Source of the DNA: Flavobacterium sp. 123
GTDB lineage: Bacteria > Bacteroidota > Bacteroidia > Flavobacteriales > Flavobacteriaceae
DNA: 64,000 nucleotides
Direction: 5' to 3'
Assembly: GCF_003634825.1 (NCBI RefSeq)
Contig: NZ_RBXD01000001.1
Coordinates: forward strand, 1,200,501 to 1,264,500
Below the pieces are notes generated by a model that saw only the letters and a list, made by a program, of their open reading frames with translations, had not been told where the DNA came from and did not search any database. Below, piece after piece: positions 1 through 64,000 of the stretch. The position numbers and the translations under genes are program-made. Each line of letters begins with the position of its first letter. Within the stretch, counting starts at the first letter, position 1.

Positions 1-1
1 C

Positions 2-2095
2 AATCACAATATCAATGTAGCTTTAATAGGGAATCCAAATGTAGGGAAGACATCTGTATTCAACCAACTGACTGGTTTAAACCAACAAGTGGGAAATTAT
101 CCTGGAATTACTGTTGAAAAAAAGATTGGGTTTTGCAAATTACCTAACAATTACAAAGCTAACATTCTGGATTTACCCGGAACGTATAGTCTAAATGCCA
201 GTTCAATTGATGAAAATGTTGTCATTGAATTGTTATTGAATAAAAACGACAAATTATATCCTGACGTTGCTCTTGTTGTAACCGATGTAGAAAATTTGAA
301 ACGAAATTTACTGCTTTTTACACAAATAAAAGATTTAGAAATTCCAACTATATTAGTCATTAACATGGCTGATAGAATGAAGTACAAAGGGATTACGCTA
401 AACATTCCTTATCTTGAAGAACATCTAAAAACAAAAATTGCCCTAATAAGTTCTCGAAAAGGTTTTGGAATCGAAGAACTGAAAAAATTAATTGTTAGTT
501 ATAAAACAATACCTAGCGAGCCTTGCTTGAATGCTTCAAGTATTGATCCAGAATATTTCAATAATCTTCGTAAAACATTTCCGAACCAGCTCTTGTATAA
601 ATTATGGTTGGTGATCACTCAGGATGTTAATTTTCTAAACTTAGACCGTAACGAAATTCGAAATTCTTTTACAAGACCTCATTCTGATTTAAAGCGTTTA
701 CAACAAAAAGAAACCATCAAAAGATACCAATTTATCAATGATGTTTTGAAAGAAGGTTTAAAAATTGACACCTCAGTTGCTAGAGATTTTCGTTCTAAAC
801 TAGATCGCGTATTGACACATAAAGTGTGGGGATATGTCATTTTCTTTATCATATTATTTGGTATTTTTCAATCCATATTTGAATGGTCCAAAATTCCAAT
901 GGATTTTATCGATACCACTTTTGCTTCTTTGAGCGCTTTAGCTGGTGAAAAACTACCTGCAGGTGTTTTGACAAATTTAATTTCGCAGGGAATTATTCCA
1001 GGAATAGGAGGAATTTTAATTTTTATTCCACAAATTGCCTTTCTGTTTCTGTTTATTTCAGTGCTGGAAGAAAGTGGTTATATGAGTCGTGTCGTTTTTT
1101 TGATGGACAAGATTATGAGGAAATTTGGTTTATCCGGCAAAAGTATTGTACCCCTAATTTCAGGAACTGCTTGTGCCATTCCAGCTATTATGGCCACACG
1201 AAACATTGAAAACTGGAAAGAAAGACTCATTACAATATTAGTAACTCCATTTACAACTTGTTCTGCAAGGCTACCCGTTTACGCAATAATTATTGCATTA
1301 GTTATTCCAGATAATCGCATTTTTGGAATCATCAATATGCAAGGATTGACCTTAATGTTGTTGTATTTATTAGGTTTTGGAATGGCGATATTCTCCGCTT
1401 ATATTTTGAATAAAATTTTAAAAATAAAAGGCAAAACCTATTTTATTGTTGAAATGCCAAATTACAAATTGCCTATGTTCAAAAACGTAGCTATTAATGT
1501 AATTGAGAAAACCAAAGCATTTATTTTTGGCGCAGGAAAAATAATCTTAGCGATTTCAATCGTTTTGTGGTTCTTGGCATCCTATGGCCCTGGTGAAAAA
1601 TTCAAAAATGCAGAACAAATTATTGTTGAAAAACACGCCACAAATCCTATTCCTGCTTCGCAATTACAAAACGAAATTGCCTCTCAAAAATTAGAGAATT
1701 CATACATTGGTTTAATGGGTAAAACTATTGAACCTGTCATTTCGCCTTTGGGTTACGATTGGAAAATTGGTATTGCCATTATCAGTTCCTTTGCTGCCAG
1801 AGAAGTTTTTGTAGGAACACTTGCAACCATTTACAGCGTAGGAGATAGTGACAATGAAAATACAATTAAGAATAAAATGCAGGCAGAAATAAATCCAGAA
1901 ACGGGCCAAAAAATATTCAATTTTGCCTCAGGAATATCCTTGCTTTTGTTTTATGCATTTGCCATGCAATGCGCCAGTACACTTGCCATAACAAGAAAAG
2001 AAACCAATACTTGGAAATGGCCATTAGGGCAACTCATTTTTATGAGTGGTTTAGCATATGCTGTGGCTTTAATAGCATATCAAATTCTAAAATAG
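2..2095 (+). CDS. feoB: Ferrous iron transport protein B, 5' end cut by window
   Basis: FeoB is the inner-membrane ferrous iron permease with an N-terminal GTPase domain. The open frame runs from the first bases of the window, so the true start lies just outside. G1 (GNPNVGKTS) is visible at about residues 10-18, upstream of the first in-frame GTG at 89. G3 is DLPGTYSL and G4 is NMAD. The C-terminal half holds two Gate regions, with the family signature around GTACAIPAIMATR and a second around SSFAAREVFVGT, among about eight membrane segments. About 697 residues are visible, close to full length. It is followed 6 bp later by a Cys-rich companion gene and then a convergent DtxR-type regulator, consistent with an iron-regulated unit. 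FeoA, if present, is upstream of the window. Confidence 0.96.
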   Translation, partial: NHNINVALIGNPNVGKTSVFNQLTGLNQQVGNYPGITVEKKIGFCKLPNNYKANILDLPGTYSLNASSIDENVVIELLLNKNDKLYPDVALVVTDVENLKRNLLLFTQIKDLEIPTILVINMADRMKYKGITLNIPYLEEHLKTKIALISSRKGFGIEELKKLIVSYKTIPSEPCLNASSIDPEYFNNLRKTFPNQLLYKLWLVITQDVNFLNLDRNEIRNSFTRPHSDLKRLQQKETIKRYQFINDVLKEGLKIDTSVARDFRSKLDRVLTHKVWGYVIFFIILFGIFQSIFEWSKIPMDFIDTTFASLSALAGEKLPAGVLTNLISQGIIPGIGGILIFIPQIAFLFLFISVLEESGYMSRVVFLMDKIMRKFGLSGKSIVPLISGTACAIPAIMATRNIENWKERLITILVTPFTTCSARLPVYAIIIALVIPDNRIFGIINMQGLTLMLLYLLGFGMAIFSAYILNKILKIKGKTYFIVEMPNYKLPMFKNVAINVIEKTKAFIFGAGKIILAISIVLWFLASYGPGEKFKNAEQIIVEKHATNPIPASQLQNEIASQKLENSYIGLMGKTIEPVISPLGYDWKIGIAIISSFAAREVFVGTLATIYSVGDSDNENTIKNKMQAEINPETGQKIFNFASGISLLLFYAFAMQCASTLAITRKETNTWKWPLGQLIFMSGLAYAVALIAYQILK

Positions 2096-2101
2096 AACAT
2101 T

Positions 2102-2227
2102 ATGATTCAGGAAATTTTAGCTTTTGCAGCGCTTGTAATTGCTCTTGCTTTTTTGATTCGAAAATTCTTTTTTAAAAAGAAAAAATCGAATAAAAATTGT
2201 GGCGGAGATGATTGTGGATGTAACTAA
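2102..2227 (+). CDS. FeoB-associated Cys-rich small membrane protein
   Basis: A 41-residue ORF starts 6 bp after feoB. It begins MIQEILAFAALVIALAFLI (one membrane span), then a basic stretch (FFFKKKKSNK), then a Cys/Gly/Asp tail in which Cys residues occur as CGGDDCGC. This one-span, Cys-tailed design immediately after feoB matches the FeoB-associated Cys-rich membrane protein family. The family is proposed to help FeoB in iron uptake, possibly by handling Fe(II) at the cytoplasmic face, but its role is not firmly established. Its TAA stop overlaps the TAG stop of the convergent regulator gene (shared bases 2225-2226). Assignment rests on position and composition. Confidence 0.85.
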   Translation: MIQEILAFAALVIALAFLIRKFFFKKKKSNKNCGGDDCGCN

Positions 2228-2877
2228 ATCATTTTCACAAAAAGATTACTTGCAATTTTATTAGAAATCGTTAATTCGTTTCCATTTACCTTTATTTTTA
2301 AAGATAAATCGAAGGTTTCTTTTGCGACAATTTGAATTTTTGAACCCAAAGCAATTTCTTGCTTATCTAGATATTTTAAAAATTCCGAAGAAGTATCTTT
2401 TACTCCTACACACATTCCCGTTTGATTCTCTGAAAGTTCAGAAAGCAATTGTTTTTCAATTTTAATAATTTGCCCATTCGCATCGGGAATTGGATCACCG
2501 TGCGGATCTTCGGTTGGATTTCCTAAAAAATCATCTAATCTGTTGATGAGTTGTTCAGATTTGATATGTTCTAATTGTTCCGCAATATCATGCACCTCAT
2601 CCCAAGAAAAATCTAATTTCTCTACTAAGAAAACTTCCCACAAACGGTGTTTTCGCACAATCATTTTAGCACTTAACTTTCCTTTTTCCGTAAGGGAAAC
2701 TCCTTGGTATTTTTTATAATTTACTAAATGTTTTTCCGCAAGCTTTTTGAGCATATCTGTCACTGAAGATGCTTTGGTTTCCATCATTTCTGCAATTGCA
2801 TTAGTGCTCACTTCGGTGTCCAAAAGTGTTGTAAGATGGTAAATCGTTTTAAGATAATTTTCTTCTGAAAAAGTCAT
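2224..2877 (-). CDS. DtxR/MntR-family metal-dependent transcriptional regulator
   Basis: A 217-residue member of the iron/manganese-dependent repressor family. The N-terminal winged helix covers about residues 1-62 (recognition region around ETKASSVTDMLKKL). The metal-binding and dimerisation domain follows, with the typical HRLWEVFL, an HD/E-rich helix (EVHDIAEQLEHI) and the PHGDPIP motif. A C-terminal SH3/FeoA-like domain covers about 145-217. Members bind DNA when loaded with Fe(II) or Mn(II) and repress uptake genes. It lies between feoB and an Nramp transporter gene and reads the same way as the latter, so both transporters are likely targets. Which metal it senses cannot be read from sequence. 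Confidence 0.9.
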   Translation of the reverse strand: MTFSEENYLKTIYHLTTLLDTEVSTNAIAEMMETKASSVTDMLKKLAEKHLVNYKKYQGVSLTEKGKLSAKMIVRKHRLWEVFLVEKLDFSWDEVHDIAEQLEHIKSEQLINRLDDFLGNPTEDPHGDPIPDANGQIIKIEKQLLSELSENQTGMCVGVKDTSSEFLKYLDKQEIALGSKIQIVAKETFDLSLKIKVNGNELTISNKIASNLFVKMI

Positions 2878-2920
2878 TCTTTTTGAGTTTGCGGATTAGT
2901 GATTGTGATGGCGGATTTTC

Positions 2921-3001
2921 TAGCCCCGATAGCAGTGAAAATCCTTTTATTTTTTTTCTTCAAAAAATAAAAGATTGCAACGTATAGCGGGAAGAAGCTC
3001 C
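2921..3001 (-). repeat. Structured 3' element, copy A (after mntH)
   Basis: This is one of three copies of a dispersed element. On the minus strand it begins GGAGCT 29 nt after the mntH stop and ends GGGGCTA 43 nt before the regulator start. Between conserved flanks lies a perfect 12-bp stem (2944-2955 with 2962-2973, CTTTTATTTTTT paired with AAAAAATAAAAG) around a 6-nt loop. The flanks can form an outer helix, AGC/GCU plus CCCG/CGGG. The other copies have CCTG/CAGG at that place, a compensatory change. No coding potential is seen. It could act as a terminator, an mRNA-end stabiliser or an attenuator between the two genes. Confidence 0.75.
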
Positions 3002-3030
3002 TCCTTATGCTTCTATTTATGAGAACTTAT

Positions 3031-4902
3031 TTAGTTTTTTACAATTAATAAGGGTATCGAAATTTTATGACGTAATTTATCAACGGTAGTTCCAAAAAGC
3101 AAATCTTTCATCCCAGTATGACCATGAGTTCCCATGACTAAAATATCAAAATCTCCTTTATTTACAATTTTTGGAATGACTTTGTTGGGCTTCCCAAAAC
3201 CGAGTTGTATTTTGACATTAAAGCCTTTTTCGCGGAACATTTCTTTGTATTCCAACAAGAGTTTTTCGTCAATTGTGGTTTCATGATCGTCCACATGTTT
3301 ACCATACATCATGGCGCCTACGGTTTCTACAACATGAATCAAAGTGTATTTTGCTTCCATTCCGCCTAGGTTAAAAGCGCTGTTTATTGCCGCTTCATCA
3401 GCAAAAGAAAAATCTACAGAAATAGCAATATTTTTTTTGGCATGTGACGCTGCTTCGGAAAATTTCAAAACCATATGGTGCGGAGAATGATTTTGTATGT
3501 CCAATTTTGCTTTTACAATAAACGGTTTGAATACTATATAAAGTAATAGAAAAAGGAATCCTAAAGCTAGTGGCACTACCGTTAACCATAAAACTATAGG
3601 GTGATTTGACGTTTCAAGCCAACCTTTTATTTCTGCAAAAACCAATCTTGCATTAAGTGTAACAATAATAATAGCAATTATCCAAGCGGCAACCTGAGTG
3701 AGTTTACTGATATGATATCCTTTCATTTTTGACTTATCGCTCACAAAATGAATTAAAGGAATAATTGCAAATCCTAGTTGCAAACTCAAAATTACCTGAC
3801 TCAAAATCAATAATTTTCCTGTTATGCTTTCGCCATAAATAAGAATCACAATCACTGCTGGCACAATAGCAATCAATCGAGTTATTATTCGTCTAACCCA
3901 AGGTTGAATTCGTAGATTCAGATATCCTTCCATTACAATTTGCCCAGCTAAAGTACCTGTAATTGTGGAGCTTTGTCCAGCTGCAATCAAAGCAACTGCA
4001 AATAAAATAGGTGCCCATTGTGTTCCCAAAAGGGGTTGCAAAAATTGATGTGCATCTTGAATTTCAGCTACTTCAAACATACCGTTTTTATAAAATGTGG
4101 CTGCCGCCAAAATTAAAATAGCAGCATTTACAAAAAAAGCCATATTTAAAGCTATAGTCGAATCTATAAAATTATATTTTAATGCTTGTTTGATTCCCTC
4201 ATCGGTTCTGGGGAATTTTCGGGTTTGCACCAAAGAAGAATGTAAGTATAAATTGTGAGGCATTACTGTAGCACCTATAATTCCTATGGCAATATAAAGC
4301 GCAGCTTCATTTGGCATCGATGGAATCAATCCATAAATTACTTTATTAAGTTCTGGTTCTGCAAAAATCATTTCAAAAATAAAAGAGAACCCAATAATCG
4401 CTACCAACACAATTATAAAGGCTTCCATTTTTCGAATGCCTTTATTAATTAGAAAAAGTAATAAAAAAGTATCCAAAACCGTAATCAGCACGCCTTCTAT
4501 CAACGGAATATCAAACAATAAATTAATTCCAATTGCCATTCCTAAAACCTCTGCCAAATCACAGGCGGCAATAGCAATTTCTGCCAGAAAATAAAGAATG
4601 TAATTGATAAACGGAGAGTAAGTTTCGCGGGAAGCTTGAGCTAAATCACGCTGAGTGACAATTCCTAACCTAGCGCTTAAACTTTGTAAAAGCAAAGCCA
4701 TTATATTGCTCATTAATAAAACCCAAAGCAAAGCATACCCAAACTGACTTCCACCTGCAATATCTGTAGCCCAGTTTCCTGGATCCATATAACCAACACT
4801 TACTAAATAGGCAGGTCCAAAAAAGGCTAATATTTTCCTGAAAACAGATTTTTTATTTTGTGTAGATACCGACTGATTTACTTCTTCTAAAGATTTACTC
4901 AT
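3031..4902 (-). CDS. mntH: Nramp divalent metal transporter fused to a UspA domain
   Basis: The first ~440 residues are an Nramp (MntH) proton-coupled Mn(II)/Fe(II) importer. The metal-site motifs DPGN (TM1, in YMDPGNWATDIAGG) and MPHN (TM6, in MPHNLYLHSSLVQTR) are both intact, and there are about eleven membrane spans. After a last span (VVPLALGFLFLLLYIVF) the protein continues with ~150 residues of a universal stress protein domain, ending GTHGHTG...LLFGTTVDKL, the nucleotide-binding loop of the UspA family. At 623 residues it is about 200 longer than a stand-alone MntH, and no frameshift separates the parts. It is transcribed towards the DtxR-type regulator, so metal-dependent repression is likely. 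What the Usp domain senses is unknown. Confidence 0.95.
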   Translation of the reverse strand: MSKSLEEVNQSVSTQNKKSVFRKILAFFGPAYLVSVGYMDPGNWATDIAGGSQFGYALLWVLLMSNIMALLLQSLSARLGIVTQRDLAQASRETYSPFINYILYFLAEIAIAACDLAEVLGMAIGINLLFDIPLIEGVLITVLDTFLLLFLINKGIRKMEAFIIVLVAIIGFSFIFEMIFAEPELNKVIYGLIPSMPNEAALYIAIGIIGATVMPHNLYLHSSLVQTRKFPRTDEGIKQALKYNFIDSTIALNMAFFVNAAILILAAATFYKNGMFEVAEIQDAHQFLQPLLGTQWAPILFAVALIAAGQSSTITGTLAGQIVMEGYLNLRIQPWVRRIITRLIAIVPAVIVILIYGESITGKLLILSQVILSLQLGFAIIPLIHFVSDKSKMKGYHISKLTQVAAWIIAIIIVTLNARLVFAEIKGWLETSNHPIVLWLTVVPLALGFLFLLLYIVFKPFIVKAKLDIQNHSPHHMVLKFSEAASHAKKNIAISVDFSFADEAAINSAFNLGGMEAKYTLIHVVETVGAMMYGKHVDDHETTIDEKLLLEYKEMFREKGFNVKIQLGFGKPNKVIPKIVNKGDFDILVMGTHGHTGMKDLLFGTTVDKLRHKISIPLLIVKN

Positions 4903-4924
4903 GATTGAAATTCAATTACTAAAG

Positions 4925-4932
4925 CAAATATA
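4925..4932 (-). promoter_or_regulatory. Candidate -7 box of mntH
   Basis: The minus strand reads TATATTTG, an exact match to the Bacteroidota TAnnTTTG element, 22 bp before the mntH start. No clear TTG -33 element lies at the right distance, so the call is tentative. Confidence 0.4.
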
Positions 4933-4963
4933 TGTAAAAAACTTTTATTTGAGTAATTATTTT

Positions 4964-4979
4964 TTTAGTTTTGTCTAAA
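4964..4979. promoter_or_regulatory. Candidate operator dyad between mntH and the divergent outer-membrane gene
   Basis: TTTAGTTTTGTCTAAA is a perfect 5-bp inverted repeat (TTTAG/CTAAA) with a 6-nt spacer. It lies about 60 bp upstream of mntH and 21 bp upstream of the gene at 5001. TTAG/CTAA half-sites are typical of DtxR/MntR-family operators, and such a regulator is encoded nearby. The short arms could occur by chance in AT-rich DNA. Confidence 0.35.
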
Positions 4980-5000
4980 TTTTATTTTAATTCATCCTAA

Positions 5001-5756
5001 ATGAAAAATATTTTAGCCCCAGTTTGCTTTTCATTAGTTTTGGCGAATTACTCATTCTCGCAAAATTTACCGGCAATTCAAACAGACAGACCTGATCAAA
5101 CAGAATGTCCTTTTATAACCCCAACTAATTATATTCAACTCGAGAATGGATTTATATATGAAAAGTCAGTAGAACACTCCAAAAAAATCATTGCTCCTAC
5201 CGTATTAACTAAATTTGGGATTAATGATTCATTTGAGCTCCGATTAATTACTGAATTCAATATAGAATCCAATGATTCCAAAACCATTTCAGGAATTATC
5301 CCAATTGCAATAGGATTTAAAACCAAACTATTAGAAGAAAAAGGAATTATTCCAACAACATCTTTTATAGGTCATTTACACTTTCCGAAAATAGCTTCCC
5401 CAACATATAAAGCAAATTTTTATGCTCCTGCATTTCGATTTACTATGCAACACACTTTAAGCAACAAACAAACATTAAGTTATAATCTAGGTGCTGAATG
5501 GGATGGCGAAACTGCAAAAACAACATTAATTTATACCTTAACAACAGGGTATTCATTTACAGAAAAAATGAGTGCCTACATTGAATTGTACGGCTTTATA
5601 CCACAAACAGAAACTCCGGATCACCGGTTTGATGCCGGGATTGTTTATTTACTAAATCCAAATCATCAGTTAGACATTTCATCAGGAATCTGGCAAACTC
5701 AAAAGTCTTTAACATATTTTATTTCGTTTGGTTATTCATTCCGATTCAAAATCTAA
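5001..5756 (+). CDS. Outer-membrane beta-barrel protein of the MetA-pathway phenol-degradation/transporter type
   Basis: A 251-residue exported protein. Residues 1-20 (MKNILAPVCFSLVLANYSFS) form a signal peptide ending before QNLPAIQTDRPDQTE. The TDRPDQTE start followed by alternating beta strands and an aromatic C-terminus (YFISFGYSFRFKI) is typical of the family annotated as transporter/phenol MetA degradation in Bacteroidota, which are predicted outer-membrane barrels of unknown substrate. It is divergent from mntH and shares its intergenic region, so a link to metal uptake is possible but unproven. Confidence 0.75.
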   Translation: MKNILAPVCFSLVLANYSFSQNLPAIQTDRPDQTECPFITPTNYIQLENGFIYEKSVEHSKKIIAPTVLTKFGINDSFELRLITEFNIESNDSKTISGIIPIAIGFKTKLLEEKGIIPTTSFIGHLHFPKIASPTYKANFYAPAFRFTMQHTLSNKQTLSYNLGAEWDGETAKTTLIYTLTTGYSFTEKMSAYIELYGFIPQTETPDHRFDAGIVYLLNPNHQLDISSGIWQTQKSLTYFISFGYSFRFKI

Positions 5757-5779
5757 TCTAATTTTATTTATAAATTAGT

Positions 5780-5787
5780 TACTTTTG
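5780..5787 (+). promoter_or_regulatory. Candidate -7 box of crtY
   Basis: TACTTTTG matches TAnnTTTG exactly and lies 21 bp before the lycopene cyclase start. No clear TTG is seen 17-23 nt upstream. Only 52 bp separate this gene from the preceding stop, yet a separate promoter looks likely. Confidence 0.4.
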
Positions 5788-5808
5788 GGAAGCATTTTTT
5801 AACCAAAT

Positions 5809-6960
5809 ATGAAACAATACGATTACATTTTCACGGGTGCCGGTTTATCCGCTTTGATGACCGTATATAAAATGGCGCAATCCGGTCAATTCAAGGATAA
5901 AACCATTTTGCTATTGGATGAAAATGCAAAAAAAACCAATGACAGAACTTGGTGTTTTTGGACCAAGAAAAAAGGAATCTGGAAGAACATTATTTCTAAA
6001 ACTTGGGACTCCGCCTTATTTGCTAATCAAGATTTTGAACGCGATTTAGATTTAAATCCCTATCAATACCATATGGTTAAAGGCTTGGATTTTTATACTC
6101 AAGTTTTTGATGTGATTTCAAAAGAAAAAAACATCCATTTTTTAAATCAAAAGGTAACGGATATTGAGGAATCGGAAACCATAATTATGGTACAAACCGA
6201 AACCGAATCGTTCTCTTGTAGCAAACTTTTCAATAGTATTTATACTAAAAGCAAGATGGATAATCAAACCGATTATCCTGTATTGCAACAGCATTTTATA
6301 GGCTGGTTTGTCAAAAGTGAACAAGCCGTTTTCAATCCAGAACAGGCAACTTTTATGGATTTTTCGGTAGCCCAAAAAGGAAATACGCGCTTTATGTACG
6401 TTTTACCAACAGCTACAACCGAAGCATTATTAGAATACACCTTGTTTTCGCATACGCTTTTAACCAAAGAAGAATACGAAACCGAAATTGAAAACTATAT
6501 CCAAAAACTCGGAATTTCACACTATGAAATCGTCGAAAAAGAGCATGGAAGCATCCCAATGACTTGCTATCCTTTTTGGAAACAAAACACTAAAAACGTA
6601 ATCAATATAGGCAGTGCTGGCGGATGGACCAAAGCAAGTACAGGCTATACATTCAAAAATTCTGATAAAAAATCGAGCGAATTAGTGGCTTTTCTTCAAA
6701 GAGAAACCAACTTTACAAAATTCCATAAACGAAATAAATTTTGGTTTTATGATTTGTTGTTGTTAGACATTCTGGACCGAAAAAATGAATTAGGTTCTTC
6801 TATATTTTCTTCGATGTTCAAAAAAGGAAACCCAACTTTGATATTCAAATTTCTGGATGAAGAAACCTCTCTATTTGAAGACATTCAGGTAATTTTGAAA
6901 TGTCCAAAAGGGCCTTTTATCCAAGCATTGTTTCGTGCTATTTTCAAATTCAAGAATTAA
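5809..6960 (+). CDS. crtY: Lycopene beta-cyclase family flavoprotein
   Basis: A 383-residue CrtY-type cyclase, expected to turn lycopene into beta-carotene on the way to zeaxanthin-type yellow pigments of flavobacteria. The N-terminus has a dinucleotide-binding fold (YDYIFTGAGLSALMTVY, then LLLDE). The family motif DRTWCFW lies at about residues 46-52, and a second conserved region reads GSIPMTCYPF...NVINIGSAGGWTKASTGYTF, typical of the FAD-binding C-terminal part. Length is normal for bacterial CrtY. No other carotenoid gene is adjacent, so the rest of the pathway must be elsewhere in the genome. Confidence 0.93.
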   Translation: MKQYDYIFTGAGLSALMTVYKMAQSGQFKDKTILLLDENAKKTNDRTWCFWTKKKGIWKNIISKTWDSALFANQDFERDLDLNPYQYHMVKGLDFYTQVFDVISKEKNIHFLNQKVTDIEESETIIMVQTETESFSCSKLFNSIYTKSKMDNQTDYPVLQQHFIGWFVKSEQAVFNPEQATFMDFSVAQKGNTRFMYVLPTATTEALLEYTLFSHTLLTKEEYETEIENYIQKLGISHYEIVEKEHGSIPMTCYPFWKQNTKNVINIGSAGGWTKASTGYTFKNSDKKSSELVAFLQRETNFTKFHKRNKFWFYDLLLLDILDRKNELGSSIFSSMFKKGNPTLIFKFLDEETSLFEDIQVILKCPKGPFIQALFRAIFKFKN

Positions 6961-7017
6961 CAATCAAACTATAACAAAACTTTATAATTCAACTTCTTTT
7001 CTTGAGCGTAAACTTTG

Positions 7018-7025
7018 TAACTTTG
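7018..7025 (+). promoter_or_regulatory. Candidate -7 box of the bacilliredoxin gene
   Basis: TAACTTTG fits TAnnTTTG and lies 36 bp before the start codon. A TTG at 7002-7004 is only 13 nt upstream, shorter than usual, so the promoter call is moderate. Confidence 0.4.
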
Positions 7026-7061
7026 CAACTTGAAATTATTATTTATTTAAAATAAAAAAAT

Positions 7062-7472
7062 ATGTATCCAGAAGAAATGGTAAAACCAATGCAAGCTGAA
7101 TTAACAGCAGCGGGTTTTCAAGATTTACATAGTGCTGAAGCAGTTAATCAAGCAATAACTGCAGAAGGTACAACATTAGTAGTGGTAAATTCAGTTTGTG
7201 GTTGTGCAGCAAGAAACGCACGTCCAGGAGCAAAATTGAGCTTAGAAGGTGCTAAAAAACCAGATCATTTAATCACTGTTTTTGCAGGTGTTGATAAGGA
7301 AGCTGTTGATGCAGCAAGACAACATATGTTCCCTTTTCCTCCATCATCGCCAAGTATGGCTTTGTTCAAAAACGGAGAATTAGTTCATATGTTAGAGCGT
7401 CACCACATTGAAGGTCGCCCAGCTGAATTAATCGCTGAGAACTTACAAGATGCTTTCAACGAATACTGCTAG
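7062..7472 (+). CDS. Bacilliredoxin, BrxA/BrxB (YphP/YqiW) family
   Basis: A 136-residue thioredoxin-fold protein. The family start [14 protein letters not shown] is intact, and the active site reads [14 protein letters not shown], a CGC motif at about residues 46-48. Further conserved blocks are [31 protein letters not shown] and a C-terminal Cys. Bacilliredoxins remove bacillithiol from modified proteins in Firmicutes, and homologues are common in Bacteroidota, some of which make bacillithiol. It stands alone between its own promoter and a strong terminator. The exact thiol partner in this organism is not shown by the sequence. Confidence 0.93.
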
Positions 7473-7507
7473 TTTTTAAACACTAGATATTCTTTAAAAA
7501 GATTTTT

Positions 7508-7565
7508 ACCGCAAATTCACAAATTACTTTTATCAATTTGTGAATTTGCGGTTTATTTTTTTTTT
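7508..7565 (+). terminator. Rho-independent terminator after the bacilliredoxin gene
   Basis: A perfect 18-bp inverted repeat (7508-7525 ACCGCAAATTCACAAATT with 7535-7552) encloses a 9-nt loop and is followed by a T-rich tract. The arms belong to a small family of related 18-mers that also forms the hairpin at 16435-16493. Confidence 0.85.
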
Positions 7566-7647
7566 AATCTGCGGTAAAATCCTAAATTTGCACTGAATTC
7601 TTCCATTTAGAACTCACAACATATTTTCTCACTTAAACGTTTATAGC

Positions 7648-9006
7648 ATGCAACTGTATAACACCTTAAGCGCAGAAGAAAGAGCTGAACTGATTGATCA
7701 GGCCGGTAAACAACGCCTTACGTTGTCTTTCTATGCGTATGCCAAAATTCAAGATCCTAAAAAATTTCGCGACGATTTATTTATCGAATGGAACAAGCTC
7801 GACGCTCTTGGTCGAACCTATGTTGCCAAAGAAGGAATTAATGCTCAAATGAGTGTTCCTGCAGAAAATTTTGAAACTTTCCGCGAAACTTTAGAAGCAT
7901 ATGATTTCATGAAAAACATTCGTTTGAATGTGGCGGTGGAGCACGATGATCATTCGTTTTTGAAACTAACTGTAAAAGTTCGTGATAAAATTGTAGCCGA
8001 TGGATTGAACGACGAAACTTTTGATGTAACTAATATTGGTGTGCATTTAAAAGCGCAAGAATTCAATGAAATTCTGGACAATCCAGATACAATTGTAGTT
8101 GATTTTAGAAATCATTACGAGAGCGAAATTGGTCATTTCAAAGGAGCTATTACACCTGATGTGGAAACTTTCCGGGAATCTTTACCAATCATCAACGAAC
8201 AATTGAAAGATTTCAAAGAAGATAAAAACTTGGTTATGTATTGTACTGGTGGAATTCGTTGTGAAAAAGCTTCTGCGTATTTCAAACATCAAGGTTTTAA
8301 AAATGTGTTCCAATTAGAAGGTGGAATTATTAATTATGCCAAACAAATCAAAGAAGAAAATCTTGAAAGTAAATTCATAGGAAAGAACTTTGTTTTTGAC
8401 CATCGTCTAGGCGAAAGAATTACCGACGATATTGTATCACAATGTCATCAATGCGGAAAACCTTGCGACAATCATACTAATTGTGAAAACGTCGGTTGCC
8501 ATTTATTATTCATCCAATGCGACGATTGTAAAGCAGCGATGGAAAACTGTTGCTCTACCGAATGTTTAGACATTATACACTTGCCACTCGTAGAACAAGT
8601 AAAATTACGAAGAGGAATCCAGGTAGGAAACAAAGTCTTTCGCAAAGGAAAATCAGATAAATTAGCCTTCAAACATTCTGGCGAACTATCCGATAAATCA
8701 TTGGCTTTAGCCGAAAAATCAACAGCTATTCGCCAAAAAATAAAAGTAAAAAAAGTACTTCTTGGTAAAGCAGAACACTATTATGCAAAAGCACAAGTAG
8801 CGCTATTTACTATCGAAAACCAAGAATTAAACCTTGGTGATAAAATATTGATTTCAGGACCAACAACTGGAAATCAAGAATTAGTTTTAGAAAAAATGTT
8901 AGTCAACGGAACGGAAGGAGTTCAAGCAAAAATGGGTGATAAAGTAACTTTTACTTTGCCTTTCCGCATCCGATTATCAGATAAATTATATAAAATTACA
9001 AACTAA
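7648..9006 (+). CDS. trhO: TrhO-like tRNA uridine(34) hydroxylase with extra C-terminal domain
   Basis: TrhO (YceA) hydroxylates wobble uridine 34 of tRNA using O2, giving ho5U. The N-terminal acylphosphatase-like domain covers about residues 1-110, and the rhodanese domain about 130-240 with catalytic Cys199 in CTGGIRCEK. A Cys-rich block at 266-306 (spaced CHQCGKPC, CENVGC, CDDC, CC, C) looks like a metal-binding segment. E. coli TrhO is about 350 residues, but this protein has 452. Residues 368-452 are an added domain that closely resembles residues 328-413 of the next gene product (shared GDKIL, LPFRIR and SDKLYKI motifs). The two genes are 6 bp apart and surely co-transcribed. The activity assignment is by family, and the role of the extra domain is inference. 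Confidence 0.92.
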   Translation: MQLYNTLSAEERAELIDQAGKQRLTLSFYAYAKIQDPKKFRDDLFIEWNKLDALGRTYVAKEGINAQMSVPAENFETFRETLEAYDFMKNIRLNVAVEHDDHSFLKLTVKVRDKIVADGLNDETFDVTNIGVHLKAQEFNEILDNPDTIVVDFRNHYESEIGHFKGAITPDVETFRESLPIINEQLKDFKEDKNLVMYCTGGIRCEKASAYFKHQGFKNVFQLEGGIINYAKQIKEENLESKFIGKNFVFDHRLGERITDDIVSQCHQCGKPCDNHTNCENVGCHLLFIQCDDCKAAMENCCSTECLDIIHLPLVEQVKLRRGIQVGNKVFRKGKSDKLAFKHSGELSDKSLALAEKSTAIRQKIKVKKVLLGKAEHYYAKAQVALFTIENQELNLGDKILISGPTTGNQELVLEKMLVNGTEGVQAKMGDKVTFTLPFRIRLSDKLYKITN

Positions 9007-9012
9007 TTTATC

Positions 9013-10254
9013 ATGACATTGACGAACAAAATAGAGCTTATGGCTCCCGCTGGGAACTTTGAGTCTTTACAAGCTGGGTTAGATAATGGCGCTGATTCTG
9101 TTTACTTTGGTGTAGAACAATTGAACATGCGCGCTCGTGCTACCGTGAATTTCACTATGGATGATTTGCCCGAAATTGCAAAACGTTGTGAGGCTAAAAA
9201 TGTGCGAAGCTACCTAACATTAAATACCATTATTTACGATCATGACTTATCGGTTGTAAAAACATTATTGAATAAAGCAAAAGAAGCAAATATTACTGCG
9301 GTTATTGCTTCGGACCAAGCGGTTATTGCTATGGCGAGAAGCATTGGGATGGAGGTTCACATTTCTACTCAGTTAAATGTTACGAATATTGAAACCATAA
9401 AATTCTATAGTTTATTTGCAGATACGATGGTTTTGAGCCGTGAATTGAGTTTGCGTCAAGTAAAAAAAATCACGGAACAAATCGAAAAAGAACAAATTAA
9501 AGGCCCAAACGGAAATTTAGTAGAAATCGAAATTTTTGGACACGGTGCATTGTGTATGGCCGTATCAGGAAAATGTTATTTGAGTTTACACTCCAATAAT
9601 TCTTCTGCAAATCGTGGTGCTTGCAAACAAAATTGTCGAAAAAAATATACCGTTATTGACCAAGAAACTGGCTTTGAAATCGAAGTTGATAATGAATATT
9701 TAATGTCGCCAAAGGATTTATGCACTTTAGACTTTCTAGACCAAGTAATTGATTCTGGTATTCAAGTCTTGAAAATCGAAGGTCGTGGTCGTGCTCCTGA
9801 ATACGTTGCCACAGTCATCAAAACTTATCGTGAAGCCATTGATAGTTATTACGACGGAAGCTTTTCGAAAGAGAAAGTAACGCTTTGGATGGAAGCGTTG
9901 AATACCGTTTACAATCGTGGTTTTTGGTCTGGTTATTATCTGGGGCAAGAATTAGGCGAATGGAGCGATGTTTCTGGCTCAATGGCTACACAGAAAAAAG
10001 TCTATGTAGGTAAAGGCACCCATTATTTTCCGAAAGCAACTATTGGTCAATTCAAAATTGAAGCTTACGACATCAAACTTGGCGATAAAATTCTGGTAAC
10101 AGGACCAAGTACTGGCGCAAAAGAAATGATTATTGAGGAAATGTATGTCAATGATAAAGTAGCTGACAAAGCTACCAAAGGAGATGATTGCACTTTCAAA
10201 CTGCCTTTCAGAATCCGAATGTCTGACAAATTATATAAAATTGTGGAAGCCTAA
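9013..10254 (+). CDS. trhP: U32-family TrhP-like tRNA hydroxylation protein
   Basis: A 413-residue U32 'peptidase' family member of the YegQ/TrhP type, which takes part in prephenate-dependent formation of 5-hydroxyuridine at tRNA position 34. The U32 signature is complete (EIFGHGALCMAVSGKCYLS, Cys181 and Cys188), with GACKQNC (Cys204, Cys208) completing a four-Cys set likely to hold an iron-sulfur cluster. Residues 328-413 form the U32 C-terminal beta-barrel, duplicated in the preceding TrhO-like protein. The stop overlaps the ferredoxin start by one base (TAATG). Together the operon puts O2-dependent and O2-independent routes to the same modification side by side. Protease activity is unlikely. 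Confidence 0.9.
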   Translation: MTLTNKIELMAPAGNFESLQAGLDNGADSVYFGVEQLNMRARATVNFTMDDLPEIAKRCEAKNVRSYLTLNTIIYDHDLSVVKTLLNKAKEANITAVIASDQAVIAMARSIGMEVHISTQLNVTNIETIKFYSLFADTMVLSRELSLRQVKKITEQIEKEQIKGPNGNLVEIEIFGHGALCMAVSGKCYLSLHSNNSSANRGACKQNCRKKYTVIDQETGFEIEVDNEYLMSPKDLCTLDFLDQVIDSGIQVLKIEGRGRAPEYVATVIKTYREAIDSYYDGSFSKEKVTLWMEALNTVYNRGFWSGYYLGQELGEWSDVSGSMATQKKVYVGKGTHYFPKATIGQFKIEAYDIKLGDKILVTGPSTGAKEMIIEEMYVNDKVADKATKGDDCTFKLPFRIRMSDKLYKIVEA

Positions 10255-10484
10255 TGGTTATTGTTACGTTACAAAGAGACAAATGCATTGGCTGTAATTA
10301 TTGCGTCGAAATGGCTCCAGTTCAGTTTCAAATGTCCAAGAAAGACGGAAAATCGGTTTTGATTCATTCCCAAAATGCCAAAGGTTTTTTTACCTTAAAA
10401 TCACACGATCACAGTATTGTTGAAAGTTGTGAATTAGCCGTAAAAGCCTGTCCAGTCAAAATAATTACACTAAAAGAAACCTAA
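10254..10484 (+). CDS. Single-cluster 4Fe-4S ferredoxin coupled to trhP
   Basis: A 76-residue ferredoxin. Cys11, Cys14 and Cys17 (CIGCNYC) with Cys66 in ACP form one [4Fe-4S] site. Cys59 could form a disulfide, as in other single-cluster ferredoxins. The second cluster motif of bacterial 2x[4Fe-4S] ferredoxins is absent. Its ATG overlaps the trhP stop (TAATG), so translation is probably coupled, and a strong terminator follows 29 bp later. The position suggests that it supplies electrons or cluster support to TrhP or TrhO, an inference from operon structure only. Confidence 0.9.
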   Translation: MVIVTLQRDKCIGCNYCVEMAPVQFQMSKKDGKSVLIHSQNAKGFFTLKSHDHSIVESCELAVKACPVKIITLKET

Positions 10485-10513
10485 AATTCACAGCCAAAAA
10501 GAGTTTAAATTCA

Positions 10514-10548
10514 ACCCATTACAGCATCTTTTGTAATGGGTTTTTTTA
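10514..10548 (+). terminator. Rho-independent terminator of the trhO-trhP-ferredoxin operon
   Basis: A perfect 10-bp stem (ACCCATTACA at 10514-10523 with TGTAATGGGT at 10532-10541) and 8-nt loop are followed directly by a T run. Confidence 0.9.
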
Positions 10549-10582
10549 GTATAAATTTATGATTTATTGCTCTTTTGAACGG

Positions 10583-10614
10583 TTGTAACTTAAAACTAAA
10601 AAATACTATCTTTA
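10583..10614 (+). promoter_or_regulatory. Candidate promoter of the ricT-gldH-pbp operon
   Basis: TTG at 10583-10585 and TATCTTTA at 10607-10614 are separated by 21 nt, within the spacing of Bacteroidota sigma-A promoters (TTG/TAnnTTTG). The box ends 56 bp before the ricT ATG. Confidence 0.5.
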
Positions 10615-10670
10615 CACATTAATCGTTTTAAGAACTTAAGTTGCTTTTTTGCAACACTACATATAAAATT

Positions 10671-11972
10671 ATGGCATGTACAAGTTGTTCAACTTCTGAT
10701 GGTGGTTCACCTAAGGGTTGCAAAAATAATGGGACTTGCGGCACCGATAGCTGCAACAAATTAACGGTTTTCGACTGGCTCTCCAATATGAGTTTACCTA
10801 ATGGCGAAGCCGCTTTTGACTGTGTGGAAGTTCGTTTCAAAAATGGAAGAAAAGAGTTTTATCGCAATACAGAAAAACTAACTTTAAGCATGGGAGATAT
10901 TGTAGCCACGGTTGCTTCTCCTGGGCATGATATAGGAATTGTTACTTTGACGGGTGAGCTTGTTCGCATCCAAATGAAGAAAAAAGGGGTCAATCCAAAC
11001 AGTAATGAAGTTCCAAAAATTTATAGAAAAGCATCTCAAAAAGACATCGATATTTGGTCTGTAGCTCGTGATCGTGAAGAACCAATGAAAGTTCGCGCAC
11101 GTGAATTGGCCATAGCCCAAAAACTAGAAATGAAAATTTCAGATATTGAATTTCAAGGCGACGGTTCTAAAGCGACTTTTTACTATACGGCAAATGACAG
11201 AGTCGATTTTAGATTATTAATTAAAGATTTTGCCAAAGAATTCAGTACTCGAGTAGAAATGAAACAAGTAGGCTTTCGCCAAGAAGCTGCTCGTTTAGGA
11301 GGAATTGGTTCTTGCGGAAGAGAATTATGTTGTTCGACTTGGTTAACAGATTTTAGAAGCGTAAATACTTCTGCGGCGCGTTACCAACAATTGTCTTTGA
11401 ATCCTCAAAAACTTGCTGGACAATGCGGCAAACTGAAGTGTTGTTTGAACTATGAATTAGACACTTACATGGATGCGTTGAAGCATTTTCCAGATTTTGA
11501 CACCAAACTTATTACCGAAAAAGGAGATGCTATTTGTCAAAAACAAGATATTTTCAAAGGACTGATGTGGTTTGCTTACACCAATAATTTTGCTAATTGG
11601 CATGTATTAAAAATAGACCAGGTTCAAGAAATTATTGCTGAAAACAAACTAAAAAATAAAGTTTCGGCACTAGAAGATTATGCAATTGAAATTGTTGCAG
11701 AACCAGAGAAAAACTTTAATAATGCGATGGGACAAGAAAGTTTAACGCGTTTTGATCAGCCAAAAGCGAAGAAAAAACCAAATAAAAAACGCAGACCTTC
11801 AGGAGAAAATGCTGCCGTTGAAAACAACAACAGACCAGCAAATCCAAACCAAAACAACAACAATAATAGACCAAACAATAATAACAATAAACGTCCGAAT
11901 CCTGCAAATAATAAAAAACCTGCAGAACCAAGAAAACCAATAATTATTACTAAAAATGTCGATAAAAAATAG
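10671..11972 (+). CDS. ricT: RicT/YaaT-like PSP1-domain protein
   Basis: A 433-residue PSP1-domain protein. The ATG at 10671 gives the conserved start MACTSCSTSDGGSPKGCK; a longer TTG-started frame at 10641 is less likely. Paired Cys motifs GSCGRELCC and CGKLKCC in the centre match RicT, whose RicAFT complex in Bacillus carries [4Fe-4S] clusters and controls RNA processing. The N-terminus adds further Cys residues (CTSC, CGTDSC). The C-terminal ~80 residues are low complexity, very rich in Asn, Pro, Lys and Arg. The 3' end overlaps gldH by 17 bp in another frame. In Bacteroidota no RicA/RicF is evident nearby, so the partner set may differ. Confidence 0.9.
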   Translation: MACTSCSTSDGGSPKGCKNNGTCGTDSCNKLTVFDWLSNMSLPNGEAAFDCVEVRFKNGRKEFYRNTEKLTLSMGDIVATVASPGHDIGIVTLTGELVRIQMKKKGVNPNSNEVPKIYRKASQKDIDIWSVARDREEPMKVRARELAIAQKLEMKISDIEFQGDGSKATFYYTANDRVDFRLLIKDFAKEFSTRVEMKQVGFRQEAARLGGIGSCGRELCCSTWLTDFRSVNTSAARYQQLSLNPQKLAGQCGKLKCCLNYELDTYMDALKHFPDFDTKLITEKGDAICQKQDIFKGLMWFAYTNNFANWHVLKIDQVQEIIAENKLKNKVSALEDYAIEIVAEPEKNFNNAMGQESLTRFDQPKAKKKPNKKRRPSGENAAVENNNRPANPNQNNNNNRPNNNNNKRPNPANNKKPAEPRKPIIITKNVDKK

Positions 11973-12435
11973 TGCTTTATTGCTTTTAGTTGCAACACTT
12001 TTTTTTTCTTGTGATAAAAAAAGAGTTTTTGATGAATACAAATCTGTTGGGAGTGCTTGGCACAAAGACAGTATTGTAACTTTCAATTTACCAGAATTAG
12101 ACTCGACAAAACGATACAATTTATTTGTAACTTTGAGAGACAACAACAATTATCCATTTAATAATTTGTTCTTAATTGTAGCTTTAGAAATGCCAAATGG
12201 TTTTACTAAAGTTGACACATTAGAATACCAAATGGCTAATCCAGATGGTTCATTACTTGGTGATGGATTCACTGATATTAAAGAAAGTAAATTGTTTTAC
12301 AAAGAAAATGTACGTTTCAGAGGAAAGTATAAAGTATATGTAAAACAAGCGGTAAGAGAAACTGGAAAAGTTCCGGGAGTAGAACTTCTAGAAGGAATTA
12401 CAGATGTAGGTTTTAGAATAGAAAAAAAAGAATAG
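11956..12435 (+). CDS. gldH: Gliding motility lipoprotein GldH
   Basis: A 159-residue lipoprotein with a type II signal peptide and lipobox LFFSC at about residues 15-19. The body (VFDEYKSVGSAWHKDSIVTF, then a beta-rich domain ending GITDVGFRIEK) has the length and pattern of GldH, required with the other Gld proteins for Flavobacterium gliding and type IX secretion. It overlaps the end of ricT by 17 bp and is followed 9 bp later by a penicillin-binding protein gene, so the three form an operon. Confidence 0.9.
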   Translation: MSIKNSALLLLVATLFFSCDKKRVFDEYKSVGSAWHKDSIVTFNLPELDSTKRYNLFVTLRDNNNYPFNNLFLIVALEMPNGFTKVDTLEYQMANPDGSLLGDGFTDIKESKLFYKENVRFRGKYKVYVKQAVRETGKVPGVELLEGITDVGFRIEKKE

Positions 12436-12444
12436 AATTGCATT

Positions 12445-14760
12445 ATGGCTATCAGAAAAAACAACAATCAGCTTAATAATACTGAAAAAGACATCAAATA
12501 TTATTCAAAGAAATTTTGGAAAGTTTTCTTGTATACCATGGGAGGACTTGCTTTATTCTTCCTATTTGCTTCTTGGGGACTTTTTGGTTCAATGCCTTCC
12601 TTCGAAGATTTAGAAAATCCAGATTCCAATTTAGCCACAGAAATCATCTCGGCTGACGGAGTAGTTATTGGAAAGTATTTTGAAAAAAACAGGTCTCAAT
12701 TAAAATACTCTGACTTACCAAAAAACTTGGTTCAAGCATTAGTAGCTACCGAAGATGCTCGCTTTTATGAACATTCAGGAATTGATGGAAGAGGAACAAT
12801 GAGAGCCCTTTTGAGTTTAGGAACTAGCGGTGGGGCGAGTACGTTAACCCAGCAATTAGCCAAACAATTATTCCATGGTGAAGGGTCTAAATTTTTACCT
12901 TTTAGAATTGTACAAAAAGCCAAAGAATGGATTATTGCTATTCGATTAGAAAGACAATACACTAAAAATGAAATCATTGCAATGTATTGCAACGTCTATG
13001 ATTTTGGGAACAACTCTGTAGGAGTAAGCTCTGCAGCAAAAACCTACTTTTCAAAAGAACCAAAAGATTTAACCATTGACGAATCAGCGATATTAGTTGG
13101 AATGTTCAAAAATTCAGGTTTATATAATCCTGTTAGAAATCCTGAAGGCGTTACCAATAGAAGAAACGTAGTGCTTTTACAAATGGAAAAAGCAGGCATT
13201 ATTAATGAATCTCAAAAATTAAAATTACAACGTTTACCTATCAAATTGAATTTCAAATTAGAAAGTCATAAAGACGGAACGGCAACTTATTTTAGAGAAT
13301 ATTTACGTGATTACATGAAAAAATGGGTAGAAGAAAACAAAAAACCCGACGGATCAGATTACGATATTTATAAAGACGGATTGAAAATCTACACCACTAT
13401 TGATTCCAGAATGCAACTACATGCTGAAGAAGCAGTTGAAGCACATATGGCAAACCTTCAGGAGGAATTTTTCAATCAAGCAAAAGACAATAAAAACGCG
13501 CCTTTTGTTAATATTTCTGAGGCGGAAACCCAACGAATTATTGATAAAGCCATGAGAGCATCTTCTCGTTGGAACATAATGGAATCTATGGACAAAAGCG
13601 AGGACGAAATTATAGCTTCGTTCAAACAAAAAACAAAAATGACTGTATTCACCTGGAAAGGAGAAAGAGATACAATCATGACACCATTAGATTCAATCCG
13701 TTATTATAAACACTTTCTTCAATCTGGGCTTATGGCAATGGAACCTCAAACCGGTAACATCAAAGCTTGGGTAGGTGGAATCAATTACAAATATTTTCAA
13801 TACGATCACGTTGGGCAAGGCGCTAGACAAGTAGGTTCTACTTTTAAACCTTTCGTTTATGCAACAGCAATCGAACAATTGAATATGTCTCCTTGCGATT
13901 CTATACTTGATGGTCCGTTTATGATTAGAAAAGGTCGTCATCATGTAACCGAAGATTGGGAGCCTAGAAACTCTGACAATAAATACAGAGGAATGGTTAC
14001 GCTAAAAAAAGGTCTTGCCAATTCTATCAATACAATTTCAGCAAAATTAATAGACAAAACAGGTCCAGAAGCCGTTGTGGAATTAACGCATAAACTTGGC
14101 GTTACTTCTGAAATTCCTGTTCAACCTTCTATAGCGCTTGGAGCCGTGGAAATTACTGTAGAAGATATGGTAGCGGCATACAGCACATTTGCTAATCAAG
14201 GAGTCTATGTAAAACCACAATTTCTAACTAAAATTGAAGATAAAAGTGGTGTAGTTATCTATGAACCTATTCCAGAATCACATGATGTTTTAAATAAAGA
14301 CATCGCCTTTGCAGTTATTAAATTACTTGAAGGAGTTACTGAAGGAGGATCTGGAGAACGTTTAAGAACCCAAGGTGGCGGGAATGGTGACAACCGTTGG
14401 ACTGGCTATCCGTATATGTTCACCAACCCAATTGCAGGAAAAACAGGTACTACTCAAAACCAATCTGACGGATGGTTTATGGGTATGGTTCCTAATTTAG
14501 TTACTGGAGTTTGGGTAGGATGCGAAGATCGTTCGGCACGTTTCAAAAGCCTAACTTATGGTCAAGGAGCTACGGCTGCCCTTCCTATTTGGGGTTATTT
14601 TATGAAAAAATGCTATGATGACCCAGATCTTCATGTATCAAAAGAACCTTTCGAAAGACCTGCTAATCTTTCTATAAAAGTAGATTGTTACACCGCACCT
14701 AAAGTCGTTAAAGACTCCACTGCGGTAGAAGAACAGAGCACTGAAGAGTTTGGATTGTAG
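12445..14760 (+). CDS. Class A penicillin-binding protein (transglycosylase/transpeptidase)
   Basis: A 771-residue PBP1A-type enzyme building peptidoglycan in the periplasm. One N-terminal membrane span (VFLYTMGGLALFFLFASWGLF) anchors it. The GT51 glycosyltransferase domain shows EDARFYEHSGID with the catalytic Glu, and GGASTLTQQLAKQLF. The transpeptidase domain carries the active-site Ser in GSTFKP, SIN (in ANSINTIS) and KTGTT. It is last in the ricT-gldH operon, followed after 11 bp by copy B of the structured 3' element. Confidence 0.95.
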   Translation: MAIRKNNNQLNNTEKDIKYYSKKFWKVFLYTMGGLALFFLFASWGLFGSMPSFEDLENPDSNLATEIISADGVVIGKYFEKNRSQLKYSDLPKNLVQALVATEDARFYEHSGIDGRGTMRALLSLGTSGGASTLTQQLAKQLFHGEGSKFLPFRIVQKAKEWIIAIRLERQYTKNEIIAMYCNVYDFGNNSVGVSSAAKTYFSKEPKDLTIDESAILVGMFKNSGLYNPVRNPEGVTNRRNVVLLQMEKAGIINESQKLKLQRLPIKLNFKLESHKDGTATYFREYLRDYMKKWVEENKKPDGSDYDIYKDGLKIYTTIDSRMQLHAEEAVEAHMANLQEEFFNQAKDNKNAPFVNISEAETQRIIDKAMRASSRWNIMESMDKSEDEIIASFKQKTKMTVFTWKGERDTIMTPLDSIRYYKHFLQSGLMAMEPQTGNIKAWVGGINYKYFQYDHVGQGARQVGSTFKPFVYATAIEQLNMSPCDSILDGPFMIRKGRHHVTEDWEPRNSDNKYRGMVTLKKGLANSINTISAKLIDKTGPEAVVELTHKLGVTSEIPVQPSIALGAVEITVEDMVAAYSTFANQGVYVKPQFLTKIEDKSGVVIYEPIPESHDVLNKDIAFAVIKLLEGVTEGGSGERLRTQGGGNGDNRWTGYPYMFTNPIAGKTGTTQNQSDGWFMGMVPNLVTGVWVGCEDRSARFKSLTYGQGATAALPIWGYFMKKCYDDPDLHVSKEPFERPANLSIKVDCYTAPKVVKDSTAVEEQSTEEFGL

Positions 14761-14771
14761 TTTTTAAATCT

Positions 14772-14840
14772 GGAGCTTTTTCCTGCTATTCGCTATATCC
14801 ACGCCAAAAAAAGCGTGGGATGCCGCTACTATCAGGGCTA
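14772..14840 (+). repeat. Structured 3' element, copy B (after the penicillin-binding protein)
   Basis: The element starts GGAGCT 11 nt after the stop codon and ends AGGGCTA 55 nt before the next start. The central stem is CCACGC/GCGTGG (14799-14804 with 14813-14818), unlike the stems of copies A and C. The outer helix can be AGC/GCU with CCTG/CAGG. Its orientation relative to the upstream gene is the same as in copies A and C. Confidence 0.75.
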
Positions 14841-14895
14841 GGGCAATTGGATTCAAAATAAAATTTATCATTTCAATAAATTATAAATTACTAGT

Positions 14896-15597
14896 ATGAT
14901 AAACAAAAAAGTAAACTCAGTCCATGAAGCCCTTCGAGGCATTGAAAACGGAATGACAATCATGCTTGGTGGTTTTGGATTATGTGGTATTCCTGAAAAT
15001 TCCATTGCCGAATTGGTAAAAAAACAAACCAAAAATCTAACTTGTATTTCAAATAATGCAGGCGTTGACGATTTTGGATTGGGATTGCTTTTACAGCAAA
15101 AACAAATCAAAAAAATGATTTCTTCCTATGTAGGAGAAAATGCTGAATTTGAACGCCAAATGCTTTCCGGCGAACTCGAAGTAGACCTTATTCCTCAAGG
15201 AACACTGGCAGAACGTTGTCGCGCTGCACAAACTGGAATCCCCGCTTTTTTTACACCAGCAGGCTTCGGAACCGAAGTTGCCATTGGTAAAGAAACACGA
15301 GAATTTAACGGAAAAATGCACGTAATGGAATTGGCCTTCAAAGCTGATTTTGCCATTGTAAAAGCTTGGAAAGGCGACACCGCAGGAAACTTAATCTTTA
15401 AAGGAACTGCCCGCAACTTCAATCCTTGTATGGCAGGTGCCGCAAAAATAACCATCGCCGAAGTTGAAGAACTAGTTGAGGCTGGAACTTTAGATCCCAA
15501 TCAAATTCACACTCCTGGCATATTTGTACAACGTATTTTTCAAGGCGAGAAATACGAAAAAAGGATTGAAAAAAGAACGGTTAGGAAAAGAGAATAG
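14896..15597 (+). CDS. scoA: 3-oxoacid CoA-transferase subunit A
   Basis: A 233-residue alpha subunit of succinyl-CoA:3-ketoacid (acetoacetate) CoA-transferase. The conserved N-terminal CoA-binding segment reads [16 protein letters not shown], followed by [22 protein letters not shown] and FFTPAGFGT, all typical. The beta subunit is encoded 169 bp downstream. The pair moves CoA between succinyl-CoA and acetoacetate in ketone body or acid use. Confidence 0.94.
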
Positions 15598-15766
15598 AAT
15601 AAAGAAAATAGACCAAAACTTTCCTTTATTCTTTCAACTAAAACTTAAATGAACTCATATTCCTTATATGGTTGAAAAAACTCATGTACCCTTAAATTTT
15701 TTAATCTCGTTCATAAAAATGTTTAGTGTTTAGTTGAAAAACTTATATGGTTCAAAAAATAAAATT
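15598..15766 (+). other. AT-rich spacer with a direct repeat between scoA and scoB
   Basis: The 169-bp gap holds two near-copies of CTTATATGGTT(G/C)AAAAAA (around 15663 and 15742) and no ORF. The subunit genes of this enzyme are usually tightly spaced, so this looks like inserted or expanded repeat DNA. No stem-loop terminator was found in it. Confidence 0.4.
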
Positions 15767-16426
15767 ATGGCTTTAACAAAAGAAGACATCGCAAAACGAA
15801 TAGCCCAAGAATTAAAAGATGGTTTTTTTGTAAACCTAGGCATCGGTATTCCAACCTTAGTAGCAAACTATATTCCAAAAGGAATTAATGTGGAATTTCA
15901 AAGTGAAAATGGTGTTCTCGGCATGGGACCTTTTCCCTTTGAAGGCGAAGAAGACGCTGATTTAATCAATGCCGGAAAACAAACTATTACAACATTAGCC
16001 GGAGCTTCTTTTTTTGATTCTGCTTTGAGTTTCGGAATGATTCGGGGACAACATGTGGATTTAACCATTCTTGGCGCCATGGAAGTTGCTGAAAATGGAG
16101 ATATTGCCAACTGGAAAATTCCTGGAAAAATGGTCAAAGGAATGGGCGGCGCAATGGATCTAGTTGCTTCTGCTGAAAACATTATCGTAGCCATGATGCA
16201 TGTCAACAAAGCTGGCGAATCTAAAATTCTGAAAAAATGTACTTTGCCATTGACCGGAGTTGCTTGCGTAAAAAAAGTAGTCACCGAATTTGCCGTTCTC
16301 GAAGTAACACCAAAAGGTTTTAAACTCTTAGAACGCGCACCAGGGATTTCTGTAGAACACATCATCGCCTCCACCGAAGCGGAATTAATTATTGATGGTG
16401 AAATTCCAGAAATGGTGATAGATTAA
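15767..16426 (+). CDS. scoB: 3-oxoacid CoA-transferase subunit B
   Basis: A 219-residue beta subunit. The ATG at 15767 gives the usual start MALTKEDIAKRIAQELKDG; an in-frame TTG 33 bp upstream is less plausible. The catalytic Glu lies in the SENGVLGMGP motif, which forms the glutamyl-CoA intermediate. Also seen are GIGIPTLVANYIP and the G-rich segment KGMGGAMDLV. It works with the upstream alpha subunit and is followed by a bidirectional terminator shared with fumarase. Confidence 0.95.
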   Translation: MALTKEDIAKRIAQELKDGFFVNLGIGIPTLVANYIPKGINVEFQSENGVLGMGPFPFEGEEDADLINAGKQTITTLAGASFFDSALSFGMIRGQHVDLTILGAMEVAENGDIANWKIPGKMVKGMGGAMDLVASAENIIVAMMHVNKAGESKILKKCTLPLTGVACVKKVVTEFAVLEVTPKGFKLLERAPGISVEHIIASTEAELIIDGEIPEMVID

Positions 16427-16434
16427 AAAAATTA

Positions 16435-16493
16435 ACCGCAAATCCGCAAATTTTGAATCTCAAAAACTTTGAAATAATTTGCGGATTTACGGT
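16435..16493. terminator. Bidirectional terminator between scoB and fumarase
   Basis: Two 18-nt arms (16435-16452 ACCGCAAATCCGCAAATT and 16476-16493) pair with one mismatch around a 23-nt loop. On the minus strand the hairpin is followed by a seven-T run, and on the plus strand by AAAATTTT. The arms resemble those at 7508-7552, and a further degenerate copy lies at 16522-16540. Confidence 0.65.
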
Positions 16494-16546
16494 AAAATTT
16501 TCTTTGTGAACTTTGCAAAAAAACTTTGCGACTTTACGGTTAGTTT

Positions 16547-18148
16547 CTACAAATTCTCAAAGAAATCATTTCCTTTATCATCTGTGATAATAAAAGCAGG
16601 AAAATCTTTCACAGTAATTTTACGAACCGCTTCCATTCCTAATTCTTCAAAATCAACAACCTCAACTGAAATAATATTTTCTTTTGCTAAAATTGCTGCA
16701 GGACCACCTATAGAACCTAAATAGAAACCACCATAAGTTTTACAAGCATTCATAACTTCTTTCGTACGATTTCCTTTGGCAAGCATAACCATACTTCCTC
16801 CATTTTTTTGGAACTCATCTACATACACATCCATACGACCAGCAGTAGTTGGGCCAAAACTTCCTGAAGCCATTCCTTCTGGTGTTTTAGCTGGACCAGC
16901 ATAGTATACAGGATGATTCTTGAAGTATTCCGGCATTGGCTTACCAGCATCCAATAATTCTTTAATTTTGGCGTGAGCAATATCACGGGCTACTATCAAA
17001 GTTCCGTTTAATTTCAAACGTGTTTTGATTGGGTATTGTGATAATTTTTTAAGAATATCAGCCATTGGTTGGTTCAAATCAATTTCAACGGCTTCTTCTA
17101 AATGTGGTGGAGTTGCAGGTAATAAACGTTTTGGATTTACTTCTAATTGCTCTACAAAAATTCCATCTTTAGTAATTTTACCTTTAATATTTCTATCAGC
17201 TGAACAAGAAACACCTAATCCAACTGGACAAGAGGCAGCGTGACGAGGCAAACGAATTACGCGAACATCATGGGTAAAATATTTTCCTCCAAATTGCGCT
17301 CCAATATGACTTTCTTGACAAATTAATTGTATTCTTTTTTCCCACTCTAAATCACGAAAAGCTTGACCCGCCATGTTTCCTGAAGTAGGTAAATTATCAA
17401 AATATCCAGCAGATGCTTTTTTTACCGCAGCTAAATTTGCTTCGGCTGATGTTCCTCCAATTACAAAAGCCAAATGATATGGTGGACAAGCGGAAGTTCC
17501 TAAATCCATGATTTTAGCACGAACAAAAGCATCCATTGATTTTTCATTCAACAACGATTTTGTTTGTTGGTATAAATAAGTTTTGTTAGCAGAACCTCCA
17601 CCTTTTGCTAAAAACAAAAATTCATATGACGCGCCTTTTTTAGCATAAATATCAATTTGAGCTGGAAGATTAGAACCTGAGTTTTTTTCCTCAAACATAC
17701 TAATCGGAACAATTTGCGAATACCTTAAATTACGTTCTTGATAGGTATTGAAAATCCCTTTTGACAACCATTCTGCATCATCCACTCCAGTATATACATT
17801 CTCCCCTTTTTTGGCCATAACAATTGCTGTTCCTGTATCTTGGCAAGATGGTAATTCCCCTTCAATAGCTACAGCGGCATTTTGCAATAAATTATACGCC
17901 ACAAAACGATCGTTATCCGTTGCTTCTGGATCATCTAAAATCGCTTTTAGTTTTTCTAAATGTGATGTACGCAACATAAAAGAAACATCTTTCATCGCTT
18001 CTTGCGAAAGCAATTCTAATCCTTTTGGATCAACGGTTAAGATTTCTCTATCACCTAGTTTTTCTAATTTTACGTAATCGGATGAAATTTTTCGATATTG
18101 AGTATCGTCTTTTAAAATAGGATAGGGATCCTGATATATAAAGTCCAT
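16547..18148 (-). CDS. fumA: Class I fumarate hydratase
   Basis: A 533-residue iron-sulfur (class I, two-domain-in-one-chain) fumarase that interconverts fumarate and malate in the TCA cycle. Cluster-ligand candidates are in [19 protein letters not shown] and the Cys of [10 protein letters not shown]. The C-terminal part reads [17 protein letters not shown] and [11 protein letters not shown], characteristic of the beta-type domain. Length and motif order are normal. It converges with scoB and has its own well-formed promoter. Confidence 0.95.
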
Positions 18149-18172
18149 ATTTAATAATTAATTTTAGAAATG

Positions 18173-18200
18173 TAAATATAAGAATTGTTCCAGGAATCAA
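18173..18200 (-). promoter_or_regulatory. Promoter of the fumarase gene
   Basis: On the minus strand TTG (18198-18200), a 17-nt spacer and TATATTTA (18173-18180) fit the Bacteroidota consensus. The -7 box ends 24 bp before the ATG. Confidence 0.6.
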
Positions 18201-18285
18201 ATGTGATTTATATCAACTTATGGCTTAAAATTGTTTAGAATTAAACCATAAAATACCATTTAAAATATAATTCCTTTTCTCTGTT

Positions 18286-19725
18286 TTAAAAAAACCAGCT
18301 TGCTACCAAAATAGCTGTAACTACACAAATCACATCAACTACAAGCATCGTTCCTAAAGCGTAACGCGTATTTTTTATATTAACAGAACCAAAGTAAACC
18401 GCTATCACATAAAAAGTGCTTTCGGCACTACATTGAAAAATACTACTTAATCTTCCCGTCAAGGAATCGGCACCAAAAGTATTCATCGAATCAATTAAAA
18501 ATCCTCGTGAGCCTGCAGAACTAAAAGGTCTAAGCAATGCTACTGGTAGAGCATCTGTGATTTCTTTGCTTACTCCCATATTTGAAAATCCAAAAGCTAT
18601 CCATTCACTAATAATTTCAAACAAACCACTGTTTCTGAATAAAGAAATAGCCACTAACATTCCCAAAACATACGGAAAAATAGTAACTCCTGTTTTAATT
18701 CCATTATTGGCACCAACCACAAAAGTTTCATAAACAGTTGTATTTGCTTCTGTAAATTTCTTTTCTTTAACAAAGGAAAGGATCAAAGTAAATGCAATAA
18801 TTCCAACTAGAATTAAAGCGGAAAGATTTGACGTGAAATAATTTTTACCAATTAAATCTAAATGGTTTACATATAGCAATAAACCAACTATAGCTGCTAT
18901 TAATGTCATTAAACCGATGACCAAAGAGGCGCTTTTAAAATTAATTTTTTGTTTAATTCCAACAATTAAAAATGCTGCAATTGTACCGATAAAAGAAGTT
19001 ATGATACACGGCAACATCACATCAGCGGGATTACTGGCATTAGCCGCTGCACGATAACCAATGATAGAAGTTGCAATTAATGTAAGTCCTGAAGCATGTA
19101 GACACATGAACATAATTTGAGCATCACTGGCCTTATCTTTTTCGGGGTTTATTTCTTGTAAACTTTCCATGGCTTTTAAACCAAATGGAGTCGCAGCAGA
19201 ATCCAATCCCAAGAAATTGGCCGCAAAGTTTAATGTCATATAGGAAATGGAAGGGTGATTTTTTGGAATACTTGGAAATACTTTCACGAACACGGGACTC
19301 AAAACTTTTGCTAGTTTTTGTGTAGCTCCAGAAATGATTAAAAGTTCCATCAATCCGCAGAAAAATGCCAAATAAGCAATAAGTGGCAAAATTAAATCTA
19401 CCAATGTATTTTTACACGTAGGCAATAATCCATCTGATTTTTGAACCCCGCTATATATTTTAACTACTTTATTTTTAAACACATAAGTAGTATCGGCATT
19501 AATGGTATCTCGGTTGATAATCATCGTTTGATCTGGCGCTTTCTTGATGCTATCTTTTATAAAAGCAGGAACTTGCTCGATGTATTTTTCAGTTAATAAA
19601 ATAGGATCGTCTTTTTTACCATTTAAAATATAATCGATCGTATAACTATTCCCAGAAAACAAACTGATGACTACAAATACTATTGAAGAAATAAAAATAG
19701 TCAGCCAAAATCTACTCAATACCAT
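18286..19725 (-). CDS. SpmA-SpmB fusion membrane protein (nucleoside-recognition Gate domains)
   Basis: A 479-residue inner-membrane protein joining the two spore-maturation-type Gate-domain proteins. The SpmA-like half contains NFAANFLGLDSAATPFGLKAM. The SpmB-like half contains LFRNSGLFEIISEW and LRPFSSAGSRGFLIDSM. Residues ~30-95, between the first span and the rest, form an exported hydrophilic loop rich in Thr, Asp and Lys, not part of classical SpmA. The family occurs in non-sporulating Bacteroidota and its transport substrate is unknown. It stands alone between fumarase and the exonuclease gene. Confidence 0.85.
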   Translation of the reverse strand: MVLSRFWLTIFISSIVFVVISLFSGNSYTIDYILNGKKDDPILLTEKYIEQVPAFIKDSIKKAPDQTMIINRDTINADTTYVFKNKVVKIYSGVQKSDGLLPTCKNTLVDLILPLIAYLAFFCGLMELLIISGATQKLAKVLSPVFVKVFPSIPKNHPSISYMTLNFAANFLGLDSAATPFGLKAMESLQEINPEKDKASDAQIMFMCLHASGLTLIATSIIGYRAAANASNPADVMLPCIITSFIGTIAAFLIVGIKQKINFKSASLVIGLMTLIAAIVGLLLYVNHLDLIGKNYFTSNLSALILVGIIAFTLILSFVKEKKFTEANTTVYETFVVGANNGIKTGVTIFPYVLGMLVAISLFRNSGLFEIISEWIAFGFSNMGVSKEITDALPVALLRPFSSAGSRGFLIDSMNTFGADSLTGRLSSIFQCSAESTFYVIAVYFGSVNIKNTRYALGTMLVVDVICVVTAILVASWFF

Positions 19726-19886
19726 AATTTATAATTTTTGTAAATGTAATAAATCAATGTTAATTGCAATGTCAATGTCAATACCAATAAAAGAATCTTC
19801 AAGTAGGAAAAATCGCTTCTTCATTTCCAAAAGGCAATTAAACTCAAAATTCTGTCACTGTATTTTCATATTGTGATTGTCTTTAT

Positions 19887-20600
19887 TTACACATGAATAA
19901 TCTCATCCTCAATCAATAAATCTTCTCTACGCAAGCGAAGGAAAATCTGTGCAACCGCAATCGTATCTTTTTCGCAATACGTCACAATACGGTCAATGTC
20001 TTTTTCTACATAAAAAACATGTCCGACTTGACTGCCATCAATATCTCCTTTTGGAGAAGGGATTCCAAGAATTTTACACATCAATTTTAAGGAAGTGAAA
20101 TGCTTGTAATCGCCAAATTTCCATAATTCCAACGTATCCAAATGCGGGATTTCCCATGGCTTTTTGCCAAATAAATTCAGTTTATTCGGAATTGCAATGT
20201 TATTGATAATCATGCGTCGGGCTAGGAATGGAATATCAAATTCCTTTGCATTATGTCCACACAAAACATGTTGGGGCTGATTAAAGTGATTGTTTAGCAA
20301 ATTATTAAAATCATGTAGAATCTTCTTTTCTTCTCCAAAAAAAGAGGTTACTCTAAAATTTCGGATGTCGCCTTTGATGGTAAAATAACCCACCGAAATA
20401 CAAACAATTTTACCAAATTCAGCCCAAATTCCTGCTCTATCGTAAAAATCCTCAGGTGTGTATTCGTCTTTGCGTTGGTATTGGGTTTTGTGATCCCAAA
20501 GATTTTTCATCTCTTCATCCAAAGCGTTATAATCTTCGGCTTCTGGAACAGTTTCTATATCTAGAAACAGAATATTATTGAGGTTTATTTTTTCTATCAT
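19887..20600 (-). CDS. DEDDy-type 3'-5' exonuclease related to the PolB proofreading domain
   Basis: A 237-residue predicted exonuclease. Motif Exo I is FLDIETVPE near residue 13. Exo II is GHNAKEFDIPFL, and Exo III is YCEKDTIAVAQ near the C-terminus, giving the acidic two-metal site. The family (B-family polymerase exonuclease domain, stand-alone) is widespread in Bacteroidota and probably trims DNA or RNA 3' ends, but its substrate is not known. Confidence 0.88.
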   Translation of the reverse strand: MIEKINLNNILFLDIETVPEAEDYNALDEEMKNLWDHKTQYQRKDEYTPEDFYDRAGIWAEFGKIVCISVGYFTIKGDIRNFRVTSFFGEEKKILHDFNNLLNNHFNQPQHVLCGHNAKEFDIPFLARRMIINNIAIPNKLNLFGKKPWEIPHLDTLELWKFGDYKHFTSLKLMCKILGIPSPKGDIDGSQVGHVFYVEKDIDRIVTYCEKDTIAVAQIFLRLRREDLLIEDEIIHV

Positions 20601-20684
20601 GTGTTTTGTGTTTTACTCCAAATGAAACGAATTTACAAAAATTCAAAAGGCAACATCTTCTTTTGAAAGTAATTGTTTACAAAT

Positions 20685-21155
20685 TCAAAACAAACTTTGC
20701 TGCGTACTAGGAGTTTCATGTTCCAATAACCATTTTTTGCGCCATAATCCACCTGCATAACCCGTTAGCGAACCATCTGTACCGATGACTCTGTGACAGG
20801 GAACAACAATCCAAAGCGGATTTTTACCATTGGCAGAAGCTACTGCGCGAATGGCTTTTACATCGCCTAATTTCTTGGACAAATCCATATAACTACACGT
20901 TTTCCCAAAAGGGATTTCGAGTAATCCTTTCCAGACTTTTTGCTGAAATTCAGTACCTTTTGGATTGAGTTTAAAATCGAAACTTGTTCGTTTTCCTTCA
21001 AAATAGTCGTTGAGTTGAGTAACGGCTTCTTGTAAAACAAATGGAATATCCGCCGAAACTACGCCTTCATCTGAAACGGAGATTACTGCAATTCCGTTTT
21101 CGTCACCTGTGATTTGTGTTATTCCTAAAGGGGTTTTAATGTAGGTTGTTTCCAT
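20685..21155 (-). CDS. ogt: Methylated-DNA-protein-cysteine methyltransferase
   Basis: A 156-residue suicide repair enzyme removing alkyl groups from O6-alkylguanine. The acceptor Cys lies in IVVPCHRVIG, with the helix-turn-helix arginine-finger region TEFQQKVWKGLLEIPFGKT upstream and GGLWRKKWLLEHE at the end. The frame is open for 22 more codons upstream, but the ATG at 21155 (METTYIKTPLG) gives the normal family start. It lies downstream of hemB beyond copy C of the structured repeat. Confidence 0.95.
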   Translation of the reverse strand: METTYIKTPLGITQITGDENGIAVISVSDEGVVSADIPFVLQEAVTQLNDYFEGKRTSFDFKLNPKGTEFQQKVWKGLLEIPFGKTCSYMDLSKKLGDVKAIRAVASANGKNPLWIVVPCHRVIGTDGSLTGYAGGLWRKKWLLEHETPSTQQSLF

Positions 21156-21238
21156 TTTATAAAAGTAAAAAAAATTAAGCTCAAAGAAAGTAATGGATAT
21201 AAAAAAACCACTTGCTTCCACAAATGGTTTTATATTTT

Positions 21239-21315
21239 TAGCCCTGATAGTAGCGGCATCCTTTACCTTCTTTCTTTAAGAAGGTAAAGATACAGCGGAT
21301 AGCAGGATAAGCTCC
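21239..21315 (-). repeat. Structured 3' element, copy C (after hemB)
   Basis: On the minus strand the element begins GGAGCT immediately after the hemB stop codon and ends AGGGCTA. The central stem is a perfect 12 bp (21261-21272 CTTTACCTTCTT with 21278-21289 AAGAAGGTAAAG), a sequence unrelated to the stems of copies A and B although the flanks match. The outer helix can be AGC/GCU plus CCTG/CAGG. Confidence 0.75.
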
Positions 21316-22308
21316 TTATTTTTGTAATAGTATTGCAGCTTCTTTGGCAAAATATGTCGAAATCAAACTCGCACCGGCACGTTTGATGCACATTAATTGC
21401 TCCATCATAATCTTGTCATTATCCAACCAACCTCTTTCGGCAGCAGCTTTAATCATAGCATATTCACCCGAAACATGAAAAACGGTTACGGGTACATTTA
21501 CGGCATTTTTGACTTCGCGTACAATATCAAGATAGGCGATTCCAGGTTTTACCATTACCATATCAGCGCCCTCTTCAACATCCCAAAGTACCTCTTTGAT
21601 GGCTTCAATGCGGTTTGCATAATCCATTTGGTAGGTTTTCTTATCTTTTGGAATTTCAGCATTGTCGACTGGTGCACTATCCAAAGCATCACGAAACGGC
21701 CCGTAAAATGCCGAAGCATATTTAGCCGAATAGCTCATGATTCCAACATGATGAAAACCGGCAGCATCTAAGCCTTGACGCAAACGCAATACGCGTCCGT
21801 CCATCATATCTGAAGGCGCTACAAAATCAGCTCCTGCCTGAGCATGAGAAACGGCCATTTTTACCAAAGCATCATTTGTTGCATCGTTTGCAACATCTCC
21901 TTTTTCAATGATTCCGTCATGACCATAAATAGAATATGGGTCTAAAGCCACATCTGGCATTACAATCATTTCAGGACATGCGGTTTTGATGGCGCGAATG
22001 GCGTTTTGCATTAAACCATTTGGATTCCAAGCTTCTTTTCCTGTATTGTCTTTTAAATCTTCACTGACTTTTACATATATATTTACCGCACGAATGCCTA
22101 AATCAAATAATTCTTTGACTTCTTTGACGGTTAAATCAATCGAGCGACGAAATATTCCCGGCATAGAAGGAATTTCCACTTGCAGGTTTTCGCCTTCTGC
22201 AATAAACATAGGAAACATAAAATCCGATGGACTTAAACTGGTTTCACGAACCAAACTTCTTATGGATTCGTTAACGCGTAATCTTCTACCTCTTTGTAAT
22301 GGAAACAT
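21316..22308 (-). CDS. hemB: Delta-aminolevulinic acid dehydratase (porphobilinogen synthase)
   Basis: A 330-residue enzyme condensing two 5-aminolevulinate molecules to porphobilinogen. The Schiff-base Lys regions are MSYSAKYASAFYGPF and MVMVKPG. The segment DVALDPYSIYGHDG has Asp and no Cys where zinc-dependent enzymes have a three-Cys site, so this is a magnesium-type enzyme. It is the last gene of the leftward haem operon, 80 bp after hemF, across an AT-rich spacer. Confidence 0.96.
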   Translation of the reverse strand: MFPLQRGRRLRVNESIRSLVRETSLSPSDFMFPMFIAEGENLQVEIPSMPGIFRRSIDLTVKEVKELFDLGIRAVNIYVKVSEDLKDNTGKEAWNPNGLMQNAIRAIKTACPEMIVMPDVALDPYSIYGHDGIIEKGDVANDATNDALVKMAVSHAQAGADFVAPSDMMDGRVLRLRQGLDAAGFHHVGIMSYSAKYASAFYGPFRDALDSAPVDNAEIPKDKKTYQMDYANRIEAIKEVLWDVEEGADMVMVKPGIAYLDIVREVKNAVNVPVTVFHVSGEYAMIKAAAERGWLDNDKIMMEQLMCIKRAGASLISTYFAKEAAILLQK

Positions 22309-22388
22309 ATATTTTCGTTTAAAGTTTCAGGTTTAAAAGTTTAAAGTTAAACCTATTTAAAATTTAAAATTTAGAATTTAAAATAAAC

Positions 22389-23291
22389 CTAAAGCCAATC
22401 CCTTGGATTCTCTAATACTTTCAATAATTTCTCTTCTTCGCTTCCAGAAACTGGATGATGGTCGTAATGCCATTGCACACGTGGTGGTAATGACATTAAA
22501 ATAGATTCAATTCTACCGTTAGTTTTTAGTCCGAAAAGTGTGCCTTTATCATGAACCAAATTAAACTCCACATAACGACCACGACGGATTTCCTGCCACG
22601 TTCTTTGTTCTGGAGTATAAGGTAAATTTTTTCTTTTTTCGACAATTGGAACATAAGCTTGAAGGAAACTATTTCCAACTTCGGTTACAAAGTTGAACCA
22701 ATTTTCCATTGACATATCTTCATTTGCTTTGCAATAATCAAAAAACAATCCTCCAATTCCTCGTGCTTCGTTGCGGTGTGCATTCCAGAAATACCCATCG
22801 CATTGTTTTTTATATTTTGGATAAAAATCCAAATTGTGTTTGTCACAAGCTGTTTTACAGGTTTGATGAAAATGAACAGCGTCTTCTTCAAACAAATAAT
22901 AAGGTGTCAAATCTTGTCCGCCACCAAACCACTGCTGGATTACATTTCCGTTGTCATCGTACATTTCGAAATAACGCCAATTAGCGTGAACTGTAGGTGT
23001 CATTGGATTTTTTGGATGCAAAACCAAACTCAAGCCACAGGCAAAAAAATCAGCTTCGCCTACATTGAATAATTTTTGCATAGAATCAGGCAATTTTCCG
23101 TGGACTGCCGAAATATTAACTCCGCCTTTTTCAAAAACTTTTCCGTTTTCAATTACTCGCGTTCTTCCGCCTCCTCCTTCTGGTCTTTCCCAAAGGTCTT
23201 CCCTAAATTTGGCTTGACCGTCAGACGCTTCTAATCCTGCACAGATTTGGTCTTGAAGGTTTTGTATGTATTGGTAAAATTTATTTTTCAT
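22389..23291 (-). CDS. hemF: Oxygen-dependent coproporphyrinogen III oxidase
   Basis: A 300-residue HemF that converts coproporphyrinogen III to protoporphyrinogen IX using O2. Signature sequence: WFGGGQDLTPYYLFEEDAVHFH and RNEARGIGGLFFDYC, with RRGRYVEFNLVHDKGT and ESILMSLPP near the end. The start codon overlaps the stop of the upstream unknown gene by one base. Use of HemF together with HemJ implies a largely aerobic pathway; an anaerobic HemN, if any, is elsewhere. Confidence 0.96.
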   Translation of the reverse strand: MKNKFYQYIQNLQDQICAGLEASDGQAKFREDLWERPEGGGGRTRVIENGKVFEKGGVNISAVHGKLPDSMQKLFNVGEADFFACGLSLVLHPKNPMTPTVHANWRYFEMYDDNGNVIQQWFGGGQDLTPYYLFEEDAVHFHQTCKTACDKHNLDFYPKYKKQCDGYFWNAHRNEARGIGGLFFDYCKANEDMSMENWFNFVTEVGNSFLQAYVPIVEKRKNLPYTPEQRTWQEIRRGRYVEFNLVHDKGTLFGLKTNGRIESILMSLPPRVQWHYDHHPVSGSEEEKLLKVLENPRDWL

Positions 23292-23671
23292 TATAAATTT
23301 GCTTTTACAGCAGCTAACTTATTAAATATTTCGAATGAAAAAGTCTTGCTTTCCAACTGAATATAATTGTAAATAGCAATTGCTTTTTCAGAAAAATCAG
23401 ATGGATTCTCTTTAGAACTTTTAACTAAAAAATCTGCAAATTGCTCCAACTGATTCCAATCCAAATGACAACGCATTAAAAGGGTAATTAAATCTTTTTC
23501 AGTAGCGTTGATTAAACTTTCAACACTTAATCCAAAGTCTTTCAACTCATTGTCTATTAAACTTGTATCTTCTAAATTCCAAAACTTAGGAACGAAAGTC
23601 AGTGAATGCAACACCTTTAGAATGTTGTCTATTCGGATGCTTTCCTGATCTCGTAACCCTTTGTTTAGCAT
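23291..23671 (-). CDS. Unknown 126-residue protein embedded in the haem operon
   Basis: I do not recognise this family. The protein is soluble, with no signal peptide, Cys cluster or membrane segment, and looks mostly alpha-helical (for example ATEKDLITLLMRCHLDWNQLEQFADFLV). It lies between hemE (12 bp upstream) and hemF (one-base TAATG overlap), so it must be co-expressed and is probably translationally coupled to hemF. Possible roles are an assembly or regulatory partner of HemE or HemF, but nothing in the sequence shows this. Confidence 0.8.
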   Translation of the reverse strand: MLNKGLRDQESIRIDNILKVLHSLTFVPKFWNLEDTSLIDNELKDFGLSVESLINATEKDLITLLMRCHLDWNQLEQFADFLVKSSKENPSDFSEKAIAIYNYIQLESKTFSFEIFNKLAAVKANL

Positions 23672-23683
23672 TTTTAAATCTAA

Positions 23684-24709
23684 TTATTGATTGTATTCTT
23701 TCACCGCATCAATAAATGCTTTCGCGTGATCCACAGGAATATTTGGTAAAATTCCGTGACCTAAATTTACGATGTATTTGTCTTTTCCGAATTCGTCAAT
23801 CATTTCGTGAACCATTTTCTTAATTACCGGAATCGGAGAAAGCAAACGACTTGGATCAAAATTTCCTTGTAACGTTATGTTTCCACCAGACAAGTATCTT
23901 GCGTTTCTTGGAGAACAAGTCCAATCAACTCCTAAAGCAGAAGCTTTACTTTTTCCCATTTCGCCAAGCGCAAACCAACATCCTTTTCCGAAAACAATTA
24001 CTGGAGCATCATCTGCCAAAGCTTCTACGATTTGGTTGATGTATTTCCAAGAGAATTCTTGATAATCAACTGGAGAAAGCATTCCGCCCCAAGAATCAAA
24101 AATCTGAACGGCATCAACTCCTGCTTTTACTTTTTCTTTCAAATATAAAATAGTAGTATCGGTGATTTTTTGCAATAAAACATGTGCTGCTTCTGGATGT
24201 GTAAAACAAAATCCTTTGGCCAAATCAAAACTTTTAGATCCTTTACCTTCTACTGCATAACAGAAAATTGTCCATGGTGAACCAGCGAAACCAATTAATG
24301 GTACTTCGTCATTCAACATTTCTTTAGTCAATTTCACAGCATCCATTACATAACCCAAAGTTTCCTGAATGTTAGGAACAATCACTTTTTCGACATCCTG
24401 AATGGTACGAATCGGATTAGGTAAAAATGGACCAAAACTTTCTTTCATCAACACCTCAATTCCCATAGCTTGTGGTACTACCAAAATATCCGAGAACAAA
24501 ATTGCCGCATCTGGTGCAATTCTACGAATAGGTTGAACCGTGATTTCAGCAGCTAATTCTGGCGTTTGACAACGAGTGAAAAAATCATATTTATCACGCA
24601 AAGCGATGAATTCAGGTAAGTATCTCCCCGCTTGACGCATCATCCAAACCGGTGGACGTTGAACAGTTTCTCCTTTTAATGCGCGTAAAAATAAATCGTT
24701 TTTTATCAT
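23684..24709 (-). CDS. hemE: Uroporphyrinogen decarboxylase
   Basis: A 341-residue HemE that removes four carboxyl groups from uroporphyrinogen III. The substrate-binding N-terminal motif [16 protein letters not shown] is intact. The second signature is around [19 protein letters not shown], and the C-terminus has [18 protein letters not shown]. It lies in the hemA-C-D-E-orf-F-B operon, 59 bp after hemD. Confidence 0.97.
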
Positions 24710-24768
24710 AATTTTGAACTATTGGCTATTAGCTGATTTGTTGCCTAAAGCGAAGGCTATATTTGGTT

Positions 24769-25434
24769 TTATTTAAATTCTTCGATTACATCTTCAATCA
24801 CATCTTCAATGCTTGGCTGATTTGCAATTACAATGTTTTTTGTTATTTTTCCTAATGCTTCAGCAGTGGTTTCCCCAATACAAAAACAGGTTTCTTTTTT
24901 AATCTTATTTTCCTTTAGATAACTTTCAACTCCTGATGGGCTAAAAAACAAAATAGCATCTACTGTCTCTTTTATTTTATGAGGAGTTAAAGACGTTTTA
25001 TAAACCTGGATTTCATTGAATTTTATTCCGGCTTCCGCCAAAGCTTTTGGCAATGTATCTTTTCTCAAATTTCCGCTGAAAAACGTATAACTTTCATTCG
25101 CATAAATCAAAGTAATGATTTCAGCTAAATCCGAAGCATATCCAGTATAAGCCACTACATTAAATCCAGCTTCTGACAATAGTATTTTAGTTTTTAAGCC
25201 AACGCAAAAAACATTTTTGGATTTTAATTCCTCCTGTTTTGGGTTTTTTAAAAAACTTCGAACTGCATTCTGACTGGTAAAAATCAGATTATCATTGAGC
25301 TCCGTTAATTCAAAATTTTCGGTTTCGGTTTTGATAAAATCCGCTTCGATTACCTGAAAATGGGCTTTTACTAATTCTTGTTTCTGATTTGCAGAAAGAA
25401 TTTTGGTAGCTAAAATTTGAATTGAATTTCGCAT
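24769..25434 (-). CDS. hemD: Uroporphyrinogen-III synthase
   Basis: A 221-residue HemD, which cyclises hydroxymethylbilane with inversion of ring D. This family is poorly conserved; support comes from the bilobed pattern (LIFTSQNAVRSF in lobe 1, LFFSPSGVESYL and CFCIGETTAEAL in lobe 2) and from position. Its start overlaps the hemC stop by one base. The C-terminus contains a small acidic repeat (IEDVIEDVIEEF), probably harmless. Confidence 0.9.
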   Translation of the reverse strand: MRNSIQILATKILSANQKQELVKAHFQVIEADFIKTETENFELTELNDNLIFTSQNAVRSFLKNPKQEELKSKNVFCVGLKTKILLSEAGFNVVAYTGYASDLAEIITLIYANESYTFFSGNLRKDTLPKALAEAGIKFNEIQVYKTSLTPHKIKETVDAILFFSPSGVESYLKENKIKKETCFCIGETTAEALGKITKNIVIANQPSIEDVIEDVIEEFK

Positions 25435-26357
25435 TATTTTTTTAGCGTTTCCTTAATTGTTTTCATCAAAACCGCTCCTCCATTTTCTAAAATTTCTTTC
25501 GCTGATTCGAATCCTAGTTTTTTCCATTGTTCGATAGGAACAATTTTATCAACTTCTATTTTTTCTTTTCCATCTATAGAGAACAAAACACCTCTAAACT
25601 CGATGGTGTCGTCTTTTTCATTGTATTTTGCTAAAGCTCCAATCGGGGCTGTACAACCACCTTCTAATGTTTTCAAAAATTGTCTTTCGATATGCGTACA
25701 AATTTCTGTTTCAATATGATTCAATTGTGACACAGCCTCTTTGGTAAAATCATCATTTGCCATAGCAACAACAAGCATTGCTCCTTGTGCTGGTGCTGGA
25801 ATCATCCAATCTAAATTAATAAAATTTGTTGGTTTCAAATTGATTCTTTCTAATCCTGCCGCTGCAAAAACAGCTCCGCTCCAATCGCTTTCTTGCAATT
25901 TTTGCATGCGTGTATTTACATTTCCACGCAAATCAACTACAGTATGATTGGGATATTTGTTCCACCATTGTGCTTGGCGTCTCAAACTTCCGGTAGCAAT
26001 AGTTCCAGTTCCATTAAGAAAATCAAGGTTTCCTTTGTGAACTAAAATATCCAATGTATTGGCTCTTTCTAAAACTGCTGCCTGAACAATCCCAATTGGT
26101 AATGCCGTAGGAACATCCTTCATGGAATGCACAGCAATATCAACCTGACCATTGATCATGGCAATATCTAATGTTTTTGTAAAAATTCCAGTAATTCCTA
26201 ATTCGTAAAGAGGTTTGTCAAGAATGATATCGCCCTCAGATTTTACGGCTACAATTTCTGTTTTATATCCTAAATCATTTAATTTTTTGGCTACGGTATG
26301 GGCTTGCCAAAGCGCGAGTTCGCTATCGCGAGTTCCTATGCGTATTATTTTTGTCAT
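25434..26357 (-). CDS. hemC: Hydroxymethylbilane synthase (porphobilinogen deaminase)
   Basis: A 307-residue HemC that polymerises four porphobilinogens. The dipyrromethane cofactor Cys lies in EGGCTAPIGA. Also visible are the N-terminal IRIGTRDSELALWQA and VHSMKDVPT motifs and TGSLRRQAQ. Both ends overlap their neighbours by one base (hemA upstream, hemD downstream), a sign of tight translational coupling. Confidence 0.97.
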   Translation of the reverse strand: MTKIIRIGTRDSELALWQAHTVAKKLNDLGYKTEIVAVKSEGDIILDKPLYELGITGIFTKTLDIAMINGQVDIAVHSMKDVPTALPIGIVQAAVLERANTLDILVHKGNLDFLNGTGTIATGSLRRQAQWWNKYPNHTVVDLRGNVNTRMQKLQESDWSGAVFAAAGLERINLKPTNFINLDWMIPAPAQGAMLVVAMANDDFTKEAVSQLNHIETEICTHIERQFLKTLEGGCTAPIGALAKYNEKDDTIEFRGVLFSIDGKEKIEVDKIVPIEQWKKLGFESAKEILENGGAVLMKTIKETLKK

Positions 26358-27613
26358 TATTTTGCAGTCGCTTCAATATGGAACACTTTTTCAATCCATT
26401 CGATACTTTCATCGACCATGGTTGTCTCCTCTTTAAGATGATTTGCGAAGTGTGTAGTTATTTTTTGGATGATTCTATTGCTGATGATTTCGGCTTGTTC
26501 TTCATTGAAATCGGCAATTTTTTTGCTTTGAAAATTCAGCTCAGAATCTTTAATCGCATTTAATTTTTTCTTTAAAGCATGAATTGTTGGTGCAAATTTT
26601 CTGGCTTTTGTCCAAACAACAAATTCTTCTTTAATTTCTTCAATGATTGCTTCAGCAGCAGGAATGTGAGCTTTCCTATTTTCTAATGTTTCATCCGTCA
26701 TTTCAGATAAATGATCCATATGAATCAAGGTAACGCCTTCTAAATCTTTCACGTTTTCATTGACATTTTTTGGAATAGATAAATCCAAAATCAACATTGG
26801 TTTTTTCAAATTCAAAATTGCTTTATCGATAGTCGGGTTTTGTGCTCCAGTAGCCACCACAACTACATCTGCTTTTTGCAATTCTAGATGCAATTCTGAA
26901 TAATCTTTTACAATCAAATTTAGCTTTCCCGCTAATTTTTCTGCTTTATCTTTGGTTCTATTGATTAAAGTGATGTGATCATTTTTAGTATGTTTTACTA
27001 AATTTTCACAGGTATTTCTACCGATTTTTCCAGTTCCAAAAAGTAGAATGTTTTTGTTTCCAATGTTCTCTACATTCTTCATGATGTACTGCACCGATGC
27101 GAAAGATACTGAGGTAGCACCTGAACTGATTTCGGTTTCGTTTTTTATTTTTTTGCTTGCTTGAATCGTTGAATTAATCAATCGATCTAAATAGGTATTG
27201 ATTAAACCTAAAGATCTAGACTCTGCAAAACTGGTTTTTATTTGGGAAATGATTTCAAAATCACCAAGAATTTGACTGTCTAATCCTGTTCCTACTCGAA
27301 ACAAATGATTTATTGCTTCTTGGTTTTTATATACGAAACCTACTTTTTGAAACGCTTCAACACTACCTTGACTGTTCTCGCAAATTAATTTTATTAATTG
27401 AAATGGATGCTCTGCAAAACCATATATTTCTGTACGGTTGCAAGTAGATGTTACGATTAAACTTTCTATGCCTTCTTGTTTTGCTTGTTCTAACAAACGT
27501 GTTTTGGCCAAAGTGTCTAAACTAAATTCACCTCTGATCTCGGCATCCGCTTTTTTATAGCTTAACCCAACGGAGTAAAAATAGAGATGCTTTGCTGCGA
27601 TGTTATTTTTCAT
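26357..27613 (-). CDS. hemA: Glutamyl-tRNA reductase
   Basis: A 418-residue first enzyme of the C5 haem pathway, reducing glutamyl-tRNA to glutamate-1-semialdehyde. The catalytic Cys is in STCNRTEIYG near residue 60. The NADPH domain has LLFGTGKIGRNTCENL, and the C-terminal dimerisation helix ends the protein. It opens the leftward haem operon and is divergent from an AraC-type regulator across 229 bp that carry inverted repeats. The expected partner hemL is not in this window. Confidence 0.97.
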   Translation of the reverse strand: MKNNIAAKHLYFYSVGLSYKKADAEIRGEFSLDTLAKTRLLEQAKQEGIESLIVTSTCNRTEIYGFAEHPFQLIKLICENSQGSVEAFQKVGFVYKNQEAINHLFRVGTGLDSQILGDFEIISQIKTSFAESRSLGLINTYLDRLINSTIQASKKIKNETEISSGATSVSFASVQYIMKNVENIGNKNILLFGTGKIGRNTCENLVKHTKNDHITLINRTKDKAEKLAGKLNLIVKDYSELHLELQKADVVVVATGAQNPTIDKAILNLKKPMLILDLSIPKNVNENVKDLEGVTLIHMDHLSEMTDETLENRKAHIPAAEAIIEEIKEEFVVWTKARKFAPTIHALKKKLNAIKDSELNFQSKKIADFNEEQAEIISNRIIQKITTHFANHLKEETTMVDESIEWIEKVFHIEATAK

Positions 27614-27618
27614 AGATA

Positions 27619-27669
27619 CACTTTTCCTAAAAAGTGAAACAAAATTATCATTATACTTTTGATAAAAGT
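27619..27669. promoter_or_regulatory. hemA promoter with two flanking ACTTTT/AAAAGT dyads
   Basis: On the minus strand TAATTTTG (27640-27647) is an exact TAnnTTTG box 27 bp before hemA. It is flanked by two inverted repeats: CACTTTT/AAAAGTG (27619-27636, 4-nt spacer) on the gene side and ACTTTT/AAAAGT (27655-27669, 3-nt spacer) upstream. Their centres are about 34-35 bp apart. This arrangement suggests a repressor or AraC-type operator pair, but no binding is known. Confidence 0.45.
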
Positions 27670-27778
27670 AACGCTTAAAGGACTATTTGTATCGCTAGAT
27701 GCTTTTTTGAATCTATTTCGCTATTTTAATCTAAAAATTTCTATTTTTGTACTAAAATAAGGTGATTTATGTCGTTCT

Positions 27779-27797
27779 ATTTAGAGTAATTCTAAAT
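27779..27797. promoter_or_regulatory. Inverted repeat upstream of the AraC-type gene
   Basis: ATTTAGA-GTAAT-TCTAAAT is a perfect 7-bp inverted repeat, ending 45 bp before the start codon. It could be an operator for autoregulation, or chance in AT-rich DNA. Confidence 0.35.
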
Positions 27798-27842
27798 AAT
27801 GTTTGCAGTTAATTGTTCTTTTTTTATTAAAAAAACATCGCT

Positions 27843-28715
27843 ATGGGTTCTCAGGAAATTATAAAAATCGAAAATGATTTTACGCTGATTCGTTTTCAAA
27901 ACGATAGCGAAACACCTTTTCATGCCCAACATGAAGTAAGCAGTGGCTTGATTCAGTTTCATTTTGGAATCAAAGGAAAGGCTAAGTTTATTTTCAATCA
28001 AGGCAATTATGCATTAGAATTGAAGGAAGAAAAATCCTTGCTTTTGTATAATCCGCAGAAAGAATTGCCTTTGAATCTTGAAGTTGCGCCTAATTCATGG
28101 GTAATTTCAGTGATTGTTTCTATCAAAAAATTTCATGCTCTTTTTTCAACAGAAGCAGATTATATTCCGTTTTTGAGTGCAGATAATAAAGATAAAAAAT
28201 ATTATAACGAAGGAAACATCAGTCCATCAATGGCGATTGTCTTGAGCCAGTTGTTTCATTACACCCTAAATCCTTCTATTAAAAATCTATACTATAAAGG
28301 AAAAGGATACGAACTCTTGAGCTTGTATTTCAATAGAACCGAGGATCCAAACGCAGAACAATGTCCGTTTTTGATTGATGAAGAAAATGTTTTGAAAATA
28401 AAAAAAGCAAAAGAAATCATCATTGCAAATATGGCCGAGCCGCCAGGATTACAAGAACTAGCAGATCAAGTAGGCTTAAATTTGAAAAAACTAAAAATGG
28501 GTTTCAAACAAATTTATGGCGATACAGTTTATGGGTTTCTTTTTGACTACAAAATGGATTTTGCCCGAAAATTATTAGACAGCGGCTCCTATAACGTAAA
28601 CGAAGTAGGACTGAAAATCGGGTACAGCACCGGAAGTCATTTTATTGCTGCGTTCAAAAAGAAATTTGCAACAACCCCAAAAAAATATTTGATGTCAATA
28701 AATCCAAACATGTAA
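27843..28715 (+). CDS. AraC-family transcriptional regulator beside haem genes
   Basis: A 290-residue regulator. The N-terminal ~170 residues form a cupin-like sensor domain (FHAQHEVSSGLIQFHFGIKGKAKFIF). The C-terminal AraC DNA-binding domain carries two helix-turn-helix units (LQELADQVGLNLKKLKMGFKQIYG and VNEVGLKIGYSTGSHFIAAFKKKF, ending TPKKYL). It resembles the PchR-like group of iron- or siderophore-responding AraC proteins. It is divergent from the hemA operon and precedes hemH, so control of haem synthesis in response to iron or a porphyrin is a reasonable guess. Confidence 0.9.
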   Translation: MGSQEIIKIENDFTLIRFQNDSETPFHAQHEVSSGLIQFHFGIKGKAKFIFNQGNYALELKEEKSLLLYNPQKELPLNLEVAPNSWVISVIVSIKKFHALFSTEADYIPFLSADNKDKKYYNEGNISPSMAIVLSQLFHYTLNPSIKNLYYKGKGYELLSLYFNRTEDPNAEQCPFLIDEENVLKIKKAKEIIIANMAEPPGLQELADQVGLNLKKLKMGFKQIYGDTVYGFLFDYKMDFARKLLDSGSYNVNEVGLKIGYSTGSHFIAAFKKKFATTPKKYLMSINPNM

Positions 28716-28772
28716 TTGCATCATTTTTTTAGATAAAACAATAGGTAAAAAATAGTTAATCATCATTTAATA

Positions 28773-28795
28773 AAAAGTAAGTTTATTTACTTTTA
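28773..28795. promoter_or_regulatory. Inverted repeat overlapping a candidate -7 box of hemH
   Basis: AAAAGTAA (28773-28780) and TTACTTTT (28787-28794) form a perfect 8-bp inverted repeat with a 6-nt spacer. The right arm overlaps TACTTTTA (28788-28795), a possible -7 box 18 bp before hemH. The AAAAGT/ACTTTT half-sites are those seen beside the hemA promoter, here in everted order. Confidence 0.4.
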
Positions 28796-28813
28796 TCCAA
28801 AAATAAAAACAAA

Positions 28814-29845
28814 ATGAAAGGCGTATTATTAGTCAATTTAGGTTCTCCAGAAAGTCCAACTCCAAAAGATGTAAAACCATATTTAGATGAATTTTTAATG
28901 GACAAATACGTCATTGACGTTCCGTTTTTATTAAGAGCATTATTGGTTCGAGGAATAATACTTCAAACAAGACCTAAAAAATCTGCAGCAGCTTATGCTA
29001 AAATATGGTGGGACGAAGGTTCGCCTCTTGTGGTTATTTCAAAAAGAATGCATGAAAAAGTAAAACAACAAGTTGAAATTCCTGTTGCATTAGCCATGCG
29101 CTACGGAAACCCTTCCTTATTATCAGGATTACAAGAATTACATGATAAAGGTGTAAACGAAGTAATGCTTTTTCCATTGTATCCACAACATGCTATGGCT
29201 TCAACCACAACAATTTTGGAACTAGCAGAAGACTTGCGTAAAAAACATTTTCCAGAAATGAAGTTTACAATTGTTCCTGCTTTTTACAACAAACCAGATT
29301 ACATAAAAAACCTAGCCGATTCCATAAAAAGTCATTTAGAAAATTTTGAATATGACCATTTATTGTTTTCGTATCACGGAATCCCAGAGCGTCATATTCG
29401 TAAAACAGATATAACTAAATCACATTGCAAAATTGATGGTTCTTGTTGCAACAAACCATCACCTGCACACGAATTTTGTTACCGTCATCAATGTTATGAA
29501 ACTACGAAACAAGTAGTCAAATTATTAGGAATTCCAGAAGGAAAATACAGTCAAACCTTTCAATCTCGCTTAGCTGGTGATAAATGGTTAACACCTTACA
29601 CTGATGTTGAAGTTAACAAAATGCCAGAAAAAGGGATTAAAAATCTCGCTGTTGTAACTCCTGCTTTTGTATCTGATTGTTTAGAAACTTTAGAGGAAAT
29701 TGCCATGGAAGCCAATCATGAATTTAAAGAACATGGAGGCGAAAATTTTATGGCTATTCCTTGTTTAAATGACAGCGACGATTGGTGTAAAACAGTTAGT
29801 AACTGGATAACTGAATGGGCCACCGTTGAAAAAGTAATCGTTTAA
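28814..29845 (+). CDS. hemH: Ferrochelatase with Cys-rich insertion
   Basis: A 343-residue enzyme inserting Fe(II) into protoporphyrin IX. The active-site His is in FSYHGIPERH, and the conserved C-terminal acid motif is PAFVSDCLETLEEI. Between them lies an insertion with five Cys spaced C-X5-CC-X9-C-X4-C (around HCKIDGSCC and FCYRHQC), which could hold an iron-sulfur cluster or metal, as reported for some other bacterial ferrochelatases. It begins a rightward unit with a MATE exporter 1 bp later and hemJ. Confidence 0.96.
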   Translation: MKGVLLVNLGSPESPTPKDVKPYLDEFLMDKYVIDVPFLLRALLVRGIILQTRPKKSAAAYAKIWWDEGSPLVVISKRMHEKVKQQVEIPVALAMRYGNPSLLSGLQELHDKGVNEVMLFPLYPQHAMASTTTILELAEDLRKKHFPEMKFTIVPAFYNKPDYIKNLADSIKSHLENFEYDHLLFSYHGIPERHIRKTDITKSHCKIDGSCCNKPSPAHEFCYRHQCYETTKQVVKLLGIPEGKYSQTFQSRLAGDKWLTPYTDVEVNKMPEKGIKNLAVVTPAFVSDCLETLEEIAMEANHEFKEHGGENFMAIPCLNDSDDWCKTVSNWITEWATVEKVIV

Positions 29846-29846
29846 A

Positions 29847-31202
29847 ATGACCGTCACCGCCGAAGAATTAGGCTCACAAAATATTAAAACCCTCTTGATA
29901 AAACAAGCGGTTCCTTCTTCTATTGGCATTTTATTCATGTCGGTTAACATATTAATTGATACCATTTTTGTCGGGCAATGGATTGGTTCTTTGGCCATTG
30001 CAGCAGTAACCGTAGTGCTTCCTATTACCTTCTTGATTTCGTCATTAGGAATGGCTATTGGTGTGGGCGGAGGTTCTGTACTTTCGAGAGCCTTAGGCGC
30101 GAATCATAAAGAAAAAGCACTATACACATTTGGCAATCAAATTGTCATGACTTTGTTATTGTCTGCTTTATTTTCTCTTTTTGGAATTATTTTTAGCGAT
30201 CAAATGCTTTTGTTATTTGGCGCTAAAGGCGCCATTATGGAACCTGCTAAAGAATTCTTTTTCCCTATTATTTTGAGCGTTCCTTTTTTGGCATTATGCA
30301 TGATGGGAAATAATATTATCCGAGCAGAGGGGAAAGCAAAATTCGCAATGATTGCTATGATTATTCCCGCTTTTGTCAATATTGCTTTAGACGTTCTTTT
30401 TATAAAAATATTGCATTTAGGGATGTTTGGTTCTGCAATGGCAACGGCTATTTCTTATTTTATGTGTTTTGTTTTTGTATTGTGGTTTTTTCTCTTTAAA
30501 AGCGAATTAGCTTTAAAAGCACGACATTTTAAACTTAAAATTACCATTATAAAAGAGATAACGCAACTAAGTTTTGTTACTTTTTCAAGACAAGGTGTTG
30601 TGAGTATTTTGGCCATCATTCTCAATCATACTTTATACACTTATGGCGGAGAACATTCCGTTGCAGTTTACGGAATCATAAGCCGAATGCTAATGTTTGC
30701 TTTGTTTCCCATTCTAGGAATTACGCAAGGGTTTCTTCCAATTGCGGGTTTTAATTATGGCGCTCAAAATTATGAAAGAGTCAAAGAAAGCATTCTTATT
30801 TCAATAAAATATGCCGCCATTTTAGCGACGGCTATTTTCATAATTATTCTGCTTTTCGCAAAACCAATTGTAGCCGTTTTTACAACTGATCCAAAAGTAA
30901 TTGCAGAAACTCCTGAAGCACTACTTTGGGTCTTTGCAGCTTCCCCAATAATAGCGATTCAATTGATTGGAGCTGCTTATTTTCAAGCTGCCGGAAAAGC
31001 AAAAAAGGCCTTATTTTTGACTTTGAGTAAACAAGGTTTTTTCTTAATCCCATTAGTACTTATACTGCCCGATTTTTTAGGTATTTTTGGTGTATGGGTT
31101 GCCTTTCCTATTGCCGATGTTTTATCAACTGTAATTACTGGCTATTTTTTAAAAAAAGAAATGAATATCAATTTAATTCAACCAGAAGATGGACTCTTAT
31201 AA
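29847..31202 (+). CDS. MATE-family efflux transporter between hemH and hemJ
   Basis: A 451-residue multidrug and toxin extrusion-type exporter with about twelve membrane spans. Typical features are the first-half segment SILFMSVNILIDTIFVGQWIG, the GVGGGSVLSRALGANHKEKA region, and the pseudo-symmetric GITQGFLPIAGFNYGAQNYERV in the second half. The start lies 1 bp after hemH, and the 3' end overlaps hemJ by 14 bp. The cargo cannot be read from sequence, but its position suggests a tetrapyrrole or related metabolite. Confidence 0.92.
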   Translation: MTVTAEELGSQNIKTLLIKQAVPSSIGILFMSVNILIDTIFVGQWIGSLAIAAVTVVLPITFLISSLGMAIGVGGGSVLSRALGANHKEKALYTFGNQIVMTLLLSALFSLFGIIFSDQMLLLFGAKGAIMEPAKEFFFPIILSVPFLALCMMGNNIIRAEGKAKFAMIAMIIPAFVNIALDVLFIKILHLGMFGSAMATAISYFMCFVFVLWFFLFKSELALKARHFKLKITIIKEITQLSFVTFSRQGVVSILAIILNHTLYTYGGEHSVAVYGIISRMLMFALFPILGITQGFLPIAGFNYGAQNYERVKESILISIKYAAILATAIFIIILLFAKPIVAVFTTDPKVIAETPEALLWVFAASPIIAIQLIGAAYFQAAGKAKKALFLTLSKQGFFLIPLVLILPDFLGIFGVWVAFPIADVLSTVITGYFLKKEMNINLIQPEDGLL

Positions 31203-31743
31203 TTATTTAAAATCACTTCACCTCATCTTTGTAATCACATGGTTTGCGGGACTATTTTATATTGTACGCTTGTTTGTATATCAAATTGAAGCGGCTCAAA
31301 AACCGTCGCCAGAAAAAGAAATACTACAAAAACAATACAAAATAATGACCTATCGTTTATGGTATATTATCACTTGGCCTTCCGCAATTTTAGCTAGTAT
31401 TTTTGCCTTTTGGATGTTGTTTTTTACTGATTTAGGAGCCGCTTGGCTTCAAATGCCTTGGATGCATGTAAAACTTGGCTTTGTATTTGTGTTGTATTTA
31501 TATCATTTAAAATGCCATCAAATATATAAGCAACTACAAAATGACGAAATAAAATATACAACAAATTATATGCGCTTGTGGAATGAAGGTGCTACAATTA
31601 TTCTTTTTGCAGTAGTATTTTTAGTGATCTTAAAAAATGAATTCAATTGGATTTATGGCGTAATTGGAATCGTTTTGTTTTCTGTTTTGATTATGCTAGG
31701 CTTTAAATTTTACAAACAAATTAGAGAAAAAAATCAATCATAA
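31189..31743 (+). CDS. hemJ: Protoporphyrinogen IX oxidase, HemJ type
   Basis: A 184-residue, four-span membrane protein of the HemJ/CopD group. The family start reads LKSLHLIFVITWFAGLFYIVRLFVY with the conserved His, and MPWMHVKLGFVFVLYLYHL holds the conserved Lys. HemJ oxidises protoporphyrinogen IX to protoporphyrin IX in organisms lacking HemY/HemG. Clustering with hemH supports this over the alternative CopD (copper) annotation. It overlaps the MATE gene by 14 bp and is followed 2 bp later by a sensor kinase gene. Confidence 0.9.
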   Translation: MDSYNYLKSLHLIFVITWFAGLFYIVRLFVYQIEAAQKPSPEKEILQKQYKIMTYRLWYIITWPSAILASIFAFWMLFFTDLGAAWLQMPWMHVKLGFVFVLYLYHLKCHQIYKQLQNDEIKYTTNYMRLWNEGATIILFAVVFLVILKNEFNWIYGVIGIVLFSVLIMLGFKFYKQIREKNQS

Positions 31744-31745
31744 CT

Positions 31746-33218
31746 ATGTTCAAAAGCTTTAAAATATCGATGCTTTCATTGCGAATTAGGATTTTCCTTT
31801 CGATGATTGTATTGATTATTACTGCTTCTATTTTGCTCGCCTCAATTTCTATTGTTCAATTTAAGAATGAAGCAAAAGAATACCATCAAGAACGTTTAGA
31901 ACGTAAAGAAAATGCGGTAAAAGAACACATCAACTATGTACTTTCAACTACAACTTACCCGCTGACATCTGCTAATTTGGGGCTTATATTTAAGGATAAA
32001 ATTCATGAATTGGCACAAATTCATTCCATTGAAATAAACATTTACAGTCTGGATGGAAAATTATTAAAATCCTCAAAAGAATCTTTCTCCGTTGATAAAG
32101 TTTCGCCTCCTGTTCCAAAATACATTCTGAAATTAGTCCGTTCCTCGATTGAAAAAAGATACGTTGATATCAAAACCATTGACGGAGTTAAAAATCGTTC
32201 TTCTTACAGTCAAATAAAAGATGATAAATTCAAACCTCTAGGCATTTTAAATCTGCCTTATCTTGAGGATGATGGGTTCTATGAAAAAGAATTAAATAAT
32301 TTCCTGATTCGTTTAGGCCAAGTTTATTCGTTTATGCTGCTGGTGGCTTTTGCTTTAGCTTATTTTCTTTCCACCTATATCACAAAGTCTTTAAAAACGA
32401 TTTCGGATAAATTGAGTGAAACTAGTTTGAATCAAAAAAACGAGAAAATAAGGGTTGAAGCCAGTAGCAAAGAAATAAATTTATTGATAAAAGCGTACAA
32501 TGCGATGGTTGATGAATTAGAGATTAGCGCTGTAAAACTGGCACAAGGTGAACGAGAAGAAGCGTGGCGAGAAATGGCAAAACAAGTGGCGCATGAAATA
32601 AAAAACCCTCTTACACCCATGCGATTGACCGTACAAAGTTTCCAGAGAAAATTTGATCCTTCTGATGCTGATGTAAAACAAAAAATGAAGGATTACTCCG
32701 ATACTCTAATTCAACAAATTGACACTATGAATGCGGTTGCTTCGGCTTTTTCTAATTTTGCATCAATGCCAGCACAACAAAATGAAACCCTAAATGTGGT
32801 TGAAGTAGTCGAACTGGCTATGGATATTTTTAACGAAGATTACATCACTTTTGAAAAAGATGCGGCAGAAATAATTTCGAAAATTGACCGAACTCAACTT
32901 ATCCGAATTATTACAAATTTGGTTAAAAACGCCATTCAATCTATTCCTGAACAACAAGAAAAAAAAGCAATTTCTGTAAGGGTCAAAAAAGAGTCAAAGA
33001 ACGTTTTGATTATTGTTAAGGACAATGGAATCGGAATCGAACCAAAAGATATAAACCGAATTTTTGAACCAAAATTTACCACTAAAAGTAGCGGGATGGG
33101 ATTAGGTCTTGGTATTATAAAAAACATCATTGAAAATTACAAAGGAACAATTACCTTTGATACAGAATACGAAAAAGGAACTACTTTTACCGTTTCGCTC
33201 CCAATAATTAATTCCTAA
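31746..33218 (+). CDS. Membrane sensor histidine kinase, NtrY-like, orphan
   Basis: A 490-residue kinase. The first membrane span is at about residues 14-36, followed by an extracytoplasmic sensor region to ~190, a second span (VYSFMLLVAFALAYFLSTYI) and a HAMP linker. The phosphoacceptor His lies in AKQVAHEIKNPLTPMRL. The ATPase domain has NLVKNAIQSIP (N box), VKDNGIGIE (G1), FEPKFTTK (F box) and GMGLGLGIIKN (G2). The AHEIKNPLTPM form is NtrY-like. No response regulator gene is adjacent. It sits directly behind hemJ, so it is probably co-transcribed with haem genes. Confidence 0.92.
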   Translation: MFKSFKISMLSLRIRIFLSMIVLIITASILLASISIVQFKNEAKEYHQERLERKENAVKEHINYVLSTTTYPLTSANLGLIFKDKIHELAQIHSIEINIYSLDGKLLKSSKESFSVDKVSPPVPKYILKLVRSSIEKRYVDIKTIDGVKNRSSYSQIKDDKFKPLGILNLPYLEDDGFYEKELNNFLIRLGQVYSFMLLVAFALAYFLSTYITKSLKTISDKLSETSLNQKNEKIRVEASSKEINLLIKAYNAMVDELEISAVKLAQGEREEAWREMAKQVAHEIKNPLTPMRLTVQSFQRKFDPSDADVKQKMKDYSDTLIQQIDTMNAVASAFSNFASMPAQQNETLNVVEVVELAMDIFNEDYITFEKDAAEIISKIDRTQLIRIITNLVKNAIQSIPEQQEKKAISVRVKKESKNVLIIVKDNGIGIEPKDINRIFEPKFTTKSSGMGLGLGIIKNIIENYKGTITFDTEYEKGTTFTVSLPIINS

Positions 33219-33227
33219 ACGAGAACC

Positions 33228-34010
33228 ATGAATTACGAGAACATTTTAATTGAAATTGAAAATAATATCGCAACAGTTACCGTAAATCGCCCAACCAAAC
33301 TCAATGCGCTGAATAAAGAAACCATTGACGATTTACATAAAGCTTTCAAAAATTTAGGTAAAAACAAAGAAGTCAAAGTTATCGTTTTGACCGGTAGTGG
33401 TGAAAAAGCATTTGTGGCAGGAGCTGATATTGCTGAATTTTCTAATTTTTCAATAGAAAAAGGAACCGAGTTAGCCGCTGAAGGACAAGAAAAATTATTT
33501 GATTTTATTGAGAATTTAAAAACCCCAGTTATTGCAGCTGTAAATGGTTTTGCATTAGGAGGTGGTTTAGAATTAGCTATGGCTTGTCATTTTAGAGTTG
33601 CTTCGGATAATGCTAAAATGGGATTGCCTGAAGTATCACTTGGACTTATTCCTGGATATGGCGGCACGCAACGCTTACCGCAATTAGTAGGCAAAGGTCG
33701 CGCTATGGAAATGATTATGACTGCTGGAATGATTTCTGCGGATGAAGCCTACAGAGCTGGTTTAGTAAATCATGTTGTTCCTCAAGCAGAACTTTTGGAT
33801 TTCTGCTATGGAATTGCCCAACGAATAATGAAGAATTCACCTGCCGCAATTGGCAAAGCTATTAAAGCCGTGAATGCAAACTTCAAAGAAGGGAAAAACG
33901 GCTACGAAACAGAAATAAAAGCTTTTGGTAAATGTTTTGGAACCAATGATTTCAAAGAAGGAACTGCTGCTTTTTTAGAAAAAAGAAAACCTTCTTTTAC
34001 GGGAAAATAA
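33228..34010 (+). CDS. Enoyl-CoA hydratase/isomerase family protein
   Basis: A 260-residue crotonase-fold protein. The oxyanion-hole region reads FVAGADIAEF and GFALGGGLELAMACHFRVAS. The second catalytic Glu is in GLPEVSLGLIPGYGGTQRL, so both glutamates expected of a hydratase are present. It is likely in fatty acid beta-oxidation or 3-hydroxybutyryl-CoA conversion. It follows the histidine kinase by 9 bp. Confidence 0.93.
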   Translation: MNYENILIEIENNIATVTVNRPTKLNALNKETIDDLHKAFKNLGKNKEVKVIVLTGSGEKAFVAGADIAEFSNFSIEKGTELAAEGQEKLFDFIENLKTPVIAAVNGFALGGGLELAMACHFRVASDNAKMGLPEVSLGLIPGYGGTQRLPQLVGKGRAMEMIMTAGMISADEAYRAGLVNHVVPQAELLDFCYGIAQRIMKNSPAAIGKAIKAVNANFKEGKNGYETEIKAFGKCFGTNDFKEGTAAFLEKRKPSFTGK

Positions 34011-34052
34011 TCCTTTATAAATAATAAAATATTTCAATACTAAATTATAATT

Positions 34053-34448
34053 ATGTCCTTTCAACCTGTATTTACCCAATTCTGGGAACACGTAAAAGAA
34101 AGTATCCAGAATGGAACATTTGCAAAATTAACTTTGGCAAAAACCATTGGTGATACGGAATTAAAAAACATCTATGTACGTCCTGTTTTGTTGGAAGATG
34201 ATTTTAAACTTTCGTTGATAGCACGTTACAAAACGGAAGAAGTTGAAAGTTTTCATACGCTAGACGAAGCTTTTTTTGTATTGGCTCCGTATATGAATAA
34301 TCCTTTTTTAACGGCACTTTTGTTCACAACAGAAAATGATCTAACTTTCAAACTCAACAAAAAAAGAGTTGGAAGCATTATAGAACAAGCTCCTACTTTC
34401 AAAAATGCTTCGGATGTAATTATTGAAATGAAAGAAAAAGGAATTTAA
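34053..34448 (+). CDS. Unknown conserved-looking 131-residue protein
   Basis: I do not recognise the family. It has no signal peptide or membrane segment and a mixed alpha/beta pattern (TLAKTIGDTELKNIYVRPVLLEDDFKLSLIARYK). It is 42 bp after the enoyl-CoA hydratase gene and may be co-transcribed. Codon use and composition match its neighbours, so it is likely a real gene. Confidence 0.75.
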   Translation: MSFQPVFTQFWEHVKESIQNGTFAKLTLAKTIGDTELKNIYVRPVLLEDDFKLSLIARYKTEEVESFHTLDEAFFVLAPYMNNPFLTALLFTTENDLTFKLNKKRVGSIIEQAPTFKNASDVIIEMKEKGI

Positions 34449-34586
34449 AATTAGTGGTCAGTGAACAGAATTTAGTGATCAGTTCATGGTTTGTGTGTAA
34501 AACAAGACTGAAATCGATTTTTTTGAAGTAAAGCGGTACAATTTAAACGTCAACAAACTGAATACTAAAAACTGAACACTGCTTAC

Positions 34587-35240
34587 TTACTTTTCCCCTT
34601 CCCATTCGGAATAGAATTGCGCTAAAAAGCCTTCCATATAACGATGTCTTTGAATAGCAATTTCTTTACCAGATTCGGTATTCATTTTGTCTTTTAGCAA
34701 CAAAAGTTTTTCGTAAAAATGATTAATTGTTGGCGCTTCACTCTTTTTATATTCTTCTTTTGTCATTCTGGTATTTGGGGATATTGCAGGATTGTGCATT
34801 GCCCTATTCTTAAAACCTCCATAGTTAAACGCCCTAGCAATTCCTATGGCACCTATCGCGTCTAACCTATCTGCATCTTGAACAATATCTAATTCTATTG
34901 AAGAAAATTTTTGGTCGAAATTCCCGCCTTTGAACGAGATATTTTCAATAATATTAATGACATGAGTAATACTATTTTGATCTACATTTTCAGATTCTAA
35001 AAAAAGACGTGCTTTTTTAGGACCAATAGTTTCATCTCCATCATGAAATTTACTATCCGCAATATCATGAAGCAAAGCTCCAAGTTGTACCACTTTGATG
35101 TCACAGGTTTCATTTTGAGCAATCAACAACGCATTTTTGTATACTCTTTCTATATGAAACCAATCGTGTCCTCCTTCGGCATTTTCTAAATTTTGCTTAA
35201 CAAAAAGGATTGTCTTACTAATTAAATCTGGTTTGTTCAT
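34587..35240 (-). CDS. HD-domain phosphohydrolase
   Basis: A 217-residue metal-dependent phosphohydrolase. The HD-superfamily ligands are HDWFHIERVYKNA, LLHDIAD and QDADRLDAIGAIGIARAF. This layout matches the YedJ-like group, whose substrates are poorly known nucleotides. An upstream extension of 19 codons is open, but the ATG at 35240 (MNKPDLISKTI) fits the family better. Confidence 0.9.
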   Translation of the reverse strand: MNKPDLISKTILFVKQNLENAEGGHDWFHIERVYKNALLIAQNETCDIKVVQLGALLHDIADSKFHDGDETIGPKKARLFLESENVDQNSITHVINIIENISFKGGNFDQKFSSIELDIVQDADRLDAIGAIGIARAFNYGGFKNRAMHNPAISPNTRMTKEEYKKSEAPTINHFYEKLLLLKDKMNTESGKEIAIQRHRYMEGFLAQFYSEWEGEK

Positions 35241-35320
35241 TTTTGATGGATATAAAAAATGTTGAATTTTAAAGTTAATTGCTTCAAAATTCAACATTAA
35301 TAATTTAAAATTCAGAATAA

Positions 35321-36307
35321 TTAAATCTTAGCAGGCTCTACCCATTTGAAAATATAAGATTCTTCTGGAATAATTAAACGCTCTGAAATTTTAGCCATTC
35401 TAGCAGGCAAACGCATCAAATAATCACGTGCTTTTTCTGCTTCATCAGTCAAACCAGCAATTTTATCAATTTCCCATTTGTCAATTAATTTTTGCATAAT
35501 ATCAACATAATCAGTAGCCGTATAAACCCCTATTCTTTGTGCCGAATCTGAAAACTGTTCAAAAGCAGTACCTATTTTTTGTCCTGATTCTCTCAAGAAA
35601 TGTGCTGGCATAACAATTTTTTGTTTCATCATGTATTGAAAAGCAAGCATCATTTCGCTAGGGTCAACCTGAAAAATTCTGTTTACAAATTCACTATAAG
35701 CATGATGGTGGCGCATTTCGTCTCCAGCAATCATTTTACACATTTTTGCTAATTTATTATCCCCGTGTTTTTTTGCCAATTGAGAAACTCTATTGTGTGA
35801 AACATAGGTTGCTAATTCTTGGAAACTAGTGTAAACAAAGTTCTTATATGGATCTCTTCCTGTACCAATATCAAACCCATCATTGATAAGATGTTGTGTT
35901 GTCATTTCAACTTCGCGCATGTTTACTCTACCTGACAAATACAAATACTTGTTAAGCAAATCACCATGACGGTTTTCTTCACCAGTCCATTGACGAATCC
36001 ATTTTGACCAACCGTTTCGCTCTAAATTATCTATACCTTCCACTTCCATCAACCATGATTCGTATGTTGGCAAAGCTTCTTCTGTAATGGTGTCACCTAC
36101 CATAGCAACCCAAAAATCATAGGGTAAATCTTTAGCAATTTCTCTCAATTCTTTTACTTCCTCAAAAAAAGTATCACTTTCTGAATTAGGTAAAAAATCT
36201 GATGGTTGCCATATTTTTTCTACTGGGATTAGATACTGATCGACAAAACTGTCAACGTTTTTTTCCAAAAACTGCATTACTTCTAATCGAATGTTTTTTA
36301 TAGACAT
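35321..36307 (-). CDS. Acyl-[acyl-carrier-protein] desaturase
   Basis: A 328-residue soluble di-iron desaturase that places a double bond in ACP-bound fatty acids. The two iron-ligand helices carry EENRHGDLLNKY and GDEMRHHHAY, the paired (D/E)ExxH motifs. Length and flanking blocks (WMVAMVGDTITEEALPTYE-like region) are normal for the stearoyl-ACP desaturase family. It follows plsC by 12 bp on the same strand, a fitting membrane-lipid pair. Confidence 0.93.
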   Translation of the reverse strand: MSIKNIRLEVMQFLEKNVDSFVDQYLIPVEKIWQPSDFLPNSESDTFFEEVKELREIAKDLPYDFWVAMVGDTITEEALPTYESWLMEVEGIDNLERNGWSKWIRQWTGEENRHGDLLNKYLYLSGRVNMREVEMTTQHLINDGFDIGTGRDPYKNFVYTSFQELATYVSHNRVSQLAKKHGDNKLAKMCKMIAGDEMRHHHAYSEFVNRIFQVDPSEMMLAFQYMMKQKIVMPAHFLRESGQKIGTAFEQFSDSAQRIGVYTATDYVDIMQKLIDKWEIDKIAGLTDEAEKARDYLMRLPARMAKISERLIIPEESYIFKWVEPAKI

Positions 36308-36319
36308 TATGTATAAATA

Positions 36320-37054
36320 TTAAAATTTAATTCCTTTTACTACTTCGCTTTCCGTTTTCTCCATTAATTCAGCAAAACTAAATTCGCTTACTGCTAATGG
36401 TTTATGAATGGTAAAGGTAAGATGATTTCCTAAACCAAGAGGAAAAAAACCATATTTTACCATTTTCCAAGAATTATTTATGGTGATTGGAACCACATAA
36501 GCAGATGGGGCGTACTTACATAATATTTTCAAACCGCTTTGGGCAAATTCTTTTGGCTTCCCCGTTTTACTTCGTGTTCCTTCAGGGAAAATAACTGCCG
36601 AACGCGTATTTTTTTCAATATATTCAGACAATCCTTTGATTACTGGAATGGCTTGTTTTGGGTCTTTTCTATCAATAAGTACTGATCCTCCATGTCGCAA
36701 ATTGTAGGAAACACTTGGAATTCCTTTTCCTAATTCTATTTTACTTACAAACTTGCAATGAAATCGTCTCAAATACCAAATCATAGCTACAATATCATAC
36801 AAACTTTGATGGTTTGATACAAATATCAATGGAACGCCTTTTGGAATATCTTCTGTATTTTCAAATTTATAGGTAGTCCCTAATAAATTCGTACATCTCA
36901 ACAAAAAAAAGTTTAGATAATCCACACTTTTTTTATGTGCTTGGTATCCAAAAACATTGAAGCAAATCCACTGAATTGGATGAAAAACAACCAAAGTAAG
37001 ACCAAAACACAAATAATAAATTACCGATATGGGATACGAAATTAGTTTCTGCAT
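36320..37054 (-). CDS. plsC: 1-acyl-sn-glycerol-3-phosphate acyltransferase
   Basis: A 244-residue membrane enzyme that makes phosphatidic acid. The HX4D catalytic motif is in SNHQSLYD, and the second motif is FPEGTRSKTGKP. An N-terminal membrane span (SVIYYLCFGLTLVVF) anchors it. It is upstream of the acyl-ACP desaturase in one unit and divergent from rnpA. Confidence 0.94.
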   Translation of the reverse strand: MQKLISYPISVIYYLCFGLTLVVFHPIQWICFNVFGYQAHKKSVDYLNFFLLRCTNLLGTTYKFENTEDIPKGVPLIFVSNHQSLYDIVAMIWYLRRFHCKFVSKIELGKGIPSVSYNLRHGGSVLIDRKDPKQAIPVIKGLSEYIEKNTRSAVIFPEGTRSKTGKPKEFAQSGLKILCKYAPSAYVVPITINNSWKMVKYGFFPLGLGNHLTFTIHKPLAVSEFSFAELMEKTESEVVKGIKF

Positions 37055-37070
37055 GCTTTAAAATAAACCA

Positions 37071-37078
37071 CAAAAGTA
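37071..37078 (-). promoter_or_regulatory. Candidate -7 box of plsC
   Basis: The minus strand reads TACTTTTG, an exact TAnnTTTG match 16 bp before plsC. No clear -33 TTG is seen. Confidence 0.4.
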
Positions 37079-37138
37079 AGAAATATATTTGTAGCTATAT
37101 TTAAATCACAAACAATAAGTAGGTTTAGGGTTTAATTG

Positions 37139-37146
37139 TACCTTTG
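37139..37146 (+). promoter_or_regulatory. Candidate -7 box of rnpA
   Basis: TACCTTTG fits TAnnTTTG and lies 32 bp before rnpA. The -33 element is not evident. Confidence 0.4.
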
Positions 37147-37178
37147 TGGACTAAAATATTTGCCTTTTTTACAAAAAA

Positions 37179-37592
37179 ATGAATTTTACTTACACAAAAA
37201 ATGAAAAGCTGAAAAGCAAAACCACGATTGGATTATTGTTTTCTGAAGGGAAATCAGTGTCAAAATATCCTTTACGTTTGGTTTATCATGCAGGTGCTTT
37301 GGGTGATAATGAAAAAATGAAAATTGGTGTTTCGGTTTCAAAAAAATACTTCAAGAAAGCGGTTGACCGAAATTATTTTAAACGGGTTCTTAGAGAAACC
37401 TATCGATTAAACAAGCATTTGCTGAAAGACAATCTAGATCAGCCGTATGCTTTTATGTTTTTTTACCAAACTAAAGACCGATTGTCATACGAAGAAATCA
37501 ATACTAAAACGATTCAATTATTCGAGAAATTTTTAACACAAATCAATCCTGTTATTCTCGAAAACAAAGACAATTCTTCAGATTCTAAATAA
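37179..37592 (+). CDS. rnpA: Ribonuclease P protein component
   Basis: A 137-residue basic protein that assists the RNase P RNA in tRNA 5' maturation. The RNR-type signature is present in modified form, KKAVDRNYFKRVLRETYRLNK, preceded by the conserved VSVSKKYFKKA. rpmH, its usual neighbour in many bacteria, is not next to it. A C-terminal processing protease gene follows after 102 bp. Confidence 0.92.
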   Translation: MNFTYTKNEKLKSKTTIGLLFSEGKSVSKYPLRLVYHAGALGDNEKMKIGVSVSKKYFKKAVDRNYFKRVLRETYRLNKHLLKDNLDQPYAFMFFYQTKDRLSYEEINTKTIQLFEKFLTQINPVILENKDNSSDSK

Positions 37593-37694
37593 TTTTTTTA
37601 GATTATAAACTCCAAAATAAGTGTTTGTATTTAACATTTATTATTGGCTATTTATTGTTATTTTAGTACTCTAAACTAAGATATACCGCAATCC

Positions 37695-39332
37695 ATGACT
37701 TCCCTTTTCAAAAAAAAATATATAATTCCTATTGTAGCTTCTGCTTTTTTATATGTGGGTGTTAGTTTCAAAGATGATTTTTTTGAAATAGCTAAGCAAA
37801 TAGAAATTTTTACGACCTTATTTAAAGAAGTAAACAGAAACTATGTCGACGAAACTAATCCGGGCGAATTAATGGATAAAGCCATCAAAGGAATGTTAGC
37901 CAGCCTTGACCCTTATACCGTATATTTTAACGAGCAAGATGTTGTCAAATTTAAGATAAACAATACTGGAGAATACAATGGAATTGGCGCATTAATAACC
38001 CGAAAAGAAGACAAATTAATCATTAAGGAACCATATAAAAATTTTCCTGCCGATAAAGCGGGTCTTAAAGCTGGTGATGAAATTATTCAAGTTGGTGATA
38101 TTATTTTATCTGATTTCAAAGACGATGCTTCTCAATTATTCAAAGGTGTGAAAAACACTAAAATTGATGTTAAATACATTCGTCAAGGAAAAACCTATTC
38201 TACTCCAGTTATTCTTGATGAAATTGAAATCAAATCCGTTCCGTTTTTTGCAAAAATAGATGACAAAACGGGCTATATAGTTTTATCGCATTTTAGCAAA
38301 AAAGCATCATTAGAAACCAAAGAAGCTTTAGAGCAGTTAAAAAGAGAAGGTGCTGAGCGAATCATTTTAGACTTAAGAGATAATCCTGGTGGACTCCTAA
38401 ACGAAGCGGTTAATATTTGCAATTTGTTTGTGCCAAAAAACGAAATTATCGTAACCACAAAATCAAAAAATGACAAACACAACAACACTTATAAAACGAC
38501 CAGAGAACCTATAGATATCCAAATTCCATTAGTAATTATTGTCAATGGGAAAAGCGCTTCTGCTTCTGAAATTGTGTCTGGAGCTTTGCAAGATTTAGAT
38601 CGAGCGGTTGTTATTGGAAGTAGAAGTTATGGAAAAGGATTGGTTCAAAAACCAGTTGATTTGACTTACGGAACCCAATTAAAAGTAACTATTTCTCGCT
38701 ATTACACTCCTTCAGGCAGATGTATTCAGGCACTTGATTACAGCCATAAAGACAAAAATGGAATGGCAATAAAAACGGAAGAGAAAAATTACAATGCTTT
38801 CAAAACCCGAAAAGGAAGAACCGTATATGACGGCGGTGGTATTCAACCCGATATTGAACTCGAAGAATCTAAATCAAGCCCGATTGCAAATGCTTTAGTT
38901 AGAAATGATGGTATTTTTAATTATGTAACTTCATATTATTATAAAAATCCAACTCTTGGAAATCAAATTCCGAGTTTTTCTGATGCGGATTATGCCGATT
39001 TTAAACAGTTTTTAAAAACCCAAAAATTCTCCTTTGACACCGAAACTGAAATTGCATTGAAAAACACTTTGGCTGCAGCCAAAAAAGAAAAAATTGACGA
39101 AACTATTACAACAGAATACCAACAATTATTAACGGCACTTCAAAAAAGTGAAACCAATTTATTAGATAAAAACCAAAAAGAAATTAAAGGTTTAATTCTA
39201 GACGAAATCATCAAACGCTACCAATATCAAGAAGGATTGTATCAATATTACATTAAAAACAATTCAGAAATCAAAAAAGCTACCAGCGTTTTAAATTCTG
39301 AATTGGAGTATAAAGCTATTTTAAAAATGTGA
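37695..39332 (+). CDS. S41-family C-terminal processing protease
   Basis: A 545-residue periplasmic or membrane-anchored protease. An N-terminal hydrophobic signal/anchor (IIPIVASAFLYVGVSF) is followed by a PDZ domain at about residues 85-170 (GIGALITRKEDKLIIKEPY). The protease domain follows, with the catalytic Ser in NGKSASASEIVSGALQ and the Lys in GSRSYGKGLVQ. A long C-terminal helical extension of about 150 residues ends the protein. The stop overlaps the OmpA-like gene start (TGATG), so the two are coupled. Confidence 0.93.
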   Translation: MTSLFKKKYIIPIVASAFLYVGVSFKDDFFEIAKQIEIFTTLFKEVNRNYVDETNPGELMDKAIKGMLASLDPYTVYFNEQDVVKFKINNTGEYNGIGALITRKEDKLIIKEPYKNFPADKAGLKAGDEIIQVGDIILSDFKDDASQLFKGVKNTKIDVKYIRQGKTYSTPVILDEIEIKSVPFFAKIDDKTGYIVLSHFSKKASLETKEALEQLKREGAERIILDLRDNPGGLLNEAVNICNLFVPKNEIIVTTKSKNDKHNNTYKTTREPIDIQIPLVIIVNGKSASASEIVSGALQDLDRAVVIGSRSYGKGLVQKPVDLTYGTQLKVTISRYYTPSGRCIQALDYSHKDKNGMAIKTEEKNYNAFKTRKGRTVYDGGGIQPDIELEESKSSPIANALVRNDGIFNYVTSYYYKNPTLGNQIPSFSDADYADFKQFLKTQKFSFDTETEIALKNTLAAAKKEKIDETITTEYQQLLTALQKSETNLLDKNQKEIKGLILDEIIKRYQYQEGLYQYYIKNNSEIKKATSVLNSELEYKAILKM

Positions 39333-40138
39333 TGAAAAACTATTTTAAGATAATAGCCTTCTTGTTTTTCAGTGTAGTATCCCCACAAAAAAAACTTGCT
39401 CAAACGGTCTATTTTGAATTTGATAAATACACCTTAACATACGAACAGTCAAAGATTATAACAGATTTTATACAAAAAATAGACAGTTCAAAAATAGAAT
39501 CTATTGAAATTTATGGCTATTGCGATGATCGTGGTAAAAACGATTACAATTATACATTGTCCAAAAACCGAGTTGAAACGGTTGAAAAAATCATTACTTC
39601 AAACGGATTCAACAAGAATAAAATTATAATTATTGAAGGCAGAGGTAGGATAATTTTAAAGAAAGACACCGTACAAAACTTGAATAAAGTTCGATCTGAA
39701 AATAGACGTGTCGACTTAATCCTTCTAAATAAAAACACTTTAGGAAAAAACTGCTACAATTCATTTGAAAATAATATTGCAGTGGGGAATAGTATTTTTT
39801 TGGAAAACATCTTGTTTGAAATTGGAAGTAGTAAACTAAGTTTAAAATCCAAAAACGAATTAGATAAAATTGCAAAAGAGCTACAAAAACACCAAACAAT
39901 TGAATTTGAAATTAGAGGTCATGTTTGTTGCACCCCAAACTATTATACGGATGGAATTGACAAGGAAACTAAAGAAAGGAAACTTTCATTAAATAGAGCC
40001 AAAGCCGTTTATCGATACCTTCTTTTAAAAAATATAAACAAATCCAGAATGTCCTATAAAGGTTATGGCAACAAATCCCCTTTAGGAAAAGGAGAAGCAT
40101 TAGATAGGAGAGTAGAATTTTTTATTTCGAAAATATAA
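39332..40138 (+). CDS. Secreted protein with two OmpA-like domains
   Basis: A 268-residue exported protein consisting of a signal peptide (MKNYFKIIAFLFFSVV, cleaved near LAQ) and two successive OmpA C-terminal (peptidoglycan-binding) domains. Domain 1 runs from VYFEFDKYTLT to ENRRVDLILL, and domain 2 from ILFEIGSSKLS to LDRRVEFFIS. No beta-barrel or lipobox is present, which is unusual. The ATG at 39332 overlaps the protease stop; an in-frame GTG one codon earlier is also possible. Domain 2 has an extra Cys-Cys insertion (HVCCTPNYY). Confidence 0.87.
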   Translation: MKNYFKIIAFLFFSVVSPQKKLAQTVYFEFDKYTLTYEQSKIITDFIQKIDSSKIESIEIYGYCDDRGKNDYNYTLSKNRVETVEKIITSNGFNKNKIIIIEGRGRIILKKDTVQNLNKVRSENRRVDLILLNKNTLGKNCYNSFENNIAVGNSIFLENILFEIGSSKLSLKSKNELDKIAKELQKHQTIEFEIRGHVCCTPNYYTDGIDKETKERKLSLNRAKAVYRYLLLKNINKSRMSYKGYGNKSPLGKGEALDRRVEFFISKI

Positions 40139-40585
40139 TTATTCTCTCGTCATTTCAATATGTGGAATGTCATCTTCTAGATACATTTCGCTGGTTTGAA
40201 CAAATCCATGAGTTTCATAGAATTTTTTTAGATACAATTGCGCTCCAATAGTGATTTTGCTTTCGCCAAAATGCTGCTTAATAGCTGCAATAGACTCCCG
40301 CATTAAATCGTGTCCCCATTTTCTATCTCGGTAATTAGCATCCACAGTTACCCTACCGATGGAGGCATTTTCAAAACTGATTCCTGGCTTGAAAAGTCTT
40401 GTATAGGCAACTATTTTGCCTTCAAACTCACCAAAAAGATGAAGCGCCAGTTTGTCTTTACCGTCTAAATCTAGATAAACACAGTTCTGTTCTAAAACAA
40501 AAATTTCACTTCTCAATTTTAGTAAATCGTATAATTCATGTACCGAAAGAGCCTCAAAGGTCTTTATTTTCCATTCTAATGTCAT
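40139..40585 (-). CDS. elaA: ElaA-type GNAT acetyltransferase
   Basis: A 148-residue N-acetyltransferase fold protein of the ElaA group. Characteristic blocks are LYDLLKLRSEIFVLEQNCVY near the start, IGRVTVDANYRDRKWGHDLM (acetyl-CoA pyrophosphate loop) and FYETHGFVQTSEMYLEDDIPH at the end. The natural acceptor is unknown. Its stop codon abuts that of the OmpA-like gene with no base between. Confidence 0.92.
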   Translation of the reverse strand: MTLEWKIKTFEALSVHELYDLLKLRSEIFVLEQNCVYLDLDGKDKLALHLFGEFEGKIVAYTRLFKPGISFENASIGRVTVDANYRDRKWGHDLMRESIAAIKQHFGESKITIGAQLYLKKFYETHGFVQTSEMYLEDDIPHIEMTRE

Positions 40586-40602
40586 GCTTTTTTCTATCTA
40601 AA

Positions 40603-41577
40603 TTATCTTCTTTTAACGTGAAGAGACTTAATAATTGCTTCTAATTCCTGCATCAAATCCCTTTTGTCTTTTGAGGGAGAATAACAAAATCCTTCTAGCA
40701 CTAATAATCGGCTGTATGCTTTATCCACTATTACATAATTAATAAATGGCCCAGACATAAAATCATTTTTCAGCTCCCAGGTTCCTCTTGTTTCGTAAGC
40801 CTCTTTTCCATCTAATTTTATTTTTAGAAGATAAGGTGCATATCCTTCCTCAGTAATCATTGGAGTATTAGCTTCTGTTCCGTGAATATATTCCCCTATA
40901 GAATCTCTCATCTTTACTATTGAAGCAATTAAACTTGGGTCTTTTTTTAAATAATCCAAAGGCAATTGATAGATTAACAAACTCGTATTCCCACTTATAA
41001 TTTCTTTTTTCATCCAAATAAACTTGCTCTTATGAAGCATGTACTCATAGCCAGAGGGAACATTTAAGGAAATATGAAATTTGTTTGCAATTATCTTTGG
41101 GTTGAGCAACGATTGTTTTATAATACGTTGGGTTTCTGCTATTTCAGCATCGTGTATAATTTGAATTATTTTTGGGGTATTTTTTTCAAGAATAGCAATA
41201 ATTTCGGCACCCGTTTTTCCTGAAATATGAAACACATTTTGTGGAGATGCATATTCGTTTTTATGGATTTCAAATTTATTGATTGCGTCCTTTTTTACTA
41301 TAATAATGGCTCTGCTATCTGTAGCAAATCCTTCTAAAAGTTTAATTGGATATTGGTTTATAGTAAATAAAGGTTCTTCTTGAGGTAAGCCAACAACTGG
41401 CGCAGCAAACTTATTTCTGATACTATCTCCTATTTCTCCATTCCATAATTGATCATCAACAATAACTGAAATGGTATTTATTTTTCCAGTAGTTTGTCGA
41501 GGTGAGACATCATTTTTCTTTGTGCATGAAAAAAGCACTAAGGAAAATAGAAGGCATAAAAAATGGGTTTTATTCAT
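40603..41577 (-). CDS. DUF4837-family lipoprotein
   Basis: A 324-residue lipoprotein of the Bacteroidota-specific DUF4837 group. The lipobox VLFSC is at about residues 14-18. Conserved-looking blocks include TISVIVDDQLWNGEIGDSIR and the segment ending FINYVIVDKAYSRLLVLEGFCYSP. Function is unknown. It is downstream of the lytic transglycosylase gene on the same strand (48 bp), which may mean a shared role in the cell envelope. Confidence 0.85.
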   Translation of the reverse strand: MNKTHFLCLLFSLVLFSCTKKNDVSPRQTTGKINTISVIVDDQLWNGEIGDSIRNKFAAPVVGLPQEEPLFTINQYPIKLLEGFATDSRAIIIVKKDAINKFEIHKNEYASPQNVFHISGKTGAEIIAILEKNTPKIIQIIHDAEIAETQRIIKQSLLNPKIIANKFHISLNVPSGYEYMLHKSKFIWMKKEIISGNTSLLIYQLPLDYLKKDPSLIASIVKMRDSIGEYIHGTEANTPMITEEGYAPYLLKIKLDGKEAYETRGTWELKNDFMSGPFINYVIVDKAYSRLLVLEGFCYSPSKDKRDLMQELEAIIKSLHVKRR

Positions 41578-41625
41578 TATAATTCAATTATAAAATAAAA
41601 CCCAAATTTATAGAAGTTTATTGTA

Positions 41626-43644
41626 TTATCCGCTTATTTTAAGCTTCATTCCGGGTTTAAGTTCTTCCCCGCTAATATCATTCCATTTTTTTAAGTCTGA
41701 AATGGTCACGCCAGGATATTTTTTAGAAATACTATATAAAGAATCTCCTTTTTTAACATAGTATTCTGCTCCCTCTTTTTTAGATATTCCAGAAAAATCA
41801 CCTTTCTTCTTGAAAGTATCTGCAGTAGCTTTATTAGTATTGATTACTAGTTCATTTTTTGCAACAATCAAAGTGCTTCCTAACGCAATTGAATTATCAT
41901 TTAAATTATTCCATTGTTTTAATTCCGCCAAACTAGTTCCAAATTTTTTAGCAATGTTTCCAAGATTATCTCCTTTTAGAACTACATATTGAATGTCTTT
42001 TCGGTCTTGTTCTGGAGCAACCTCAACTTTATTTTCTGTACCTTTTTTAGCAACTTGAATAGGCGCACCTAATTGAATATTGTTATTGGATAGATTGTTC
42101 CATTCTTGGATTTCGGCTACAGTAACATTATATTTTTTAGCAATAGTACTTAAATTATCTCCTTTTTGAACCACATAAATAGAATCTTTCAGGATTGACT
42201 TTTTATCTTTTTCATCTGCTTGAGCCACACGCTGATTGTCATTAGCTGTTGTTGAAGCTGCAACATCTGATTTAATATCTTTAGTATTAGATGCTGATGC
42301 ATTTTCGTCATTGATGATTTTTAAATTTTTACCATACGCAACTGAATTGCCTTTCAGGTTATTCCATTTTTTCAAATCTATAACGCTTACATCATATTTA
42401 TTTGCAATAGTAGTAAGATTGTCGCCTCGTTTTACCCTATAGTATTTTGTTTTAGAAAGTACAACAGATTTGATATTTGGCATCGTATCTTTTGAAGCAA
42501 TTGCTTTTACAACCTGAAATGGCCTTTCTCTTTGGTCTAACTCATGTTGTGCATAAGCATAAATCTGATCTTCATTTGAAGTAAAAACAGCAATTTTATC
42601 TTGTGGTAATCTCAAATAATGACTTTGGTCTTTATAAAACGGAATTACATTTAGTTTATAAGATGGATTCAAAACTTGCAATTGAGCTACCGGAATATCT
42701 AATAAATCAGAAATCTGTTTAAAAGACATTTGCTTTTTAATCATTATGGTATCCGTAGCAAAATGTTTAACTAAAGCTCTGTCTGGTTTGATTCCGTGTT
42801 CTTTATGGTATTCATAAATATACATGGTTGCTAAAAAAGCAGGTACGTAGCCTTGCGTTTCTTGAGGAAGATTTTTTCTAATATTCCAATAATTTTGCTG
42901 TCCTCCAGAACGTCTTATTGCTTTAGCAACATTTCCAGGTCCTGAATTGTACGAGGCTAATACTAAATCCCAATCGCCAAATATCTTGTACATATTGGTC
43001 ATGTATTGCGCTGCGGCATCGCTGGCTTTTAATGGATCGCTTCGTTCATCAACATAAGAATCAATTTTTAATCCATACTGTTTTCCGGTTTGATACATAA
43101 ATTGCCAAAGTCCTGTTGCGCCAACTCTAGAAACAGCTCTTGGATTTAAAGCAGATTCTACAACGGCTAAATATTTTATTTCTAAAGGAACATTTTGTTT
43201 GGCAAGTGATTCTTCAAATAGTGGGAAATAATATTCAGAAATAGCCATTAATCGTTCAAATGATTTTTTTCTATTTTTCAAAAATGATTTGATGATGTTT
43301 TCTAACCCTTGGTTGTATTCAATATTGAAAGGAGATTTAGCATCCATTTCTTGAAGCCTAGCTTTTAATAATTCCGTAGGCAATTCATAATCTACTTTCT
43401 CGTCAATATTGATGGTTTTAATATCATTTTCCAAATCGCTAAACAAATCTAAATTTGTCAATTCCTTCATCCACAAACTATCAACACAAGAAGCCATGTC
43501 GTCTTTTATGAAAGTCATCTTAATGGAGTCTAGATAGGATGTTTTTGACTCTACTTTTGAATTCCATTTTTCAGTGATTCCTTGCGAAAACATAGTGATG
43601 GAAAAAAGTAGAAAAAACGATATGGTGGTATTTTTTATATTCAT
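41626..43644 (-). CDS. MltD-like lytic transglycosylase with four LysM domains
   Basis: A 672-residue exported peptidoglycan-cleaving enzyme. It has a signal peptide (MNIKNTTISFFLLFSITMFS). The SLT domain at about residues 155-270 has the catalytic Glu in VESALNPRAVSRVGATGLWQF and LASYNSGPGNV. It is followed by four LysM peptidoglycan-binding repeats, each with a GDNL or GDSL core and a WNN or WND motif, separated by low-complexity linkers. Family members cut glycan strands during growth. A TAAGTTTG box (43695-43702, minus) may be its -7 element. Confidence 0.93.
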   Translation of the reverse strand: MNIKNTTISFFLLFSITMFSQGITEKWNSKVESKTSYLDSIKMTFIKDDMASCVDSLWMKELTNLDLFSDLENDIKTINIDEKVDYELPTELLKARLQEMDAKSPFNIEYNQGLENIIKSFLKNRKKSFERLMAISEYYFPLFEESLAKQNVPLEIKYLAVVESALNPRAVSRVGATGLWQFMYQTGKQYGLKIDSYVDERSDPLKASDAAAQYMTNMYKIFGDWDLVLASYNSGPGNVAKAIRRSGGQQNYWNIRKNLPQETQGYVPAFLATMYIYEYHKEHGIKPDRALVKHFATDTIMIKKQMSFKQISDLLDIPVAQLQVLNPSYKLNVIPFYKDQSHYLRLPQDKIAVFTSNEDQIYAYAQHELDQRERPFQVVKAIASKDTMPNIKSVVLSKTKYYRVKRGDNLTTIANKYDVSVIDLKKWNNLKGNSVAYGKNLKIINDENASASNTKDIKSDVAASTTANDNQRVAQADEKDKKSILKDSIYVVQKGDNLSTIAKKYNVTVAEIQEWNNLSNNNIQLGAPIQVAKKGTENKVEVAPEQDRKDIQYVVLKGDNLGNIAKKFGTSLAELKQWNNLNDNSIALGSTLIVAKNELVINTNKATADTFKKKGDFSGISKKEGAEYYVKKGDSLYSISKKYPGVTISDLKKWNDISGEELKPGMKLKISG

Positions 43645-44003
43645 ATTTATAGGATCAACAGACTAAAATTCAAATGATTATAAATTCATTTTTACAAACT
43701 TAATAGGTTATAACTAAAAAACCCTTTAAATATTGTTAAAAAATCAAAATTAGCCTCTTTTTTGATGAAATTTGGCTAATTCTACACTAAAATTAGCCTT
43801 AAAAACACATAACTGTAATAATTTCAGCTATAAATTTGTTTCACAGAATTTATTTTTTTCCCTTATAAAAGAGAAAACCTTAGAGATAAAATAAAATATC
43901 TCTAAGGTCTTTATTTTTTTAAATCTGCTATAAATACAGACCAAAAATTTTCATTCGAGAGTCATTTTCAGACACTGAATAAAGTTATATTTAACTCAGA
44001 GGA
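43645..44003. other. 359-bp intergenic region between pgk and the LysM transglycosylase
   Basis: No ORF of credible size is present. It holds a candidate promoter box for the transglycosylase (43695-43702) and the pgk terminator hairpin (43877-43908). The rest is AT-rich with short repeats, and I see no RNA gene in it. Confidence 0.6.
43877..43908 (-). terminator. Terminator hairpin downstream of pgk
   Basis: A perfect 12-bp inverted repeat (ACCTTAGAGATA at 43877-43888, TATCTCTAAGGT at 43897-43908) has an 8-nt loop. Read on the minus strand it is followed by TTTCTCTTTTAT. The plus strand also shows a T run, so it may be bidirectional. Confidence 0.75.
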
Positions 44004-45191
44004 TTAATCTAAAATTGCTGCAATTCCTGGCAACACTCTACCTTCTAACATTTCTAACATAGCACCTCCACCAGTCGAAACGTAACTCATTTTGTCTTCA
44101 AAGCCAAATTGTTTTACAGCTGCAACTGAATCTCCTCCGCCTACAAGTGAGAAAGCACCATTTTGAGTAGCTTCAGCGATATAATCTCCAAGAGCAATTG
44201 TTCCTTTTGCAAAACTTTCCATTTCAAAAACTCCTAAAGGACCATTCCAAAGAATTGTTTTAGACTCTAAAATTACTTTTTTGAAGTTTTCCAATGATTT
44301 TGGACCAGCATCTAAACCTTGCCATCCGTCAGGAATTTCTCTTACATCAACAACTTTTGTATTTGCTGAATTTGAAAAATCATCAGCAGCAATTACATCA
44401 ACTGGGATGTGAATTTGAACTCCTTTTTCTTTTGCTAATCTTAAAATTTCAAGTGCTAATTCTTGTTTGTCATCTTCACAAATAGAATCTCCTATTTTTC
44501 CTCCTAAAGCTTTAACAAAAGTATATGTCATTCCACCACCGATAATCATGTGGTCTACTTTATCTAAAATGTTTTCGATAACCGTGATTTTAGAAGAAAC
44601 TTTTGATCCACCAAGAACTGCAGTTACTGGTTTTTCGCTGTTTTTCAAAACCTTGTTTAAGCTTTCAATTTCTTTAGCTAACAAAGCTCCAAAACATTTA
44701 TCTTCTGGAAAAAACTGTGCTATAATTGTAGTAGAAGCATGTGCTCTGTGAGCTGTTCCAAAGGCATCATTTACATAAATATCTCCTAATGAAGCTAGTT
44801 CTTTTGCAAAAGCAACATCTCCTGCTTCTTCTTCAGCATGAAAACGTAAATTTTCTAATAATAAAACTTGTCCAGCTTGTAATTTGTCTGAAGCACTTTT
44901 TGCTGGCTCTCCAATACAATTTGAAGCAAATTGAACCTCAACTCCAAGAATTTCTGAAGCTGTTTTTAAAATATGTTTTAATGAATATTTTTCTTCCGCA
45001 CCTTTTGGTCGACCTAAATGCGACATTAAGATTACGCTTCCGCCATCTGCAAGAATTTTATCAATAGTTGGCTTTGCCGCTTCGATACGAGTTGCATCAG
45101 TTACGTTAAAATTTTCATCCAATGGTACGTTAAAATCAACGCGGATTATTGCTTTTTTATTTTTAAAATCAATGTCATTTACAGTCTTCAT
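44004..45191 (-). CDS. pgk: Phosphoglycerate kinase
   Basis: A 395-residue glycolytic enzyme. The N-terminal signature is [14 protein letters not shown], with SHLGRPKG and [14 protein letters not shown] (substrate site) and the C-terminal [13 protein letters not shown] nucleotide-binding loop. Length is typical. It has its own candidate -7 box TATATTTG (45226-45233, minus). A perfect dyad CAACGA-AA-TCGTTG (45287-45300) lies about 95 bp upstream. Confidence 0.97.
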
Positions 45192-45357
45192 TATTTTTGT
45201 TTTTTAGTTTATTTTGAAAGAATAACAAATATAATACTTTTAAATTACTAATAAATTCGAAAATTATAGAAAAATATAGCTTTTGTCAACGAAATCGTTG
45301 TAATTTAATAGATAATACTTTTTTTAAATAAAAAGGAACCTAAATAAATAGGAACAC

Positions 45358-46380
45358 TTAATCATGGACTGGACTTTGCGTACAAGGACAATTACTAATT
45401 CCTTGTAGAAAATCAATTCCTATTGTAACCACGTGTGTCCCTGAATTAAATACCGCCAATTGGTTAAGCGTAACCTGATAGGAATACCCAAAATAAAAAT
45501 TAGATTTCTTGAAACCAAACATAGGCCCCACGTTTAAAGGTTTAAAAAATTGATCGTTTAAGAAACGATAGGAAAACCCAGCCCAATAGTAATCTTCATA
45601 CTTATTAAAATGTCGGTATTTAATGTTTAAATCCGTGCTAGAACGTTTATCACTGGCAAACAATTGATAATATACAGAAGGTTCAATTTCAACATTTCTG
45701 TTGTTTGGGCTTTTAAAAACATAACCAGAATAAATCTGATAATTCAAAAGTAAATTAGGCTCTACACCCATATACTTATCAATGTTTTTAGTTAAAATAT
45801 TACTTGCGTTAAAACTGAAATAAAACGATTTATTTCGGTACAATATCCCTGCATCAAAGTTATTGTTTGAATTGAATCTGTTGTCTGTTATAGATGGATC
45901 TAAGACAGGTATTTCATAGGTTGTATTGAATTTACTTATGTCAATTTTAAAATTATTAATGTTGTAAGAAAGTCCAAAAGACAAATATTGCTTGGTATAA
46001 TAATCTAAAATAATATGGTGTGCAAAAGAGAATTTAGCGCCTGTTTGTCTGGTATTTCCATTGCTATCATTATAGAAGGACACTCCAATTCCTGAACGAT
46101 CTGCTATTCTGAAATCCGCATAAACCGATTGATTTTCGGGAGCATCTTTTATACCTACCCATTGTGTCAATCCGTTAGCTCTTATTTTAAGATTGTCACC
46201 AATTCCTGCAAATGTTGGCGATATCACAAAATGATTATCCGCTAAATATTGCGTAAAAACAGGTAAATTCAACTCCTGACCAAAACTATAGGTTGTGGCC
46301 AAGAGAAGGAATGACAATACTATTTTTTTTATTTTAATCATTTTCGTTTGCTTGAAAATAGCCGTTTTTAATTTACTCAT
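45358..46380 (-). CDS. PorP/SprF-family T9SS membrane protein
   Basis: A 340-residue outer-membrane protein of the PorP/SprF group. Family features are QELNLPVFTQYLADNHFVISPTFAGIG and alternating barrel strands to the end. Such proteins serve as specific partners for secretion or surface attachment of a type B T9SS cargo encoded just upstream. The ATG overlaps the stop of the giant cargo gene by one base (TAATG). An internal ATG at 46341 would give a more usual signal peptide (MIKIKKIVLSFLLLATTYS), so the start is uncertain by 13 codons. Confidence 0.93.
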   Translation of the reverse strand: MSKLKTAIFKQTKMIKIKKIVLSFLLLATTYSFGQELNLPVFTQYLADNHFVISPTFAGIGDNLKIRANGLTQWVGIKDAPENQSVYADFRIADRSGIGVSFYNDSNGNTRQTGAKFSFAHHIILDYYTKQYLSFGLSYNINNFKIDISKFNTTYEIPVLDPSITDNRFNSNNNFDAGILYRNKSFYFSFNASNILTKNIDKYMGVEPNLLLNYQIYSGYVFKSPNNRNVEIEPSVYYQLFASDKRSSTDLNIKYRHFNKYEDYYWAGFSYRFLNDQFFKPLNVGPMFGFKKSNFYFGYSYQVTLNQLAVFNSGTHVVTIGIDFLQGISNCPCTQSPVHD

Positions 46381-49300
46381 TATCTGTAAAGCGTAAAATG
46401 ACCTACAAATTCTCGATCATCTTTCGGGTCATTAAGCTTCAATACGTACCAATAATCTCCTGAAGGAAGTTCGGCACCATTGTATTTACCATCCCAATAT
46501 TGACCTAATCGGTACTTGGCTATCTCTCGGCCGTATCTGTCAAAAATAGAAAACTGTAAATCTTTATAATTTATTGTACATCCAGGCGCCCAACCATCGC
46601 TAACTCCATCTCCATTTGGTGTAAAATAATTTGGAATACAAATATCTATATACTCAAAATATCTTGTAGCTGTAGCTGTACAACCATTACTATCCGTAAC
46701 CGTAACAGTATAATCACCTGATTTGTATATAATAAAGCTATTTGTAGTCACATTAGGCTCTCCGTTAAGAGAATATTCATATACACCACTTCCTCCATTG
46801 GCGATAGCTACAATCTCATTTAATCCTCCATCGTTTAAAACTAAAGTTAAAGGATCAATCTGAATAATATCAAAATCTGTTGTTCTTTTAATACATCCAT
46901 TAGCATGTTGCACCTCAACAAAATGAGTACCCGGTGCTATATTTGCAAACACATTACTTGCTTGATATGGTGGTAATCCGTCGAGTGAATATTGCACTTT
47001 TGTAGGGTCAACACTTGGGTCTATTGTTACTGTAACTATATTATTCGGCGCATTGTTCACGCAGTCATAATTTACCGTAGCAACTGGATTAATTTTAACC
47101 GATTCAGGCGTGTCAACTACCCATTGAACAACACAACCATTAGCATCTTTAACATACACGGAGTGTGTTCCTCCTGCCAATCCTGTGAAATTATATGGCA
47201 ATGATACAACAGGACTAAAAGGACCATTTATATTATCCAAACTTATGCTATACGGCATAACACCTCCTGAAATATTAATACTAAACGCCGCATTATTATC
47301 TCCAAAACAAATTTCAGGAACTATAGATCCTGGAACTGTTGAAGCAATTATAGGCGCTGGTTCCGAAATAAGAATGTCTTTGATATACTCATAACATCCT
47401 TTTTCATCTTGAACAATTATATCATAAGTACCCGGTGCTAAATTATCAAAGGTTCCTGTGTCAAAAAATTGATCCAACTGAGGTGAAATGGCATATTTAA
47501 TAATTCTTGTCCCACTAGTTCCTGTTATGATAATTTGTCCATTATTTGAACCTGCACAAGTGACATCTTTTACAATAAGTGGTGAAACTTCTAACTTTGC
47601 CAAAGGTTGAGTTATTGTAATCGGAGCCGAAATAGTTTGACAATCAGCACCACTATCCACTTGTACTTTGTAAACACCCGCAACTAGTTGTGTGAACACA
47701 CCCGGGCTTACTTGTACCGGTGATGGTGAAATAGGCAATCCCGCAGCATCTAACAAAGTATAAACATAACTTCCTAAACCTCCTTGAGCCGTTGCAACAA
47801 TTACTCCAGTAGCATCCCCATTACAATTTATAATTGCATTAGTAAGATCTAGATTAATCACTAATGGAGGTAATGGATCAATTTTAATATCATTAGATAC
47901 CGTTGCAATACAATTATTTGCATCTTTAACAAAATAATGATAGGTTCCTGGTCCTACAGGAATTGATACTGATGGATTGAATGTTGTTGAACCAAAAGTA
48001 ATACCGTCTGAGCTATAAGTATATGGAGGGGTTCCGCCAGTTGCACTCAAAGTAAGTACTGTAGTAGGCACACAGGTTTGAGGTGTTGTAACTACTAAAC
48101 TCGCTTTTACTTCTGTAGGTTCGTTTATTAGTATTGATGATGAAGTAACACTACAATTATAACCATCGGTGACTGTAACAGTATAGGTTCCCGCTCCTAA
48201 TCCACTAAAAACAGTCAATGATTGAGGGCCTGATGTATAAGCTACTGGGGAAATTTTATTTAAAGTATAGGAATAATTACTTCCTTGACCACCCACAACA
48301 TTTGAAACTGTTATAGACGCATTTGTATCACCAAAACAAGATAATAAAGTACTACTTGGCGTAGCCGTGAAACTTATTGGAGTATTAACAAGCGTAATTG
48401 GAATAGAAGTTACTATACATCCTTTCAAATCTTTTACATTAACAAAATATGTTCCCGCGCCTAAGTTCGTAAAAGTTCCGTTAGAAGAATATGCAACTGT
48501 TGCACTCCCTGTTAATTCATATTGATAGGTTCCCCAACCGCCAGTTGCAGTTGTGGTAATTGTTCCTCGATCATTTGCACAACTAACTTTGGTGGTTTCT
48601 GAAGCAGAAACAGTTAAAAGGTTTAAAGGTTCTGCTATGGTTACAGTTGCTGAACTTGTACAACCCGTTGTATCATCCACTACTTCTAACAAATACGTAT
48701 TTGGTGCCTGATTTGTTAAATTAATTGTTGGATTACTGAAGTTCGCAGCTATTGAAACTCCATTTATGGAATAACTATAGGTTGAAGCAAAATTAGATAC
48801 GGTAAACTGCATTGCTCCGTCAGCACTGCCCTTGCAAGAAACGTCTTTCATTAACTGTCCAACAACTGCAATTTTCGACACATCGTTAATAGGATATGCT
48901 TCTTGATAGGTACATCCATTGGCATCTTTCACCTGAAACAAATAGGTTCCCGGTGCTAATCCTGTAAATATTCCACTCGAAGCACCTGAAACATTCGTAA
49001 CAGCAGTTGCTGGAGAGATTATTTGATACGTTAATGGTGTTACTCCACCTTTTCCAGCAGGAACTGTTACTCTTACAGTAGTCATTGGCGCAGAGCAAGT
49101 AATGGCCGGCGCTGCAAAATCTAAATCTCTTGGAGCGTCTAAAGCTAAAACAGGAACGCTAATTGGAGTAACAATTTTACAGCCGTTCACATCTTTGATG
49201 TAAGCCGTTACTGTACCCGCAGTATTTGTTGTATACGTATTTACGGAGGTGTAATTTATTCCTCCATTAAAACTATAGGTATAAGGAGCTGTTCCTCCAC

Positions 49301-52300
49301 TTCCATTTACAGTTACAGTTGCTGGCTGTGAGGCATTACCCGCGCCACAAGATAGACTTTGTGTCACTGACCCTGATCCCCCTACAAGTGAAGGTTCAGA
49401 AATACTAACAGGTGTAGCTACTGAAAGACATTCTTTGCTATCTTTTACAACAACTGTATAAGTTCCTGAAGCATTCAATCCAGTAAATACGTTTGATGAT
49501 TGGAATGCCCCTCCATTATCAATACTATACTGATAAGGAGCAATTCCATCTGCGGCAGTAACAACAAGGCGACCATTTGAATCTCCATTACAACTTACAT
49601 TAGTTTGTTGTAACGTATACGTTGGTATAGTTTGTGGCGTTACAATCACCGCATCAGAAATGGAAGAGCAACCTTGATTATCGGTTACTCTAAAAATATA
49701 GCTTCCTGATGTATTTGTTGAATGTATATTTGAAGATGTTGGAGACCAACTTACTCCTCCATTTGTTGAAAATTCATAGGTATATGGCAAAGTACCTCCA
49801 CTTGCCGTTAATGTTATTACTGCATTTGGCGAAGTACTACAATCTAAATCTTTAGTTAGAACTGAATTAACTAAAACTTTTTTGTAAAGTGTTATGGTTT
49901 TCGTGTCAAAACAGCCGTTTACATCTTTTACCGTTATCTCATAAGTTCCAGAATTAAGGTTTGAAAGCGTGTACGGAAGCCCTGAAATATTTTGGAAAGC
50001 ACCCGCAACACCATCTTTTTTGACACTAATAGTGTAAGGAGCGATACCTGCTGTCGTTGCAGCAACAACAATTTCAAAAGCACCTTCTATAGCACATTTG
50101 TCAGTAACTGCCAATGAAATAATAGGAGATGGATCCAAAGCTAAAGAGATTGGAAATGGTTTAATACAACCATAAGCATCTTTGGCATAAACGATATAAT
50201 TGCCATTGTCTTTCATAAATGTATTTGAAACATTCCAATTTACATCAGAAGCCGTAGGTGGAACATCATCAGATGCATTACCTATTATTCCTGTATCTGG
50301 CAAAATCTGATATTTATAAGGGATTGGAACAGAAACTTGTGGAGGTACCGCTAATGGATCTTCTCTAGAAAATGTAGTTCCTCCTGTTGCTATGGCAACT
50401 ATTTGTCCCGCAGCAGAATTACAATTGTCATTTTTTACTACTGATGCTGTAACACTTAAATCCATTGCGGATTCATATATGTCAAACGGAAGTGTAGCAC
50501 TACTACAGCCATCATTAGTCCCGCCATGTTCTGTAATAACCACATAATATGAACCTGGGGAAAGCCCCCCAATTAATGGTAAATTGTAAGGCAACGATCC
50601 TACAGGTAGTAAAAGACCTTTATTTGATGGAACTATAGGTGAATTTGTTTGGGAATTATAAACGACATAATCTATCGCTGTTGGCGGAGTATATACAATA
50701 GGAGCCGAAGGGCCTTTATCTAATCTTATAGAAACCGTACCGTCCCCAGCTCCTTTACAAGTAACATCTGTTATTACCCTTAAAGTAACCAAACTCGTAA
50801 TTGTTATAGTAGGAGTTGTGGCTTGTTTAATGTACGAACATCCTGTTTCAAAATCATACACTATAAAAGAATACATCACCCCTTGAATAAGACCCGTAAA
50901 GGTAGCTGAGTTAAGAGCATCTTCTGCTTTATAAGGAGGCTGAACCACTCCTGAAATAAAAGTTGGCACGCCAGGATATAAACCCGTTACAGGATCTTTT
51001 TGGTAAATTGCAAAGTAAAATGGGCCACTACCAAGCAATGGTCCCGAAGCTGTAACAGTAACCGTACCTCCACTAGCACAACTTGCTGTTGATTGAATAC
51101 TAATTATCAAATCATCCGGTGGAGATGTAACTTGCATATTCTTTTTTAAAGTACAACCATTAGCATCAACGATATTGACAGTATAAGTACCAAAATTCAA
51201 TCCTAAAAAAGTATGATTTGTCCCAGTTGCATTTGTTACTGTTTGCGTTGGGTCTCCAAAATTATTAGTTAAAATATAAGTATATGGAGCTGTTCCTCCT
51301 AATCCTGAGCCAACATTTACTGTGATAGATCCTAAAGTTGTTGCGGGAGGTGGGCCTGAACATTCTATATCAGTTGGCACAAGAGTGTAATTTAACGCAT
51401 TTGGTTGGACGATGGTAACTACTTCTGAATCTTTACATCCTTTGCTGTCTTTTACAGTCACTGTATATGTTCCCGCAATTAATCCTGAAAAAACATTAGA
51501 TGCTTGAAATGTTAACCCATCTATACTATATGTAAACGGTCCAACTCCTTTGCTGGCGTCAATATTTACTTTTATTGATCCACTTGCTTCACCATTACAA
51601 TAGATATCTTGGATTTTATCAATTGACGTGATAACTGGATTTACAATTGGATTCGTTTTAATTATATTACTTTCTTTTTTACATCCATTTGTATCAGTAA
51701 TTTCAAATTGAAATGTATTTGCTGCTGAAGTAGTATAAGTAAACGAAGTCCCGCCAAAAGCAATTGGAGAACCACTATAAGTACCCGACCCAATTTTTAC
51801 TCGATATCCAAAAGGCGCTTTCCCTCCAACAACAGTAATGTTCATACTAGCATTAGTTGGTGCTGGAAGACAGGTATTGTCTTTAGTCAAAACAGCCGTT
51901 ACGGTCATTTCTGGATATACAACTGTAGGCAAAAGTGTGGGAGCTGTACAACCATTTTTATCTTTAATGGTAATTATATAGGAACCTGGTGCAACTGTAA
52001 AAGCAGTGCTTGTTTGGAAAGTAGTTCCATTAATACTATATGTCAAAGGAGCTAATCCTTTACCTACGGCAGTAATTGTAAAATTACCTCCTGAGCCTGC
52101 ACATTGATTGGTTACACTAGCGGTAACCGTTGGTAAATTATCTATAGCTACTGGTACGGTAACTATTGCAACACATCCATTTGCGTCTTTTACATAAACG
52201 TCCCATGAAAGATTTGTGGCGTTATTTGTATCAACAACAACCAAATTACTACTTGAATAAACTGGTGTCGCCGTACTTCCTGCTACTAACGCTCCATAAG

Positions 52301-55300
52301 TATAATTCATCGTTCCACCTGTAGCAGTTACCGTAATTTGAGAATTATCATTTTTACAATTTACATTAGTTGCAACAGCAGAAGTCACTACTAAACTTGT
52401 AGGCTCTGTTATCGTTACAGAGGCATTCGCAGTACAACCTGTACCTTCATCTGTTATCAATATAGCGTAAGTTCCTGCTAATTTATTAGCTAAGTTGATT
52501 GTTGTTGCTGATTGTCCTGTAACAGCAGTAGCTCCATTAATACTATAACTATAAGTTCCTGAAGATCCCGAAACAGTAAATGTAGCAACTCCTGTGTTTC
52601 CACCTTTACATAACACATCCCCAATTACATTGCCCGAAACTGCAATATTCGTAACTGGATTGACAGGATAGGATTCTGTATAATAACAACCATTAGCATC
52701 TGTAACTTTAAAGATGTAAGTTCCTGGAGATAATCCTGCAAAAATACCCGTAGTATTTGAAGTTGCGGAGGCCAAAGGAAAAGTAATTTCATAAGTTAAT
52801 GTTCCAACACCTGTTCCTGCGGTTGGTTTAACTGTAACAGTACTTGTTGTTGCATTGCATGTAACAGCAGAGTTAGTAATAGTACCCGAAGTTGGTGAAT
52901 TCAATTTTAATAGCTTAACTGAACCTCCAACGGTACATCCATTGGCATCTCTAACTGAATAAGAAATAATTTGGTCTGTTCCGTTATCATTTACGGACAA
53001 GGTATTTGTACTTGTATAGTCACTACCTTTAAAACTATATTCATAGGGTGAAGTTCCTCCTAGTATTGTTCCTCCTGATCCTACTACTGTTATCGTTGCT
53101 GATTGTTTTGTGTTTGTTGTGCTACAACTAAAAGGGGTTACAGTATGGGTCTCCGTTAAAATTGTAGGCTGAACTATTGTTATAGATTGTGGTGCTGTTG
53201 TACAAACTGAGGTGCCAAATGTATATTCAACTACCACATTATAAGTTCCTGCAATCAACCCTGTAAACACGTTTGAAGAATTGAATGTTACCCCATTATC
53301 AATACTATATCTAAGACTATTACCGTTTGCATTGCTCACATTTACGGTTATTGTTCCTGTATTTCCTCCTGAACATAAAACGTTTGTTTTAGTAATTGGA
53401 TTAAAAACGGGAGCGGGTGTTGGAACTACTTTAATTGTGGTAAATGCAACACAATTATTTGAATCGACAACCTGAATAGTATAATCTCCTCCTGGAGCCG
53501 CAACGGTTATTTGTGGTACATATTGAAAATCAGTGGTGCTATTTACAAAATAATAATACGGTGGTGTACCTCCTGTAGGATATACTGTAATCTCACCATC
53601 CGTACAAGTCAGTGGCTTAGTAAGTGCTGCTGTTGCCGTCAATAACGACGGTTGAATTATAATTACATTATCTGTGTATGTACAACCATCTTCTGTGGAA
53701 ACATTAACGGTATATGTCCCTGGATTCAAGTTTGAGAACGTATAATCACTTTCTAGAATAGGACCTGCACTATTTACAATCCCAGCACTATTAGATATGC
53801 TAAAATAATACTGTGGTTGCACATTATTTGCTACTAATTTTATGGTTCCTTTATCACTATAGCAAATCGGTTGCGTCAAGATTGTGTCAACTGTTAAATC
53901 TCTTTTTTGAATACTAATATCTGGAACTGTGAATACACATGGCAAGGAAGAAGGATCAATCCCTTTTTGTCTAACATATACGGTATATGTACCCGGAGTG
54001 TTTATGACAAATGTTTTACCGTCTTGAAAAGGACCCGATGGATTTAAACTGAATTCATATCCGTCAGGAACATTTCCTACCGTTATTTCTCCTGGAACGG
54101 TACAAATAATATCTTTTTTAGTTGCCGTTGGATTTAATAAATTTTGATAAACATTAAAATAAAATCTATTGAAACAACCTCCTGGATAATTCAAAGTTAT
54201 TCTATATTGACCGGCAGCAGTAGCATTAAAATCTGGTCCTGTACCAACTTGCGTCCATGTACACGATAAACTTTCATTAGCACAATTTTGATTTGTAACT
54301 GCAGCACAACTCGCTTCATTTAATTTTTCCCAAACAATGGTTGATCCATCCGAAATATTTGTCTGAATAAATCGGGTTGCATTTGCTCCACACAAAAATA
54401 TATTTGGCAATTCTTTCCCGTCATCAGGGCAAGTCAAAACAGTATCCGAAAAAGGAATTACTGGATTACTTATAGCTGAGCCAAAAGGAGTTACAATTAT
54501 TGTTTCCATTAGTGACTGGCAGGGTGCTGAAGCGGTATCAAAAACATAATACGTTCCTGTTTGAGTAACCGTAAGTGTTTGATTTGTTCCTATTACTGGA
54601 AGACCTGTTGGGCTTTTTGACCAAGAATAACTACTATATCCACTCGCAGCCGTTAATTGAACATTAGTTCCACATAAAATCTCATTTTTTGTAAGGCAAT
54701 CATCAATTTTGACAAAGAAATTAGTTGCTTGAGGTGTGCCAATATTACAACTGTTTGGAACAAAACTAATCTCCGTAAATTGATTTGTATTAATTGTACC
54801 GCTATACGTTGCAGAAGCTTGATTTTTTATTTCGTTCGAACAAGCATCTGTTAAATCACTACAGTTTGCAACTACTTGAACTTTTAGCTTAATTATGTTA
54901 TTTATATCTCCTATTTCTACTAATTCTTTTGGAATATTAAATAGAATTGTTTTTGTAGCAGAGTTATATGAATAGGTTACCCCTGCAGGTACTGATAGTA
55001 TATCCGAAGGATAATTGAATATTATATTGTCAGGTAATACATCTTTTATAACCAGGTTTGTTGCATTATCATTTCCAATATTTTTAAACCCAATTTCATA
55101 GTATAAATTCTGCCCAATGACAACATATTGATTATTGATATCTACACCTGAAGAATTCTTTACGACTTTGGTAAGGGCAATTTCAGGCTCAATAACATCG
55201 ACTGCAAAAGCACTAAAATAAGCAAAGAATGGATCCGCTTGACCTTTTGCTACCTGCAGTGTTATTTTGGCAGAAGTAACATTATTACCAACTACAGATT

Positions 55301-56408
55301 GATTTGGATTTGGAATATTAAAAATCCCTGCATCAAAGCCTAATGTATTACTACCGTTAGGATTTCTTTGTGTAAAATAGCCTGTTAAACTATTTATTGT
55401 ACTATTAAAAAAGCGGTTAGAAGGTCTTTCGGCTGTAGTTATGGCTTTTCCATTAATTTCTGTTTTACTACCAACTTCTGTTTTATCTCCTTCTAATCCA
55501 GCAAATGCATATTCAACATTCACCAGGCCTGATGGAGGCGTTATAAAACCTGAAATTGTTATACTCAGGGTTTTATCATCATAAATACTACTAAATCCAT
55601 CAAATGATGTAATTGATTTACTTGGTAAATTTGGATCTTCATAAACTATAAAAAGATTCCATCCTGCCGAAAGTCCCGTAGAATTATTAGTGCCTTCGTT
55701 TGAAATCACATTCGCCACAGTGTAGGTGCCTTGTGGAGTTGACAAACCAGATATTAAAGCCGTAACATCCGCATAACAAACATAAGGTGTATTCTTAGGT
55801 TCTCCAGTAAGCGCATTAATCGGTGAAGCAATCGCATCATAAATTACAGATCCTGTTATATCATTATAAGTTCCCGATGGAAGTTTTAGCTTAATTTTAT
55901 TTATAGTAGTTCTACTGCCACTTTGAAGAATGGCTCCCCAGTATAATCCAGCATATATGATTTTAGAACAAGCTGCATTTGGAACTGCTAAATCAGCGCT
56001 ACTAGAATTAAAAGTAGTGGCATCCCCATCAATATCAATGTATTTCATTGATATATCTTCGTTGGTAATGTTATTAACGTTTAGAGGATTGTTATCCTTA
56101 CCTAAAATATTGTTACCAATTAAGAGCATATTCCCTTTTAACTCTTGGTTAAATCTAGGAGGAGTAAATGGTTCAAAGGTTTGAGAATATGATTCTAAAT
56201 TAAATAAGGCGATTAAAACAACTAATATTGTTTTAATAAAAGAGGGCGTATTTATTACAGACCAAATTCTAGTTTCTTTTACATTAGTCTTTCCGATTGA
56301 AAATCCAAATATAAATGAAGCTAAAAGAAGCTTTGCAAAGGCGGTACTGTTATTAAACACAAACGATACAGCCAATAGTAGGTAGTTTTTCTGTTTCATT
56401 GGAATCAA
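46380..56408 (-). CDS. Giant SprB-repeat surface protein with type B T9SS sorting domain
   Basis: A 3342-residue cell-surface protein. The leader is unusually long (about 75 residues, two hydrophobic stretches, ending SYSQ). An N-terminal region of about 400 residues follows, then a DUF11-like domain at about 406-520 (NQYVVIGQNLYYEIGFKNIG). Over 2500 residues of SprB-type beta-sandwich repeats come next, each with a C-X-G-(N/D) start, YSI(D/N)G, FTGL-AGTY and V-D-NGC motif. The last ~90 residues are a type B gliding-motility C-terminal domain (NYFTPNGDGVSDGW, FDRYGREI, SGDYWYVLKL). It is about half the size of F. johnsoniae SprB but of the same plan, so it is an adhesin candidate. Its PorP/SprF partner is coupled downstream. 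Confidence 0.93.
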   Translation of the reverse strand: MIPMKQKNYLLLAVSFVFNNSTAFAKLLLASFIFGFSIGKTNVKETRIWSVINTPSFIKTILVVLIALFNLESYSQTFEPFTPPRFNQELKGNMLLIGNNILGKDNNPLNVNNITNEDISMKYIDIDGDATTFNSSSADLAVPNAACSKIIYAGLYWGAILQSGSRTTINKIKLKLPSGTYNDITGSVIYDAIASPINALTGEPKNTPYVCYADVTALISGLSTPQGTYTVANVISNEGTNNSTGLSAGWNLFIVYEDPNLPSKSITSFDGFSSIYDDKTLSITISGFITPPSGLVNVEYAFAGLEGDKTEVGSKTEINGKAITTAERPSNRFFNSTINSLTGYFTQRNPNGSNTLGFDAGIFNIPNPNQSVVGNNVTSAKITLQVAKGQADPFFAYFSAFAVDVIEPEIALTKVVKNSSGVDINNQYVVIGQNLYYEIGFKNIGNDNATNLVIKDVLPDNIIFNYPSDILSVPAGVTYSYNSATKTILFNIPKELVEIGDINNIIKLKVQVVANCSDLTDACSNEIKNQASATYSGTINTNQFTEISFVPNSCNIGTPQATNFFVKIDDCLTKNEILCGTNVQLTAASGYSSYSWSKSPTGLPVIGTNQTLTVTQTGTYYVFDTASAPCQSLMETIIVTPFGSAISNPVIPFSDTVLTCPDDGKELPNIFLCGANATRFIQTNISDGSTIVWEKLNEASCAAVTNQNCANESLSCTWTQVGTGPDFNATAAGQYRITLNYPGGCFNRFYFNVYQNLLNPTATKKDIICTVPGEITVGNVPDGYEFSLNPSGPFQDGKTFVINTPGTYTVYVRQKGIDPSSLPCVFTVPDISIQKRDLTVDTILTQPICYSDKGTIKLVANNVQPQYYFSISNSAGIVNSAGPILESDYTFSNLNPGTYTVNVSTEDGCTYTDNVIIIQPSLLTATAALTKPLTCTDGEITVYPTGGTPPYYYFVNSTTDFQYVPQITVAAPGGDYTIQVVDSNNCVAFTTIKVVPTPAPVFNPITKTNVLCSGGNTGTITVNVSNANGNSLRYSIDNGVTFNSSNVFTGLIAGTYNVVVEYTFGTSVCTTAPQSITIVQPTILTETHTVTPFSCSTTNTKQSATITVVGSGGTILGGTSPYEYSFKGSDYTSTNTLSVNDNGTDQIISYSVRDANGCTVGGSVKLLKLNSPTSGTITNSAVTCNATTSTVTVKPTAGTGVGTLTYEITFPLASATSNTTGIFAGLSPGTYIFKVTDANGCYYTESYPVNPVTNIAVSGNVIGDVLCKGGNTGVATFTVSGSSGTYSYSINGATAVTGQSATTINLANKLAGTYAILITDEGTGCTANASVTITEPTSLVVTSAVATNVNCKNDNSQITVTATGGTMNYTYGALVAGSTATPVYSSSNLVVVDTNNATNLSWDVYVKDANGCVAIVTVPVAIDNLPTVTASVTNQCAGSGGNFTITAVGKGLAPLTYSINGTTFQTSTAFTVAPGSYIITIKDKNGCTAPTLLPTVVYPEMTVTAVLTKDNTCLPAPTNASMNITVVGGKAPFGYRVKIGSGTYSGSPIAFGGTSFTYTTSAANTFQFEITDTNGCKKESNIIKTNPIVNPVITSIDKIQDIYCNGEASGSIKVNIDASKGVGPFTYSIDGLTFQASNVFSGLIAGTYTVTVKDSKGCKDSEVVTIVQPNALNYTLVPTDIECSGPPPATTLGSITVNVGSGLGGTAPYTYILTNNFGDPTQTVTNATGTNHTFLGLNFGTYTVNIVDANGCTLKKNMQVTSPPDDLIISIQSTASCASGGTVTVTASGPLLGSGPFYFAIYQKDPVTGLYPGVPTFISGVVQPPYKAEDALNSATFTGLIQGVMYSFIVYDFETGCSYIKQATTPTITITSLVTLRVITDVTCKGAGDGTVSIRLDKGPSAPIVYTPPTAIDYVVYNSQTNSPIVPSNKGLLLPVGSLPYNLPLIGGLSPGSYYVVITEHGGTNDGCSSATLPFDIYESAMDLSVTASVVKNDNCNSAAGQIVAIATGGTTFSREDPLAVPPQVSVPIPYKYQILPDTGIIGNASDDVPPTASDVNWNVSNTFMKDNGNYIVYAKDAYGCIKPFPISLALDPSPIISLAVTDKCAIEGAFEIVVAATTAGIAPYTISVKKDGVAGAFQNISGLPYTLSNLNSGTYEITVKDVNGCFDTKTITLYKKVLVNSVLTKDLDCSTSPNAVITLTASGGTLPYTYEFSTNGGVSWSPTSSNIHSTNTSGSYIFRVTDNQGCSSISDAVIVTPQTIPTYTLQQTNVSCNGDSNGRLVVTAADGIAPYQYSIDNGGAFQSSNVFTGLNASGTYTVVVKDSKECLSVATPVSISEPSLVGGSGSVTQSLSCGAGNASQPATVTVNGSGGTAPYTYSFNGGINYTSVNTYTTNTAGTVTAYIKDVNGCKIVTPISVPVLALDAPRDLDFAAPAITCSAPMTTVRVTVPAGKGGVTPLTYQIISPATAVTNVSGASSGIFTGLAPGTYLFQVKDANGCTYQEAYPINDVSKIAVVGQLMKDVSCKGSADGAMQFTVSNFASTYSYSINGVSIAANFSNPTINLTNQAPNTYLLEVVDDTTGCTSSATVTIAEPLNLLTVSASETTKVSCANDRGTITTTATGGWGTYQYELTGSATVAYSSNGTFTNLGAGTYFVNVKDLKGCIVTSIPITLVNTPISFTATPSSTLLSCFGDTNASITVSNVVGGQGSNYSYTLNKISPVAYTSGPQSLTVFSGLGAGTYTVTVTDGYNCSVTSSSILINEPTEVKASLVVTTPQTCVPTTVLTLSATGGTPPYTYSSDGITFGSTTFNPSVSIPVGPGTYHYFVKDANNCIATVSNDIKIDPLPPLVINLDLTNAIINCNGDATGVIVATAQGGLGSYVYTLLDAAGLPISPSPVQVSPGVFTQLVAGVYKVQVDSGADCQTISAPITITQPLAKLEVSPLIVKDVTCAGSNNGQIIITGTSGTRIIKYAISPQLDQFFDTGTFDNLAPGTYDIIVQDEKGCYEYIKDILISEPAPIIASTVPGSIVPEICFGDNNAAFSINISGGVMPYSISLDNINGPFSPVVSLPYNFTGLAGGTHSVYVKDANGCVVQWVVDTPESVKINPVATVNYDCVNNAPNNIVTVTIDPSVDPTKVQYSLDGLPPYQASNVFANIAPGTHFVEVQHANGCIKRTTDFDIIQIDPLTLVLNDGGLNEIVAIANGGSGVYEYSLNGEPNVTTNSFIIYKSGDYTVTVTDSNGCTATATRYFEYIDICIPNYFTPNGDGVSDGWAPGCTINYKDLQFSIFDRYGREIAKYRLGQYWDGKYNGAELPSGDYWYVLKLNDPKDDREFVGHFTLYR

Positions 56409-56589
56409 ATTATTAATTCTATCAAAAATAATTTTAAAGTTTTAGTACTTTCAAATTAACTCTCAGGGGGCACATCTGAGTTATTTCGAATAGTACAAAA
56501 CTGGATTTAATCACTCTAAATTACTGAAAATAAATTAGATGCATTATTAAAAAATGTTAATGTCGTTTTATCACTAATTGTTAGTTTAA

Positions 56590-59268
56590 TTAATTTTCAA
56601 TTTTTACAATTGTCATTTTTCCATTATAAGGTTTGTTTCCTTTCGTTTTCAATGCTTTTTTAGCATCTTCTATATTTTCAAATTTAGCATCATAAATAAA
56701 ATACCTGCTTGAATTCGCATCATAAAAGAAATCAATATTAGATTGTCCAGAAGCTACTGTTTTGGTCAAAAATACGTCTCTTTTTGCAACATCACTATGC
56801 ACTGCTACAATTATATAGTAGCCATTATCAACATTTTTAATGCTTTTTAAAATTTGCATATTCGATTGTTCATCTCCATAATCAAAATCCTCCGGTTTTA
56901 ATGGCGTTGCACTATAAGGTGTTGTTTCTTTTATTCGTTTAAGTGCGGCAACATCTTGTAAATGTCTTTGCTCGTCATTAACAAAAACAGCGCGTTTAAT
57001 TCTTCGTTTTTTCTCAATTTCGGTCTCAACTTTAATTTTTTCTAATGAAGTTAATAAAGTACTATTCGTTTGCTGTGCTTTATTTTGTTCTGCTTTTAAA
57101 TCATTAATTGTTTTTAAATAGCTTTGAGTTAAAGCGTCATTTTTATCAGATACTTTTTTGAGTCTTTCATTATATAAATTTGAAAGTTTTTCAATGGATT
57201 GTTTCTGTGTATTATTAACTTCTGCTAATTGTAGTTTTAAAGATTCTAATTCACTGTTTTCCGCCGAAGTGCTTTTAAATGCTTTTGGTTCTTTAAAGAT
57301 TCCTTTATCATTTAAATCATTTTCCTCTCTTAATTCTTTCAAATCGTTTTCTTTATTCGCTACTGAAGTATTCAATCTAGCTAACAATTCTCTTTGGTTT
57401 TTATTATATGTTTCTATGTTTTGCGCTAAATTATCCATCGCTTTTGCAGTTTCATCTTTTGAGGCATTCGCCAATGCTTCAGCTGCAAGTTTGGCTTTTG
57501 CAATTGAATCAGCTTTTGCTTTGGCGTCGGCAGCTAATTTTTCCTGAGCAAGTGCATCAGCTTTTGCTTTAGCATCGGCTACAAGTTTTTCTTGAGCAAG
57601 CGCATCGGCTTTCGCTTTGGAATCGGCAGCAAGTTTTTCTTGAGCAAGCGCATCGGCTTTTGCTTTGGCGTCGGCAGCAAGTTTGGCTTTTGCAATTGAA
57701 TCATTTTTCGCTTTGGCATCTGCTACAAGTTTTTCCTGAGCAAGGGCATCTGCTTTTGCTTTGGCGTCGGCAGCTAATTTTTCCTGAGCAAGTGCATCAG
57801 CTTTTGCTTTAGCATCGGCTACAAGTTTTTCTTGAGCAATTGCATCAGCTTTTGCTTTTGCATCTGCAGCTAATTTTGCTTGAGCAAGTGCATCAGCTTT
57901 TGCTTTAGCATCGGCAGCAAGTTTGGCTTTGGCAAGAGCATCGGCTTTCGCTTTGGCATCAGCAGCTAATTTTTCCTGAGCAAGAGCATCTGCTTTTGCT
58001 TTTGCATCGGCAGCTAATTTTTCCTGAGCAATGGCATCTGCTTTAGTTTTAGCATCAGTAACCAATTTAGCTTTGGCAAGAGCATCGGCTTTTGCTTTAG
58101 TATCAGCAGCTAATTTTTCCTGAGCAAGGGCATCAGCTTTTGCTTTGGCGTCAGCAACCAATTTGGATTGAGCAAGAACATCGGATTTCGCTTTTGTGTC
58201 AGCAGCCAATTTGGCTTGAGCTAGGGCATCTGCTTTTGCTTTAGCATCGATTACTGGTTTTGTTGGGGTTGGAGTACTTACATTTGGCTTTTTATAAACC
58301 GTTCTTGATTCATCTGCAGGCGGAATTAACGAACCTTCATCATCTTCATCTCGGTAATAATTATTGCTTTTAAATTTATACGCAAAGACAACTTCGTGAG
58401 AAGAACCGAAGCTGGATAAATTACCCGTACCCTTTTCAAAATTATATTCTACCGAAATTTTTGGTGTAATATTTAACCCAATTCCTCCTGACATTCCATA
58501 TAAAGTATTGTAACCTGCTTGTGCCCAAATTCCTTTTGGGACACTAAACATAACTAATCCTGAAATAATGGTTTTATCTTTTCTTAATTCTGTTTTTAAC
58601 AATCCTGAAAATTTACTTCCATCCAAAAAACCATAGGTTTCTAAATATCCTGTATGCATTATATATGCTTCAATGCTTTTTTGAGGGTCGTCTTCTACAA
58701 TTTTAGAAGTTTTAAGATTGTATAATACTAAATTGTTTACTGATAATCCAAAATCAAGAAATTCAGTTCCATAATTTATTCCGGGATTTATAGCAATTAA
58801 TGAGTTGGACGGAATGTTATCTAAAGCAGGATCTGGGTAGTTTGTGAGTACTTTACCTTTGTTTAGACCGCTTTTATAAAATCCTACATTAATTCCAAAA
58901 GTCAGGTTTTTATCACCCTGAATTTCAACATTATGAGCAAAATTCGCCACTGCCCCAAAAGTAGTTAACACACCATAATTTTGTTGAAATAAACCAATTC
59001 CAATTCCTTGATTGTCTCTAAATCTTCCTGAATAACTAAACAAATAAGTTTGTGGCGCATTATCAAATTGAACCCATTGTCTCTTGTTATAAAAACTAAC
59101 ATAAGAACTTTGTTCTCTAACAAAACTAAAAGTTGGGTTTATGATATACCTGTTAAATTTTAAAGAGTTTCTAACGGGTAATGAAAACGAGACAACTCCA
59201 TCCTCCTGGGAATACAATACCGATAGGGTACTTAAAAAAAGGACTATAATTAGTGCATACTTTTTCAT
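56590..59268 (-). CDS. PorP/SprF protein fused to TolA-like repeats and a SPOR-like C-terminus
   Basis: An 892-residue protein. Residues 1-20 are a signal peptide (MKKYALIIVLFLSTLSVLYS). Residues ~21-305 are a PorP/SprF barrel (LKFNRYIINPTFSFVREQSS, GIGLFQQNYGVLTTFGAVANF, ending FAYKF). A Pro-rich linker leads to sixteen 16-residue repeats at 342-597 of the form AKAKADALAQEKLAAD. A second coiled-coil region (~610-770) and a C-terminal ~100 residues (GYYIIVAVHSDVAKRDVFL ... KMTIVKI) follow, which look like a SPOR-type domain. Classical PorP/SprF proteins stop at about 310 residues. It follows a type B cargo gene by 1 bp, so it is probably the partner of that cargo and could link the outer membrane to peptidoglycan. 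Confidence 0.9.
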   Translation of the reverse strand: MKKYALIIVLFLSTLSVLYSQEDGVVSFSLPVRNSLKFNRYIINPTFSFVREQSSYVSFYNKRQWVQFDNAPQTYLFSYSGRFRDNQGIGIGLFQQNYGVLTTFGAVANFAHNVEIQGDKNLTFGINVGFYKSGLNKGKVLTNYPDPALDNIPSNSLIAINPGINYGTEFLDFGLSVNNLVLYNLKTSKIVEDDPQKSIEAYIMHTGYLETYGFLDGSKFSGLLKTELRKDKTIISGLVMFSVPKGIWAQAGYNTLYGMSGGIGLNITPKISVEYNFEKGTGNLSSFGSSHEVVFAYKFKSNNYYRDEDDEGSLIPPADESRTVYKKPNVSTPTPTKPVIDAKAKADALAQAKLAADTKAKSDVLAQSKLVADAKAKADALAQEKLAADTKAKADALAKAKLVTDAKTKADAIAQEKLAADAKAKADALAQEKLAADAKAKADALAKAKLAADAKAKADALAQAKLAADAKAKADAIAQEKLVADAKAKADALAQEKLAADAKAKADALAQEKLVADAKAKNDSIAKAKLAADAKAKADALAQEKLAADSKAKADALAQEKLVADAKAKADALAQEKLAADAKAKADSIAKAKLAAEALANASKDETAKAMDNLAQNIETYNKNQRELLARLNTSVANKENDLKELREENDLNDKGIFKEPKAFKSTSAENSELESLKLQLAEVNNTQKQSIEKLSNLYNERLKKVSDKNDALTQSYLKTINDLKAEQNKAQQTNSTLLTSLEKIKVETEIEKKRRIKRAVFVNDEQRHLQDVAALKRIKETTPYSATPLKPEDFDYGDEQSNMQILKSIKNVDNGYYIIVAVHSDVAKRDVFLTKTVASGQSNIDFFYDANSSRYFIYDAKFENIEDAKKALKTKGNKPYNGKMTIVKIEN
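57478..58245 (-). repeat. Coding minisatellite: 16 exact-length 48-bp units
   Basis: The region is 768 bp, exactly sixteen 48-bp units in frame, each encoding a 16-residue variant of AKAKADALAQEKLAAD. Units differ mainly at positions 1, 6-10 and 14-15, and no unit is broken. Length change by slippage would remain in frame. Confidence 0.95.
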
Positions 59269-59269
59269 A

Positions 59270-60736
59270 TTACTTAACTATAGTTATAGAACCTTTTTTT
59301 ACTTTCTTATCTTGAGTCGTAATTATATAATAATAAACAGGATTTATGTTTTTAAAATCTAATGCTGCTTCTGGCCAATTGTTTAAATATCCATTTGTTT
59401 TTAATACAATTTCTCCGTTTGAGTCCATTACTAGAACCTCAGCATTATTCCCTACAGCATATTCTTGAGGGATTACCCATGTATCATTTATGCCGTCGTT
59501 GTTTGGACTAATCAAATTAGGAATTGTGGTAACATTTGAATCTACAACTGGATTAACCACAAAAGGAATTTCGTCCTGGATAATACAGCCGGAATTTTGT
59601 GTTACAATAACTTTATAAGTCCCTTCAATAGTTACATCGTAAGTATTTGATGTAGCACCTGATATTAGTACGTCATTTTGATACCATTCATAAGTAGGAT
59701 TAATGGCATTTGAAGTAGCCACAACTGTTTTTGTTTCACCCGAAACAAGTGTACTTGTACTGGCAATATTTATAGAACTTTCAATTTGGTATGCCTCTAA
59801 ATTAATTACCGAATTAGATTGGCAATTGCCATAATCTATAGAAACAGAATAAGTTCCTGACTGATTTGTTTGATAGGTATTTTCTGTTGCGCCTTCAATT
59901 TTTACATTTTCTTTGTACCATTGATAGGTATTTCCTGATGCTGAAGTAAGCGTAGTAGCTACTCCTCCAGAACAAAATGGGTTTCCAAGACTTGAGGTTA
60001 TCGGCAAGACCGTTCCTGAAACTTGTGTTACTATAACACTATTTGATTTCGAATTCGAATCCGTACAGGAAGCATAATCAATCTCAACATAATAGGTTCC
60101 TGCTGAATTTACAATTATTGAAGATCCTGTTTGTCCCGAAATAACGTTAGCATCTTTATACCATTTGTACTTTATATTGGGATAGTTTGAAGGAGATGAG
60201 TTTGGAATAGATGGAGTTGGATTATCTATAGCTAGCGTTATGGTTCCACCTGAACACAAATAAGCCGCTGGATTTTTATTATTTATAAAATAAACATCTT
60301 CATAAGGCTTATAATATGCCGGAAAATAAGGAATTGTTGCACTACTATTATTGGGGTCTTTAATAGAAAAATCCCCGCTGATGTAGCCTGTAGAACTCTT
60401 GATTCTTAATTTGTAAACTTCTGACCCTATTAATGTTTCAGGTACTGCAAAAGTTATTGTTTTTTTTGATACCGAAAGGTCTAAAGTTGCTAAAGTTGTG
60501 GTTGTAGTTGGGTTCGTAAAACTGCCTAAGTTATCCGAAAGTAGTACCTCAAAAGTTGTTAATGCAGGAAAACCTGAATAATTAAAAGTTGCATCAAATT
60601 GATTGTAACTTCCCGCACAAATTTTACTAAAAACAAGGGTTTGTGGCGTTATAACTTGCGCATGAATAGCTGTGGTTAAAGATAAAACCAGAGTCAGAAA
60701 ACAAAAAAAATATTTATCTACAATGGAAATTCTCAT
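59270..60736 (-). CDS. Secreted type B T9SS cargo with Ig-like repeats
   Basis: A 488-residue surface protein. A signal peptide (KYFFCFLTLVLSLTTAIHA) is followed by a beta-rich N-terminal part. Three Ig-like modules each carry a W-Y-(K/Q) core and a GTY strand (KYKWYKDANVISG, NTYQWYKENVKIEG, TYEWYQNDVLISG). The type B C-terminal domain spans about residues 404-488 (PNLISPNNDGINDTW, VYYYIITTQDKKVKKGSITIVK). It is 1 bp upstream of the PorP/SprF-TolA fusion gene, matching the cargo-partner gene order. Confidence 0.92.
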   Translation of the reverse strand: MRISIVDKYFFCFLTLVLSLTTAIHAQVITPQTLVFSKICAGSYNQFDATFNYSGFPALTTFEVLLSDNLGSFTNPTTTTTLATLDLSVSKKTITFAVPETLIGSEVYKLRIKSSTGYISGDFSIKDPNNSSATIPYFPAYYKPYEDVYFINNKNPAAYLCSGGTITLAIDNPTPSIPNSSPSNYPNIKYKWYKDANVISGQTGSSIIVNSAGTYYVEIDYASCTDSNSKSNSVIVTQVSGTVLPITSSLGNPFCSGGVATTLTSASGNTYQWYKENVKIEGATENTYQTNQSGTYSVSIDYGNCQSNSVINLEAYQIESSINIASTSTLVSGETKTVVATSNAINPTYEWYQNDVLISGATSNTYDVTIEGTYKVIVTQNSGCIIQDEIPFVVNPVVDSNVTTIPNLISPNNDGINDTWVIPQEYAVGNNAEVLVMDSNGEIVLKTNGYLNNWPEAALDFKNINPVYYYIITTQDKKVKKGSITIVK

Positions 60737-60836
60737 TCACTAAAAATATTTATTTAGCCGAAATTATAAATAAATATTCTTTTTTTAAAATTTCTTGGCC
60801 TTTGTTAAACAGTTATCATACTAACATTACTTTTAT

Positions 60837-62135
60837 TTAATCATCATTTGATGCTGTAATTTTACCAATACGTAATCTGTAATCTGGTCTTTTCTCGTTT
60901 TGAAAATCAATAAATGTCTCTTTATTTTCTCCTTGAGAATATACATTGAAAAAAGCAGCATTACCATACCAGCTTTCTAAATCTTCGTTATTAGAATCGT
61001 TTTCAACAAAGATATTTCCTTTACATAAGTTAAAGTACATTTCTTGTAATTTTACTTTTTTAAGATTATCATCGTTTACAGCAATTTTAGTATCCAAAAG
61101 TATAGCAGGGTTGAAACCAGAAATCACAGTTCTTTTAAAATCAACAGATGCATTTTCAGCAACATAAACTGCTTCTCTAACTAATCCTGATTCAATTTCA
61201 GCTTTGATATTTTCACTATTATTAACTAAAGTTAAATTAGTTGCTGTTACCAATGTGTGTTTTTTAGAAAAATCAGCTTCTTCTTTTTTATCGTAAGAAA
61301 GAACATTTAAACATCTAGAACCTGTACTACTTGATAAATAAGAAGAACGTATCGCTAATGAATTATCTATACGGCATTGTACTCCATAATTGAATTTGTA
61401 ATCGTCATTACTTGATTTATAAGAAATCAATTTATTTAAGTTTACATCTCCACCAAAAATTTCGAAAGAATCTCCAGCAGAATAACTTACCATTATATTT
61501 TCTAGAGTTGTTTTACTTCCAACTCCTCCTAATAACAAACCGTTGAAATTACCTAATCCTTTAATTTTTGCTCCTGCGAATTCAATTCTTACAAATTTTA
61601 AAATTCCTGAATTGCTATTGCTATTAGTACCTCCATATGAAGTTAAAGCAACATCAGTGTCAAAATTCACAGAAGAAACATTGCCAAATTTATTAGTTGG
61701 TGCATCTCCAAGAATGATTACTCCTCCCCAATCTCCAGCTTTTTTAACGCTTCTGTTAGATGTAAAAACAATAGGGTCAGTTTCTAGACCATTTGCAATT
61801 ATAGTTGCACCTCTTGTTACAATAAGTGATGCTTTAGAATCAAAGTCTCCAATAATAACTGTTCCGGGTTCAATAGTCAATGTTGCATTATTTGTTACAT
61901 ATACATTACCTTGTAATACGTAAACATTTTTTTTATACAACTTTGTGTCTACAGAAATAGAACCTGTCAAAATTTGATTGGCTTCGTTATACTCTACTTT
62001 GTTAGGTTTAAATTCAGTCCAGTTATTTAACCAACTATTAAATCCTATTATTCCTTTTTCTTGTTGTGCATTTACGTCACAAACTACTAGAAGAAGAACT
62101 ATCCCTATTATTTGTGTTAAATTTTTCATGATCAA
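60837..62135 (-). CDS. Secreted beta-helix-like protein of unknown role
   Basis: A 432-residue exported protein with signal peptide (LTQIIGIVLLLVVCDVNAQ). The sequence shows right-handed beta-helix character with the Bacteroidota pattern NVYVTNNATLTIEPGTVIIGD and KKAGDWGGVIILGDAPTNKFG. The C-terminus (DFQNEKRPDYRLRIGKITAS) shows no sorting domain that I can recognise. The start could be Met1 or Met3. It precedes the T9SS pairs on the same strand, 100 bp before the type B cargo gene, but may have its own promoter. Confidence 0.8.
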   Translation of the reverse strand: MIMKNLTQIIGIVLLLVVCDVNAQQEKGIIGFNSWLNNWTEFKPNKVEYNEANQILTGSISVDTKLYKKNVYVLQGNVYVTNNATLTIEPGTVIIGDFDSKASLIVTRGATIIANGLETDPIVFTSNRSVKKAGDWGGVIILGDAPTNKFGNVSSVNFDTDVALTSYGGTNSNSNSGILKFVRIEFAGAKIKGLGNFNGLLLGGVGSKTTLENIMVSYSAGDSFEIFGGDVNLNKLISYKSSNDDYKFNYGVQCRIDNSLAIRSSYLSSSTGSRCLNVLSYDKKEEADFSKKHTLVTATNLTLVNNSENIKAEIESGLVREAVYVAENASVDFKRTVISGFNPAILLDTKIAVNDDNLKKVKLQEMYFNLCKGNIFVENDSNNEDLESWYGNAAFFNVYSQGENKETFIDFQNEKRPDYRLRIGKITASNDD

Positions 62136-62210
62136 AAGTTATAAATTTTAGTACTAAGTACTTTTTCTATTGTTAAAAAATCAAAGCGAAGACTGAACTT
62201 CTTTTACAAA

Positions 62211-62654
62211 TTACATGTCTTTAAACTCATGTAATGATTTCAATATATTTTCATAGAATAAAATAGCTGCTATCAAATCATCTTTGTCAGAATACGGCAA
62301 AATCTTTTTCTGAAAATCAGCAGTTGTTTCAAGATAACTTGTTGTAGCCTCTTCTTGAGTTTCCAATATTTTTCTGTAATCTGAATTATTAGGAATTCCT
62401 AAATCAGACATGGTTACACCAGGTTTAGTTGCCAAAGCTACATAAGGCAATGTTTTAGCAAGAACACTCATTCGTTCAATACACAATACCAACAACTCTC
62501 CTTTTTGCATCCCAACCAATTCTTTTTGATCGTGATATTTTTTAATTATTGCTGTGGTACTAATAATGCTTTTAGGTGCATTTTTATTTTGAGCAAAAGA
62601 AAACCCAGTTGCTAACAAAAAAAGAATACTGATAAAAATGACTCTTGCTTTCAT
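62211..62654 (-). CDS. Small secreted protein of unknown function
   Basis: A 147-residue protein with a clear signal peptide (KARVIFISILFLLATGFSFAQ). The mature part is helical (QEEATTSYLETTADFQKKILPYSDKDDLIAAILFYENILKSL). I do not recognise the family. It is first in the leftward surface-protein cluster and precedes the beta-helix protein gene by 75 bp, so it may belong to the same transcription unit. Confidence 0.8.
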   Translation of the reverse strand: MKARVIFISILFLLATGFSFAQNKNAPKSIISTTAIIKKYHDQKELVGMQKGELLVLCIERMSVLAKTLPYVALATKPGVTMSDLGIPNNSDYRKILETQEEATTSYLETTADFQKKILPYSDKDDLIAAILFYENILKSLHEFKDM

Positions 62655-63056
62655 GACTTAAGCTTTTAATTATATACACAAATTTACAAAATAAAATTTA
62701 ATTAACAATTCGTTGTTGATAATTATTTTAGCTAAAAGTATTACAAATTGAGAAAAAACATGCAAAACACCGAATAAATGTGCATTTCATCCGATATTTT
62801 ACTCAAAACAAAAAATACATTTGTAGGAATATTCAACTCTTGATTTTACCAAAAAACAAATTGAAATTTTCATATCAAGAAATCAAACACTCTTTTTTCA
62901 AAAAAGACAAATCCAAATTGTATGCTTCAATTTAAATTTTAAGTAAAAAAAGCAAAAAGAAAATCTCTAGAATAAATTTATTGATTTGACAATTAGAATT
63001 GGAAAACTTTGCTTTCGAAAATTTTTGACTAAACCATTTTCTTATATCTTTGCTTC
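62655..63056. other. 402-bp AT-rich divergent intergenic region
   Basis: The region separates the leftward surface cluster from holB and contains no believable ORF or RNA gene. It holds the holB promoter at 63025-63052. A promoter for the leftward cluster should also be here, but none is clear. Confidence 0.6.
63025..63052 (+). promoter_or_regulatory. Promoter of holB, probably leaderless transcript
   Basis: TTG at 63025-63027, a 17-nt spacer and TATCTTTG at 63045-63052 match the Bacteroidota consensus. The -7 box ends only 4 nt before the ATG, so transcription would start at or next to the start codon. Confidence 0.65.
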
Positions 63057-64000
63057 ATGCAGTTTTCAGAAATTATAGGTCAGGATTACATCAAAAGTCA
63101 TTTAACTAAAAGTGCCGATTTAGGTAGAATCCCTCATGCACAATTATTTGTAGGTCCAGAAGGTAGCGGAACCCTAGCTATGGCTATTGCCTATGCACAA
63201 TATATATTGTGTACTAATATAAATGGAGAAAACTCAGGACCTAATGAATCTTGTAATATTAAATTTCAAAAAATTTCACATCCTGACTTACATTTCGTAT
63301 ACCCTACTGTAAGTACCGAGGAAGTAAAGACAAAACCAAAAAGCATTGATTTCATAACGGATTGGAGAACATTTGTAACTCAAAATCCATACGGAAGTTT
63401 ATTTGATTGGTATTCCTTATTAGGTGTCCAAAATAAACAAGGCGAAATAAGAGTTGATGATGCACAGGAAATCTTGAAATCATTATCCTTAAAATCATAT
63501 GAAGGTGGCTATAAGTTTATGATTGTTTGGATGGCCGACAAATTAAACACTGCCGCATCTAATAAATTATTAAAACTATTAGAAGAACCACCCGAAAAAA
63601 CAGTCTTTATTTTAATATCTGAACATGAAGAAGATATTATTCAAACCATTCGTTCTCGATGTCAAATCATTAATTTTAATGGATTAAGCGAAGCAAGTAT
63701 TGCAAACGCTCTAATAGATAGGGAGCAAATGGATCCAAAGCTAGCTTCTAAAATTGCACATCAAGCACAAGGAAATTTCAACAAAGCATTGCATTTATCG
63801 CATGATGACACTGATGAATCTCCATTTGATTTATGGTTTGTAACATGGGTGCGAGCAGCATTTAAGGCAAAAGGTAATGCAGCGGCTATTCAAGATTTAA
63901 TTCAATGGAGCGAACAAATAGCTGGCTTGGGAAGAGAAACTCAGAAAAAATTTCTACAGTTTTGCATCGAAATGTTCCGACAAGCTTTACTATTGAATTA
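63057..64000 (+). CDS. holB: DNA polymerase III subunit delta', 3' end cut by window
   Basis: The clamp-loader delta' subunit, part of the replicative DNA polymerase complex. The N-terminus reads MQFSEIIGQDYIKSHL, followed by a degenerate nucleotide-binding loop (VGPEGSGTLAMAIAYAQ), a Cys-containing segment where zinc binds in the family, and LLKLLEEPPEKTVFILIS with SRCQIINF, the SRC motif that reaches the neighbouring subunit. About 314 codons are visible without a stop at the right edge. The ATG at 63057 gives the expected family start. Confidence 0.94.
   Translation, partial: MQFSEIIGQDYIKSHLTKSADLGRIPHAQLFVGPEGSGTLAMAIAYAQYILCTNINGENSGPNESCNIKFQKISHPDLHFVYPTVSTEEVKTKPKSIDFITDWRTFVTQNPYGSLFDWYSLLGVQNKQGEIRVDDAQEILKSLSLKSYEGGYKFMIVWMADKLNTAASNKLLKLLEEPPEKTVFILISEHEEDIIQTIRSRCQIINFNGLSEASIANALIDREQMDPKLASKIAHQAQGNFNKALHLSHDDTDESPFDLWFVTWVRAAFKAKGNAAAIQDLIQWSEQIAGLGRETQKKFLQFCIEMFRQALLLN

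Follow-up and report, generated by a model that had tools for sequence, protein, structure and literature searches.

Flavo-1 elements of Flavobacterium sp. 123 as a possible strand-specific hairpin repeat

Within a 64,000-nt stretch of the Flavobacterium sp. 123 genome (the window), three copies of a structured element each lie just downstream of a gene, which raises the question whether the element acts as an RNA at transcript 3' ends, as an earlier note on this DNA had proposed, or is of another nature. The note's guess that the copies belong to Flavo-1 was borne out: cmscan assigned all three to this Rfam family (RF01705; Weinberg et al. 2010) with scores above the gathering score of 42 and far beyond chance, namely 80.4 bits for copy 1 (2918-2998, +; E 3.6e-16), 58.2 bits for copy 2 (14843-14775, -; E 4.6e-10) and 76.3 bits for copy 3 (21236-21313, +; E 4.6e-15). 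These spans deviate by at most 3 nt from those given before; consensus structure and strand are those of the family, and nothing excludes the window copies from it. Taking match and sequence together, the copies extend over 2918..3001 (+), 14772..14843 (-) and 21236..21315 (+). All three are type A; copy 1 combines a CCCG/CGGG frame with the AAATC/ATTG variant, copies 2 and 3 a CCTG/CAGG frame with the CATC/ATA variant. This switch in the outer helix had been described correctly, as had the variable inner stem-loops of 12 bp (2944..2973, +), 6 bp (14799..14818, -) and 12 bp (21261..21289, +). The GGAGCT end (in copy 1 at 2996-3001, read on the - strand) follows the stop codon of an NRAMP+Usp ORF after 29 nt, that of a transglycosylase/transpeptidase penicillin-binding protein (PBP) gene after 11 nt and that of hemB (ALAD) after 0 nt, confirming the reported 0-29 nt in the window.

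Beyond the window, elements were located with model R1, a regular-expression scan being too strict. Copies above the cut-off numbered 42 in this genome (G000) and 55 and 99 in the genomes G010 and G103. Flavo-1 is present in 112 of the 121 genomes of the genus, and species of the genus differ in copy number, from 0 up to about 100; in the per-genome counts over the 121 genomes, high values stand as at least 35.

The relation to gene 3' ends seen at the three copies does not generalise. Among 45 copies of this genome, placed relative to genes by simple ORF calling, the GGAGCT end is at a gene end in 22 cases and at a gene start in 23. For the 105 copies of three genomes the figures are 55 and 50, where G010 and G103 are represented by the best-scoring 30 of 59 and 30 of 108 matches, both leaning to high scores, and where orthologous copies common to G000 and G010 are non-independent. 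The gaps harbouring these 105 copies are tandem in 69, divergent in 22 and convergent in 14 cases (72.3, 20.4 and 12.3 expected from gap lengths), which is not different from the base-pair share of such gaps at 80 named loci (chi-square p 0.78). What stands of the proposed 3'-end link is a proximity to stop codons: of the 55 GGAGCT ends directed at a gene end, 34 are no more than 35 nt from the stop, as against 21.3 expected from gap sizes (14/22 in G000, 15/18 in G010 and, weakly, 5/15 in G103). At the PBP gene, Flavo-1 follows the stop codon in 24 of 80 rows (the window and 23 of 79 named loci), all in the same orientation; in several other species an ordinary terminator occupies this gap, as judged by eye.

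The consensus helices of the Rfam structure are kept through paired changes in this genome and at the named loci. In 24 copies of this genome 98.7% of the cells are paired and 10 of 17 pairs have changed on both sides; in 85 copies from named loci 97.5% are paired and 13 of 16 pairs have done so, the cells in these counts not being independent events. The compensatory pairing that the note expected beyond its three copies was found, and it shows selection on a single-stranded fold. One strand is favoured by the wobble pairs: on the Rfam (TAGCCC-first) strand, 32 G-U face 3 A-C combinations in 102 rows. This excess is the same in kind for copies antisense (12:1) and sense (8:0) to their gene and in this genome alone (10:1, 42 rows), but only 7:5 in the 22 named rows without assigned gene context. 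As the G-U excess stays put whatever the gene direction, selection seems independent of the transcription of the neighbours, which suggests that one fixed strand of Flavo-1 would fold irrespective of the orientation of adjacent genes. For either gene direction, this strand is the opposite of the one on which the earlier note had read the element; each of the columns forming GCTCC is conserved in 67-76 of 85 rows, but the G-U-favoured strand is without a 5' GGAG. Of the claimed selection on RNA structure, the single-stranded fold is supported, the mRNA strand is not. Such a comparison of wobble pairs with gene direction needs nothing but sequence to distinguish an mRNA element from one independent of transcription, and it could be extended to further orphan Rfam motifs present in many copies and on both strands.

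In the light of these data we consider a cis-acting role of Flavo-1 at the 3' end of the upstream gene, be it as mRNA stabiliser, processing site or terminator, very unlikely. The downstream position of all three window copies, the proximity to stop codons and the uniform orientation at the PBP gene speak for such a role, and the mRNA strand of copy 3 folds well (-27.4 kcal/mol for the non-Rfam strand as RNA versus -24.5 for the Rfam strand); folding energies do not favour the Rfam strand in every copy, as copy 3 shows. Against this stand the 50 of 105 copies with GGAGCT at a gene start and a G-U excess that lies on the strand opposite those mRNAs and does not flip, so that the 3' RNA reading mostly fails: Flavo-1 is neither consistently sense and downstream of genes nor selected on the transcribed strand. 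A terminator scan found none of the three window copies terminator-like, and hemB has a terminator-like hairpin with a T-run of its own outside Flavo-1, which lies beyond copy 3 in the reading direction of hemB (21204..21231, -; 1 found by consensus scan versus 0.2 expected in shuffles). Like Flavo-1, intrinsic terminators form a stable hairpin after some stop codons, but their GC-rich stem with a T-run is not the make-up of this element: T-runs of at least 5 within 20 nt after it are rare (6/104 in TAGCCC sense, 16/104 in GGAGCT sense) and absent at the three window copies. In most copies the type A stem carries T on the 5' arm and A on the 3' arm.

Lists of small RNAs have included Flavo-1 since 2010, with no function ascribed to it in the accessible literature; a review counts it as sRNA (PMC9029176), and Rfam gives its type as "Gene; sRNA". 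A structured small RNA, transcribed in its own right from the TAGCCC strand at numerous loci, would agree with the fixed strand and the strongly covarying fold, yet we regard it as rather unlikely. The motif table of the original description reportedly has columns for RNA, cis and switch. There, the entry for Flavo-1 reads "y n n" (Weinberg et al. 2010), in line with an sRNA. The sRNA label is not singled out by gene context or by the strand test made here. The promoter box of Bacteroidetes is TAnnTTTG, and this motif was not enriched upstream of 104 Flavo-1 copies: it points in from the TAGCCC side at 15 of them, as against 18, 30 and 21 in the other three directions, which, together with the scarcity of T-runs in TAGCCC sense, counts against an sRNA. 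Tens of near-interchangeable copies would also be unusual for an sRNA gene. In the F. psychrophilum transcriptome, finally, as far as the accessible part of that study goes, Flavo-1 matches are sense and antisense, many lie outside transcripts, and their placement in transcripts is inconsistent (PMC9723704).

For the TAGCCC strand, the sequence evidence fits single-stranded DNA and a separately produced RNA alike. Our preferred reading, to which we give about an even chance, is that Flavo-1 is a dispersed, strand-specific chromosomal hairpin repeat, REP-like or MITE-like, that folds as single-stranded DNA. The TAGCCC-first strand would fold once single-stranded, the fold having CCNG/CNGG as its foot, G-A-rich 3x3 internal loops between short helices, a bulged C and the variable inner stem. 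A putative enzyme acting on single-stranded DNA may have recognised this strand and spread the element into intergenic gaps, its fold then presumably being kept intact by selection or by copy-to-copy conversion. If this holds true, Flavo-1 would have to be recounted as a repeat instead of an sRNA, and the enzyme would become a concrete target.

How the copies have been inherited bears on this proposal. Orthologous copies resemble one another more closely than their flanks do (for example, 0.89 for the outer part versus 0.61 and 0.69), the outer part exceeding both flanks in 116/120, 34/45, 56/105 and 122/136 ortholog pairs at four loci; this comparison leaves out degraded or R2-bearing rows, part of the five-fold L153 array and three of the 23 PBP rows, with three more PBP rows unparsed, and its identities are approximate, the inner stem being clipped in four rows. 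This suggests an upkeep beyond that of a neutral relic, as would be expected of a chromosome-organising or protein-binding DNA site, a cruciform or hairpin for a nucleoid protein or topoisomerase, that is selected in place. The indifference of Flavo-1 to gene direction also speaks for such a site, and in one case a genome in which Flavo-1 has only 3 matches retains a decayed copy beside its PBP gene, as though it had lost a trans factor. We nevertheless deem it unlikely: many copies were lost or replaced among relatives, copy number varies widely within the genus as described above, and there is no replication-strand bias (permutation p 0.11 in G103, 0.40 in G010 and 0.71 in G000, the origin being located by GC skew and dnaA without a clear position).

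For the hairpin repeat, we favour a spread long ago followed by mostly vertical inheritance. At several loci, copies have kept their place through deep evolutionary time, and stems occur with frames in varied combinations; by eye, across 30 loci, one 30-nt stem core was found within frames of type A, of type B or with R2, so that the inner stem behaves as a module separable from the outer frame. Recent transposition in G000 or G010 was rejected, as near-identical paralogs are absent: the best likeness is 89% in G000, where movement is thus not shown as current, and 92% among 30 copies compared in G010. Among 30 copies compared in G103, five listed pairs set in unrelated flanks show 94-97% likeness, which suggests a fairly recent spread or conversion, while one identical pair has identical flanks too and is a duplication. 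For 191 elements, 238 candidate pairs were compared and none showed a clean empty insertion site, no pair having both flanks aligned to the junction and the relatives being too diverged. Carriage by phages or plasmids was likewise rejected: with a single element as query, phage records gave no match and plasmids only four Paraclostridium records (77-79% identity over 64-65% of the query), probably by chance; one viral contig bears the first of two search patterns, in what reads as a complete copy.

MITE-like palindromic interspersed repeats resemble Flavo-1 in being short, non-coding, dispersed and nested with other palindromes (R2), but neither a transposase-linked terminal inverted repeat nor a target-site duplication could be shown for Flavo-1 (none of the 238 sites being clean). 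In some REP families the foot is GGAG, which most type A copies have at one of their ends, but not at the 5' end of the G-U-favoured strand. REP elements of RAYT (TnpA-REP) are, like Flavo-1, intergenic, multi-copy, pulled to stop codons and built as a strand-specific mismatched hairpin, beside which they carry a conserved foot GT[AG]G (PMC6006769); Flavo-1 measures about 80 nt, REPs 20-40 bp (PMC3733652). A RAYT-like tyrosine (HUH) transposase might use Flavo-1 as its substrate, with exchangeable modules (frames A/B, several stem families) of the element swapped between loci while pairing is kept, a reading that we put forward only tentatively.

RAYT/REP as a simple answer was rejected. PF01797 occurs in 81 of 121 genomes and is absent from 18 of 70 Flavo-1-rich ones, and Y1 loci show Flavo-1 only at background: 18 of 20 Y1/RAYT loci, scanned over 77 kb, contained three copies, each 1.0-1.4 kb from the gene. 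Nor does Flavo-1 flank the ten RAYT genes whose surroundings were read, all of which carry other palindromes. RAYT's own REP and Flavo-1 are alike in about 13 bases (maximum local score 10.5 versus 9.5 shuffled, mean 7.0 versus 5.8), a resemblance that is a lead, not a link. RAYT group A4, defined by a profile of 7 sequences, is missing from 26 of the 70 Flavo-1-rich genomes; its presence does go with Flavo-1 copy number, as it occurs in 2 of the 15 genomes that have 3 copies or fewer versus 64 of the 106 others (Fisher p 0.0007, uncorrected for relatedness and with high counts as at least 35).

The three sites singled out in the earlier note are exactly the three matches that reach the gathering score in the 64-kb window when all Rfam families are scanned, and all belong to Flavo-1 (RF01705), the name it had suggested; Flavo-1 is a known family and had been spotted correctly. 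Copy 1 (2918-2998, + strand) is neighboured by an ORF for an NRAMP+Usp transporter and an iron-dependent repressor, copy 2 (14843-14775, - strand) by a penicillin-binding protein (PBP) and a CoA transferase subunit, and copy 3 (21236-21313, + strand) by hemB and an O6-methylguanine methyltransferase. The three are alike in orientation relative to the upstream gene, as had been stated; the strand chosen there (GGAGCT first) is the complement of Rfam's; the Rfam strand (TAGCCC first) is antisense to both neighbour genes at all three copies. Another feature of the window is a very long ORF (46380-56408, - strand; 3342 aa).

The genome that includes the window (G000, 2.92 Mb) has 42 Flavo-1 matches above the cut-off, or 45 at E < 0.001, and two further complete genomes, searched in greater depth, have 55 (G010) and 99 (G103) above the cut-off. 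With genomes drawn evenly and up to 35 candidates scored per genome, Flavo-1 was found in 112 of 121 genomes of the genus, with no match at E 1e-6 in the other nine. Across the order it is present in 88 of 296 genomes (24 of 90 genera). Two loci, L132 and L171, are Flavobacterium-like contigs in metagenome-assembled genome records titled Klebsiella pneumoniae and Lentimicrobium sp., bins that are probably misassigned. At L153 (5294-6576), five copies lie about 300 bp apart, as if a 300-bp unit had been duplicated in tandem.

The claim of covarying paired stems is borne out. An alignment of 24 G000 copies, their inner stems shortened, has 98.7% paired cells, with two-sided changes at 10 of 17 pairs and a covariation score of 0.41 (0.14 in shuffles, at most 0.11 in slid controls); in 85 copies from the 80 named loci, in an alignment fitted to the model, the values are 97.5%, 13 of 16 pairs and 0.51 (0.17 and at most 0.11). 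Read from the outside inwards, the TAGCCC strand folds into CCNG/CNGG, an A-G mismatch, U-R/Y-A, a GNA/GNA loop, R-Y/R-Y, a second 3x3 loop, two to three A-U pairs, a bulged C and then the variable stem. Sequence variants are linked (AAATC with ATTGNA, CATC with ATANA, a third variant in two copies), and a second type of frame, B (GCGTNAGGGAT ... AGCCCGACC), shares this core. A TCCCGAAGCTTCGGGA-like palindrome is seen in the left arm at L031, L041 and L042 (all G000) and at L137 12341.

Selection for a fold on one strand tolerates G-U pairs on that strand but not A-C oppositions, with the roles swapped on the other strand. On the Rfam strand we counted 62 G-U against 11 A-C cells in 169 aligned rows (10:1 in G000 by itself), although the cells do not represent independent events and the alignments are biased towards the model, to the same degree in both orientations. 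When 102 rows from three genomes were sorted by gene direction, copies antisense to both neighbours gave 12:1, sense copies 8:0 and those in divergent or convergent gaps 12:2; named loci gave 22:2 (antisense) and 5:1 (sense), whereas their 22 rows without assigned context ran against the trend (7:5). A model-free comparison of 105 distinct inner stems yielded 12 G-T versus 4 A-C and 11 G-A versus 2 C-T. Predicted energies give a mixed picture. As DNA, all three window copies have the better shuffle z-score on the Rfam strand; as RNA two of them do, and copy 3 scores better on the other strand (-3.90 vs -2.82).

An element acting in the mRNA of its neighbours would flip its G-U excess with gene direction. 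No flip is seen, so the neighbours' mRNA does not seem to be the target of selection on the fold. Together with a near-random gene context and the lack of any terminator-like site overlapping the three window copies (a separate one follows copy 3), this leaves little of the proposal of a structured 3' RNA element. Promoter motifs were not enriched at Flavo-1 copies either. The data favour, with moderate confidence, a DNA repeat that folds in a strand-specific manner. The constant placement at gene 3' ends seen in the window gives way, over three genomes, to 41 tandem antisense, 28 tandem sense (p 0.15 for antisense vs sense), 22 divergent and 14 convergent copies among 105 (the full set of 45 from G000, and the 30 with the best scores out of 59 in G010 and out of 108 in G103). 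The counts per gap type agree with the share of base pairs that each type contributes at the 80 named loci, taking gaps of 110 bp or more (106 kb tandem, 30 kb divergent and 18 kb convergent). Random placement relative to gene 3' ends, which the earlier note had named as refuting its proposal, is thus largely what is observed. A pull towards stop codons nevertheless persists: of the 55 copies whose GGAGCT end faces a gene end, 34 have it no more than 35 nt from the stop, where gap sizes predict 21.3. The TAGCCC end is not drawn to stops in this way (13 of 42, 13.5 expected), and few copies have it close to a gene start (12 of 63, 20.7 expected). The sole explanation we can offer for the pull is an insertion preference or tolerance.

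No function for Flavo-1 is given in the accessible text of Weinberg 2010 (PMC2864571), PMC9723704 or the sRNA review PMC9029176; in the F. psychrophilum transcriptome, as far as the available text of PMC9723704 goes, matches fall without distinction on the sense or the antisense strand of transcribed regions, and many lie outside these. Treatment of Flavo-1 as a DNA repeat was not found in the covered literature on REP or palindromic repeats of Flavobacterium or Bacteroidetes, including the accessible part of PMC3733652 (most subscription papers fall outside this coverage); a 2025 REP survey counted REP-like sequences in two Flavobacterium genomes and does not name Flavo-1 in the text available (PMC12306157).

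At the PBP gene, an element follows the stop codon in 24 of 80 rows (the window and 79 of the 80 named loci), always oriented like the window copy; 34 rows belonging to one clade are without it, and at least 13 changes are required on the tree. Judged by eye, some relatives have an ordinary terminator or a type-B-like element in this gap instead. The type-B-like elements at L146, L157, L161 and L178 have a side arm of A-run, stem and T-run resembling a bidirectional terminator, and L197/L062 (L062 from G002, with only three Flavo-1 matches) retains a decayed remnant. Between orthologs at four loci, leaving aside degraded or R2-bearing rows, some L153 array rows and 3 of 23 PBP rows, frames are more alike than the 40-nt flanks, clearly so at three (outer 0.89, 0.84, 0.78 and 0.75; upstream 0.61, 0.60, 0.77 and 0.55; downstream 0.69, 0.71, 0.55 and 0.58; random 0.49). 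Inner-stem identity was 0.52 and 0.50 at PBP and hemB, about the between-locus value (0.53); at two other loci stems are conserved (0.83 and 0.93).

Five named loci have the same 50-nt stem at the hemB gap, and another has it at the PBP gap. Allowing up to two mismatches, the 30-nt core of this stem gives 111 matches, spread over 29 of the 121 genomes with as many as 11 in one of them; at the 30 loci read it sits, by eye, within a Flavo-1 frame (one truncated) that is type A, type B or R2-bearing. The same core in different frames means that stem and frame separate, most simply, we infer, through recombination or conversion between copies. Rfam misses some copies: in G103, one of four core copies overlaps an RF01705 match among those listed. 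The second repeat, R2 (TACTTCAC...GGAGTTCAGTGAACTTCGTTTG, about 46 bp), is nested in Flavo-1 arms between GAT and GNARYG, in the left arm at L145 5035, L135 12322, L151 12322, L138 746, L142 20 and L152 328 and in the right arm at L129 5888 and L156 12319; in the PBP gap of L152 and L056 it takes the place of the entire central hairpin.

Comparison of candidate empty sites revealed no clean Flavo-1 insertion. The copies appear old in G000 and G010; G103 has some pairs that are 94-97% alike although their flanks are unrelated. In raw counts, the presence of RAYTs (Y1 transposases of REP elements) is associated with Flavo-1 copy number, and a RAYT is not necessary. RAYTs of the genus resemble subclass 2.6 in the accessible text of Quentin et al. 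2018 (WQ and YIHNNP motifs; PMC6006769), and the ten RAYT genes read are flanked by their own palindromes. In G000, a RAYT-like Y1 transposase ORF (L087 5343-5966), with a start that is out of frame when compared with its relatives, lies about 1.2 kb from a Flavo-1 copy (L087 4022-4121); it is flanked by its own palindromic REP, the inner stem of which, by eye, varies between species with pairing kept.
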